Shown: positions 1 through 64,000 of the stretch, piece after piece | How the letters are laid out: each line of letters starts with the position of its first letter | How positions within the stretch are numbered: position 1 is the first letter of the stretch | NCBI GenBank assembly: GCA_964019415.1 | Contig: OZ025886.1 | Coordinates: 1,611,384-1,675,383 of the forward strand | Direction of reading: 5' to 3' | DNA: 64,000 nt | Source of the DNA: Ianthella basta | Taxonomy: Eukaryota; Porifera; Demospongiae; Verongiida; Ianthellidae | Notes under the pieces: model-generated | Databases searched by the model: none | Told to the model about the DNA's origin: nothing | Seen by the model: only the letters and a program-made list of their open reading frames with translations | Program-made: the position numbers and the translations under genes

Positions 1-42
<42 letters not shown>

Positions 43-195
43 ATGTGCACATGTGTGTGTACGCGTGTACACGTGCGTGTGTGTGTACGCGTGCACAAGT
101 GCGTGTGTGTGTACGTGTGCACGTGTGTGCGTGCGTGGGTGTGTATGTGTGGAGGGTATGTGCGTGCGTGCTTGCGTGCGTGTGTACGTGTGTGT

Positions 196-268
<73 letters not shown>
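1..268. repeat. (GT)n microsatellite and GT-rich cryptic repeat
   Basis: Almost pure GT runs at 1-40 and about 200-267, with a degenerate GT/GC-rich stretch between them. The same arrangement occurs in intron 1 of the intact WDR83 gene (37200-37600), so this is the duplicated intron 1 of the broken copy that follows. Cys/Val-repeat open frames here are artefacts of the repeat. Confidence 0.95.
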
Positions 269-269
<1 letters not shown>

Positions 270-959
270 ATATGCATCTGTACTATTTCGTGGTCATGAT
301 TGCCCTGCAGCTGATGGTAACTACTGCTTGACTTGTGGGAGTGACAAATCAGTTAAACTTTGGAACCCCCACTCTGGTCTGCTCCTCAAAACGTACATGA
401 GACATGGACAGGAGGTTCTGATGCAGATAGGTTAGATGATGACTGAAGCGTGCATTCTAAAACATGTGAATGTTTGCTATTGGGTGGCGGTGGTAGTAAA
501 TTTTGACCTAACCACTTGTTTGCTTGTGACACAAGACTATGGCAGAAACAACAATGCATTGAAAGCATTTAGAATGACACTGTTATGTTCCCTGTGATCA
601 TGCCATTCCTCTTAGTGTGTTTTAGATCAACATTGTGAATATTTCTTATTGTGTTCCAGTTGTACCTGGAGACTGTATATGTCATCATCACACCAGCATT
701 TGTACATATATATAATATTGCTTTGTTGAGATATGTTCAGTAACTTATAATATCTACATTATACACTACATACGCTAGAAGTGTGTTTTCTCTGCAGGGC
801 TCTATGGTACTAACTCTTCAACAGACCACTTCTGCTACTTTACAGAGAAACTGCATAGTGTATTCCATCAGCCACCACCCCAAACACCCCTGCCTACTTT
901 CTGTGGCCTCCACTGGGCCTGTGAAAGTTTGGAAACCCAAGACCTGGGAGCCTAGCTAG
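269..959 (+). pseudogene. Partial WDR83/MORG1 duplicate with exons 3-9 deleted
   Basis: Two pieces match the intact gene at 36988-46895. Positions 311-430 correspond to exon 2 (start of the first WD repeat) but are one base short (120 versus 121), where the intact gene reads GGTTCTGGATG and this copy GGTTCTGATG, so the frame is lost. Positions 798-959 correspond to terminal exon 10, full length (162 bp) and open to the same TAG. Sequence between them matches intron 2 up to about 659 and then jumps to intron 9. Exons 3-9 and their introns are therefore missing. It cannot encode a WD40 propeller. Confidence 0.9.
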
Positions 960-1400
960 GCAGACTAGAATTTCTACATACATACGTTCATGCAATTGTA
1001 TGTTTACTGTGCATGCAATCTGTTTACTTACTGTGTGTAAGGTGTGTTGTCAAGGTGAAATTGTCAATTCTTGTGCTAATGTAATTATTCCCACACTTCT
1101 GCCATGTGAAAGTTAGTAGATGTTGCTCGATGTACTATCTGATTGAAAGTAGACAAGAATTGGAATACAAATTCAGAATACACAAATGGTCGACCCTTAA
1201 AGTGCTCTACACATCTTTTATGTACGGTGTGTGAAACAGTAGACGTCCAATACCGCTGAAGCCATAATTATGTATGGTACATACATCCACATTAATTGAA
1301 ATGTATGGTGTTTGTGAGCAGTCGTGAGAATGTTGCCAGCTTATACAGAATAATTATTGTCTTTGGGAATTCAGCTGGATTGCATGACTGTGACAAAGAC
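960..1400 (+). repeat. Duplicated WDR83 3' flank, copy 1
   Basis: Continuous similarity to the sequence after the WDR83 stop codon at 46896-47360, including the shared stretches around the GTGTGTAAGGTGTGTTGT and GAATGTTGCC words. A third copy lies at about 49185-49720. The similarity fades near 1400. Confidence 0.8.
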
Positions 1401-2160
1401 CATGTGGAATACACAACAAGGTTATAAGAATAGCCATCACAGTCCCAAGTCGTATGAGACCTGATGAAGGTGAAACCTACATGGGCAATTGGCAGTTGGC
1501 ACCTAGGGAGACAGACCGGGAAGAGAGATTAAATATTAATGTTGAAGAGTATTTTTCCATGTTCTCTGCTCATGGTAGCAACGGTGAAGGTAATGTTATG
1601 CAGAACCAGGGAAATGGGGAAGACAACTGTGACAAATATGAAAGTCTGATGTCCAGAAATGATAGTTCCTGCTTTAGTACAAAACTACCATATTTCTTGA
1701 ATAATTATTGCATTCCACAACAGGCAAGACAGATGTCTGTGCAAGCAGCCACACTCCATTAGCTATACTGTATCCCCAGGGGAAAATGCATCCTACTCCA
1801 AATTCACTGGTGAATATTGTGCCAGAAAACACAACTACAGTACAGGTACTCAATTCAGTTTACCAGTGAATGATGCACTAACTCCTATATACATAATACG
1901 TAATATGTACGCATACGTAATAAAAATAATAATATGAATATACATAAATATATATAACATGCCTATACAAATGAACATAAAAATAATGATTACTAGACAT
2001 CAATCCTCGACACAACATAGCTAACTGCACAGTGCAACGCAAACCACTGCAGTTGTCACACACACACCAGCAGCTACAGCGCTAGCAGCAGCAGCAGGAG
2101 TGGCTGGGGAGTCCTTCCTCACAGCCTCTATACGTCCACAAAAGGTAGCCCATCTTCCTC
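1401..2160. other. Intergenic; no supported gene
   Basis: An open frame at 1454-1762 would encode about 102 residues rich in Asn, Glu and Ser. It resembles no family I know, has no convincing splice or start context, and could be chance. The rest is AT-rich with a short CAG run near 2083-2098. Confidence 0.4.
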
Positions 2161-2167
2161 GCGAACA

Positions 2168-2276
2168 CACAAGTTGTGTAGTCTCGAACCCAGACCCATT
2201 CCGCCATTATATAATTGGGAGGGGCGGTTTTTATAAAATGGCGGAATGGGTCTGGGTTTCGAGACTACAAGTTGTG
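2168..2276. repeat. Inverted repeat, MITE-like hairpin
   Basis: The left arm (about 2168-2208) and right arm (about 2237-2276) are near-perfect reverse complements around a 28-bp AT/G-rich loop. The shared word in the arms is GACCCATTCCGCCATT. It lies about 340 bp upstream of the receptor start codon, inside its probable promoter region. Confidence 0.75.
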
Positions 2277-2611
2277 GGTTTCGACTATGATATTCGCTGT
2301 AGCTATACAGTTTTATTCGATTCTCTGAAATATTCTGAGCTGAACACTTCTCCTCCCCATGGGATCTTTAACAGCAGAAATGTATCTCAGCAGGAGAGTC
2401 TCCTTAGCTGTAACCATTTTATCGTCTTCGTACTTATAGGGCCTCAATTGCTCGCAATCGTGGGAGGACAGTCCGAAAAGCAGGAAGCTGTAAAGCAGGA
2501 AATACCTAGCTTTGTTCACCAGACCAGTCCTGTATAAATGCTATATCGCGTTCATGTCTAGTTAGTGTATTCTCTCGCCTCTTGGCTGAGAGTAGCTTCT
2601 TCCGTTGGAGA

Positions 2612-2708
2612 ATGGAGAGGACTAGAGGTCCAGGAAGGTTTGCCCTGTGCCTCTTCACGTTGGTGTTTGCGGGAGTGATCAAACAGAGTCTGCAGTTTAG
2701 TCTTGTAG
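2612..2708 (+). CDS. Exon 1: signal peptide
   Basis: ATG at 2612 opens a basic stretch (MERTRGPGRF) followed by a hydrophobic core (ALCLFTLVFAG), a typical signal peptide. The exon ends at a consensus donor GTAAGA in phase 1, exactly the phase needed by the first Fn3 exon at 11055. No better signal exon was seen nearer the array. Confidence 0.65.
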
Positions 2709-5700
2709 GTAAGAACAATAGCTAGACAAAGAGTGAGATTACACAGGGATATGTCGGTTAGTTGATCTGCTGGTGTTTGTTGGTGCTTACGACAACTTGC
2801 AAGCTGAGTGCGAGAAGAGCTATAATGAGCTTTAAAGCGGGCAACCGGTTTCGAATCGGGCCAAATTGAGAATCGAGTTGTAACATATAATTATACAGTC
2901 AGCGCAATGGTTATAGAAACCATGCAGCTAGTAACTAGGTACTAAGGATGTTTCCAGATAAACGGGGAAGATGTGGGGAAGTTTCAGTGTCACCAACTCT
3001 GTATATTAATTGGCACAAACCACTCAGAGAACAAGGAGCTCGAGGGTGTAGTAGTGCATGACACGTTTCCAGAATTTCCCCACATGTAGCTACATCTGGC
3101 AACTTCTATACAACAGTCCTCACGGAGGATACTTTCTCACGGAGGTGCAAGAAAATGGCGTCTTTGACTGATTGTCCGCTGGTTCATTTCTAAGTTGGAT
3201 CTTGACACGCTCTCATTCAAGGTGATTGTGATTGCCAATACCCGCAAGAATTCCCAATGCCTTGTTGTAAATGTAACAAGTCCGGAAGATGCATGAACTG
3301 TACCTGCGTTAAATCGTCAAAGAAATGCAACAGCTGTTTACCGAAGCGATTGGGTAACTGTAGGAATGACAACCAAGATCAGACAGAACAGGAGACGGTA
3401 GAGTTCGAGCCACAATCACCCCAACAATCGCCAGTTCAAGTACGACAAGCAAGCCATTAACGAAGAAGTGTCGCAGTCGATCGCACCCGACTCACTGCCT
3501 CCTTTTGAGCCTGCTCAACCTACAAATTTTACCTGGGGGAATCGGAGTGCTGAGGAAATATCAACCACCCTCAATGAGATCTACGAGGAGACAGTTCACT
3601 GGAGAAAGAACCTTTTCAAGGTGCCTTCAGGTAAGCAAGGTAAATCCTTTGTGGCTGAACTGGCACGATTGTTTCAGTCATATGCTGACCAGTCTGCTAT
3701 GGAAGCAGTGGCTCTTAAAGCTGCCATGATCCTACCAGCTCTAGTCCTCCAGAAGCCATTCAGAACGTCAAAGTCAAAAGATCACATTGTATGCATGGAA
3801 AGAAGAATGGGTCTTTGGTGTGCTGGCAATTTTGAGGTTATACTTGAAGAAGGCAGGGCAATTCAAAGTAGGTTGACCCAGTATGCGAGCAGAAGGGACA
3901 ATGACAATGATGCAAGAAGATTTGCTGAGCTGATGATGAAAGGAAGGCTGAGAGAGGCCACGAGACTATTGTCTGGAGAAAGCGGCAGGGTTTTACCCCT
4001 TGACAGGGATGTGGATGAAAGCACAACAGTGAGGGATATCCTTAGAGATAAACATCCTAATGGTGAACCACTGAAGTTCTCTGCCATTGCACCATCTGAA
4101 GAGAATTCATTCCACCCTGTTATATTTGAACAGATCACCGGAGCTTCAATCCTCAATGCATCCCTGCATACAGATGGCAGTGCAGGTCCATCAGGTATGG
4201 ATGCCTACGCGTGGAGACGTCTGTGTGGATCCTTCCAGAAGGCATCAACAAACCTCTGTGAAGCACTTGCCAAGATTGCAAGAAGACTTAGCAGCTCGTT
4301 TGTTGATCCAAAGCCCCTGACGCCTCTTGTAGCATGCAGGCTTGTTGCCCTGGATAAATGTCCGGGGGTGAGACCGGTTGGCATCGGGGAAGTGCCTCGT
4401 CGCATTATCAGCAAGGCAATCCTTGCTGTAATACGTTCAGACATCAGAGAAGTGGTCGGTTCTCTCCAACTGTGCATTGGCCAGAGACTGGGATGTGAAG
4501 CTTCCATACATGCCCTAAATGAAATCTATGAGGAGGAGGCAACAGAAGCTATCTTACTAGTAGATGCATCAAATGCATTCAACAGATTGAACAGGAAGGC
4601 TGCTCTGAGTAATGCAATGAATTTGTGTCCTGCCATTGGCACCATACTGGTCAACACGTACAGATCAGACCCATGTTTGTTTATTGAGGGGGAAACCATC
4701 ATGTCAAAAGAAGGTACAACTCAGGGAGATCCACTCGCAATGGCAATGTACGCCATTGCAACAATACCCCTCATCAGACAACTGGAGATTGCTACATGTG
4801 CAGAAGTGGAGCAAGTATGGTATGCGGATGATTCAGCAGCAGGTGGGGGGATTGAAAAGCTTCGCAAATGGTGGGACAGACTTCTTGAGATGGGTCCTGA
4901 CTATGGCTACTATGCCAACCCATCAAAGACCTGGCTGCTAGTCAAAGAAGAGGCCTATGAAGAGGCTATGCAGGCTTTTGGTGCCACCAACATCAAGATA
5001 ACATCATCAGGTCGCAAATATCTTGGCACAACCATTGGTAATGAAGAATTCAAAGAAGCATATGTCAGAACTAAAGTAGAAGAGTGGAAAGCAGAACTGG
5101 AGAAGCTGGCAGACATTGCAGCGAGTCAACCACAAGCTGCATACTGTGCACTGAATCAAGGCCTCAAGCACAGATGGTCTTACCTGTCTAGAACGACGGA
5201 AAACATCAGTGAGCTGCTACAGCCAATCGAAGAAACCATCAGACACAAGGTCATCCCAGCCATAATAGGCAAGAGCAACATCAATGACATAGAAAGGAAG
5301 CTTCTTGCCCTGCCAGCCCGACTGGGAGGGCTTGGGATTGACATTCTACCGGAGATAGCAGACCAACTGCACGTTACATCCAGAGCCATCAGCCAGCCCC
5401 TGAAAGACGCAATAAGAAATGGTAAGGGAAACGAGGACCTCATTGATGCAGAACAAGACAAGGCAAGAAAGTCCTTGAAAGAAAAGAGTAGATCCCAGCA
5501 GAAGAGAATGGCAGCAGAAATCTGCGACCAACTACCGTCAACCATGAAGAAGGCAGTGGAACTGGCACAGGAGAAAGGTGCATCAGTGTGGTTGACAGTT
5601 ATGCCCATTGAAGAACATGGCTTTGCTCTACACAAAGGTGCATTCCGTGATGCCATGGCCCTGAGGTATGGGTGGCGACCACAGGGAATGCCAAGTACCT

Positions 5701-8700
5701 GCATCTGTGGGAAGCAGAACAATGTCAGCCATGCTCTAAGCTGTGCTAGGGGAGGGTATGTCATCATGAGACACAACGAGATTCGAGATGCAACGGCCAC
5801 CCTACTCCGGGAGGTGACCTCAAGTGTTGAAGTGGAGCCCACACTCCAGCCAATTACAGGAGAGAGAATGAATCACCAATCAGCCAAAATGGATGATAAT
5901 TGTCGACTGGATGTGAAGTGCAGGGGATTCTGGTCAGGCTCACAAGATGCATTCTTTGATGTGAGGGTTTTTAACCCCCTAGCATCGAGCCACCAGAGTG
6001 CCAGCATTCAAGCCATCTATAAAGCACAGGAGCAGGAGAAGAAGAGGGCATATGATCAAAGAGTGAGAGAAATTGAACATGGATCATTCACACCCCTTGT
6101 TATGTCTATTACAGGAGGGATGAGCTCATCAGCCACTATCTTCTACAGCCGATTAGCAGGGATGATTTCAGAGAAGAGAAGTGAGGCATACTCCAAAGTG
6201 ATGAACTTGATAAGATGCAGGATTCGGTTCAGCCTCCTCAGATCGGCCATCACTGCAATTCGCGGTTCGAGATCCAGCAATCACGTCACCCTGTCAGGAC
6301 TCAACCTTGATTGCATCCCCATGATCATTGCAGAGGGCCGCATTCCCCCTGCAGCTGATTAACCCTTATGCACCTCCCTCACCACATTATAATACCTATT
6401 TGCTCCATTGTACTTGTGTGAACTTCCATTATAACTCTTAATGCATGGACCTTTAGTTTATGTTGGGCAGTGTGCATGTGTGCCCTATGTATAATTATTA
6501 TTGTGTTACTTTCCATTCGTCAGCAAAAAACAATACAACAGTCCTCTGAAGTGTCTGTACCTGGCATGTAATAAAACTGTAGGACCACACTAAGGTAGGA
6601 TGATGGATTTCGTAGTTCAAATGGTAGATTTCATGCACTATAGAAACACCATCTGTATGCTGTAGCATGGTAAAGTCTCCATTAATTTCATAGTTGTTCA
6701 AACTTAGAATCATGAATAGGCTGAGACACCAGGGTGACAATACAGTGCTTGCAGGAATGGTGGAAATAGGCCACACATGCACTTTCACCATCCTTACAAG
6801 GCATGCATGCATGTGTTAGAATGTAAGGATGGTTAAAGTGTGTGGACTAGCTGCCTCCACCATTCCTGCAAGCACTGTACTGTCACCCTGGTGTCTCAAC
6901 CTATACTGTGTTCATGCAATTGTCACCAGTTGGTATAGCCATAACCGGATATGCTTGTACTGCATGGTGTGGGTGTATAGACTAAATGCAATGGAGTGCC
7001 TTTGTGGAAGGTGGAGTTATGCACAAAGATCATGATCAGAGGTATAGTATAGATACTCAGTGACTGTGTAGTCATTAAGTAATTGTGTTAGAATATAAGG
7101 ATGGTGAAAGTGTGTGGACTGCCCCCACCATTCCTGCAAGCACTGTACCGTCACCCTGGCATCTCAACTTATTCATGCAGCCATGCAGCTAGTGTAGGTA
7201 TCATTTTGCAATAGTGGGCATTTTTGCAATTAGACTTAGAATGACTTGTATGGATGGTGAAAGTGCATGCGTAACCTTTTTCCTCATTCCTGCAAGCACT
7301 AGCTGTACTGTCACTCTGGTGTCTCAACCTATACTGTGTTCATTGTGTTCAACCTACAGATAGCTGTGTTCATACAATTGTCTCCATGTGGTATATAACC
7401 GAAACCAGACATGCTTGTACTGCATGGTGTGGGTGTATAGCTATAGGCTGAATGCATTGAAGTGTCTTGCATGGTACGAAAGGTGGAGATTATATATAAG
7501 AAGTATTTCGATTTAAAAAAAAGCTCGTGAGGTGTCGGGGCGCTCCTGAACTCAAACTACTTGCTAGCAATTTTGAAAGAGTTTCGTCTCCAGAGCAGCC
7601 AGTCATCCAGTGAAAGCACACCTAGCAAACTGTCAAATGTTTGCTAACTGCTTTTTTTACCTATATGACATTCTGAATGAGAATGTAATTGTTACTTTGT
7701 GCCAGGAGGAGTGTGCTGGCTGAACGGCTACCCTATGATGACCCTACGAGAGAATCATGGCTAGCTATATAATTATGCCATGATTCGCTTGTCTGCCATT
7801 ATTGGCCAACGGGTCATTAGACTTCTGTTGTATTTGGGCTAGTTAGGTAAGCTTCCTACTACAATACTATTACTTAAACATGTTCTAGACACACTTTGCG
7901 TTTTTTGGATAAATATGAAGAAAGATGATTTTGAGCCTAGCAAACAGAGAGCGTCGAGCGCGCGGCCATTTACAATGTCGTCAGTGATTGGAGCTGTATC
8001 TCGCGAATACCTAAAAGTGATAACAATATAAGGGCGTCTTCGGCGCCCCAAAGAGATCAGAGAAATAGTACAGATATTGAAAGTGACTGTAGTCATTGAG
8101 TAATTGTCTTAGAATGTAAGGATGGTAAAAGTATGTGGACTGCCCCCACCATTCCTGCAAGCACTATACCGTCACCCTGGTGTCTCAACCTATTCATGCA
8201 TGCAGCCATGCAGCTTCCTATACAGATGCGTGTAATAGTTATCATTTCATATGCGTGGTCAAAGTTACAAGCCATACAAGCATTCATACTACTTCCTGTG
8301 ACGTGAAATTTGGCGTCAATGCATGATAGCTAAAGGCAGGATTGTGAATTTGCATCAGGGCTGCCTGAATTATATAGCCATTCATACACAATTTTCTCGC
8401 ACATGATAGAAATAGCATCAGCACTAGTATCTCGATCTGCAAACAGGAGGGTGTTTGTATACTATACAGCGCTGAGTAAAGAAATTCACAAACGCGAAAA
8501 TTCACCAAAACTACAATGGCTATGCATAGTCAGGCGTTGCGTGAGGAGGGGTCAAGCGACGCCTGACTAGGCTATGCACACAACGCACTGTCATTGCGTC
8601 ACTGGCCGCTATAATAGGAATTCGAAAACAGCAGAAATGGCGTTTGGAATGTCCGGCGTAGTATAGTTAGAACATGCTGGCCGATGTAACAGGATATCAG

Positions 8701-11700
8701 TTCCCCTATAGGAACTGGAGTCCTAGGACTGCAGGTCCCCCTCTGTGGGATTTCTGTTCCCCCAGGAACTGGAGTCCTAGGACTGCAGGCCCCCCTCTAT
8801 GGGATTTCTGTTTCCCCAGGAACTGGAGACCTAAGACTGCAGGTCCCCCTCTATCGGATTTCTGTTCCCCCAGGAACTGGAGTCCTAGGACTGCAGGTCC
8901 CCCTCTATCGGATTTCTGTTCCCCCAGGAACTGGAGTCCTAGGACTGCAGGTCCCCCTCTATCAGATTTCAGTTCCCACAGGAACTGGAATCCTAGGACT
9001 GGAGGTTCCCCTCTAGGATTTCAGTGCGGTGTTTCAGTTGTGCGCAAACCTAGCTACCTCAATGACCAGGGGTGAATCTAGGATTATTAAAGGCGGCATG
9101 AAGCTGGGACAAAGTGTAGGTGGCACAACATAAAGCAGTACGTTATGGTAGCCATGCAGGTTTTACAATCAAGACAGTTTTGTCTCTTCCTCTGGCCTTA
9201 AGTTGAGTTTACATGACAGCTAGAGAGAGGGAGAGTGTGTGAATGTAGAAGTGTATTGCAGACTGGTCGATCAGCTAGTCAAGTATACTTCAAAGTAGAC
9301 TGCAGCCGCAAGCTAGTGCACATGTTATAGGGAATTGCCTGCGTGTGTAGTGTATAGGGTTTACTTATTATCACTCTATGTGCAGCTGGATCTGCACTGA
9401 CTGCAAAGCATCATAATATCATAGCTATCATGCATGCATGCAGTAGTTGTAGACAGCAATTTGTAGTCTGGTATGTACCACTGGGCAGAACGCTTGTTTC
9501 AAGCTAAGTGGTCTTGATTGGTACGGGGTGACACTCAAAACACACCTGCATGCTACTGCATCAACACGTACACCTTCACAAACAAGATCATATGAGAGCA
9601 CCAAAATACATAAACAATCACACATGTGTGCAGCTATTTCACAAGGCTGTCTTGGTATATAGCTTCAGAATACCAAGCATGCCTGCATAGGGCCGCCACA
9701 GCTTTGTATGAGGTATTCCGGTTGCTACAATGATTATTCACCCCTAGGGTAAGAAACAGTACGATAGTCATTGTGGAGAGCATGCCAAGTGAGGCACTTG
9801 AATCCCAAAGTCGCTGTTGAAAGAACACAACAACACAGCATGGGAGGATTCCTAATGTAGTACAATGTCTGCACACATGCCCTTATTTGTATAATAATAT
9901 ATTATTTACAACTCATACTGATTTCTGTTGAGGAAATGTTGCCTGAGAATAGAGAATGACATGATGAGCTCAGGTAGAGCTCCAGCAATTGGTTAAGGTT
10001 GTGGTGAGTGGCTGAAATGTGGTGAGATGTAGTGGGATCGTGAACAAAATTGCGATCTTATAAAAGTCAAATTAAAGAGCCTAAGAGGGTCACCCCAGCA
10101 ACAGCTAACTAACTGTCCCTAAGTTCGATTTCTCCCTGACAGCACCATGTGGTGGTGGTGACAGCAACATGTGATGTCCCATGCATGATGTGACGTGCGT
10201 CAGTGCAGCATGTTTATATGCAGCCTAGCAACAGTTCCCAAATCTTGAGGAGTTGTTACCTAGGACACAAACAGGGTGATTATAAATATGATACTTATTT
10301 TAGGTAATAACTGCCCATATGCATGGTATGGGACCTGTTCTACAATTGCACAAATCCACTGTTCATGGCCGTGTGCATAGCAATGGAACAGGCTACGTGT
10401 AATCCTATTCATTGTGGCGTACGTAAGTGCTGCTTTTGTGCATGTGCCTGTACATGTGCAAGCTACACTACTATCCCTACACAGACAGCACTACTGTATA
10501 CGTTGTGTGATATTCTATATCTATTCATGATATTGTGCAGGAGTGCTTACTCCCCCTCCCAGTCCATTGGAATCTCATACCTGTGTGCGTGCTATAAATA
10601 GATTTACATACCTGGATTCCAGAAAAGCTGCTATGAGTAACCACATGCATGAAGATGAATATATAATACACTGTTATAAGACCCACATGCATGTGAAGGC
10701 TATTGGTAACACAAAGGGTCATCATTGAAATTTGCATCTTCTAGGTCATAGTACTATACATCCAAGGTGCCTAGAGCCCCAGATGTTTCCAGTCTGGAAC
10801 ATAATAATTATTTATAATCATCTGTTATAGCTACCTAACCCTAACCCTAAGTGAAACTTTTATACTTGCCATCAACCAGGCACTGACCTGAAGTGGTGCA
10901 ATTGCTGTCAATGAATGGCCATGCCACATGCAGCCACCCCCAGAAGGAATGAAAATTAATTGTCTCAAATTTATAACAAAATATTATAATTATACAACCA
11001 CTTTTTCCTGGTAATTGCATGCCCCTATATCTGTAAAATTGCATCCCCTTCCAGACCCTGATGGGTTTACAGTTACGATAGTGGACCCCTCAACCGACTC
11101 TGACCCTGTCACTGCCACCTTCTCCTGGACTGCACTGGACAATGTCACCTTTAATCGCCAAGACATCACCTACACCATCATTGTGACTTCTGAGAGTGGC
11201 ACTGTGGTTGCAAATGCATCCATCAGCCATCCAAATGACACCCTGGAGATCTCTAATCTCCCTGCTTGTGCCAACCTCACAGCCACACTGACAGCAGAGA
11301 GAGGCAATGAAAGTAGTAATGGAACTGTTCGTGAATTCTCGACTTCAGAGCCAAATAGTAAGTATGGTGATAATTATACATGAAGTTGGAAGAAAGGCCA
11401 ATAGGCCATTCTCATCTACTTGACATTCCATTTCATTTAATTATGTATGCAGAGTCAATCAGTGTTGGAGTGTACAGTGTGATGCCAGACTATCCAGCTG
11501 GCAGCAACATCTCTCTCCTCTGCATGTGGAACACCTCAGTGTACTATGTTGCATGGTACAAGAATGGTACTCTGCTCTATGAGGAAGATCTGGCTGCTCC
11601 CTCTGTTCTCATGACTTCCCCACAAGGGTTTACTGTTGACACTGACTTCACAATGTCTGAACTGATCATTAACAATGCCAATTTGGATGACAGTGGCAAC

Positions 11701-14700
11701 TACACCTGTGCTGTGACCTGTGCAGCCAGGGGAGTGGAGTTTGGTATGATTGCAGTAAATCTGCAAAACACTATTGGGGTGTTTGCCTTCGGTAAGTTCA
11801 GAATACATTTACCACACTGTTTAGCTGCCAGCACACACTGAGCAGTGTGTTGTCCTGTCATTCAACTCAGAACCCCCCAGTGCACCTAATGGCCTGTCTG
11901 CTATCATCACGCCAAATGACACGTCACCAGTGACAGCCGTCATCTCCTGGACAGCCTTGGCAGACAATGTTACTGGGATTCCCCCAGGAGGGAACCAAGC
12001 CTTGAGATACTTTGTGAAAGTGAGTAACAGCACTTCCGCAGTGTTGTTCAGTGCTACAGTGGACCACCCAACTAACACAGTGGAGGCATCCAACCTGCCA
12101 GCATGTGAGAACCTGACTGTGTCAGTGGCAGCAGAGAACCTGTTCTTCAATGGAACCCCTGCCAGTGAAGACTTCATGACACTGGAGCCAGGTTGGTAAC
12201 ATGCAATAGCATTGCCAATTTCCCACACATTCATGCATACATGTACATGCCAGTGACTGCAAAGAAGATGTTCTTCAGTGGAATGCCTCTCCTACTGACT
12301 TCATGAAGTGGAACCAGGTTAACAGATAGGGTAGTTACCAGTTATCTTGTGCAATGTAAGATGCTAACCCACTTGCCATTGTCATTTGTTGTTCCTTGTC
12401 AGTTTTCATACCCTGCATACTCTATTCTCACTGTTTCTCTACTACCAGTCCTACCCACAGTCATAGTGTCACCTGATAAGCCTGTCACAGCCTCTGGTAA
12501 CAATATTCAGCTCAACTGCTCATGGACCACCTCAGCATACTATGCTGCATGGTACAGGGATGGTGTGCTGATTTATGAGGAAGATCTAGCTGCCCCCTCC
12601 ATCTTGATGGCACCCCCACAAGGGATCACTGTTGACAGCAGCTATACGATGATGATTTCCACACTGACCATTCAAATGGCTGAATTCAGTGACAGTGGCA
12701 GCTACACCTGTGCTGTGAGCTGTGGGGCAAAGGAAGTGCAGTTTGGCATGATCCCAGTGAATCTGCAAGACACTTCTGATGTGTGTGTCTATGGTAAGTG
12801 CTAGTATGAATATTCCATTCCTTCTGTTGCAAGTGAATTCTGTGAAGAGCGCACAACACTTTTCTGTCTCTGCCCCTCCTTAGGACGTCCCGCTCCACCC
12901 AATGAGCTGTCTGCTGTCATCAGTCCAGATGACACATCACCAGTGACAGCCGTCATCTCCTGGATGGCCTTGATGGGCAATGCTACAGGGATTCCCCCAG
13001 GAGAGAACCAAACCTTGAGGTACTTTGTAGAAGTGAGTAACAGCACTTCAGCAGTGTTGTTCAGTGCTACAGTGGACCACCCAACTAACACAGCAGAGGC
13101 ACCCAACCTGCCAGCATGTGAGAACCTGACTGTGTCGGTGACAGCAGAGAATCTGTTCTTCAATGGAACCCCTGACAGTGAAGACTTCATGACAGTGGAG
13201 CCAGGTTGGTAGCAGAGAGGACATTTACCAATTTCCCACTCATGCATGGCCTACGAGCAGTGGACAAATGACTGTCTCTGGAATTGTTAATTATTGTAAA
13301 TTGTAAATTTTTGTTCTCGATTATTCTGTCTGTACCTGGTACTGTATACCATTTATACTAGTTGCTTTGTCCAAGTTGTGAGCATGGAACTGTTGTTTCC
13401 CTAGCTGTCTTGCCGCAAACATTCCTCATGGTCAACAAGAGCATTGGCACACTTTATTGCTAAACTGGTACCAAAATGGTGTTAATTTGCTGATAATGCC
13501 TCCTGATTCTTGCCAATGATGCTAACAGTTGAGCATCGTCTAACACTGGGAGCTACTTATACGAATGAGAATCATTAAATCATAAATATGCAGCAAAACA
13601 GCTATTTTGGAAGTTGAGCAGGCATATCAGCATCAAATTCAACTGTGTGCATGTAGTTTGTATGAAAGAGCATCTTCCAATGAGTGACATTTACCAACAC
13701 ACTGTGTGCTCTAATGTGCCTTCTCCAGTTTTACCAACAGTCAATGTGTCAACTGTGGAGTCCACAGCAGACTATTTGGCTGGCAGCAATATCTCTCTCG
13801 TGTGCTCATGGAACACCTCAGTGTACTATGTTGCATGGTACAAGGATGGAGTGCTGCTCTATCAAGAAGATCTGGCAGCTCCATATGTCCTGATGGCACC
13901 CCAACAAGGGATCTGCATTGCCAGTGACTTCTCACTGATGATGTCCACCCTGATCATTGACAATGCCACATTGGATGACGGTGGCAACTACACCTGTGCT
14001 GTGACCTGTGGGGCCAGGGAAGTGGAGTTTGGTATGATTGCAGCCAATCTGCAGGACATCACTGAGGTGTTTGTCTATGGTAAGTGTACGTCGTTTCAAG
14101 TATCTCGTTCCTCCTGTGCAAGTCAACCTACCAAAGGATGTTTTTATGGACTTGTCTGATGCTTTGCTCAGAACCTCCTGATGCCCTCAGCAATGTGACG
14201 GCTGTCATCAAACCAGATGACACCAAACCAGTGACAGCTGATATCTCCTGGTTGCCTTTGATGGGCAGTGCTACTGGGATTCCCCCTGGAGGGGCCCAAG
14301 TCTTGAGCTACTGCATTGAAGTGAGTAACAGCACTTCAGCAGTGTTGTTCACTGATACAGTGGACCACCCAAATAACTCAGTGGAGGCATGTAACCTTCC
14401 AGCATGTGAAAGTCTTACTGTGTCAGTGACTGCAAAGAACATGTTCTTCAATGGAATGCCTGCTCATACAAACTTCATGACAGTGGAGCCAGGTTAGCAG
14501 ATGGGGAAGTTAGAAGATATCTTAATGTGAGATGTTTAAACCACTTGCCTTTGTTGTTTTGTTGTGCCTTGGCAATTTATTTACTAATATATAATAATCT
14601 GTTCTACTACTCTACTACCAGTCCCACCTACAGTCACAGTGTCACCTGATAGGGTTGATGCAGCCTCCGGTACCAATATCCAGCTAAAGTGCACATGGAG

Positions 14701-17700
14701 CACTTCGGTGTACTATGCTGCATGGTACAAGAATGGTGTATTGATCTACAAGGAAGATCTGGCAACTCCCTCTGTCCAGATGGGATCCCAACAAGGGATC
14801 AATGTTAATAGTAGCTATGCAATGATGATGTCCACTCTGACTATTGTTAATGCCACATTGGATGACAGTGGCAGCTACACCTGTGCTGTGAGCTGTGAGG
14901 CATTGAGGGGCAATTTTAGTGAGATTACAGCAAATCTGCGAAACACTTCGGATGTGTTTGTGTATGGTAAGTGCTATAGTATGACTTCTTTCATTCCTTC
15001 AACTGCAAGTGAACAACAGGGAAGACAATATATTGTTAATCTTTTCTCTTCCACATTTTAGAACTTCCTGCTGGACCCACTGGTCTGTCAGTTGTCATCA
15101 GATCAGATGACTCAATGCCAGTGACTGCAGTCATCTCCTGGATGGCATTGCGTGACAATGCTACAGGGATTCCCCCTGGTGGGAACACAAGTTTGAGGTA
15201 CTTCGTGGAAGTGAGTAACAGCACTTCAGCAGTGTTGTTCAGTGCTACAGTGGACCACCCAACTAACACAGTGGAGGCACCCAACCTGCCAGCATGCAAG
15301 AATCTGACTGTGTCAGTGACAGCAGAGAACTTGTTCTTCAATAGAACCCCTGTCAGTAAAGACTTCATAACAGAGGAGCCAGGTTAGCAGCAGTTTTTGA
15401 GTCTATTTGATGCTTTGTATATTATGGGATATTCATTCAGGCCTGTACACGTGGGCGGGAGGGTGGAGTTCATTAGGTTAGTACAGTATGTACAACCTCC
15501 CTCTAGGACCTGTGGTGTATAATATTCAGAACCTAACTGTTTCATAATTGTCCAAGTTCTTAATGAGGATAAGAAACATTGCTCATTTAAGCTTCGTCAC
15601 TCTGTTCCAGCAGTTCCAGTACATATTAATGACCATTTATACACGTCTTCCATCTTGTTTTAACATCTTTGGTCGGAATATTTCAATTGTGTTATTACTT
15701 ACTAGGTTGTAACCCCCTTTTCAAAAACCAGCAATGGACCTATACGTATGTATGTACTCCCAGATTAATTTACATTCTTTTATTTGGTAATGTTCACTCT
15801 CTTGCTCTCCCTCTAGCTTCACCTACAGTCACTGTATCACCTGATACAAATGCCGCAGCCTCATATAACAACATCCCACTCCAGTGCACATGGGACATCA
15901 CAGTGTACTGCATTGCATGGTACTACAATGGTGTTCTGATCTACAAGGAGTATTTTGCCCCACCATTCTTCCGGATGGGACCCCCACAAGGGATCTATAT
16001 TGCCAGCGACTTCACATTGATGATGTCCAACCTGACCATTGACAATGCCACATTGGATGACAGCGGCAACTACACCTGTGCTGTGACCTGTGGGGCCAGG
16101 GGAGTGGAGTTTGATATGATTGCAGCCAATCTGCAGGACACCACTGAGGTGTTTGTCTATGGTAAGTGTACTACTAAACACTTGCTACAGACCAGTGTGA
16201 TATACTAAGATATACGTATCATAGTACAATTCTTTATCATTACTGTACTTGACTGTGCCTCATTTAGAACCTCCCAGTGCACCCATTGGTCTGTCAGCTG
16301 TCATCACACCAAATGACACGTCACCAGTGACAGCCGTCATCTCCTGGGTGGCCTTGATGGACACTGCTACAGGGATTCCCCCAGGAGGGAACCAAATTTT
16401 GAGGTACTTTGTGGAAGTGAGTAACAGCACTTCCGCAGTGTTGTTCAGTACTACAGTGGACCACCCAACTAACACAGTGGAGGCACCCAACCTGCCAGCA
16501 TGTGAGAACCTGACTGTGTCAGTGACAGCAGAGAACCTGTTCTTCAATGGAACCCCTGCCAGTGAAGACTTCATGACAGTGGAGCCAGGTTGGTAGCAGA
16601 GAGGGAGTGTTTATCAATTTTCCACACATGCATGCACTCATGTACATGTGATACTGAAGCAGTGGTACTGCATACCATTTACACCGGTTGCTCTGTCCAA
16701 GTTGTGAGTATAGAATCATTGTTCCCTAGCTGTCTTGCTCTGAACATTCCTCATGGTCAAAACAGCATTGGCACACTATATTTCTAAACTGCAGCTGTTG
16801 CCAAATTGGTGACAATTCACTAATAATGCCTCCTATTCTTGCCAATAAAATGACTCTAACAGTTGACCACGGTCTGACATTAGGAACTCTTTATATAAAA
16901 TGAGAAATATGATCATAAATGTGCAGCAAACAGCTATTTTGGAAGTTGAGCAGGCATATCAGCATCAAATGCAACTGTGTGCATGTACTTTGTATGAAAG
17001 AGCATCTTCCAATGTTTGACATCTACCAACACACTGTGTGTTCTATTGTGCCTTCTCCAGTTCTGCCAACAGTCAGTGTGTCAACTGTGGAGTCCACAGC
17101 AGACTATCCGGCTGGCAGCAACATCTCTCTCGTGTGCTCATGGAACACCTCAGTGTACTATGTTGCATGGTACAAGGATGGTGGGCTGCTCTATGATGAA
17201 GACCTGGCAACTCCATATGTCCTGATGGCACACCTACAAGGGATCTACATTGCCAGTGACTTCTCACTGATGATGTCCACTCTGATCATTGACAATGCTA
17301 CATTGGATGACAGTGGCAACTACACCTGTGCTGTGACCTGTGGGGCCAGGGGAGTGGAGTTTGGTATGATTGCAGCCAATCTGCAGGACACCACTGAGGT
17401 GTTTGTCTATGATAAGACTTTGTACTAAATCCACTTCATCACACTGTTCAGCTGCCAACATGAACAGAGCTGCAGTGTGTAAATTGCCCTGTCATCCTAC
17501 TCAGAATCTCCCAGTACACCCAATGGTTTGTCAGCTGACATTAATTCCAGTGACACATCACCAGTGACAGCTGTCATTGACTGGATACCCTTGATGGACA
17601 ATTCCATGTATACGGGGACTCCCCTTGGTGGGAACCAAGCCTTGAGGTACTTTGTGGAAGTGAGTAACAGCACTTCAGCAATGTTGTTCAGTGCTACAGT

Positions 17701-20700
17701 GGACCACCCAACTAACACAGTGGAGGCACCCAACCTCCTAGTATGTGAGAACCTGACTGTGTCAGTGACAGCAGAGAACCTGTTCTTCAATGGAACCCCT
17801 GCCAGTGAAGACTTCATGACAGTGGAGCCAGGTTGGTATAGCAGAGAGGGCATTTGCCAACTTCCTACAATGCATGCACACATGTACATGTGATACTGAA
17901 GCAGTCTGGGCAAAGGTTGGATGGCATGGTACTCTATGTGAAGTAGCTCAAAATGCAAATTTCACTGTTAATTGTTTAGAGTAGCAGTAAGTGGATGCAT
18001 TGGAGGTGTGAGGGCAATTTTGAATGGCCTATGGGCAGTGGACAAATGACTCTGTCTCTGAAACTGTTATTATTCTGTCTGTACCTGGTACTATATACCA
18101 TTTATACCAGTTGCTTTGTCCAAGTTGTGAGCATGGAACTGTTGTTTCCCTGGCTGTCTTACTGTGAACATTCCTCCTGATCAATAACAGCATTGGCACG
18201 CTTTATTGCTAAACTGGAACCTAATTGGTGGTAATTCACTGATAATGCCTCCTGTTCTTGCCAATAAAATGATGCTAACAGTTGACCACGGTCTGACATA
18301 AGGAGCTACTTATGCAAATGAGAATCATTATCATGAATATGTAGCAAAACAGCTATTTTGGATGTTGAGCAGGCGTCAGCAGCAACTGCAACTGTGTGTA
18401 TGTAGTTTGTATATGAAAGAGCATCTTCCAACGAGTGACATTTACCAACACACTGTGTGTTCTAATGTGCCTTTTCCAGTTCTGCCAACAGTCAGTGTGT
18501 CAACTGTGCAGTCCACATCAGACTATCCGGCTGGCAGCAACATCTCTCTCGTGTGCTCATGGAACACCTCAGTGTACTATGTTGCATGGTACAAGGATGG
18601 TGGGCTGCTCTATGATGAAGATCTGGCAGCTCCATATGTCCGGATGGGACCCCAACAAGGGATCTACATTGCCAGTGACTTCTCACTGATGATGTCTACC
18701 CTGATCATTGACAATGCTACATGGGATGACAGTGGAAACTACACTTGTGCTGTGACCTGTAGAGCCAGGGGAATAGAGGACACCACTGAGGTGTTTGTTT
18801 ATGGTAAGTGTATGTGGTTTCAAATATCTCATTCCTCCCTATGCAAGTCAACCTACCAAAGGATGTTTTTATGGACTTGTCTGATGCTTTGCTCAGAACC
18901 TCCTGATGCCCCCAGCAATGTGACGGCTGTCATCAAACTAGATGACACCAAACCAGTGACCGCTGTTATCTCCTGGTTGCCTTTGATGGGCAGTGCTACT
19001 GGGATTCCCCCTGGAGGGGCCCAAGCCTTGAGATACTGCGTTAAAGTGAGTAACAGCACTTCAGCAGTGTTGTTCACTGATACAGTGGACCACCCAAATA
19101 TCTCGGTGGAGGCGTGTAACCTTCCAGCGTGTGAGAACCTGACTGTGTCGGTGACAGCAGAGAACCTGTTCTTCAACGGAACCCCTGCCAGTGAATACTT
19201 CATGACAGTTGAGCCAGGTTAGTAGCAGAGATTGCATTTGCTAGTTTCCCACACATGCATGCATGTACATGCCAGTGACTAAAAAACATGTTCTTCAGTG
19301 GAATGCCTGCTCTCACTGACTTCATGACAGAGGAGCCAGGTTAGCACATGGGGGAGTTACCAGTTATCATGTGCAATGTAAGATGCTAACCCACTTGCCT
19401 TTATCATTAATTTATGTTGTTCCTTGTCAATTTGCCCTACATACTCTCTTCTGTATCTCTACTTCCAGTCCCAGCTACAGTCACAGTGTCACCTGATAAG
19501 CCTGTCACATCCTCTGGTAACAGTGTCCAGCTCAACTGCTCATGGACCACCTCAGTGTACTATGCTGCATGGTACAGGGATGGTGCACTGATCGATGGGG
19601 AAGACTTAGCTGCCCCCTACATCTTGATGGCACCCCCACAAGGGATCACTGTTGACAGCAGCTATACAATGATGATTTCCACACTGACTATTGAAATGGC
19701 TGAATTCAGTGACATTGGCAGCTACACCTGTGCTGTGAGCTGTGGGGCAAAGGGAGTGCAGTTTGGCATGATCCCATTGAATTTGCAAGACACTTCTGAT
19801 GTGTGTGTCTATGGTAAGTGCTAGTATGAGTATTCCATTCCTTCTGTTGCAAGTGAATTCTGTAAAGAGCGTGCAATGCTTTTCTGTCTCTGCACCTCCT
19901 TAGGACGTCCTGCTCCACCCAATGGGCTGTCTGCTGTCATCAATCTAGATGACACATCACCAGTGACAGCTAACATCTCCTGGATGGCCCTGATGGGCAA
20001 TGCTACAGGGATTCCCCCAGGAGAGAACCAAACCTTAAGGTACTTTGTAGAAGTGAGTAACAGCACTTCCGCAGTGTTGTTCAGTGCTACAGTGGATCAC
20101 CCAACTAACACAGCAGAGGCACCCAACCTGCCAGCATGTGAGAACCTGACTGTGTCGGTGACAGCAGAGAACCTGTTCTTTAATGGAACAGCTGCCTTTG
20201 AAGACTTCCTGACAGTGGAGCCAGGCTGGTAGCAGAGAGGACATTACCAATTTCCCACACATGCATGCCAACATGTTTCACAGTTAAGTGGTTAGAGTAG
20301 CAGTAAGTGGATGTATTGAAGGCGTGAGGGCAATTTTGAATGGCCTATAGCTAGCTACGGGGAGTGGACAAATGACTGTCTCCGAAATTGTTAATTATTG
20401 TAAATCATTTTTGTTCTCGATTATTCTGTCTGTACCTGGTATTATATACCATTTTATACCAGTTGCTTTGTGAGCATGGAACTGTTGTTTCCCTAGCTGA
20501 CTTGCTGTGAACATTCCTCCTGGTCAACAAGAGCATTGGCACGCCTTAATGCTAAACTGGAACCAATTGGTGGTAATTCACTGATAATGCCTCCTGTTCT
20601 TGCCAATAAAATGATGCTAACAGTTGACCACGGTCTGACATAAGGAGCTACTTATGCAAATGAGAATTATTATCATGAATATGTAGCAAAACAGCTATTT

Positions 20701-23700
20701 TGGATGTTGAGCAGGCGTCAGCAGCAACTGCAACTGTGTGTATGTAGTTTGTATATGAAAGAGCATCTTCCAACGAGTGACATTTACCAACACACTGTGT
20801 GTTCTAATGTGCCTTTTCCAGTTCTGCCAACAGTCAGTGTGTCAACTGTGCAGTCCACATCAGACTATCCGGCTGGCAGCAACATCTCTCTCGTGTGCTC
20901 ATGGAACACCTCAGTGTACTATGTTGCATGGTACAAGGATGGTGGGCTGCTCTATGATGAAGATCTGGCAGCTCCATATGTCCGGATGGCACCACCACAA
21001 GGGATCTACATTGCCAGTGACTTCTCACTGATGATGTCCACTCTGATCATTGACAATGCCACATGGGATGACAGTGGAAACTACACTTGTGCTGTGACCT
21101 GTAGAGCCAGGGGAATAGAGGACACCACTGAGGTGTTTGTTTATGGTAAGTGTAGGTGGTTTCAAATATCTCATTCCTCCCTATGCAAGTCAACCTACCA
21201 AAGGATGTTTTTATGGACTTGTCTGATGCTTTGCTCAGAACCTCCTGATGCCCCCAGCAATGTGACGGCTGTCATCAAACCAGATGACACCAAACCAGTG
21301 ACCGCTGTTATCTCCTGGTTGCCTTTGATGGGCAGTGCTACTGGGATTCCCCCTGGAGGGGCCCAAGCCTTGAGATACTGCGTTAAAGTGAGTAACAGCA
21401 CTTCAGCAGTGTTGTTCACTGATACAGTGGACCACCCAAATATCTCGGTGGAGGCGTGTAACCTTCCAGCGTGTGAGAACCTGACTGTGTCGGTGACAGC
21501 AGAGAACCTGTTCTTCAACGGAACCCCTGCCAGTGAATACTTCATGACAGTTGAGCCAGGTTAGTAGCAGAGATTGCATTTGCTAATTTCCCACACATGC
21601 ATGCATGTACATGCCAGTGACTGAAAAACATGTTCTTCAGTGGAATGCCTGCTCTCACTGACTTCATGACAGAGGAGCCAGTTTAGCACATGGGGGAGTT
21701 ACCAGTTATCATGTGCAATGTAAGATGCTAACCCACTTGCCTTTATCATTTTGTTGTTCCTTGTCAGTTTGCATACCCTACATACTCTCTTCTGTATCTC
21801 TACTTCCAGTCCCAGCTACAGTCACAGTGTCACCTGATAAGCCTGTCACATCCTCTGGTAACAGTGTCCAGCTCAACTGCACATGGAACACCTCAGCATA
21901 CTATGCTGCATGGTACAAGAATGGTGCACTGATCTATGAGGAAGACTTAGCTGCCCCCTACATCTTGATGCAACCCCCACAAGGGATCACTGTTGACAGC
22001 AGCTATACGATGATGATATCCACACTGACCATTGAAATGGCTGAATTCAGTGACAGTGGCAGCTACACCTGTGCTGTGAGCTGTGGGGCAAAGGGAGTGC
22101 AGTTTGGCATGATCCCATTGAATTTGCAAGACACTTCTGATGTGTGTGTCTATGGTAAGTGCTAGTATGAGTATTCCATTCCTTCTGTTGCAAGTGAATT
22201 CTGTAAAGAGCGTGCAATGCTTTTCTGTCTCTGCACCTCCTTAGGACGTCCTGCTCCACCCAATGAGCTGTCTGCTGTCATCAATCAAGATGACACATCA
22301 CCAGTGACAGCTAACATCTCCTGGATGGCCCTGATGGGAAATGCTACGGGGATTCCCCCAGGAGAGAACCAAACCTTGAGGTACTTTGTAGAAGTGAGTA
22401 ACAGCACTTCAGCAGTGTTGTTCAGTGCTACAGTGGACCACCCAACTAACACAGTGGAGGCACCCAACCTGCCAGCATGTGAGAACCTGACTGTGTCGGT
22501 GACAGCAGAGAACCTGTTCTTTAATGGAACAGCTGCCTTTGAAGACTTCCTGACAGTGGAGCCAGGTTGGTAGCAGAGAGGACATTACCAATTTCCCACA
22601 CATGCATGCCAACATGTTTCACAGTTAAGTGGTTAGAGTAGCAGTAAGTGGATGTATTGAAGGCGTGAGGGCAATTTTGAATGGCCTATAGCTAGCTACG
22701 GGGAGTGGACAAATGACTGTCTCCGAAATTGTTAATTATTGTAATTCATTTTTGTTCTCGATTATTCTGTCTGTACCTGGTATTATATACCATTTTATAC
22801 CAGTTGCTTTGTGAGCATGGAACTGTTGTTTCCCTAGCTGTCTTGCTGTGAACATTCCTCCTGGTCAACAAGAGCATTGGCACGCTTTATTGCTAAACTG
22901 GAACCAATTGGTGGTAATTCACTGATAATGCCTCCTGTTCTTGCCAATAAAATTATGCTAACAGTTGACCACGGTCTGACATAAGGAGCTACTTATGCAA
23001 ATGAGAATCATTATCATGAACATGTAGCAAAACAGCTATTTTGGATGTTGAGCAGGCGTCAGCAGCAACTGCAACTGTGTGCATGTAGTTTGTATGAAAG
23101 AGCATCTTCCATTGTGTGACATCTACCAACACACTGTGTGTTCTAATGTGCCTTTTCCAGTTCTGCCAACAGTCAGTGTGTCAACTGTGCAGTCCACATC
23201 AGACTATCCGGCTGGCAGCAACATCTCTCTCATGTGCTCATGGAACACCTCAGTGTACTATGTTGCATGGTACAAGGATGGAGTGCTGCTCTATGATGAA
23301 GATCTGGCAGCTCCATATGTCCTGATGGCACCACCACAAGGGATCTACATTGCCAGTGACTTCTCACTGATGATGTCCACTCTGATCATTGACAATGCCA
23401 CATGGGATGACAGTGGAAACTACACTTGTGCTGTGACCTGTAGAGCCAGGGGAATAGAGGACACCACTGAGGTGTTTGTTTATGGTAAGTGTATGTGGTT
23501 TCAAATATCTCATTCCTCCCTATGCAAGTCAACCTACCAAAGGATGTTTTTATGGACTTGTCTGATGCTTTGCTCAGAACCTCCTGATGCCCCCAGCAAT
23601 GTGACGGCTGTCATCAAACCAGATGACACTAATTCAGTGACCGCTGTTATCTCCTGGTTGCCTTTGATGGGCAGTGCTACTGGGATTCCCCCTGGAGGGG

Positions 23701-26700
23701 CCCAAGCCTTGAGATACTGCGTTGAAGTGAGTAACAGCACTTCAGCAGTGTTGTTCACTGATACAGTGGACCACCCAAATATCTCGGTGGAGGCGTGTAA
23801 CCTTCCAGCGTGTGAGAACCTGACTGTGTCGGTGACAGCAGAGAACCTGTTCTTCAACGGAACCCCTGCCAGTGAATACTTCATGACAGTTGAGCCAGGT
23901 TAGTAGCAGAGATTGCATTTGCTAATTTCCCACACATACATGCATGTACATGCCAGTGACTGAAAAACATGTTCTTCAGTGGAATGCCTGCTCTTACTGA
24001 CTTCATGACAGAGGAGCCAGGTTAGCACATGGGGGAGTTACCAGTTATCATGTGCAATGTAAGATGCTAACCCACTTGCCTTTATCATTTTGTTGTTCCT
24101 TGTCAATTTGCCCTACATACTCTCTTCTGTATCTCTACTTCCAGTCCCAGCTACAGTCACAGTGTCACCTGATAAGCCTGTCACATCCTCTGGTAACAGT
24201 GTCCAGCTCAACTGCACATGGAACACCTCAGCATACTATGCTGCATGGTACAAGAATGGTGCACTGATCTATGAGGAAGACTTAGCTGCCTCCTACATCT
24301 TGATGCAACCCCCACAAGGGATCACTGTTGACAGCAGCTATACGATGATGATATCCACACTGACTATTGAAATGGCTGAATTCAGTGACAGTGGCAGCTA
24401 CACCTGTGCTGTGAGCTGTGGGGCAAAGGGAGTGCAGTTTGGCATGATCCCAGTGAATCTGCAATACACTTCCGATGTGTGTGTCTATGGTAAGTGCTAG
24501 TATGAGCATTCCATTCCTTCTGTTGCAAGTGAATTCTGTGAAGAGCACACAACACTTTTCTGTCTCTGCCCCTCCTTAGGACGTCCTGCTCCACCCAATG
24601 GGCTGTCTGCTGTCATCAATCAAGATGACACATCACCAGTGACTGCTAACATCTCCTGGATGGCCTTGATGGGTAATGCTACGGGGATTCCCCCAGGAGA
24701 GAACCAAACCTTGAGGTACTTTGTAGAAGTGAGTAACAGCACTTCAGCAGTGTTGTTCAGTGCTACAGTGGACCACCCAACTAACACAGTGGAGGCACCC
24801 AACCTGCCAGCATGTGAGAACCTGACTGTGTCAGTGACAGCAGGGAACCTGTTCTTCAATGGAACCCCTGCCAGTGAAGACTTCATGACGGTGGAGCCAG
24901 GTTGGTAGCAGAGAGGAAATTTGCCAATTTCCCACACACGCATGCACACTTGTACATGTGATACTGAAGCAGTTTGGACACAGGTGGGATGGCGTGGTAC
25001 TCTAGCTATGTGAAGTAGCTCAAAATATTGATTTCACTGTTAAGTGGTTAGAGTAGCAGTAAGTGGATGTATTGGAGACGTGAGGGCAATTTTGAATGGT
25101 CTACAGGCATTGGACAAATGACTCTGTCTCTGACATTGTTAATTGTATTTCATTTTTGTTCTTGATTATTCTGTCTGTACCTGGTACTATTATACCATTT
25201 ATACCAGTTGCTTTGTCCAAGTTGTGAGTATGGAACCGTTGTTTCCCTAGCTGTCTTGCTGCGAACATTCCTCCTGGTCAAAAACAGCATTGATACACTT
25301 TATTGCTAAACTGGTACCAAATTGGTGTTAATTTGCTGATAGTGCCTCCCGATTTGTGCCAATGATGCTAACAGTTGAGCATCGTCTAACACTGGGTGCT
25401 ACTTATACAAATGATAATCATTATCATAAATACGTAGCAAAACAGCTATTTTGGAAGTTGAGCAGGTGTCAGCAGCAAATGCAACTGTGTGTATGTAGTT
25501 TGTATGAAAGAGCATCTTCCAATGAGTGACATTTACCAACACACTGTGTGTTCTAATGTGCCTTTTCCAGTTCTGCCAACAGTCATCGTGTCAACTGTGG
25601 AGTCCACATCAGACTATCCGGCTGGCAGCAACATCTCTCTCGTGTGCTCATGGACCACCTCAGTGTACTATGTTGCATGGTACAAGGATGATGATCTGCT
25701 CTATGATGAAGATCTGGCAGCTCCATATGTCCTGATGGCACCCCCACAAGGGATCTACATTGCCAGTGACTTCTCACTGATGATGTCTACCCTGATCATT
25801 GACAATGCTACATGGGATGACAGTGGAAACTACACTTGTGCTGTGACCTGTAGAGCCAGTGGAATAGAGAAACCACTGAGGTGTTTGTTTATAGTAAGTG
25901 TATGTGGTTTCAAATATCTCATTCCTCCTGTGCAAGTCAACTTACCAAAGGATGTTTTTATGGACTTGTCTGATGCTTTGCTCAGAACCTCCTGATGCCC
26001 TCAGCAATGTGACGGCTGTCATCAAACCAGATGACACCAATCCAGTGACAACAGTTATCTCTTGGTTGCCTTTGATGGGCAGTGCTACTGGGATTCCCCC
26101 TGGAGGGGCCCAAGCCTTGAGATACTGCGTTAAAGTGAGTAACAGCACTTCAGCAGTGCTGTTTACTGATAGAGTGGACCACCCAAATATCTCGGTGGAG
26201 GCGTGTAACCTTCCAGCGTGTGAGAACCTGACTGTGTCAGTGACAGCAGAGAACCTGTTCTTCAATGGAACCCCTGCCAGTGAATACTTCATGACAGTTG
26301 AGCCGGGTTAGTAGCAGAGATTGCATTTGCCAATTTCCCACACATGCATGCATGCATGTACATGCCAGTGACTGAAAAACCTGTTCTTCAGTGGAATGCC
26401 TGCTCTTACTGACTTCATGACAGTGGAGCCAGGTTAGCAGATGGGGGAGTTACCAGTTATCATGTGCAATGTAAGATGCTAACCCACTTGCCTTTATCAT
26501 TTTGTTGTTCCTTGCCAATTTGCCCTGCATACTCTCTTCTGTATCTCTACTTCGATGCAGTCCCACCTACAGTCACAGTGTCACCTGATAAGCCTGTCAC
26601 AGCCTTTGGTAACAATATTCAGCTCAACTGCTCATGGACCACCTCAGCATACTATGCTGCATGGTACAGGGATGGTGTGCTGATCGACGGGGAAGACCTA

Positions 26701-29700
26701 GCTGCCCCCTCCATCTTGATGGCACCCCCACAAGGGATCACTGTTGACAGCAGCTATACAATGATGGTTTCCACACTGACCATTGAAATGGCTGATTTCA
26801 GTGACATTGGCAGCTACACCTGTGCTGTGAGCTGTGGGGCAAAGGGAATGCAGTTTGGCATGATCCCAGTGAATCTGCAAGAAACGTCTGATGTGCGTGT
26901 CTATGGTAAGTGCTAGTATGAGTAATGCCATTCCTTCTGTTGCAAGTGAATTCTGTGAAGAGCACACAACACTTTTCTGTATCTGCCCCTCCTTAGGACG
27001 TCCTGCTCCACCCAATGAGCTGTCTGCTGTCATAAATCAAGATGACACATCACCAGTGACAGCTTTCATCTCCTGGATGGCCTTGATGGGTAATGCTACA
27101 GGGATTCCCCCAGGAGAGAACCAAACCTTGAGGTACTTTGTGGAAGTGAGTAACAGCACTTCAGCAGTGTTGTTCAGTGCTACAGTGGACCACCCAACTA
27201 ACACAGTGGAGGCACCCAACCTGCCAGCATGTGAGAACCTGATTGTGTCAGTGACAGCAGAGAACCTGTTCTTCAGTGGAACAGCTGCCATTAAAACCTT
27301 CCTGACAGTGGAGCCAGGTTGGTAACAGATTTAGAGACTGTGCTACGTAGTTTCTCTGTAGGGTATGGAGTCATCATGTTGCTACATAATCTGTAACTCT
27401 TCACTAGTTTTTACCTTATTGATCTCTGTCTATCCCATGTTCCAGATGACCCAACTGTGACTCTGACTCCTGATGTGAATCCACTGGAAGGGAATGCCAC
27501 AGACAGTGTCACTCTCACCTGTTCCTGGAACACAACAGTGTTCTACCTAGTCTGGTTCAAGGATGGTACTCTCCTGTACAGCAGGGACCTTGTCAGTGGA
27601 GTCACAGTGGATAACACTGGGGTATCTGTGGGAGCAGCGGTGGAAGGACAGAACAGCACTCTAACCTTCAGCCAAGTGAGTGATAGTGGGAACTACACCT
27701 GTGCTGTGACCTGCAGAGCCAAAGGCAGGGCTGAAGAAGACATTCCACTGCAGTACAAGGCCACTAAGGAGGTGCTCATCTATGGTGGGTTGACAAGAAG
27801 GAACAGATCATGCTCTGACAGCAAGCTAAGGCTGTAAAGAAGTGCACTGGAATGTTCACTCATGCAAATCTCTTCAATCACTGTGTTGTGTATGGTGTAG
27901 TCCTTCATCTTCCAGAATCTCCTGGTTAAGGGTCATGCAAGTTTTATGCACACCTCTGCTACTAGTGTTCTCCTGCATGTAGATTTGTATTTCTTCCTCC
28001 ACTAGATGTCCCAAGTGAGGTGGTTGCCTTTGCTGCCAGTGTGGGCAACCTCAGTGTCACCTTCACCTGGACTCCCCCCTCCTTCCTGGGAGTGCCCCCC
28101 ACTCTGGACCCTGTGGGTATCATCTACTATATTCTGGATGTCAGGAATGACACAGACTCAGTGGGTGGGGCTACAGTGCCCCACCCCACCACCACTGCTG
28201 TGGTCAATCTGACCTACCCGTCTGAGGAGTACTATGTCACCATCTTTGCAAGGAACACACGAGCTGGAGATGGACCAACAACAATGAACATATTTACTCC
28301 GAATGAAACAAGTGAGTTCCATACGTAGATATGTCCACATACAGTGCATGTTGCATACATATGTACACTTGCAGTGAAAAGGTAGAGTAGCAGGGAGTAC
28401 CTTCTACAGAGATTGTCTATAACAATTCAGAGGGGAATTTTTTATCGTAGCATCATTTATTCAATCATCATTAAATCACATAATTAAGGTTATATTATTC
28501 CAATAACTTATCATTAAAAATGCAAACTTGCAAATCGAACAGATATAATTATGATCAAATTATTCTTGCATTGCCAACTATCCCACATTCTACTGAGTAA
28601 GCACAGGCACCAGTAAACTCAAAGCTCTAGCCTCCATCTACTGTATGCCCATATATGACTATATAATATTATGACTATATATGACTGTGGAAAAAGTATA
28701 GGAACTGGGGTTTGCTGCTTGATTCACTCACAATTAATGTTCTCTTACATCTACACAACACATATGCAGTGGCTCCTGAAAGTGCCTGCAGCTCCAGTGT
28801 AGCATTCACTGCTATTTCCCAGAGAGCTGTCAGCCAGGTGTTGTGTAGCCAACTCAATGCTACCATCCACAGCCCGGTGTCTGATGGCAGCAATTACTTT
28901 GGCATTAGTTCTACAAACAGCTTATTTCTACTGAGATTGGATGTCCTTGATGCTAGGGGTCTGCTGCCTTTTGGAAACGATTATGGAGGAGTGGAGTATG
29001 CATTCACTTACAGCAGTTCTTCTTACTACGGGTTGCAGTACACTCTTCCTAAGCCACTGCCATTCTTTGATAAAGATCACTCTATTCTGTACATTAATGC
29101 TCGTGGTTTCATTTCCATTGGCGAGCCTTACCTCAACCCGTGGTCAATAACTCCTTTCCCCCTCACTGGTGATGTCCCAATGGTGGCCGCTTTCTGGTGG
29201 TGGTATTACACCAGGGTCCACATCCACAGCTATCAACAGGGCTCTAGTGAGTTTGATGATGCTGTGATCCGTGTGGTGGGAGATAGACTGCGGCAGTTCA
29301 ATTCAGTGAACAGCACCTTCCGACCAGAAACTGTGGTATCCATCACTTGGAGTCTGGTGAGTGCAAATTTAAGCCTCAAGTGCCTTAGGATGTACTCCCA
29401 ATTGTTTCAGTCCATTTCATGTTGGAGTATAGATATGGATGCACAGTATTTCCTTTTTGAAAAGCTTTGAAATCCTAATATGTATTGTATTATATAATAA
29501 TATGACCTGTTTGTTAGATGAGTAGCCAATATACAAAGCATTCATATGACGGCACATGTTATATTCTTTTTCCTGTAGGATACTTCCTTCTTTTTACGCT
29601 ACACTACTCAAATGTGGATTGTGTCCAATGGCATCAGAACATTTGCAGTCACCCTCTATGATGAAGAGAATTGGGAATTTCCCTACTGGTACAGACTTTA

Positions 29701-32700
29701 CACATTCAACCAACCAGTGATTGGGTATTCTGGTGGTGATTTAATCAACTTTGCCACTCTAGACACAATCTTCTGGGAGTTAAATGACACTGTGGGTAAC
29801 ACAGGGGTGAGAGGTACATGGATCTTCCCCATGTTCGACCAGGGTGCTAACTACGATGCTGAGGAGAGGTGCATGGAGTGGTATGAGGAAGAGAGACTGA
29901 CCCCACCTGTTAACCTTGTTAATGAATCATTTCTCAATGCCTGCCCTTGTACCTATCAACAAGCATTGAGTAACTGGCGCTGGAGACAAGGCTTTAACTT
30001 TAACAATCGAGAGCGTTGCACATTTCTATGGTGGCCACGACGTAATAGCTTTAGATGGGGAGTAGACCCACTGGGCACCATTGAGTGCTGCTATGATGCT
30101 TTTGATAGCCTAATTGTTGGCAGACCAGATGGTGGGACATCAAAGAAGTTCCACTTTTACTATGAAGCTGTGGACCACATCAACAGAGACCTGCTGCCTT
30201 ATCAGGATTGTTGTGTCAGGAGCAACAGGACAGATCTTTGTGACAGCTACTATGAACTGAGAATTCAGATGACTGTTCTCTGTTTGATGAAAGGGCATGT
30301 AAGTGTGAAATTTTATGAATTGATAAAACCTTGCATGATTTTACATTCTATGTAGGTTGTTCCTGACGTCAGTAATTACTCTTTCTCTTGACAGCTCGCA
30401 TGTTTGGTGATCCTCACTTTGACACATTTGATGGCCTCCGCTACACCTTCAATGGCAAGGGGGAGTTCTGGCTGGTACAGACCACAGATGATTCTGTCAA
30501 CATCCAGGTCAGATTGACTCCAGTGCAGGGTGGAGGAGCCACCATCATTTCTGCTGTAGCAGTGCAGTTTGAGAACAGCTCCAATCCTGCTGCCCAAGCT
30601 CGCATTTCAGGTGGCAATGTGGAGGTAGAGATAGGAGGTGTTACATATTCAGCAGATGATGTGGTGGACACAACGAACATTGATGCAAATGGCAATATTG
30701 TGGATGTGGGAGATGATGTTACAGTCCTCCAGAATGTAGTCTTCCTGTTGCAGAATGACAATGATACTTCAGGCATTGTAATCTCCTCTCTAAATGGCAT
30801 CTCTGTCACTGTACGGCTGCAGGGTAGTACTGCCCTCTCTGTGTCTGCTAGTTTGAACATCAGGGCAGCAGAGAACACCACCAGGGGACTCCTCGGTGTC
30901 ATCAATGGTGATACAAATGATGACTTCACCTTGCCTGATAGTACCTCCATTGACACTAATTCCACTGAAGAGGATATCTACAACAACTTTGGACTGCAAT
31001 GTGAGTCACTTAGCTGCAGATACATAGCTACATAGCTGTTGGCAAACTTTAGTAGCACACTTCTCCCTTCTTGTTAATGTCCAGGGCGAACACAAGAATC
31101 AGACAGCCTCTTCATTTATGCCAGTAATGAAAGTCATGCTGTTTTCAATAATGACAGCAGTTACACTCCTGTGTTTGGAGTTGATCCAGACAGTGTGCCT
31201 GACAGTGTGAAGGCTGCCTGTGGTGACAATAGGGAGTGTTTGTTTGATTTTGCTCAGACTCAAGACATGGATTTTGCCATGTCCACAATGAGTGAGGTGG
31301 AAGACCAAGAGGACTTGAGAAAGATTCTCAGTGAGTGGCCCCACTGCTTCTTTTGCTGTTACAACCTGCATGGTTTGGTTTTAGTTTACAATTGGTGTAC
31401 TTCCAATGTATTTGTGAAAAGACTATTGAATTTCTCAACTCTGTGGCTTTAATCAGCATGATCAATTGGCAATTTGTATAATATTTGATCTTTATGCCAC
31501 TTTAAGCCCGGGCAATGTTCAGTATGACATATTCATGCTGTAGAAAGCCATTAATATCATACCACCCAGACTATATGTGAAAGACATGCATAATTATGCT
31601 ATCTTATAGCTACATATTCATATAATCTATATGTACAAAATATGTAATGTTTCTAGCCATTTGCTGCTGTTTACCAAGATTACAGCCTGTTGCTACTCTT
31701 GTACAATGACTGATCCTCCATAGGTGCTGTTCCTCCAAGTATTCTTGGTCCTAATACCATTCGTGTCACAGCAGGGGAATCCTTCAGTGTAGATTACCAA
31801 AGCAATGGAACACTTTCCCTCCAAGTAAGCCAACTGATGGGTGAACAAGGCCTCCATGCTTACTGGACCAATAATTATTGATGCAGTGTCATCACAGTCT
31901 TTCACTAATGTAAAGTAACTTTGTGTCATAGCTAAACCCATGTGTGTACATTGCACATTTATACTTGTTTCTTATCTTTACTGCCTTCTCCAGGCCCCCT
32001 ACCCTCCCAACCTATCCATGGTGGATGGCATGCTGGTGTGGAACACACCTCCTAGAAGGGCCCCCACTGAACCAATTCGTATTCTGGCCTATGACGCTGC
32101 AGCCAACACGACCACCACTCTGTCCCTCTCTGTCATTGTCTGTGGGTGTACTGAGGGCGGGTCATGTGTGCAAGTGACCACACCCAACTTTGATGTGAAC
32201 AACTACTACCAGGAGCAGTGCATGTGCAGTGTTGCCTACGAGGGAGACTTCTGTGAGGAGGATGTCGATGGCTGCAGACAGAACCCCTGTCAGGACCCAT
32301 CCCTCTGTGAAGACTCCCCAGCACCTGCTGTGGGGTTTGTTTGCACTGGATGCCTAGAAGGATATACCCTGAATGGGACACTTTGTGAAGGTATGCGTGT
32401 GCATGTTTGTTCGTATGTTGTGTGTGTCTGTGTACGTATGTGTGCAACTGTCCTCATTTCCATGACAGCATATCAAATGTATTTTCATGAGACAACATGT
32501 CATAATGTACGTTGTTATATTCATGGTATTGCTCTCAGTTATGCATTCTGTATTTCCTTTATTTATGTGTGCTCACTTCTATAAGTGCCTGTATTCCTCC
32601 TGCAGACATTGATGAATGTGCTTCCTCAGCCTACTGCCCAGCAAATTCCACCTGTGCCAATCAGCAAGGATCTTTTGAGTGCTTCTGTGACTTGGGCTAC

Positions 32701-35700
32701 ATCATGCAGAATGCACTCTGTGTTGGTGAGTACACACCTCTGCTCTGGATCTGCTTCTCTTGTGGCTGTCATCACTTACCACATGTCCCTGTTTTACAGA
32801 TGTTGATGAATGTATGGAGAACAATTCTCTATGTGGTGATGCCATGAAGTGTGTCAACACTGATGGAGGCTACCGGTGTGACTGCTACCCAGGGTTCACA
32901 GAGAATGATGATGGGATGTGCAGAGGTAAGACAATGCATGCGGTACACAGGCAGTTCAAATGAGGTTTTCTCATTATTTTATAATCCACATATCTTAGAC
33001 TCAAATACGGATCAATACTGTATAATGTTTGGAATCCTTCTTGCTCATCTAATTATAGAATAAACATCGTTTTGAAGGTCTTTTAAACTTCATATTAATA
33101 GACGTGTGGTAATGCAATCAGTTGTGATGCAGAGATGCTCTGAATATGCTTCATGTTATCTACTGTGAAGTTGAAATGCTTGAATAATTTTCTGCTATCA
33201 GGCATCCTTTTCAAAGGCATTAGAGCATCCTTATCAAAGAACTTCCCATTTGTTTATCTAAATTTAGTGAAATGAGCTTTAATCATAATTCTAACCTTAA
33301 TACATGCACACACATCAATCTTTATATGACCATTATACCACCTGTACTGGCTGTATGCTTAGGTCTAGTGAAGTCACCTGTTTTACATCTGATGGCATGA
33401 TATATTGCAAGCTTAACATCAGATTTAGTGGCGTCCCAGTTATATAATGTATACATGAGGCGCATTTGACATGGCATCGCTTCTGCATCATCCTATATAC
33501 GTATATATTCTCTCTCATGCCTTCCCACAGCTATGGAGACCTGCTCCAAAGAGTGCCCCGATGGGGAGTGTGTAGTTGGAGAGAATGGGAACGAGACTTG
33601 TGTCTGCCTTGTTGGGCAGTTTTTTAATGGATCAGCTTGCATGTGTGAGTAGCAGAATATTGATCTGTCATGTACTGAATGTATGCATGATTGTACTTAT
33701 ATTATGTTGTAAAGTATGTGTCCAAACAAGTATGTATGACACTTAATAATATGTATGAGCATGTGTGACTGTCTGCAAGGAGGTTCATGTGGTAATGACA
33801 TGGGTTTGCAAGCATCCTAATGTATTACACTCAATGCCATCTAATCTCTAATTCAATGCAGCATGTCCCTCTGGTCGATTTGGGTTTAGCTGCGAGGGTA
33901 CCTGCAACTGTGTCAATGTCAATACTGTTGAGTGTGATCAGCAGGTTGGGTGTATCTGTGAGGCAGGGTGGACTGGACTCAACTGCAACCAAGGTGACCT
34001 ATCAGACTCATTGGCATTGCAATGAACCATGTTTTAACAGAGTTAGAGATGATTGTGAATTAAGCAATAACATGCATTCAACTCTATTGTAGTCATGTGA
34101 ATTGGACTGATCCTTAAGTTCTCACATTCTCCTCTTGCAGTGATCAACAACTTTGCTCCTGTGTTTAATCCATCCCTCACAACAATGGTGACGGTTTCTT
34201 ACCGTCTTCCACTGGGTAGTCTTGTACTCACTCTTGATGCTTCAGACATGGACGTCCACCCTCTCGCGGATGCTGTGAGGTTCCTTTCTGTGCCAATCAC
34301 AGCACAGTCTGCTGCCCTGTATGAGGATGGATCGGAATTCTTCAATCTCACCTCTGAAACTGGGGAGTTAGGCCTACGCACTTTGCCGAGCGATGGTGGC
34401 CGTTATCTGCTTACAATTGTAGCAACAGACAGAGCAGACGAACCACGATCCTCCACACCATTCATGCTGGTTGTGGTATTTGAACGGCCTGACAATGCTG
34501 ATGTAATAGAGTTGAACATTATGGAAGGCTCCACTTCAGGGACGTCCGTAGGGTTGGCTTTGTGCCGCAATCTTGGGGAAGACCAAACAGTGATCACTGG
34601 GGACAGTATTGATCCACTTAGGTTGACATCTAATGGCGAGGTGACCCTCACAGGCACAGTGGACTACGAAATCATTCCACTGTATACCTTTGACATTGAA
34701 TGTACCAGGCAGGGCACAATACAATCTGCATCAGTGTTTGTGTACGTTGGTGACATCAATGACAATTCCCCAGTGATAATGTACAGTGGGGCAGTAATTG
34801 AAGTGACTGAGAATAACATGGTAGATGCCACAATTGGTCAGGTTGAGTTTTCAGATGCAGATTCTGGTGACAATGGTCGTGTCGATGTCACAGTTAGACC
34901 AGCTGATACTCCAGTGCGTGTCACACCCAGTGGACAGATGCAACTCACCAAAGTGCTCAGTTATGAAGACCAGAGCAGTTACACCTTCACACTTGTAGCA
35001 CAGGATCGTGGAACACCCTCTCGTACAGCCACCACACAGGAGATCACCCTCAATGTACTCAATACCAACAAACCTCCACGGTTTGGAGCTCCTGCCTATG
35101 CAGTCCATCTTCCTGGTAATGCTACTGTCACAGGAGCCCCACTGGTGAAGTTTTCAATAACTGATGATGACAGTGGAGTGGACGGCACCATTGTTGAGTT
35201 AACAGTGGACATTCCATGGTTGATTGCTGACCTGAACACACAGCAGATCACACTCAGTCGCACTCCGCAAGTTGAGTCAAATGATGTTACTCCCTACGTT
35301 ACAGCAAGTGACACTGTCAATGTAGACATTTCAGTGACGTACCTCAGAGGGACCCTCGCTGCTACTGATGGGAGTGGCCTCAAGGCATCTGTTCCCCTTT
35401 TCATTGTTCTCTTCCCTGGAGAAGCCCTCATCACAGTGGAAGTCTCTACCAGCATCAGCCCGAATGACTTTGCTGACACTGCAAGTGCCATTACTAGAGT
35501 TTTCAGTGAGTCACTGAATCAGCGCACCATCAGATCAGATGCTGAGGATTATCGATTTGCTGTTTTGTACACAAGACGCTCACCAAGGCGTGAAAACAGG
35601 TAAGTCACTGTGTGCCATGTGTTAACATGGTACAGTATTGTAGAAAGCCAAGTGGCTAATTTTGGCCCGTTTGTATAATTTTGTGTAAGTACATACTTCA

Positions 35701-36594
35701 TGCATGCCTATTAAGAGCCTAGTTTCTGTATGGACATAGTAAATATTGCATAGACTTCATCTAATATTGTACAATTGCATGCTATGTACGCATGTTAACA
35801 AGATCGGCCATCTTCCTTCCCCTCTAGTTTGCTGCTGGAAGGGTACTACTACAGTGGTGGGTCCATCCCTGGACCCCTAAATGCAACCTTCTTGCAGGAG
35901 GACTATCGTTTTGTGTCAGATGATGTGACCAGGGAAGTGCTGGCTGAGCCATCTACACAGGCGGCACTGTCATCAGAGCTTGGATCTGCCCTGGAGTACT
36001 CAGTGGATGGAGCCCCTCAGCAAGGAACCGGTACAAACCATGCATTATTTGTATAGCAATTCTACCTGCTGTAAAAATCTGTTTTATGGGGCACATAATT
36101 TAAATCTTTTTCTTCATATCCTACAACCCAGTGTCCCCCAATGTGCCTGATATGACTGTGCTGGTAAGCCCATCCACTGTGTATGCTGCCAACTGTTAGC
36201 AGAACATCACAGCAGCTCTGAATTGTTGTTCATCTCCATGCAGGGTCTTGCCATTGCTCTTGGTGTTGTGGGTGTCTTCTGCCTCATTGGATACTGTGAG
36301 TGTTCTAGTTGTAAGCATGTTGCCATGACATGCATATATGTATTACTTCATAATGTAAGAAATGTCTTGCATTTCCTTTCAATCCCTGCGTATACTCTGT
36401 TCATAGCCCTGGTCATTATACTGGGCTATGCTCTCATAAAGGCCAAGAGGGTTGGTGGACACTCAAAGGTGCACAAGACTAGCTCTGGAGGACATGGTGA
36501 AGCTGAAACATCAATGACAGCTGATGATGGTGAAGGCTACGTCATGAGAAATTTGACTACTACAAATGAAACAATGAGGGTAGAATTTAGTTAG
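2612..36594 (+). CDS. Large Ig-Fn3 array receptor with NIDO-AMOP-VWD-EGF-cadherin-TM
   Basis: Gene model joined from 47 exons listed separately. Rough residues: signal peptide 1-30; Fn3-1 33-133; fifteen Ig-Fn3 pairs 134-3430; NIDO and AMOP 3432-3868; VWD 3868-4152; Ig/cadherin-like segment and EGFs 4152-4482; cadherin-like repeats 4482-4968; linker; transmembrane helix about 5047-5077; 45-50 residue cytoplasmic tail. Array exons enter and leave in phase 1. The exon lengths add to a whole number of codons ending at the TAG only if one base is restored in Ig-13 and one in AMOP. The NIDO-AMOP-VWD core is known from MUC4- and SUSD2-type membrane proteins; Ig/Fn3 repeats suggest adhesion or recognition at the cell surface. 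Function is inference. The link of the signal exon to the array is the weakest join (8.3-kb intron). Confidence 0.8.
3257..3460 (+). CDS. Cys-rich ORF1 of the retrotransposon
   Basis: A 67-residue ORF with ten cysteines in its first 34 residues (CCKCNKSGRCMNC then CVKSSKKCNSC), resembling the CXC (tesmin/TSO1-like) zinc-binding pattern, followed by a Gln-rich tail. It ends 7 bp before the annotated RT start. The RT frame is open upstream across this overlap, so a +1 shift or an ancestral indel could join them. A nucleic-acid-binding N-terminal domain is inferred. Confidence 0.65.
   Translation: MPCCKCNKSGRCMNCTCVKSSKKCNSCLPKRLGNCRNDNQDQTEQETVEFEPQSPQQSPVQVRQASH
3468..6362 (+). CDS. Reverse transcriptase with C-terminal restriction-like endonuclease
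   Basis: 964 uninterrupted codons. RT motifs: a VDASNAFN block (conserved Asp of motif A), TTQGDPLAMAMYA (motif B) and the catalytic YADD at residues 452-455 (bases 4821-4832), then KTWLL and a YLG block. A CxC-x7-H-x4-C zinc knuckle begins at residue 745, and RLDVK ... DAFFDVRV at about 810-835 fits the REL-type endonuclease of R2/NeSL/HERO-group elements. There is no ATG near the beginning; the first frame-compatible start-like codon is GTG, suggesting translation by read-through or frameshift from ORF1. The intact frame suggests recent insertion. The exact clade is unsure. Confidence 0.85.
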   Translation: MSQSIAPDSLPPFEPAQPTNFTWGNRSAEEISTTLNEIYEETVHWRKNLFKVPSGKQGKSFVAELARLFQSYADQSAMEAVALKAAMILPALVLQKPFRTSKSKDHIVCMERRMGLWCAGNFEVILEEGRAIQSRLTQYASRRDNDNDARRFAELMMKGRLREATRLLSGESGRVLPLDRDVDESTTVRDILRDKHPNGEPLKFSAIAPSEENSFHPVIFEQITGASILNASLHTDGSAGPSGMDAYAWRRLCGSFQKASTNLCEALAKIARRLSSSFVDPKPLTPLVACRLVALDKCPGVRPVGIGEVPRRIISKAILAVIRSDIREVVGSLQLCIGQRLGCEASIHALNEIYEEEATEAILLVDASNAFNRLNRKAALSNAMNLCPAIGTILVNTYRSDPCLFIEGETIMSKEGTTQGDPLAMAMYAIATIPLIRQLEIATCAEVEQVWYADDSAAGGGIEKLRKWWDRLLEMGPDYGYYANPSKTWLLVKEEAYEEAMQAFGATNIKITSSGRKYLGTTIGNEEFKEAYVRTKVEEWKAELEKLADIAASQPQAAYCALNQGLKHRWSYLSRTTENISELLQPIEETIRHKVIPAIIGKSNINDIERKLLALPARLGGLGIDILPEIADQLHVTSRAISQPLKDAIRNGKGNEDLIDAEQDKARKSLKEKSRSQQKRMAAEICDQLPSTMKKAVELAQEKGASVWLTVMPIEEHGFALHKGAFRDAMALRYGWRPQGMPSTCICGKQNNVSHALSCARGGYVIMRHNEIRDATATLLREVTSSVEVEPTLQPITGERMNHQSAKMDDNCRLDVKCRGFWSGSQDAFFDVRVFNPLASSHQSASIQAIYKAQEQEKKRAYDQRVREIEHGSFTPLVMSITGGMSSSATIFYSRLAGMISEKRSEAYSKVMNLIRCRIRFSLLRSAITAIRGSRSSNHVTLSGLNLDCIPMIIAEGRIPPAAD
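6501..7500. repeat. Interspersed repeat family, several diverged copies
   Basis: Copies share the word CATTCCTGCAAGCACT, followed by TGTCACCCTGGTGTCTCAACCTAT and a GGTGTGGGTGTATAG block. An inverted copy lies at about 6715-6795 and direct copies at about 6826-7010, 7095-7180 and 7240-7470. The 6720-6795 and 6826-6900 copies face each other as a hairpin. Confidence 0.7.
7536..8056 (+). mobile_element. Non-autonomous element, ~520 bp
   Basis: The reverse complement of this segment recurs at about 54040-54660. Both ends carry GGGGCGC-type words facing inward, consistent with short terminal inverted repeats. No coding capacity was seen. It sits in intron 1 of the receptor. Confidence 0.65.
8096..8240 (+). 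repeat. Further copy of the 6.5-7.5 kb repeat family
   Basis: Carries the same CATTCCTGCAAGCACT and CACCCTGGTGTCTCAACC words in the same order, directly after the 520-bp element. The element may have inserted into a copy of this family. Confidence 0.7.
8711..9034 (+). repeat. 54-bp minisatellite, six copies
   Basis: Units begin at 8711, 8765, 8819, 8873, 8927 and 8981, each starting GGAACTGGAGTCCTAGGACT with minor changes. 54 is a multiple of three, so one frame stays open as an 18-residue repeat (RNWSPRTAGPPL...). That ORF lies in an intron with no supporting splice context, so I do not call it a gene. Spacers between units are not unique, so this is not a CRISPR. Confidence 0.9.
9080..11054. 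other. Intron 1 remainder; nothing recognised
   Basis: AT-rich intronic sequence ending in the acceptor CCCCTTCCAG before 11055. Short palindromic GCATGC words are frequent. No conserved coding or RNA feature was seen. Confidence 0.5.
11055..11357 (+). CDS. Exon 2: Fn3 domain 1
   Basis: First and most diverged Fn3. It has the FSWTAL strand-B tryptophan and the LPACANLTATLTAE block that matches LPACENLTVSVTAE in later copies, but lacks the GIPPG loop. Acceptor CCTTCCAG, donor GTAAGT. Confidence 0.85.
11453..11791 (+). CDS. Exon 3: Ig domain 1
   Basis: Ig fold marks: LLCMWNTSVYYVAWYKNG (B-strand Cys, C-strand Trp) and DDSGNYTCAVTC (F-strand Cys plus a second Cys four residues on). The first strand is shorter and reads differently from other copies. 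Confidence 0.85.
11871..12191 (+). CDS. Exon 4: Fn3 domain 2
   Basis: EPPSAPNGLS-type Fn3, 107 codons, with GIPPGG loop and three N-glycosylation motifs (SNST, ENLT, FNGT) found in most copies. Donor GTTGGT. Confidence 0.9.
12249..12319 (+). pseudogene. Relic of an Fn3 exon 3' end
   Basis: About 70 bp resembling the last coding segment of Fn3-4 (GTGACTGCAAAGAA ... TTCTTCAGTGGAATGCCT ... TTCATGA ... CCAGGTTA), lying in an intron without the rest of the exon. Sister relics lie at 19271, 21612, 23951 and 26362. Confidence 0.75.
12449..12793 (+). CDS. Exon 5: Ig domain 2 (B type)
   Basis: B-type Ig, opening VLPTVIVSPDKPVTASGNN, with GITVDSSYTMM and the ending QDTSDVCVYG, which adds an extra Cys near the exon end. 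Donor GTAAGT. Confidence 0.9.
12884..13204 (+). CDS. Exon 6: Fn3 domain 3 (GRP type)
   Basis: Opens GRPAPPNELSAV after a TAG acceptor. The loop reads GIPPGEN, the mark of the GRP subtype that always follows a B-type Ig. Confidence 0.9.
13381..13728 (+). repeat. Conserved intron segment before A-type Ig exons
   Basis: About 250-350 bp shared by six introns: here and near 16690-17060, 18115-18479, 20460-20821, 22800-23160 and 25205-25570. Shared words include TTGCTAAACTGG, GATAATGCCTCCTG, CAGTTGA(C/G)CA and AAACAGCTATTTTGGA. It may be only duplication, or may hold splicing or enhancer signals. Confidence 0.75.
13729..14079 (+). CDS. Exon 7: Ig domain 3 (A type, long form)
   Basis: A-type Ig with STVESTADYLAGSNIS and the full VEFGMIAANLQ segment. 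351 bp, the long form that later copies have shortened by 27 bp. Confidence 0.9.
14172..14492 (+). CDS. Exon 8: Fn3 domain 4 (EPPDA type)
   Basis: EPPDALSNVTAV opening, GIPPGGAQ loop, and the extra Cys in EACNLPAC. MFFNGMPAHTNFM differs from the usual LFFNGTPASEDFM. This exon best matches the intronic Fn3 relics. Confidence 0.9.
14622..14966 (+). CDS. Exon 9: Ig domain 4
   Basis: B-like Ig (VPPTVTVSPD) with diverged middle (QMGSQQGINVNSS) and GNFSEITANLRN in place of the QFGMIPVNLQD of other B copies. Confidence 0.88.
15062..15382 (+). CDS. Exon 10: Fn3 domain 5
   Basis: Opens ELPAGPTGLSVV. It ends EEPG where others have VEPG, and NRT replaces the usual FNGT glycosylation motif. Confidence 0.88.
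15817..16161 (+). CDS. Exon 11: Ig domain 5
   Basis: Hybrid Ig: the start (ASPTVTVSPDTN) is B-like, while the second half (GIYIASDFTLMM, VEFDMIAANLQDTTEVFVYG) is A-like. It looks like a recombinant between subtypes. An unusual Cys-Ile replaces the Tyr-Val before the core Ala-Trp-Tyr. Confidence 0.88.
16268..16588 (+). CDS. Exon 12: Fn3 domain 6
   Basis: EPPSAPIGLSAV opening. Nearly identical to Fn3-2 in the second half. Confidence 0.9.
17061..17411 (+). CDS. Exon 13: Ig domain 6, splice donor lost
   Basis: A-type, long form (351 bp), coding-intact. The expected donor GTAAGTG reads ATAAGAC at 17412: the invariant GT is AT. Read-through gives DKTLY then a stop. The exon may be skipped, which keeps the frame, or may truncate the protein. 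Confidence 0.8.
17505..17831 (+). CDS. Exon 14: Fn3 domain 7
   Basis: ESPSTPNGLSAD opening. 327 bp rather than 321, with two extra residues in the loop (NSMYTGTPLGG instead of NATGIPPGG). Confidence 0.88.
18480..18803 (+). CDS. Exon 15: Ig domain 7 (A type, short form)
   Basis: 324 bp. The VEFGMIAANLQ segment is missing (CRARGIEDTTEVFVYG), a 27-bp in-frame loss shared by Ig-9, -11 and -13, which marks them as one recent lineage. Confidence 0.9.
18897..19217 (+). CDS. Exon 16: Fn3 domain 8 (EPPDA type)
   Basis: Almost identical to Fn3-10 and Fn3-12. The NISVEACNLPAC block carries the extra Cys. Confidence 0.9.
19271..19339 (+). pseudogene. Fn3 3'-end relic
   Basis: Decayed fragment in the intron between Fn3-8 and Ig-8, homologous to the relic at 12249. 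Confidence 0.7.
19469..19813 (+). CDS. Exon 17: Ig domain 8 (B type)
   Basis: VPATVTVSPDKPVTSSGN opening. GALIDGED in the C'-D region differs from the GALIYEED of Ig-10 and Ig-12. Confidence 0.9.
19904..20224 (+). CDS. Exon 18: Fn3 domain 9 (GRP type), GC donor
   Basis: Second half reads FFNGTAAFEDFLTVEPG. The donor is GCTGGT where every sister exon has GTTGGT, or GTTAGC/GTTAGT in the EPPDA type. GC-AG introns exist at low frequency, so splicing may be weak but possible. Confidence 0.85.
20822..21145 (+). CDS. Exon 19: Ig domain 9 (A type, short form)
   Basis: Differs from Ig-7 mainly at RMGPQQG versus RMAPPQG. Flanking introns are also nearly identical to those of Ig-7. Confidence 0.9.
21239..21559 (+). 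CDS. Exon 20: Fn3 domain 10 (EPPDA type)
   Basis: Nearly identical to Fn3-8 (Pro for Leu before DDTKP). Donor GTTAGT. Confidence 0.9.
21612..21682 (+). pseudogene. Fn3 3'-end relic
   Basis: As at 19271, with CCAGTTTAG replacing CCAGGTTAG at the old donor. Confidence 0.7.
21810..22154 (+). CDS. Exon 21: Ig domain 10 (B type)
   Basis: Reads NTSAYYAAWYKNGALIYEED. The acceptor tract CTCTACTTCCAG is shared with Ig-8 and Ig-12. Confidence 0.9.
22245..22565 (+). CDS. Exon 22: Fn3 domain 11 (GRP type)
   Basis: GRPAPPNELSAVINQDD opening, with the AAFEDFL ending shared with Fn3-9 but a normal GTTGGT donor. Confidence 0.9.
23161..23484 (+). CDS. Exon 23: Ig domain 11 (A type, short form)
   Basis: SNISLMCSW (Met for Val) and DGVLLYDED distinguish it from Ig-7 and Ig-9. 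Confidence 0.9.
23578..23898 (+). CDS. Exon 24: Fn3 domain 12 (EPPDA type)
   Basis: Has DDTNSVTAV where the sisters have DDTKPVTAV; otherwise near-identical to Fn3-10. Confidence 0.9.
23951..24020 (+). pseudogene. Fn3 3'-end relic
   Basis: Fourth intronic relic, in the same position relative to its block. Confidence 0.7.
24145..24489 (+). CDS. Exon 25: Ig domain 12 (B type)
   Basis: Near-copy of Ig-10 with AASYILMQPPQG and NLQYTSDVCVYG. Confidence 0.9.
24580..24900 (+). CDS. Exon 26: Fn3 domain 13 (GRP type)
   Basis: The ending reverts to LFFNGTPASEDFMTVEPG instead of AAFEDFL, so the second half was probably exchanged with another subtype. Confidence 0.9.
25571..25893 (+). pseudogene. Exon 27: Ig domain 13, one-base deletion
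   Basis: 323 bp against 324 in Ig-7, -9 and -11. Sisters read GAGGACACC where this exon reads GAGAAACC near 25866-25873, shifting the last ten codons. The GTAAGT donor survives at 25894. Inclusion would put the next Fn3 out of frame. Skipping the exon alone would keep the frame (phase 1 to phase 1). Confidence 0.85.
25986..26306 (+). CDS. Exon 28: Fn3 domain 14 (EPPDA type)
   Basis: EPPDALSNVTAV, with TTVISWLPLMG in strand B. Intact, with GTTAGT donor. Confidence 0.9.
26362..26432 (+). pseudogene. Fn3 3'-end relic
   Basis: Fifth relic, the best preserved at its end (CAGTGGAGCCAGGTTAGCAG, as in Fn3-4). Confidence 0.7.
26561..26905 (+). CDS. Exon 29: Ig domain 14 (B type)
   Basis: VPPTVTVSPDKPVTAFGNN. 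The acceptor is TTCGATGCAG, with inserted bases relative to the TTCCAG of its sisters. Confidence 0.9.
26997..27317 (+). CDS. Exon 30: Fn3 domain 15 (GRP type)
   Basis: The last recently duplicated exon. The ending FFSGTAAIKTFLTVEPG loses the FNGT glycosylation motif. Confidence 0.9.
27446..27784 (+). CDS. Exon 31: Ig domain 15, diverged
   Basis: DDPTVTLTPDVNPLEGNATD opening, LTCSWNTTVFYLVWFKDG core and DSGNYTCAVTC. The middle is unlike all other copies, so this single-copy terminal Ig is probably the old anchor of the array. Donor GTGGGT. Confidence 0.88.
28006..28311 (+). CDS. Exon 32: Fn3 domain 16, diverged
   Basis: DVPSEVVAFAASVGNLSVTF opening with a clear Fn3 strand pattern (YYILDVRND, EEYYVTIFARN). 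Lacks the PPGG loop and the PACENLT block of the array copies. Confidence 0.85.
28770..29356 (+). CDS. Exon 33: NIDO-type domain
   Basis: The region LPFGNDYGGVEYAFTY ... ILYINARGFISIGEP ... MVAAFWWWYYTR ... RPETVVSITWSL follows the NIDO pattern (nidogen/MUC4): an aromatic-Phe-Trp start, then an expression of the VVSITW type. Ends in phase 0. Confidence 0.75.
29579..30298 (+). CDS. Exon 34: end of NIDO plus AMOP domain, apparent frameshift
   Basis: The first part (FLRYTTQMWIVSNGIRTFAVTLY) completes NIDO. AMOP follows: NACPCTYQQALSNW, RERCTFLW, GTIECCYDAFDSL, PYQDCC and CDSYYELR. The frame then leaves the AMOP pattern. In the -1 frame the end reads NSDDCSLFDERA, matching the AMOP ending (SxDC), and gives the phase 1 exit needed by the VWD exon. 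One base therefore appears deleted near 30257-30262. In the uncorrected frame the next exon terminates after about 36 codons. Confidence 0.75.
30395..31000 (+). CDS. Exon 35: VWD domain
   Basis: Opens RMFGDPHFDTFDGLRYTFNG, the hallmark GDPH start of von Willebrand factor D. Later NTTRGLLGVINGDTNDDFTLPD matches the G-L-x-G-x-x-x-G-D segment. Exit phase 1. Confidence 0.92.
31085..31330 (+). CDS. Exon 36: end of VWD and following linker
   Basis: The join gives FGLQWRTQESDSLFIY, the usual continuation of VWD in AMOP-VWD proteins. Then KAACGDNRECLFDFAQTQD, a conserved post-VWD Cys block. Exit phase 1. Confidence 0.85.
31724..31824 (+). CDS. Exon 37: linker, Ig/cadherin-like strands
   Basis: 101 bp (SAVPPSILGPNTIRVTAGES). 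Phase 1 in, phase 0 out, which pairs it with the next exon. Confidence 0.75.
31994..32390 (+). CDS. Exon 38: post-VWD domain and first EGF
   Basis: Begins with a small beta-rich segment (MLVWNTPPRR ... LSLSVIVCGC), then a Cys-rich stretch and an EGF-like module beginning DVDGCRQNPC and ending GCLEGYTLNGTLCEG. Exit phase 1. Confidence 0.8.
32606..32725 (+). CDS. Exon 39: calcium-binding EGF
   Basis: DIDECASSAYCPANSTC ... CFCDLGYIMQNALC: six cysteines and the D-I-D-E-C calcium-binding start. Confidence 0.9.
32800..32925 (+). CDS. Exon 40: calcium-binding EGF
   Basis: DVDECMENNSLCGDAMKC ... YRCDCYPGFTENDDGMC. Phase 1-1 exon. Confidence 0.9.
33531..33644 (+). CDS. Exon 41: EGF-like
   Basis: METCSKECPDGECVVGENG ... 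CVCLVGQFFNGSACM, without the calcium-binding start. Confidence 0.85.
33862..33993 (+). CDS. Exon 42: laminin-type EGF-like
   Basis: CPSGRFGFSCEGTCNC ... CICEAGWTGLNCNQ: eight cysteines and the GWTGxxC ending. Confidence 0.88.
34141..35599 (+). CDS. Exon 43: cadherin-like repeats
   Basis: A single 1,459-bp exon with about three tandem cadherin-like units. Marks: YLLTIVATDRADEP, then DINDNSPVI with the classical calcium-binding DxNDN, SDADSGDNGRVDVTV, and YTFTLVAQDRGTPSRTAT. The last unit is degenerate. Exit phase 2. Confidence 0.88.
35828..36030 (+). CDS. Exon 44: juxtamembrane extracellular segment
   Basis: SLLLEGYYYSGGSIPGPLNA ... no domain recognised. Phase 2 in, phase 1 out. Confidence 0.75.
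36132..36163 (+). CDS. Exon 45: short linker microexon
   Basis: 32 bp encoding VSPNVPDMTVL between CCCAG and GTAAGC. Its phases (1 in, 0 out) fit both neighbours. Confidence 0.7.
36244..36295 (+). CDS. Exon 46: transmembrane segment, first half
   Basis: GLAIALGVVGVFCLIGY is strongly hydrophobic. It joins in phase 1 to SLVIILGYALIKAKR in the last exon, giving one helix followed by a basic stop-transfer. Confidence 0.8.
36407..36594 (+). CDS. Exon 47: transmembrane end and cytoplasmic tail
   Basis: Ends the helix and encodes a polar tail of about 45-50 residues (AKRVGGHSKVHKTSSGGHG ...) with one clear tyrosine, in EGYVMRN. No ITIM or ITAM consensus. Stop TAG at 36592-36594. Confidence 0.85.
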
Positions 36595-36987
36595 ACTGTC
36601 TATATACAGTATGTGGAGAATTAGTCCCACAGTAGATTTAGGGTGGAACATAGCTGTGTAGATATGTAGATATGAGTGTACATGCTAAGCGTGCACACTT
36701 AAGCTTATTTGGTGAACACCATGCAGACTGTAGCTATTATCAGTAGAGTGTGGTAGCTATATATAATCATAACTGAGGAGTTACATAATACGTTGCTTTT
36801 CTTTATCTGTCCATGCCGCCATGTGCCACTTGCTGCGGGTATGCTTGCATGTGCCCAGCTCGTGCAGTACATTTATACAGCTTTAGGTACGTATCTACAA
36901 CTCGCCTATAGCTGCTATTGTAGGGTCTAGGATAAAAAGGAGGCGCTTAAATTTCCTCGGGCGGCCATTAAATAGTTGACAAATAAA
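36595..36987. promoter_or_regulatory. Short intergenic region between receptor and WDR83
   Basis: 393 bp between the receptor stop and the WDR83 ATG. It must hold the receptor 3' UTR and WDR83 promoter. An AATAAA at 36982-36987 abuts the WDR83 ATG and could be the receptor polyadenylation signal or coincidence. The genes are head to tail. Confidence 0.5.
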
Positions 36988-37084
36988 ATGGCCACCGTGG
37001 AAGCGGAAGACCTCGATCTTCCCAGCAAAGTTGTAGCGGAACTAACTGGCCACCAGGGACCCGTCAGAGCAGTGCGAGTTAATG
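36988..37084 (+). CDS. WDR83: WDR83 exon 1
   Basis: MATVEAEDLDLPSKVVAELT then GHQGPVRAVRVN. The ATG context is AAAATGG. Donor GTTAGT, phase 1. Confidence 0.9.
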
Positions 37085-37504
37085 GTTAGTACTGGCGTAT
37101 GGACGTAGCTGCATAACTGTATGGGTAGTGGGATGCGAAGTGGCGCTAGTGCCTGTGAGTGATGTGTGTGTAGCCATAGATCGAGGTCAGTGGTGTAGCC
37201 GTGTATGTGCGTGTTGTGTGTGTGTTGTGTGCGTGCGTGCGTGCGCGCGCGTGTGTGTAGCTACATGTGCACTTGTGTGTGTACGCGTGCACGTGTGCGG
37301 TGTGTGTATGTGTACGTGTGTATGTGTATGCGTGTGTGTATACGTGTGCATGTGTGCACGTGTGTGTTGTGTGCGTGCGTGCGCGTGTGCGTGTGTGCAC
37401 ACATGTGTGTTTGTGTACTTGTGTACGTGTTCAGTGTGTGTGTGCATGTGTGTGCGTGAGTGAGTGTGTATGTGTGTATGTGCGTGTGTGCTTGCGTGCG
37501 TGTG

Positions 37505-37603
<99 letters not shown>

Positions 37604-40600
37604 ATATGCATCTGAACTATTTCGTGGTCATGATTGCCATGCAGCTGATGGTAACTACTGCTTGACTTGTGGGAGTGACAAATCAGTTAAACTTTGGAAC
37701 CCCCACTCCGGTCTGCTCCTCAAAACGTACATGGGACATGGACAGGAGGTTCTGGATGCAGATAGGTTAGACGATGGCTGAAACGTGTACTCTCTATAGC
37801 ATGTGAATGTTTGCTATTGGGTGGTGGTGGTAGTAAATTTTGGCCTAACCACTTGTTTGTTGTGACACAAGACTAAGGCAGGAACAACACTGCATTGAAA
37901 GCATTTAGAATGACACCGTCATGCTCCCCGTGAACATGCCATTCCTCTTACTGTGTTTCAGATCAACATTGTGTGCATTCCATATTGTGCTCCAGTGCTG
38001 CAGACAACAGCCGTATTGTGAGTGGTGCAGCTGACAGGTTAGTCATGCTGACTGATGTCTCCACTGGCAAGGCCATCAGGAAGTTCCGAGGGCACATTTC
38101 GGTGAGCATATCCTCGCAGCAAGTGCAATTATCACTATAGAGTGACCGGACAAAGAACAAAGCCTTTTTGTAGTTGTATCCAGAAGCCTTTCTTTCCTAT
38201 ACTGTGTTTAGCAAGTGCTTGTTGCACTGGTAGCAACCCTGAAGTAGTTTACCTGCATAACAGTGAACGCACGCCAAATACATAGCTGAGGAGACAGTGT
38301 TATCGCCAGGCTATTTTTAAGGGTACAGAACCTGTCTTGCTCCCTTAAGAACCTTCCTTGAGGCTGTAAGCATGGCACTGTACCCTCCTTGAAAGGCACA
38401 GTGCCACTAGTCATGTGGTGTGGGCAATAGCATTTGCATGCATACACACTGTGTCACAAGGCTCTCCCTGTATTCAGCTAATGCACTTTGCATGCAAAAG
38501 TGACACCCTCTCCCACACCCAACCATCCACTAGCCACTCCTCACATAACTGTTGGTCCCGCATATCCTTCTTATAATATTTTCTGGGGAGAACACTTTAA
38601 TACAACAGTGAACACATACATAGCTGAGGAGAATGACCTAAGAGCCGAACTTGAAGCACTTGCTACAAGTCAAGTCACTGCATTGATAAGGACATGTCAC
38701 ATGATTGCAGACATACTGTAGTCATATGGCCATTGCTCAGTGTGTGTGTGTGCTGTTCGTTACAGTGTACATGTGTGCATATATATTATACATGTATGTG
38801 GGAGAGTGTAATTTAGTTTGCTCAAGAGCACACTGTGTCAATGATGATGGTGGCCTGTACATCTTCACTAACTAAATGCCTCAGCTCTAGCTAGTTCACT
38901 GCTGATCTTGTTGTTTGCAGAGAGTGAATTGTGTGAAATTCAATGAAGACGCTACTCTTATTGTTTCAGGTGTGTAGGCAATGCATCACAGTAAATGTTG
39001 TACTCACTTTTGTACCTGATAGTGTTAGTTGGTCAGAGTGTGCTGATTTCCTCATGAAAGATGCCGTATTATCTTTAGCTGAAACACCGCTACATGTTGG
39101 ATTTATACCCAATGCTATAATGCAGGTGAACCTAAGCACATAAGCAGCACATACCTTCTTTTGCAGGTTCCTATGATTCTTCAGTGAGAGCATGGGACTG
39201 CAGGTAAGGTATGCATTAATGTGTATGCATGTGTGTACAATATGTGACTCTAGCTCTGTTGTATTGTGTACCAGGTCACGCAGTAATGATCCTGTGCAAG
39301 TGATGGACGAGGCCAAGGACAGTGTGCCCTCACTGCAGCTCAGCAAGCAGGAGATTCTCACAGGGTACAGAGTACACATGCACAATGCGCTCCTTTACTA
39401 ATCTGCTTTCCCTCTGTGTGTAGTGTTTGTGCAACTTCACTTGGCAGTTCCTTTACACCCAAGTAGTGAAGCCTGATCTGTCTGTCTATGTAGGGATGGT
39501 GGTGGTTGTTTGTATGCTATAATACAAACAGAAAGTAGCGCTACTCCTGAACAGTAGTAAGAACCGACATAAGAATCCGCCTACAAGGAAGGGAGGCTGT
39601 ACAGTATACAGAGCTAACCTTATCTCCACGCGCGCGCGTGCCGTCGCGAAGAAAGCGCCGACGCCTTTTTCCGTGTTTCGTCTTCTTCTCCGTCAACTGT
39701 AGCGCACGAACAATAGGGAGTAAGAGAATATTTTACCCACAGTTCTACAGCGATTTCGACGGGTAAGTGCCTTTTGTAGGTTAGATAGCTCCGCGAGCAC
39801 GTTCACAAATGGAGGTTTCCAGAAGTTAGGGAGGAGTTCCTGGGAGAAAGACGCCATTTATGCTGACGCCACCACACGCTTTGGCCACCGTTATTCCCCT
39901 AATCCTCCTTCAGCTTCGATTCAATACTTTCACAGCGTGGTCAGATGACTGTTCCAAGGAGAATACAAGACAAACGTTATCGAAGGTTATCTGCGGTCGT
40001 GCCATTTTACCGCCATTTGCAATTACTGTGCGGTTGCTTCCGGCCCAGAGGCACCAGGGGGGTCGGTCAAGGTCACGTGTGTCCGCAAAATGGCCGACGC
40101 GGCTGCTCTTTACTGTGTATTTTACCTATACTAGCTAAGAGCAAACATATTTCGAGAAACACGTCGCATCGCTTGTTTCTTTGCTTCTGAGCACACAGTT
40201 GGACAAGGGCTATCAGAAAATGGACCCTTCCCCGCCCTTCCCCAGCATCTAGGTAGGTTTTGCGAGCATTTTCCAACACCGGTGTACGAGTGTTCGCTGA
40301 TGCTGGCTACGAGGCAGATGGAGCCTAATCTGGAGTACTGAGCAAGTGCTCCTGTGGAAGTGACTCCTTAGAAGCTGGTAGCGAGTCCTCATTGATCACT
40401 TCAGGACTGCAAGACTGATAGGTTGACTGCTTCTGCAATGGGAGTGCAATCGGCAGCCACGTCCTTGCAATCGTCTTAGTTCTGTACACGATTTGTCACA
40501 TTTGATAGCAGGGATGCTAGAAATGGCTTGAGCGTGCTGGCAATCCTCAAGAAACGCTGCGATAACTTGCAAAACTAAATCGTGAAAGCGGTCAGACAAT

Positions 40601-43600
40601 TAAGCCCAATCCACCGTATGGCTCCTTGGCTACGTACGTCCGGCTCATACCAGGGGCGCGAATGCAGTACAAGGCCCTGCCATGGCTCAGGGTATGCACA
40701 TTCGGCCTTGGAGCACAGTCAGCTAACATATGGAGACGCGATTGGAATGTCAGGAATGCAATTATTGAGGTGCTGGTATTGCGCAATCTCAGGACCTTGT
40801 CCGACCCCCCCTGCAGAGGCACGGCTGTTTTGCAATGGCAGCTTAGTTTAAATGGCCGCAGATTGGGAATCGGGATTTGGTCTAGAGCTGTACTATGGAA
40901 AATGGATTTTTAGCCTTTTTCTCCGTGAAAGCCGAGACAATCTATAGGGAACTCCGTATTAAGGTGAGGAGAACAGTGAATAATGTGCTGTAAAGGATAA
41001 AAGTGTTGTTTATGCTGTTATGTTAGCGATGTTTTGGCAAACATTTGCTCGTATTAAACGGCTCGCTGTGCGTTTCTCCGGGTTTTCCTGCCAACATGCT
41101 ATGCATGCCATGATAGCCCAACCAATCTACAACATAGCAAAGGAGAGCTTCTTCTTGAGCCATTTTCTTACTTCACGTTTTGAACAAAAATAGAATAGTC
41201 ACAGCTAATGAATGGTGCAGCATGCGTATGGGGTAGGTGACTACACAGTGCACTTCCCCGCGGCCCCAGCTAGTGTGGCTAAGCCTCAGTGAAGTGAGAA
41301 TGTCTCTGTATTGCAGTTTCTGCTTTACCTTTGCTATATTGAATCTGCAGTTTTCGAATGTGTTACGTTTCATGCAAGCATGGTATAGCTATTAGCTAGC
41401 TAGCTTTTTGATCTGAAAGGACATGAACAGTTCATGACTGTTGTTCCAGCCTGGAAACTGCTGCAGTTGCATGACTACTGACTAGGAACTTCCAAAGAGG
41501 CATATGCTATGTGATAGCACTATATAATTCAGCTTGCATATTTAAACGTAGCTACATAGAAGTATATAGGTATGAACTGGCAGTGCACTGAATTATATTA
41601 TCATGCATCCATGCCTGCAAAGAACCATACAGCAATAGTAGCTATGTATCATTGAATCAATTGATTAAAACATAGTATATCAAATAGTGATCCCTTCCAA
41701 TTGCAACATAATGATTGCATGCTTGTGCCAATGTGGACTACACTGTTAAAAATATGGTGTGACCGTTTTTTTAGTGTGATATTCACACTGACACCAGTAT
41801 CCACACTGTTGCTCACATCATTTCTGATAGATTAAGAGACTTTGAAGTAATTTTAACGCAAAGATGAGAGTTTATTTGGAATGCTACGAGCTATCTAAGT
41901 ACATATATAGCTACCCAGGACACAGCTTAGCCTGATGGTATGTTGTGTACAGTGGGAGGACTTCGTCAAACTAAGTGTGCAATTTAATGTACCATTAGGT
42001 ACTTTGTGCCACCCACTAACAATCCCACCAGATGGTATGCTGTGTACTATCTGTAGGCAAATCTTCAAAGTAGTGTACTATATCTGTAGTGAAATGTACC
42101 ATGAAGTGCTTAGTTTCTTACAAACTGTTCACATAAATGGTATGTTGTGTACTGCATGGTTGGAGTGAATGTCGCACTGCAAATATGTGTGCTCACCGTG
42201 GCAACCAATTCACACCAATTATGGGTGTAATCATCACTCCCTATTTTTAATAGTGTACCAAGAAACATTCCCTTACACATGCCAGCATTACACCTTTTCG
42301 AGGATCATGTTGTACTGTGGATGAGGTGGCACTGGGCATTGGGGCTCCATGGTGAGCAAGGGGCAGAGTCAGTATACAATATTTTCAACACTTTAGAGGG
42401 AACATACTGTGCAATGCGTAATCCACTGGAATGCATGAAGTGTATGTTTAAAGAACACTGCAATGCAAAGACATTCTCAATTCACTGAGATTTAGTCACA
42501 CTAGCTGGGGTCGTGGGAAAGTGCACTTGTAGTCTCCTAGCTACCCTATACACATGCTGTGCTATGTGACTATTTTATTTTCACTCAAAACATGAAGTAA
42601 GAAAATGGCTCAAAAACAAGCTCTCCTTTGCTATGTTGTAGAGTGGTTGGGCTATCACAACATGCATAGCATGTTGGCAGGAAAACCCGGAGAAACGCAC
42701 AACTAGCCGTTTAATACGAGCAAATGTTTGCCGAAATATTGCTAACATAACAGCATAAACAACGCTTTTATCCTTTACAGCACATTATCCACTGTTCTGC
42801 TCACCTTGATACGGAGTTTCCTATGGATTGAATCCTCTTTCACAGAGAAAAAGGTTAAAATATATTCGCTCACGATACGAGGTGAAAACTCGCATACTAT
42901 TGACAGGTTTCCAAATCAAAACTAAGCTGCTGCCATTTACACATATGAAACAGCCGTGGAGGAGGTTGGACACGATTCTGATTGTGCAACCCATTTATGA
43001 CGTCACTGCGTATGAATAATACTACACAGTATGTTGCACGATGGCTGCAAGCGACCAGGAAATGAGTAAGTTGGCAGTTTCTTACATGTCATTCCTGCAG
43101 AAGGGGTAACCAGTTTTGCATACCTTCTTCGTGCTTCCTGCTATCTTCGCTTGCACGTGAAGAAGCTCCCTTTTTCTCCGCTGTCTACCGCCTCAGCGAC
43201 ATAGGGGTAGGGGGGGATAGAATCAATTTTAGATTCTGCTTCAGCAGCGCTATCTAATGGTGTGCAATGTATGCGGATACCTGCAAGCTCGAGTGAGAAA
43301 GCGAGGGTCGCCCTACAGTACAGAATATTTACAGTGTGTATGTGTATAAATTCGCTACACGTGTGCTTCCCGAACACAGTCATGTGATACGTGGCCACCC
43401 TCCTCTGTTTCCGGCCAGTGCTTTAGCTAGCTGCCACTTCCAGTTCCACTCCACACCCTACATCAGGCATCAATATATGGTGCAATTCTCTTGTATGTAG
43501 GGGCCATAGCTACATCCCCCTGTTCTGCCACCTTATAATTAGCCTGCATCACAGCTAACTCTCAGCCTATCCAAACATAGGTAATTGTAATACATCTTTG

Positions 43601-46600
43601 ACCCACCTGCCACAGCGACACAAGTGACAAGAAACAAAAGTATGTCTATGGTGCTACACACCCTGCCATGATTCAGAGAATGTCCCTTTGTTGCCACTGT
43701 TGTTTGGAAGCCTTAAAAGTTGACTGGCCCATGAGTAATTTGCATTCCATAAAAAGTAGAGAAACAAGGGTGTGTAAAAATGTTTCCTCCAAAACAAGGG
43801 CAGATGTAGGGATGGTGCAGTGTGTACATGCAAGGTAAAACCTCCTGGCGGAAAAACCGTAGGAACAAGGAGGAGGGCCGGTCCATGCAAAGAGGGGGGG
43901 CAGCCGGTCCATGCAACAAGGAGGGCCAGTCCATGCAAAACCCAGGTCATTAACATGCGCTGACTTTAAATACGTTTTCACCATCCCTACATCTGCCAAC
44001 ATTTACTGCGCCTCCTACTACTGCATGCCCATTCCAGCTCTTCAGCTTCCCCTTTGCACCCACAGGTACAACCTTCCCATCTTTCTGCTTTGTTGCATCT
44101 GCTCTGTACACTATAGTTATTAGGTTTATCCTTGCAAATTGCTTGCTACTCAATCTACTTTGCTGTGCTCTATACTAGCTGCAGGACCCATATTCTTTGG
44201 ATTCATCACTTATGTAGCTATGCATCTTTCTCCGCCTTGAGACCCTAGAAAACCACCCAGCTCAGCTACTAGATACATGTTATTGCTTACCATCACTCTT
44301 CACTACATTGCTGTCTGCAAACCGGTACACCCACTTTTGGGTCCTCTCTGTTTGGCTCTACACTGTAAAAACAATGGTGATTTCAGGCCATGGCCACCAG
44401 TGGTGGCTTCAGGCCATGGCCAACAGTGGTGGTTTTCAGGGACAAGCAGTGGTTTCAAACAACCACTTTAACACCTTTAGTCCCTGAGAAACACCAATGG
44501 TGGTCTGAATCCAACATTGTTTTACAGTGTACACCAGCACAAACATTGTACATTTCACTGTCAACACTTGCGAAGTTCAAATTAACTCCCTATATCCAGG
44601 ATGTAAATGGCTTATACAGTGTACAGAGTGCAGCTGTACATGCGCCATGGTGCACACCAGACTGCAATTTCTGGCTGTTCAGGCTTCCTCATTAGCACTT
44701 CAGTCATGTGCAGCGGATTTATGCAACCTTGCAACAGTTCCTACATCATGGGCAGTCTTTACCTATAGGATATGAACTGGTACTGTACACACCTATTATA
44801 TGTCACCCTGTTCGTATCCTAGGCAATGACTACCCAGGTATGGGAACTGTTGCAAGGTTGCATAAATCCGCTGTACATGGGTGTATGCATATAGCATGGT
44901 GGTATATATGTACATGGGAACATGTAGCTGGAATGGGCATATGCAGGCAATAGGATAGTCTCCTGTGACAACCCTTGTTATTGCACACTCACATGTACAA
45001 TTACACTATAATACGCAGGCGGAGAAACAGGAGATGGTAGCAAGACCGCAAGCGCGGCAAAATGTTGGCAGATGTATGGATGGTGAAACGTATTCAAAGT
45101 CAGCGCATGTTAATGACCTGGGTTTTGCATGGACTGGCCCTCCTTGTTGCATGGACCGGCTGGTCCCCCTCTTTGCATGGACTGGCCCTCCTTGTTGCAT
45201 GGACCGGCTAGTCCCCCTCTTTGCATGGACTGGCCCTCCTTGTTGCATGGACCGGCTGGTCCCCCTCTTTGCATGGACTGGCCCTCCTTGTTGCATGGAC
45301 CGGCTAGTCCCCCTATATGCATGGACTGGCCCTCCTCCTTGTTCCTACGGTTTTTCCGCCAGGAGGTTTTACTTAGCATGTACACACTGCACCATCCCTA
45401 CATCTGCCCTTGTTTTTGGAGGAAACATTTTTACACACCCTTTGTATTAGCATTGTCCTTGCTAGACACATTAACTAAGTGTATATGTGTGTGTCTGTCC
45501 TTCAAATTTGCAGTGAGTAACATAAACCTTGTATTATCTTGTTCAGGTCTGTGGATGGAAAGGTTCGGCGGTATGATATTCGAGTGGGCAAGCTGACATG
45601 TGATACCATTGGCCGTGAGTTATGCAACTGGAAACCATGCATACAAGAAAGGGAGGTTGTGGTTGGGGTCTTGGTTAACTGATCGCTTTGTGCAGACTTG
45701 TCTGTCCTCTTCTGCCTCAGCCCCAGTGACAAGTGTGAGCTTCTCCAGGGATGGACAGTGTATTCTGGCATCCACACTCGACAGCAAGCTGAGACTTATA
45801 GACAAAGACACTGGAGAGCTACTGAACACGTTAGTCCATGTTTGTTAGACCTTGCACAGTATCTTCACTAGTAAACATTTAGTCTTATATACATGTGTAG
45901 CTGTTTGTCCGAGCACTCAGATTGACCTATGCCACATAGCTGTGATTCAGCTGCAGTCGCGTGGCGTAGCCTGCATGTTTAAGGTTTGGGTTAAAGTGTC
46001 TGTGGGCATGTGTTATAACAGATACGATCTGTGTTGTGCTTCATCTCATGTTAAGCATCACCTCACACATTTGATGAGTCTGATTTGTGACAGTAGAGTG
46101 TTGTTTTTATACATGGTGCTCTGCTCACTTAAAAGTGTTAGAACTGCCACTTTTGCTATATCCTTTTGTGTTAAGCGCTAGGGCTCATGTAGAATAGCTG
46201 TAGTGCGTAAGTTGAGTGACCTAAACACTGAAGTATACTCCCGTAGTATTACCGGTGTGTGTGTGTTTCTCTGCACGCTCAGGTACTCTGGAGGAAAGAA
46301 TGAAGACTACAAATTGGACAGTCTCCTCTCACACAAGGACAGCCATGTGATCTGTGGCTCTGAGGATGGCAGGATATGCTTCTGGGACCTAGTGGAGGTG
46401 TGCTCTTCCATTTTATATAAAGATACACGCAGAACATTTTTCACTCTAAACTTCACTGCAGCACAGTAGTTTAGTCTCAATTGTCAAGTACGTATGAAAA
46501 GCAGTAATTATTAGCTGCAGCAGCAGGTCTTGGGTGCATGCACCCTTGCTGTACATAGTATCATGTACTGTACCATCTAGAAATGGAGCTCGAGCCAATT

Positions 46601-46895
46601 AAGTTGTATCTGGAGGCTGTATATGTCATCATCACACCAGCACATTTGCATATTGCTTTGTTGAGATTTCAGTAACTTACAGTCATTGCGGCATCTTCTG
46701 CCCCATATGTTAGAAGTGTGTTCTTCTCTGCAGGGCTCTATGGTACTAACTCTTCAACAGACCACTTCTGCTACCTTACAGAGAAACTGCATAGTGTATT
46801 CCATCAGCCACCACCCCAAACACCCCTGCCTACTTTCTGCGGCCTCCACTGGGCCTGTGAAAGTTTGGAAACCCAAGAACTGGGAGCCTAGCTAG
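36988..46895 (+). CDS. WDR83: WDR83 (MORG1) WD40 scaffold protein, 10 exons
   Basis: Joined exons: 36988-37084, 37645-37765, 37996-38101, 38921-38969, 39167-39203, 39275-39364, 45547-45614, 45721-45829, 46283-46397, 46734-46895. They total 954 bp, 317 codons plus stop, and all junctions keep the frame with GT-AG sites. The protein is one seven-bladed WD40 propeller: [102 protein letters not shown]. Mammalian WDR83/MORG1 is of almost the same length; it is known as a scaffold in ERK signalling, binds PHD3, and occurs in spliceosomal complexes. Intracellular, single-copy and conserved. Intron 6 is over 6 kb. Confidence 0.95.
37200..37601. repeat. GT-rich and (GT)n microsatellite in WDR83 intron 1
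   Basis: Degenerate GT/GC alternation followed by a pure (GT)n run at about 37508-37601. It ends 43 bp before exon 2, as in the broken copy at 1-268. Confidence 0.95.
37645..37765 (+). CDS. WDR83: WDR83 exon 2
   Basis: First WD blade: [20 protein letters not shown] up to GHGQEVLDAD. Acceptor CATGCAG, donor GTTAGA. Confidence 0.92.
37996..38101 (+). CDS. WDR83: WDR83 exon 3
   Basis: AADNSRIVSGAADRLVMLTD through FRGHIS. Acceptor GTGCTCCAG, donor GTGAGC. Confidence 0.92.
38921..38969 (+). CDS. WDR83: WDR83 exon 4
   Basis: 49 bp: RVNCVKFNEDATLIVS. Acceptor TTTGCAG, donor GTGTGT. Confidence 0.9.
39167..39203 (+). CDS. WDR83: WDR83 exon 5 (microexon)
   Basis: 37 bp encoding GSYDSSVRAWDC, completing the blade begun in exon 4. 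Donor GTAAGG. Confidence 0.9.
39275..39364 (+). CDS. WDR83: WDR83 exon 6
   Basis: SRSNDPVQVMDEAKDSVPSL through KQEILT. Donor GTACAG is weak and precedes the repeat-filled 6.2-kb intron. Confidence 0.9.
39540..40780. other. GC-rich part of WDR83 intron 6, probably repeat-derived
   Basis: Base composition shifts sharply from the AT-rich neighbourhood, with words such as GCGCGCGCGTGCCG and AAAATGGCCGACGC. Short open frames exist on both strands, but none shows a domain or splice pattern. Likely an old transposable element. Confidence 0.45.
40781..42990. mobile_element. Element with long (~530 bp) terminal inverted repeats
   Basis: The left arm (about 40781-41320) is matched in reverse complement by about 42455-42990. 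Shared landmarks: GGCTGTTT/AAACAGCC, CTTTTTCTC, CTCCGTAT(T/C)AAGGTGAG, AAACATTTGCTC/GAGCAAATGTTT, CCGGGTTTTCCTGCCAACATGC, and CTAGTGTGGCT. The interior has no transposase-like frame, so it is non-autonomous. A second element is nested inside. Confidence 0.8.
41741..42255. mobile_element. MITE with CACTGT...ACAGTG-type ends, nested
   Basis: Starts CACTGTTAAAAATATGG and ends CCCTATTTTTAATAGTG, imperfect inverted repeats flanked by TA on both sides. The interior contains several GATGGTATG(T/C)TGTGTAC repeats. The same end type occurs at 44361-44529. Confidence 0.7.
44361..44529. mobile_element. 169-bp MITE, CACTGTAAAA ends, TA target duplication
   Basis: Begins CACTGTAAAAACAATGG and ends CCAACATTGTTTTACAGTG, flanked by TA on each side. 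Contains repeated GGCCATGGCC palindromes and CAGTGGTGG words. Confidence 0.75.
44711..44873. repeat. Inverted repeat, ~165 bp
   Basis: Arms GCGGATTTATGCAACCTTGC (left) and GCAAGGTTGCATAAATCCGC (right) are perfect reverse complements, extended on the inner side by AACAGTTCC/GGAACTGTT, with about 95 bp between. Confidence 0.85.
45127..45336 (+). repeat. 48-bp minisatellite, four copies plus a partial
   Basis: Units at 45127, 45175, 45223, 45271 and a partial at 45319, each GCATGGACTGGCCCTCCTTG then a CATGGACCGGCT(G/A)GTCCCCCT half. One inverted unit and a partial occur in the opposite arm near 43890-43945. Confidence 0.9.
45547..45614 (+). CDS. WDR83: WDR83 exon 7
   Basis: SVDGKVRRYDIRVGKLTCDT. 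Acceptor TTGTTCAG, donor GTGAGT. Confidence 0.92.
45721..45829 (+). CDS. WDR83: WDR83 exon 8
   Basis: VTSVSFSRDGQCILASTLDS then LRLIDKDTGELLN, the most recognisable WDR83 block. Donor GTTAGT. Confidence 0.93.
46283..46397 (+). CDS. WDR83: WDR83 exon 9
   Basis: NEDYKLDSLLSHKDSHVICG then SEDGRICFWDLVE. Acceptor GCTCAG, donor GTGTGC. Confidence 0.92.
46734..46895 (+). CDS. WDR83: WDR83 exon 10
   Basis: GSMVLTLQQTTSATLQRN, then SISHHPKHPCLLSAAS and VKVWKPKNWEPS, stop TAG. A copy at 798-959 differs by few bases. Confidence 0.93.
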   Translation, partial: GSMVLTLQQTTSATLQRNCIVYSISHHPKHPCLLSAASTGPVKVWKPKNWEPS

Positions 46896-47480
46896 GCAGA
46901 CTAGAATTTCTACATACATACATTCATTCAATAGTATGTTTACTGTGAATGCAATCTGTGTTACCTCTCGTGCAAGCTGAAGTTTACTTACTGTGTGTAA
47001 GGTGTGTTGTGGTAGTGAAATTGTCAATTCTTGTGCTGATTAAATAATTCCCAAGTTCCTGCCATGTGATAGTTAGTAGATGTTGCTTGATGTACTATAT
47101 CTGACTGTCGTGAAAGTATAGGCAAGTATTTGAATGCAAATTGAGAATACACACTATTATATGTACCCTTAAAGTGCTCTACACATCTTTTTTGTATGGT
47201 GTGAAACAGTAAGTGCACAATGCCACCGAAGCCCAATTTATGTATGGTGCACTCTTCTACACTGAAATGCATGGTGTACAGTACATGAGCAGTCAGTGAG
47301 AATGTTGCCGGCTTAGTATCATTATACAGTATAGTGGGGATTCAGCTGGATGGCATGACTGTGACAGGAGGGCAGTGGGTGAGTAGTTGATGGACAGCTG
47401 TGAAAGGGGAGAACATGGATCTATTGCCTGCAAGTATGTGAAGTCACACTTAAAATGTACTGAACCATGCCAAGACAAGT
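46896..47480 (+). repeat. WDR83 3' flank, source copy of a repeated segment
   Basis: Matches 960-1400 and 49185-49720. Includes an ATTAAA at 47039-47044 that could be the WDR83 polyadenylation signal. Confidence 0.75.
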
Positions 47481-48317
47481 AACTCATAATATTATAGTTC
47501 ACTTGGCAGACAAACATAGTTGTAACAATGTCTCACTCCTGGCCTAATACTTATATACCACCTTTGTCTAGTATGATACTACACGTCACTGCTAGTTAAA
47601 ATATAGCCAATTAGTTACATGACTCTGATAGAGGGTTTAACAGAAATAATATGTATTTAAGCAAGGGCTGTGGGATCCAGTGGCATCATTACTGTCTCAC
47701 TGTCCTTGCTGGTGAAAGAGATGATGGCCTTAACATAGTGGTATTTAGCTTACTGGTAGGGAATATATAAGTTGACAGAGTGCATGTTGCAGGTTTTTCT
47801 AGCTCTTGTATATACGAGTCAGGATAAAATGGAAACTGTGATTGCTCCTACATAGGTTCTTGTTTTCACCAGCAGGAGGGCTATCCTAGCATCTAGTTGA
47901 AGTTTTAGCAATGTCACTACTATAATTATATATACAAAGGGCTGCATCCATTCTTTAACAGCATGAATAATTTCACATTTCTTGTTGAAATGCCGATACT
48001 TTGCATTAAAATCTGATCATCCAGATGGGCACAATGTTCCTCTACTCTAAAAAGTACATTTGCACTATGTATATAGACGCATATGACACATCATGCTTGA
48101 CAGCGAGTATGCACAGATACTATCATGCATGGGGTATAATTGTAGCACTGTTGCATAATTGGAAATTTTGTGTTTGATGAATACCATATACATATGCAAT
48201 TTTTTGCAGGATGTGTAATTTGTGAATGCCCCTTACCTAACAACTTCATGATTATAATTTGCAAAGCCCCGAAATATTGCAAATGGCTCCCTTTGTGCGC
48301 ATATCATATATACCCTA

Positions 48318-48446
48318 AGAATGTTTGTTTCTGGAGGAGAAGTGTGTTTTAGTGAAGGAACAATTGCAACACAAGGCGACCGGCTCAGCATAGCCATGTA
48401 TGCCCTGGCAATTACACCCCTTATTCACCAGCTAAAATGTGCAACC
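48318..48446 (+). pseudogene. Degenerate fragment of the REL-type reverse transcriptase
   Basis: Reads GTIATQGDRLSIAMYALAIT then PLIHQLKCAT, aligning to the motif-B region of the 3468-6362 RT (EGTTQGDPLAMAMYAIATI then PLIRQLEIAT). Only about 43 codons remain. It stops where the CA microsatellite begins. Confidence 0.8.
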
Positions 48447-48457
48447 AGAAACGTTAG

Positions 48458-48588
<131 letters not shown>

Positions 48589-49184
48589 TACACATACACA
48601 CATTCACAAGCTTAAATGCACTGTATGTAAACTACATAATATGTTCAAGGAGTGACCACTAATAGAACATGGTCACTGTTATGATTACTTTAATGTCAAC
48701 AGGACAATTAGCAAATGAACAAAGTAACTGAAACACACCCACACTTGCATTTGTATTTCTTCTGGGAGGGCTTCTGAAGCTGCACAATATTAGTCTGAGA
48801 ATGTGATGCTTATCATCATCATTCACCTGTATGGACCAAAGACCTATTGAACTGTGATTCTTTCCCTTTCAGTCATCCATGATTCTCAATTTACTTAATT
48901 GGAAGATGTGTAGTAACTCTACCACAAAGACAATATCAGACAATGCATAAGCACAATGAACCATCTGGAGGTTTGTGGGTATGTTGTATGGAGTGGAGCA
49001 CACACGGTCACACATGGGTAATGAGATGATGAAATTGAATTCTTGCACTACATAAAGGTACTACTGTAGCTTTATCTGAATGCAGAACTTTATTTCAGGT
49101 GCAACAGGTTAGGATTGCATGCCTTTGAGATCACACTGAGATATATATATATTACAACCAAATTTATGCATGTGCTTTAATCTA

Positions 49185-49720
49185 GGCAGACTAGATATGC
49201 GATCATGCACTTGTATGTTTACGTATGGATGCAATCTGCGTTACCTCTTGTGCAAGCTGAAGCTTACTTACTGTGTGTAAGGTGTGTTGTCGTGGTGAAA
49301 TTGTCAATTTTTGGGCAGTTAAATTCCTGCCATGTGAAAGTGAGTAGATGTACTATATTTGACTGAATGTAGCCAAGAACTGGATGCAAAATGGGGATAC
49401 ACACTATTATTATATGTGCCCTTAATTACAAAGCTAGTGTACGGTGTGAAACAGTAAGTGTACTGAAGCAACTGAAGCCATATTTATGCCATTACATTAT
49501 GTCCACATTGGACTGGAATGCATGGTGTACGTGAGCAGTCATGAGAATGTTGCCAGCTTAAATGTTGTTATACAGTATAGTCTTTGAGGATTCAGCTGAA
49601 TGGAACGACTGTGACAGGAGGATGGTAGGTGAAGAGTTGATGGACAGTTGTGAAAGGAGAGAATATGAATCAATTGCATGTATGCATATGCAAAAGTCAC
49701 ACTTAAAATGTATTGGACCA
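49185..49720 (+). repeat. WDR83 3' flank, third copy
   Basis: Similar to 46896-47480, from CAGACTAGA through GATGGACAG(T/C)TGTGAAAGG and GTCACACTTAAAATGTA, with no exon attached. Confidence 0.75.
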
Positions 49721-49759
49721 TACAATTCAGTCATGTGTATATATAGTGCAACAAGACAT

Positions 49760-51040
49760 ATTCTGAATGCTTGTATTGAAAGCTGTGGCATCTTGAATAA
49801 TGCTAATCTCCTATGGATACACAGATAACTGTCCTGGGATTAAGCACCCACAGTCACATATTATGCATGAAGAAGGCAAAGGACATGCAATCTGACAGCA
49901 CTAGCAACTGGCTATTTTAGCACTTAAGTGTTACAGCGAAAAATGGATTGACAACTTGGGTGTTGTGCTTTATATACGTATACCTTGCACTACAATGTGT
50001 ATATTCAGCCCAAACGATCCTTGATTTTGCATGCAAGGAAAGACTGAAATGACTGAGAAGTCTTTCCTGAATTATATATAATATATACAATGTATAATTA
50101 TGAGGTTGTGCTTTTACGTAGATCAACATTGTCCTTCGGAAAATGTAGCAGTTTTATATATTAATAGTGGAATCTGTCTAGGGCAGCCAGCCACCTTCAG
50201 GCCACCAGCTCTAACTATTGACCTTTATAGAGAGGTGCGTGACTGCTTTACAGACTGAGGTAGATTGCCATGCTTTAGTGCTATACCATGGGGCCAGGGA
50301 GGCTGGCTGTTTTAGAGAGTTGGCTGCTTAAACTCAGTGACTATCTTAGACTGGTTCCACAGTGACTGTAAAACTTTAATTCATTACTGTTAATGTCTGG
50401 ATGTTATAATTGCTTACCAAGCTTATAAATTATATGCAGCTGTTTACTATATAGACTGTATTGACTAAGTCTGGCATAGCTGGCCTCCTCCTACACAAGG
50501 GGGCTTGGCCAGGTCACACTGACTTGTCTCTTGGAATGCAATTATGCACAGTGGAAGGTAATCATTCTGCACTGTTTGCAAAACTTCTGACTGCAATAAC
50601 ACTCCATCGACCATCACACATCTGGTTGTTTTGTGTTTCCTATAGCGTTTTACTTGTGTGAACATGATGACAGATAGTGTATAAGATTATACGTTTGGTT
50701 TATTGCACTGCAAGGTACTGGTGACTGCACAATGCATATGGGCATACGCATGGTATCAACAATAAAGTGTAGAACAAGCTAGGCCCATGGCCATGGCTGA
50801 GTTGGTGTCATAACCACGCCTAATACTAGGGTTTATATAAACCTGACAGAGCATATATAATTGCATTCCTGGAGCGTTTGTCTCGGTGAAGCAAACACAC
50901 GAAGTGAGACGATTTCAAGGTGCAAATTACCTAGCAGAAGACGGTCACCGCACACAGTAGCGCTAGCGCAATTCCTTCTCAGAATCTGTGAGTCTTTTCA
51001 AGCTATATCACCACACACAGTGCAGTGTTTCACTTTACAT
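49760..51040. other. Intergenic; nothing recognised
   Basis: AT-rich, with no supported coding, RNA or repeat structure apart from short palindromes. Confidence 0.5.
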
Positions 51041-51046
51041 AGGCCG

Positions 51047-51440
51047 TGTATTATTTTCGGACCTAAACGGACCGACGGATCCGACCTATACATTAGATAG
51101 GGGCTCCTGCGGTCGATCAAAAGCTACTACTCATGCACACTTTCGTCCTTTGTATCGAATTGTCTTGCTCACGATTGGTTTTATCTGTCCTTGGTAAGAC
51201 TCTCCAGTAAGTTAGAGCGCCGTTCGGCTAACTGACCTTTTACTGTTCCATGGAAACATCCTGTCGCAAGCCTTCAAGGCCGCGCTCTTACCTACTGGAG
51301 TGTCATACCAAGCACAGACTCGGAAAACCAATCGAGAGCAAGATACAAAGGGCGAAAGTGTGAATAGCAGCTTTTTGATGGACCGCACTGGCCCTTAGCT
51401 ATCTAATGTCCGTTCTGGTCCGACAATAGTTATTACACCC
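51047..51440. mobile_element. Foldback element with ~180-bp arms
   Basis: The arms (about 51047-51225 and 51265-51440) are imperfect reverse complements. Shared words: ACATTAGATAG/CTATCTAATGT, GCACACTTTCG/CGAAAGTGTG, ATTGGTTTT/AAAACCAAT, and CTCCAGTA/TACTGGAG. The short loop has no coding capacity. Confidence 0.8.
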
Positions 51441-51547
51441 GACCACATTATATTTTTGGGGCGCCGAAGGCGCCCCTATATTGTTTTCAGATTTAGGTCT
51501 TCGTATGGCTTCATGTTCGTATATATATATATATATATATATATATA

Positions 51548-53335
51548 CTAGCTGCAAGGCCCCCGCCTTCGGCAGGCCCTGTAGGAGGGTAAACTGTAAA
51601 GTGGTCGAGTGCTTCCTGTAAGGGGTTTAGTAGTTCTCTGTAGTATCTATATTGTTTCTGTAGGGGGTCTTTGGGCGGGTCTCTCCGCGTGCTTGGCGTA
51701 TGCCAGCTGGTCGGACACAGGCTGGTAATGCCATTGCTACTCAGGCCCCAGCTAGTAATGCACTGGCTGGTCATGCATGCTCTGCATGGCAAAGGATAGT
51801 CCAGGCTGGCCTGGTGATGTCAGTGTGACTGACCTACCATGTGTGCATGCAATTTATATGGAAGATCACCGTAGACAAATAATGGATAGTTGTAAGAAGC
51901 TGATGGTTCCTGTGTGTATATATGCAGACTTTCTGCAATAGAAAGCTATATAATGTACAAAGGAATGCTATAATTATATGTACAAAGGAAGCTCTATGTG
52001 TACAAAGAATCTGTGTGTAGCTACATGCTGATGTTTATAGCTACAGTACTTCTCTATAAACAACATTCCTTGTCTCACCACCAGGTGCATAAATATAAAA
52101 GGTTGTTACGACAGCCAACTTTAGAGCAACACACATAGAACTGACTATGAGCAAAGCAGGGTGGTTCAAGGTATAGCCCAGCGACTATCAAACTTTGGCC
52201 TTGGGCTGTGTTGATCGACATGGCAGAACAACGCGAACGCCTAGGATACGGCATACTTTTTCTTCCAAGGGGTTCAGCAAGCCCTGTAGGAGGGTCCAGT
52301 GTATACTGTAAAGTGGTCGAGTGCTTCCTTTAAGGGGCCCTAGTGCATTCTGTAGAGGGGTCCTGTACGTTTTTCGCAGATCCAAGATGGCCGACGGTCA
52401 GTTCATCCTGGGTTATCACCACGCGCTCCTCGGCAGCAGCTTATTTTAGCACGTCTACCACCTTATATTGTGGACACGTTGGTGGCCCCAAACCGCTGTA
52501 ACTTGCACTGGTAGTGGTTTTGCCTATCAATTAGCACATGAATGTAGATCCAGAAATATGTACGTAAACACTACCTTCGGGCGGGTCTCTCCGCGTGCTC
52601 GGCGTATGCCAGTTGGTCGGGTACAGGCTGGTAATGCCATTGCTACTCAGGCCCCAGCTAGTAATGCACTGGATTGTCATGCACGCTCTGGCAAAGGATA
52701 GTCCAGGTGATGTCAGTGTGACTGACCTACCATGTGTGCATGCAATTTACATGGAAGATCACCGTAGACAAACAACGGATAGTTGTAAGAAGCTCATGGT
52801 TTCTGTGTGTGAGACAGCCCCCTTTCCTTTTTGTCCGCTTCAGCATCGCGCTAGCTGGGATGCGCGAACGCCTAGGATACGGCATATTTTCTTCCAAGAG
52901 ATCCAAGATGGCCGACGGTCGGTTCCTCCTGGGTTATCGCCGCGCGCTCCTTGGTAGCAGCTTATGTTAGCACGTCTACCACCTTATATTGATGTGAGGT
53001 ACAGCGTGCGACAGCTGGGAACGCTTGGGCGCGTTTCGTCGACGTTCGCGGGAGGAGTTCGCGAACAACGGTTGGGGCTCCTCTTTTGTATTGGCAGCAT
53101 AGGAGCGTGCCCGGAAAACCGTATAGTTCTTCCGTAAATCCACGATGGCGGACGGCCGTTCAGAGGTTTTTCGCCGCGCGCTCCTCGACAGGAGCTTCTT
53201 CGCGCACGTCGCCCCCCTTAGATCGAGACCGGGTGTGGCGTCCATAATCTGGGAAAGTTTGGTCTCAATTGGCAGCCGCTCGCGGGAGCACTTCGCGGAC
53301 AACCGTTCTGCTCATTACCTCTTTATATATATAGA
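51548..53335 (-). mobile_element. Helitron-like non-autonomous element, copy A
   Basis: Read on the minus strand it starts TCTATATATATAAAGAGG and ends in a CCTGCC-GAA-GGCGGG hairpin, then GGCCTTGCAGCTAG, followed by T. A 5' TC, a 3' hairpin and a terminal CTAG next to T are the diagnostic Helitron ends. No Rep/helicase was seen. The interior contains a direct repeat of about 240 bp (51668-51920 and 52578-52812). Confidence 0.55.
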
Positions 53336-53893
53336 CTAGCTGCAAGGCCCCCGCCTTTGGCAGGCCCTGTAGGAGGGTAAACTGTAAAGTGGTCGAGTGC
53401 TTCCTGTAGGGGGTCCTAGTGCGTCCTGTAGAGGGGTATGTCTGTACGTTTTTCGCAGATCCAAGATGGCCGACGGTCGGTTCATCCTGGGTTTTCACTA
53501 CGCGCTCCTCGGCAGCAGCTTATTTTAGCACGTCTACCGCCTTATATTGATGTGAGGTACAGCGCACGACGGCTGGGAATGTTTGGTCGCTTTTCGTCGA
53601 CGTTCGCGGGAGGAGTTCGCGAACAACGGTTGGGGTTCTTCTTTTGTATTGGCAGCATAGGAGCGTGCGCGGAAAACCGTATATTTTCTCCGTAAATCCA
53701 ATATGGCGGACGTTCGTTCGGAGGTTTTTCGCCGCGCGCTCCTCGGCAGGGGCTTCTTCGCGCACGTCGCCCCCCTTAGATCGAGACCGGGTATGGCGTC
53801 CGTAATCTGGGAAAGTTTGGTGTCCATGCGCCGTTGCTCGCGGGAGCACTTCGCGGACAACCGTTCTGCTCATTACCTCTTTATATATATAGA
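53336..53893 (-). mobile_element. Helitron-like element, copy B
   Basis: Shares both ends with copy A and is directly adjacent to it. About 437 bp (53455-53891) closely match 52900-53334 of copy A; copy B is shorter inside. Confidence 0.55.
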
Positions 53894-54039
53894 TATATAT
53901 ATATATTTCTGTCATTTTGCAAATGGCGGCGCTCACGTCGTTCTTTACAAAGCTTTAAATCCTCTCTAATGACGTTTTGCAGTGTTTGAATCGAACGAAA
54001 TGTGGTCATAAACATGTGTTAATGGAGTGATACTAATAA

Positions 54040-54660
54040 AAAGCCTAAGGAACGTCTCTTCTGCGAGATACAGCTCCAATTATCACTGACGGACATTGTA
54101 AAATGGCCGCGCGCTCGACGCTTTCTGTTTGCCAGGCTCAAAACCATTCTCTTTAGATTTCGCCGTGTATCCAAAGAACGCAAAGTGTTTCTAGAACATG
54201 TTTAAGTAATATTATTGTGGTAGGAAGCTTACGTAACTGTTTTTCTGCGAGGTACAGCCCTAAATACAACAGAAGTCTAGTGACCCGTAGGCCAATAATG
54301 GAGGACCAGCGAGTCATGACATAATTATAGCCATGATTCGCTCATATAGTCATCATAGGGTAGCCTTTTAGCCAGCACACTCCTCCTCCAGGCACAAAGT
54401 AACAATTGCTCATTTAGAATGTCATATAGATCAAAAAGCAGTAGGCAAACATTTGACAGTTTGGTAGGGATGCTTTCACTGGATATGACTGGCTGCTCTG
54501 GAGACTTGAAACTCTTGCAAACCCAACGGTCTAGTGTGTCTTGATGTATCTTTCAGGCCAACAACAATATTAATACTGTACCCCCAACTATCTGATTTAC
54601 TGAACATACATGGGAAAATTGCTAGCAAGTAGTTCGAGGTTCAGGGGCGCCCTGGCGCCC
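54040..54660 (-). mobile_element. Inverted copy of the 7536-8056 element
   Basis: Reverse-complement similarity across the segment, including AAATGGCCGCGCGCTCGACG, TAGCCATGATTCGC and TGGCTGCTCTGGAGAC, ending in GGGGCGCC/GGCGCCCC words. Confidence 0.7.
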
Positions 54661-54726
54661 CACGAGTTTTTTAACTCGAAATACTTGTTGCTTAATAGGC
54701 ACATAACTTTATGTATATACAACATA

Positions 54727-54728
<2 letters not shown>

Positions 54729-54757
<29 letters not shown>

Positions 54758-54759
54758 TA
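54729..54759. repeat. (ATT)n microsatellite, LINE 3' tail
   Basis: About ten ATT units; on the minus strand this is (AAT)n directly downstream of the LINE coding region, as expected of a short-repeat LINE tail. Confidence 0.85.
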
Positions 54760-54926
54760 AGTGCACCGTGTTGTATAATACAAACACTAGGGTGTCAGCC
54801 CCATGCAGCACTATAATAATAATAATATAGTTGAATGTAACAAAGTGTCAAAAGAATCACAATGGGCATAGTTCTTTAAGGGCAGCTTGTCCTTTTCTGC
54901 CACATCCTCTGCAGCGCCTTCCGCAC

Positions 54927-56828
54927 TCATCCATCTTTGCATGCCTCCTCCAGTACCCATATCACCCTCTCATCATCCTTCATGCTCTCCCATCCTACCA
55001 CTATCTCATTCATCAGCCTTGCCATTTCTCTCCTCTCTTCTGCCACAAATACACACCGGCACACAAAGTGCTTGACATCTTCCACTTCACCACTGTCACA
55101 GTTCTTACAAAGTCGTTCGCCTCTACTTAACCCACACCATCTGCCAGTTTCTACCCTTAATTCTGCTGTTCCCCCTCGTAGTTTCACCATCATCCTCCTT
55201 TGCATCTTACACTCTATCTCCACACACTGCGCCTTGCATTCGGCATCCATTAAACTCCCAATCACTTCCAGCTTTGGCCGTTCCTTAGCTGCTTCCCTCC
55301 ATACTTCTCTCACTTCCCTCCATGCTATGTCCTTCAACACCTGCTTTACTTCTTTCAATGTCAACCCATTCACGGCCTCAGCATCTAACCCCTTCCATTT
55401 GAACCTCACCAAACTTTGTTGTAGCTCTTTCACCCACCGCACTTTACACCCTACTTCCAAGGCTTCAAGCATCACAACTTTCAATAACCTGCCATCAGTC
55501 ATCCTCATTACCTGTACCCAGAACTCAATACTTCTCTTCATTGCCACCCATTTCATTGGTAGCATGTTCATCTCAAATTGCAGGGAGACCATAGGGTGTA
55601 GTCTCCCCACCCCTAAAAAGATTCTTGCCACCCGCATCTGCACATTTTCAACTGGCCCGAGTTGTGCTCCACCACCCCATACCTCTGCCCCATACAATAG
55701 CACAGATTGAACGAGAGATTCCATCAGCCTCACAAAGGTAGCTCCTCTCACTTCTCCCACGGTGGCCCTGCACCTTCTGAGCCAGTCACTTAGTGCTCTT
55801 GCTCCCTCCTTTCCTCTCTCCTCCACCATTCTTGTACCTTGCAGGTGCTCATCAATCACACACCCAAGATACTTGTACTCCTGCACCACTGCAATCTCTT
55901 CACCTCCAACATCAAACTTCTCCTCCATCCTTTTCACACCTGTCCTTCTCACATGCATTACCCCGCATTTTTCCACATTCACTTCAACTGACCATTCATT
56001 ACACCATTCTACTAATGTGTTCAACCCATGCTTCATAGATTTTTCATCCTCTGCAAGAATCACTGCGTCATCTGCATACAACAACACTGAGATTAGCTGA
56101 CCCCTGCACTTTACCCCCACTCCTGCCTCTTTCAGCTTAGTTATCAGTGAATTGATATACAAGGAGAATAACAGTGGCAAAAGGATGCATCCCTGTCTCA
56201 ACCCACATGTTACTTTGAAAGGTTCACTTCGTCCCTCTCCCACCTTCACTTCACAACTCACATCCTCATAAACTGCCTTTAGGAAAGCTGAGAGGCGACC
56301 TCCTAACCCCATTCCCTCTAAACACCTCCACAACTTCTCTCTGTCCACCCTGTCATATGCCTTCTTAAAGTCAATAAAACTGGCAAACATCCCTGTCTTT
56401 GTCACTGCTTTCACCTGCCCCAATAATACCAAAGTCATTAACTGATCTCTGCACCCTCTTCTATTTCTAAACCCTCCCTGCTCCTCTGCCACCAGCTTCC
56501 TTTCTTCAACTACATGCACCAACCTATTCTGAGCAATACTGCACATCGCCTTATAAGCAACTGGCAGTAATGAAATGCCCCGGAAATCCTCTGTCTTGCA
56601 TACCCCACTTCTACTCCTCTTTGGTATGGGGACCACGGTGCTTCTTCGCCATTCCGAGGGAACCATCCCAATCTTCCAGCACCAACTGATGAGGCTACAC
56701 CAAAACTCCACCAGGACATCATTGCATACCATTTCAGCCGTTAGCCTATCACTCCCAGGGGCTGCTTTCCGCTTCAAAGTGTCCAAAGCCTGCTTCACTT
56801 CTTCTCTTGTCACATCTTCATTTAACAA
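54927..56828 (-). CDS. LINE reverse transcriptase part
   Basis: 633 open codons. RT motifs: AAPGSDRLTAEMV, FRGISLLPVAYK, ASFIDFKKAYDRVDREKLW, CGLRQGCILLPLLFSLYIN, the catalytic LYADDAVILAE (YADD at 56067-56078) and EYKYLGCVID. The C-terminus has CKNC-x8-10-H-x3-C, the usual zinc knuckle. There is no natural ATG at the start; the frame is cut off from the endonuclease by a one-base indel in a G/A-rich run near 56850. Confidence 0.88.
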   Translation of the reverse strand: MLNEDVTREEVKQALDTLKRKAAPGSDRLTAEMVCNDVLVEFWCSLISWCWKIGMVPSEWRRSTVVPIPKRSRSGVCKTEDFRGISLLPVAYKAMCSIAQNRLVHVVEERKLVAEEQGGFRNRRGCRDQLMTLVLLGQVKAVTKTGMFASFIDFKKAYDRVDREKLWRCLEGMGLGGRLSAFLKAVYEDVSCEVKVGEGRSEPFKVTCGLRQGCILLPLLFSLYINSLITKLKEAGVGVKCRGQLISVLLYADDAVILAEDEKSMKHGLNTLVEWCNEWSVEVNVEKCGVMHVRRTGVKRMEEKFDVGGEEIAVVQEYKYLGCVIDEHLQGTRMVEERGKEGARALSDWLRRCRATVGEVRGATFVRLMESLVQSVLLYGAEVWGGGAQLGPVENVQMRVARIFLGVGRLHPMVSLQFEMNMLPMKWVAMKRSIEFWVQVMRMTDGRLLKVVMLEALEVGCKVRWVKELQQSLVRFKWKGLDAEAVNGLTLKEVKQVLKDIAWREVREVWREAAKERPKLEVIGSLMDAECKAQCVEIECKMQRRMMVKLRGGTAELRVETGRWCGLSRGERLCKNCDSGEVEDVKHFVCRCVFVAEERREMARLMNEIVVGWESMKDDERVIWVLEEACKDG

Positions 56829-56842
56829 TTCATTCCTCCCAT

Positions 56843-58198
56843 TTAACTCTTCTCCCCATTCATCTCATCAACCTCTGATCTTCTCCCCTGATTCAACACA
56901 TTTTGAAAGTATCTCTTCCATACCCCTACGGCTTCCTTACCCTGTCTCACCACACCCAGCTCATCATATACCTTACTAATGTCACTCCTCTTTTTTTTAC
57001 CGTTTGTCAAGTCCAGCTTTCTTGCCATTCTCCACCACTTCTTAGGATTTCTTATCACTCTATCCAGTTCATTTCGTCTGCTTTCATCAAAACTTCTCTT
57101 CGCTCTACTTACTGCTTTCTTATATTCCCTTCTCTTCTCAACATTGTCTCTCCTTTTCCCCCTCTTTGCATCACTACCATTACACTCCAACCACTCTCTC
57201 TCTGCCCTGTGGAAAGCCTTCCTCAGTTTGGCAATCTCTTTGGTGAACCATGGTTGCCCACCTTTACCTCTCTTCACCTTCATCTCTGCCAATCCCTGTC
57301 TCATCATCTCTGTCAATTCTCCGTATATTTCATCAATCACTTCCTGGTCATTCCCTGCTGTTTCCACTTTATCCGTCAACAACCTCACCCTCTCCACCTC
57401 ACCTTCCAAGTATCCCTCTGGGACCACGTACCGCTTAACCATGCCATCTTCAAGTTCACCTTCCTCCTTGCCTTCTTCCATCCCACTAACCCAGTCAGTT
57501 GCAACCTCCCAGCTCATAAGGGAGTGGTCAGGTGTTCTAGTGACCACCCCTCTGCAGTCCATCTCCTCCACACTCTCTGACATGGTTGTCACCTTGAAAT
57601 TTTCAATGATATGAAAATTCTCCTTGCTGACCAGGCAGTAGTCGACCACTGAACATCCCTTGCCAGAGACACAAGTGAATGCATCCCTTCCCTTCCTCCC
57701 ATTCACCTCTGTCATACTTGTACTTCGGAGGAAGTCCACCAATGCTTCGCCTTGACTGTTCTTCACCCCATCAATCACTTTTCTAGGAGGGATGCCATCC
57801 CTGTCTGTATTAAGTTCCTCACATCTAGCATTGAAATCTCCACAGATTATCAGAGGCCCCTGTGAGCAAAACTTTGCCACCTGTTCAGATAGCAGCTGGA
57901 GGGTTTCCTCTGCCCCCTGTCCCCGGCTTGAGGACTCAGGTGGGATGTAGCATGCTGCCAATATCAGAGTGTCTTCATTCCCTTGACTTAACCTCACCCA
58001 TAGAATATCCTCAACGTCTGCGTCTATGACTTCCACTGCCCACTTCTCCAGCACCTTCTCACGAACCAACAGACCAACCCCACCTGAACCCCTCACTGCC
58101 TTCCTATGGAGGTTTCTTCTATTCCGCCCAAACCACCTATATCCTTCCACAACAATCTCCTCCTCTCCCCTCAACCAAGTCTCCACCAATGCCACCAC
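56843..58198 (-). CDS. LINE AP-endonuclease part
   Basis: 451 codons in a different frame from the RT. Motifs of the EEP family: VALVETWL, GGVGLLVRE, PLIICGDFNAR, SVVDYCLVS and TPDHSLMSWEV (catalytic Asp-His). The ending NGEKS and stop mark the frame break. Confidence 0.85.
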   Translation of the reverse strand: MVALVETWLRGEEEIVVEGYRWFGRNRRNLHRKAVRGSGGVGLLVREKVLEKWAVEVIDADVEDILWVRLSQGNEDTLILAACYIPPESSSRGQGAEETLQLLSEQVAKFCSQGPLIICGDFNARCEELNTDRDGIPPRKVIDGVKNSQGEALVDFLRSTSMTEVNGRKGRDAFTCVSGKGCSVVDYCLVSKENFHIIENFKVTTMSESVEEMDCRGVVTRTPDHSLMSWEVATDWVSGMEEGKEEGELEDGMVKRYVVPEGYLEGEVERVRLLTDKVETAGNDQEVIDEIYGELTEMMRQGLAEMKVKRGKGGQPWFTKEIAKLRKAFHRAEREWLECNGSDAKRGKRRDNVEKRREYKKAVSRAKRSFDESRRNELDRVIRNPKKWWRMARKLDLTNGKKKRSDISKVYDELGVVRQGKEAVGVWKRYFQNVLNQGRRSEVDEMNGEKS

Positions 58199-58560
58199 AT
58201 CTGGCTTGTAGAAATCTTCTTTGCCCTCATATCATGCCCTTCCCTCATTTTCTCCATTTCACCACCACCTCTTCCCCACCCACAAACATTCCAACACATC
58301 ATACTCAACCTCCCCTCACCTCTGGTCCCAACATCTGCAAACAATCCCTCTTCTTCCCCTCTCCCTGCCACCTCACCAGTAGCTTTCACCTGTGCCCCTC
58401 CGACACAGATTCCATCACTAAAAAATCACGCTCTCCTCTTCCAACTTTCTGCCACCGCCAATACTTATGCTTCCACTGCTCATCCAATGTCACTAGATCC
58501 CTCTCTTGGGCTTTCACAACAAACCACCACACCTTTTCCTTCCACTGACCCACGTGCTTA
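58199..58560 (-). pseudogene. LINE 5' part in a shifted frame
   Basis: Reads LSMMCWNVCGWGRGG in the minus frame ending at 58171, the N-terminus of the AP-endonuclease, and is joined to the main part only by a one-base shift near 58200. Upstream, another open stretch (WKEKVWWFVVKAQERD) may be older coding sequence. Confidence 0.6.
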
Positions 58561-58640
58561 TAGTATATTTTATATAGTCACAGCATTCATTTCTACAGCA
58601 TGTACGTATATGCGCCTTAACTTAGCGTTTCACACCACCA

Positions 58641-63760
<5,120 letters not shown>

Positions 63761-63814
63761 GTAAGTATTAGTATAGGTAGCAAAGCAGTGTAAATATGTG
63801 CAAATGATATATAA

Positions 63815-64000
63815 CTAGCAGGAAAGCCCGCCTTCGGCGGGCTTCCCTGCTCCGGCACCCCCACGACAGCTGCTGCACGATAGCTACTCCACAACAGTGT
63901 GGCTTATGATTGTGTGGGTATGCCAGCTGGTAGGCCGCAATCATAGCTATGCATGCATGTTGCAGGCAATGCTGTGTGTAGCATGATGTGGACAGAGAAT
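63815..64000 (-). mobile_element. Helitron-like 3' end, partial
   Basis: On the minus strand a perfect AAGCCCGCC-GAA-GGCGGGCTT hairpin is followed by TCCTG and CTAG, then T. The remainder runs off the window. It shares the word GTATGCCAGCTGGT with copy A at 51548. Confidence 0.55.

Follow-up and report, generated by a model that had tools for sequence, protein, structure and literature searches.

A tandem MUC4-type gene of the sponge Ianthella basta bearing a long Ig-Fn3 exon array similar to those of receptor tyrosine phosphatase genes

The window analysed here, a stretch of 64,000 nucleotides (C19:1611384-1675383), lies on a 6.79-Mb contig (C19) of the 209-Mb, 96-contig Ianthella basta genome. 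Its principal feature is a gene of 47 collinear exons on the + strand (2612-36594), with an ATG at 2612 and a stop codon at 36592-36594, whose exons specify, in order, a signal peptide, 16 Fn3 and 15 Ig domains, NIDO, AMOP, VWD, C8-3_MUC4, EGFs, cadherin, a putative transmembrane (TM) segment and a tail. It is designated gene C and is the last of seven tandem copies of this core (C19:1.48-1.65 Mb), two others of which are genes A and B. Profiles built from the window's own Ig and Fn3 exons detected 15 exons of each kind, and the sixteenth Fn3 (Fn3-16) was detected from frame, from TBLASTN to gene B and with Pfam; the gene span and the 15 Ig-Fn3 pairs of an earlier sequence-only reading of this DNA were thus recovered. 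All of the Ig and Fn3 exons except Ig13 possess phase 1 at both ends. Three four-exon units of 2.3 kb within the array are mutually 95–98% identical, and a fourth is 86–88% identical, which argues for recent growth of the array, as that reading had also proposed. Intron 1 measures 8.3 kb in gene C versus 3.2–3.3 kb in A and B. It harbours a reverse-transcriptase ORF, and also a tandem repeat of 54-base units with an open frame (8710-9022). The features of the gene are as follows; Ig and Fn3 exons given without remark were recognized by their own exon profile and phase 1.

2612..2708, +, signal-peptide exon, ATG to donor (gtaag, phase 1); DNA search matches only genes A, B and C
3402..6359, +, retrotransposon-type reverse-transcriptase ORF within intron 1, outside the protein (RVT_1, 38.9 bits)
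11055..11357, +, Fn3-1 exon (phase 1-1, AG/GT; no Pfam match)
11453..11791, +, Ig1 exon (Ig_3, 33.4 bits)
11871..12191, +, Fn3-2 exon
12449..12793, +, Ig2 exon
12884..13204, +, Fn3-3 exon
13729..14079, +, Ig3 exon (Ig_3, 34.6 bits)
14172..14492, +, Fn3-4 exon (alone no Pfam match; AlphaFold model, pLDDT 84, matches FnIII folds)
14622..14966, +, Ig4 exon
15062..15382, +, Fn3-5 exon
15817..16161, +, Ig5 exon
16268..16588, +, Fn3-6 exon
17061..17411, +, Ig6 exon, donor AT instead of GT (Ig_3, 38.1 bits)
17505..17831, +, Fn3-7 exon
18480..18803, +, Ig7 exon, within the first 2.3-kb repeated unit (three units 95–98% identical)
18897..19217, +, Fn3-8 exon
19469..19813, +, Ig8 exon
19904..20224, +, Fn3-9 exon, donor GC instead of GT (splice-site check)
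20822..21145, +, Ig9 exon
21239..21559, +, Fn3-10 exon
21810..22154, +, Ig10 exon
22245..22565, +, Fn3-11 exon
23161..23484, +, Ig11 exon
23578..23898, +, Fn3-12 exon
24145..24489, +, Ig12 exon
24580..24900, +, Fn3-13 exon
25571..25893, +, Ig13 exon, frameshift ahead of donor (Ig_3, 36.2 bits)
25986..26306, +, Fn3-14 exon
26561..26905, +, Ig14 exon
26997..27317, +, Fn3-15 exon
27446..27784, +, Ig15 exon, the terminal Ig, common to other arrays (Ig_3, 35.0 bits)
28006..28311, +, Fn3-16 exon (fn3, 25.1 bits, cut-off 25)
28770..29356, +, NIDO exon a (NIDO, 26.4 bits)
29579..30298, +, NIDO exon b and AMOP, with a one-base error close to the end that breaks the phase to the VWD exon (AMOP, 21.8 bits, cut-off 25)
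30395..31000, +, VWD exon with GDPH motif (VWD, 68.2 bits)
31085..31330, +, C8-3_MUC4 exon (41.5 bits, cut-off 25)
31724..31824, +, linker exon (33 residues identical in A and B)
31994..32390, +, linker and EGF-like exon (alone no Pfam match; cEGF over cut-off in the homologous part of A's joined core)
32606..32725, +, EGF exon (EGF_CA in the homologous part of A)
32800..32925, +, EGF exon (homologue in A, where EGF_CA has two stretches)
33531..33644, +, Cys-rich EGF-like exon (present in 7/7 copies)
33862..33993, +, Cys-rich EGF-like exon (present in 7/7 copies)
34141..35599, +, cadherin exon (Cadherin, 70.8 bits, residues 219-299; one repeat over cut-off, further repeats presumed)
35828..36030, +, juxtamembrane exon (homology among core copies)
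36132..36163, +, short juxtamembrane exon (homologues in A and B)
36244..36295, +, transmembrane exon (hydrophobic stretch by eye; 16/16 residues identical in A and B)
36407..36594, +, end of TM, cytoplasmic tail and stop (85–87% identical in A and B)

The gene is flanked on both sides by WD40 exons (window 1-432 and 37464-38137; the stitched second copy scores 35.0 bits with WD40), which we take to be WDR83-like. Because exons resembling them also come after gene A (C19:1575912-1576229, by eye), parts of a WD40 gene seem to belong to the tandem duplication unit. Elsewhere in the window are a non-LTR-type retrotransposon on the minus strand (54927-58231), with an endonuclease (54.7 bits) adjoining a reverse transcriptase ORF (125.5 bits), and, outside the gene, a tandem repeat of 48-base units with an open frame (45124-45336).

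The domains were screened with Pfam, profile and structure searches. Ig exceeded the Pfam cut-off in all five window Ig exons scanned, while of three Fn3 exons scanned one, Fn3-16, reached that for fn3 (25.1 vs 25); Fn3-1 and Fn3-4 gave no Pfam match, nor did the joined array of gene B match fn3 at E≤0.01. A profile of the 16 window Fn3 exons matched fibronectin in the PDB (E-value=1.2e-4), the runner-up in the same search being an influenza haemagglutinin (E-value=0.01), which was taken as chance. The AlphaFold model of Fn3-4 (pLDDT 84) found FnIII domains as its best Foldseek matches (E-value=2.7e-5, TM 0.72). Four other models had pLDDT values of 75–78; that of the cadherin exon (pLDDT 31) was not used for the structure search. 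The Fn3 fold of these exons is thus supported by the PDB profile match together with the predicted model.

Among the core domains, NIDO scored 26.4 bits in the window exon and 38.7 bits in gene A (cut-off 25) and VWD 68.2 bits in the window, with a GDPH motif in 7/7 core copies. AMOP reached 21.8 bits, below its cut-off of 25, yet the match spans profile positions 2-143 of 143. It was at or above cut-off in 6/10 related proteins and was not among the matches for A's joined core; a whole-genome AMOP search returned zero matches in the sponge genome and in 14 controls alike and is therefore uninformative. The window also contains C8-3_MUC4 (41.5 bits vs 25), which had not been part of the architecture first proposed. 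EGF_CA (49.5 bits, two stretches) was found in A, and the window's first EGF-like exon gave no match by itself. In gene A, NIDO, VWD, C8-3_MUC4, EGF_CA and Cadherin all lie over the Pfam cut-off. Of the domains named in the sequence-only reading, Ig, NIDO, VWD and Cadherin stand by profile, AMOP matches nearly its whole profile at a score below cut-off and Fn3 is recognized in one exon of the three scanned; its MUC4-like core is strengthened by C8-3_MUC4, by the GDPH motif of all seven copies and by the S/T-rich exons of A and B.

A TBLASTN search of the core exons against C19:1451384-1715383 revealed seven core copies in identical order and on the same strand. Close relatives (≥70% identity) of the VWD, AMOP and cadherin exons were found only in this cluster in searches of the genome (for cadherin, the best 88 of 258 candidates). 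A shared signal exon opens three of the copies, A, B and C, and a DNA search matched it only there. Gene A has 20 exons, all internal sites being AG/GT, and a single open frame of 2,630 amino acids in the order signal peptide, Fn3, Ig, a mucin-like region of 680 residues (40% S+T) and core. Gene B, with 30 exons and likewise AG/GT at all internal sites, has a single open frame of 3,328 amino acids, in which the signal peptide is followed by six Ig-Fn3 pairs, two S/T-rich exons and the core. The exon boundaries of both were picked by us from homology and splice signals. To stay open, the frame of B requires that the acceptor of its first Ig be shifted and that NIDO use a donor lying 6 bases on; in A, the donor following the Fn3 exon is weak. 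Random shifts of 0–2 bases in the exon starts of B gave an open frame in 0/2000 trials, a control which shows only that random phase shifts close the frame. Since A and B splice into single open frames, apparently intact genes with the fused architecture do exist.

In the sibling p1480, Fn3 (65.7 bits) and NIDO (25.6 bits, cut-off 25) occur within one uninterrupted ORF (L011:7509-9869). In the p1509 copy the cadherin exon is frameshifted and the AMOP exon contains a stop. A profile scan found no Ig-Fn3 array exon in four of the seven core copies. The upstream copies at L011:7509-9869 and C19:1494324-1495002 have other N-termini, with Fn3 repeats inside a single large exon or, by eye, S/T-rich frames, which suggests that the N-terminal arm varies strongly among the tandem genes.

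The siblings bear directly on whether the window holds one gene or two adjoining ones, the first for an Ig-Fn3 protein that would end after Fn3-16, the second MUC4-like. Similar arrays elsewhere do belong to other genes, and the joining is read from sequence; genes A and B, however, each stay open in one frame, across AG/GT sites, all the way from the signal ATG to the stop of the tail, and the p1480 ORF holds Fn3 and NIDO together. In the window itself, less than 0.5 kb separates Fn3-16 from the NIDO exon, and the ORF ahead of that exon contains no ATG (by eye). We consider two genes very improbable: the single gene of the sequence-only reading is upheld, and the gene in the window is real and, by the evidence of sequence, single.

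That reading had also seen compatible phases throughout the gene, which proved not to be the case. The AMOP exon (29579-30298) ends in a phase that does not fit the VWD exon, its length being off by 1 (mod 3) relative to 6/6 paralogues, and its normal GTAAGT donor is intact, but use of this donor leads to a stop. Ig13 (25571) is frameshifted ahead of its donor, and the donors after Ig6 (17411) and Fn3-9 (20224) are AT and GC, respectively. The mucin exons are absent: the 475 bases ahead of NIDO contain no open frame rich in S/T. When all 47 exons are joined at the usual places the first stop falls at residue 2897, and at 3801 if Ig13 is omitted; omission of Ig13 combined with a donor 4 bases on (30302) leaves the frame open to the final stop, specifying 5,019 amino acids. 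A protein on record matches the frameshifted reading identically, indicating that the change is not confined to the C19 contig; it is listed with a longest contig of 626,647 bases rather than the 6.79 Mb of C19, and may or may not be independent of the present data. As assembled, the window copy probably encodes no complete protein and would give at most a shortened secreted product or one made by exon skipping. It is probably a decaying or allelic form; its faults could be assembly errors or be those of one allele.

Synonymous and nonsynonymous changes were compared for core and array. For six core exons, C versus A and B, dN/dS was 0.09–0.45, which indicates constraint. Within the window array the median was 0.50 for Ig exon pairs, with 1/89 pairs above 1 (a pair including the frameshifted Ig13), and 0.42 for Fn3 exon pairs, again with 1/89 above 1; these counts are limited to dS 0.05–1, leaving out 16/105 Ig and 31/120 Fn3 pairs, and among the Fn3 pairs left out was one with dN/dS 1.28 at dS 0.013. 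Diversifying selection was thus not seen among the Ig and Fn3 exons of the window array in what is a weak, whole-exon test of paralogues rather than alleles. The sole tyrosine of the tail lies in GEGYVMRN (by eye), which is not an ITIM or ITAM context. With an Ig median of 0.5 and a tyrosine outside such a context, the self/non-self receptor that had been proposed receives no support, and a role in self/non-self recognition is unproven.

The window gene might nevertheless be a working self/non-self or adhesion receptor, if its faults are assembly errors, belong to a single allele, or are circumvented through skipped exons and use of the 30302 donor. The constraint on the core exons and the open 5,019-residue frame are in keeping with this, and skipping would be harmless because the Ig and Fn3 exons are phase 1-1. 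Against it stand four separate faults in the one copy, an intact AMOP donor that leads to a stop, the Ig dN/dS and the frameshifted protein record, possibly not independent; we regard a working receptor as unlikely, and a decaying or allelic copy remains our reading.

The Ig-Fn3 unit of the window has at least 181 matches in the genome (best 150 of 214 candidates), mostly at C19:0.63-1.1 Mb, in the tandem genes, and on C8 and C22. Between the window array and five loci of C19:653-747k, DNA identity is 78–92%, introns included, and the longest alignment among those listed spans 2.36 kb. The terminal Ig exon of the window array is 82–88% identical at 17 other places, namely gene B and 16 outside the tandem genes, in addition to a place on C22 that matches at 64%. 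Downstream of the array at C19:650-661k come an Ig scoring below cut-off (17.6 bits), an Fn3 of 57.2 bits, what looks by eye like a TM stretch, and protein tyrosine phosphatase (PTP) exons, the stitched pieces of which score 58.5 bits with Y_phosphatase. Arrays ending near C19:631k and 1.098M have PTP exons within 5 kb downstream on the same strand, and PTP exons lie 14–17 kb past the array at C19:736-747k; three arrays are thus tied to PTP exons, and this fourth probably so. The PTP searches scored the best 150 of 689 and the best 150 of 161 candidates. Of the PTP-tied arrays, only the one near C19:631k clearly counts among the 16 terminal-Ig places outside the tandem genes; those at C19:650k and 1.098M gave no close terminal-Ig match. 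Locus L041, which adjoins phosphatase exons, showed no alignment to the window array at E 1e-20. No PTP domain was found in A's joined core, which ends in a short tail and stop, or, by eye, in the window tail.

Several loci on other contigs were noted during these searches. Very many PTP exon matches, several with stops, occur at C6:4.2-7.6M and C12:4.4-6.1M (best 150 of 689 candidates), and would mean that PTP genes or pseudogenes have greatly expanded. At C7:8428300, C7:8446814 and C22:4799257, VWD exons are followed on the same strand by Ig exons with about 40% likeness to the window terminal Ig, possibly marking NIDO-VWD genes with Ig-Fn3 after VWD. A fusion of the present type on C22, where distant VWD exons flank an Ig-Fn3 array, was considered and dropped, since the 6 kb before the C22 VWD are VWA-like, EGF and IPT-like (by eye), with no link to the array. 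On C21 (1535425-1570558, minus strand) VWD exon pairs are arranged in tandem with a spacing of about 3.2 kb, forming a further VWD multigene cluster.

Comparison with known proteins places the core with the MUC4-type transmembrane mucins, with which it shares the NIDO-AMOP-VWD-C8-3-EGF-TM order (AMOP scoring below cut-off in the window, the TM putative), GDPH and, in A and B, an S/T-rich segment N-terminal of NIDO; it differs from them in a cadherin exon between the EGFs and TM, in the N-terminal Ig-Fn3 array and, in the window copy, in lacking the S/T-rich segment. Lingula LOC106158645, Acropora LOC141877470 and Asterias LOC117302931 are 28–30% identical across the NIDO/AMOP/VWD region. All three possess NIDO, EGF and VWD, and two of them C8-3_MUC4, but there is no Ig, fn3 or Cadherin among their listed Pfam domains. 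The search for full-length relatives covered proteins of about 935 to 2,977 amino acids among the matches listed, so that longer ones may exist, and the cadherin exon has exon-level relatives at 67–73%. The Ig-Fn3 receptor-type tyrosine phosphatases carry closely similar Ig-Fn3 exons in the same genome, and differ from A's joined core and the window tail (by eye) in their phosphatase domain. The allorecognition proteins (Alr) of Hydractinia are, as here, encoded by tandem Ig-bearing surface genes; their core is different, and the one tyrosine of the window tail lies outside an ITIM/ITAM context.

In the published text covered, cnidarian mucin4-like proteins (Actinia tenebrosa) combine NIDO, AMOP and VWD with extra N-terminal domains including Fn3 (PMC9080433); these extras are CUB, ZP and Fn3, together with SEA, with no Ig-Fn3 array in that text. 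Sponge Ig and Fn3 genes are named in PMC8242945 and PMC6208332 without the present architecture, in the portions consulted, NIDO appears in a figure legend of the former, and a sponge receptor phosphatase of the Fn3-repeat R3 type has been reported (PMC5336234). By title and the start of the abstract, none of the literature matches listed describes an Ig-Fn3 array on a MUC4-type core. The view that the architecture had not been described thus meets no contrary paper among the literature matches listed, but Fn3 has been published at the N-terminus of sea-anemone MUC4-like proteins, and the array is common to other genes, phosphatases included.

We consider it likely, from sequence comparison, that the window gene belongs to a tandem family encoding MUC4-type single-pass membrane proteins and that its N-terminus is built from symmetrical phase-1 Ig and Fn3 exons, drawn from the stock that also forms the receptor PTP ectodomains on C19. 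The arm before NIDO is mostly mucin-like in A, consists of six Ig-Fn3 pairs and a short mucin-like stretch in B, and of 15 pairs without mucin in the window. With Ig, Fn3 and S/T-rich exons starting and ending in phase 1, they could be added, lost or exchanged without a break in frame, and this symmetry would make the arms swappable; unequal crossing-over or conversion may shift them between genes. The product would be a type I surface protein in which a MUC4-type anchor carries a variable arm, either mucin or Ig-Fn3, that reaches outward. For MUC4, cleavage at GDPH has been proposed (PMC8660890); by analogy, the present precursor may be cleaved at the GDPH of its VWD, with the arm staying attached to the VWD-EGF-cadherin-TM anchor. 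A short tail would permit little signalling, which argues for adhesion or coat rather than signalling; the protein is most likely a surface adhesion or coat molecule.

Similarity is symmetrical and by itself would not tell which way any exchange of exons between mucin and phosphatase genes ran, so that the mucin-type genes might have been the source from which the phosphatase genes took their array. Array matches, however, are more numerous outside the mucin cluster than inside it (best 150 of 214 candidates), and the four core copies without an Ig-Fn3 array exon in the profile scan also speak against such a source; this reverse course seems improbable to us. Quite unlikely, in our estimation, is a single pool of phase-1 Ig-Fn3 exons continually traded between phosphatase receptors and mucin-type coat proteins, whereby the coat would show the receptors' changing recognition modules and serve in cell recognition as a self-label or decoy system.

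The cluster presents a MUC4-type mucin whose arm is mucin-like in one tandem copy and, in another, an Ig-Fn3 array in common with receptor phosphatase genes, and it probably captures exon shuffling between two gene families at an early stage. Gene B, which reads as intact, is a better specimen for study than the window copy, and the cluster provides concrete candidate genes for cell recognition in a sponge.
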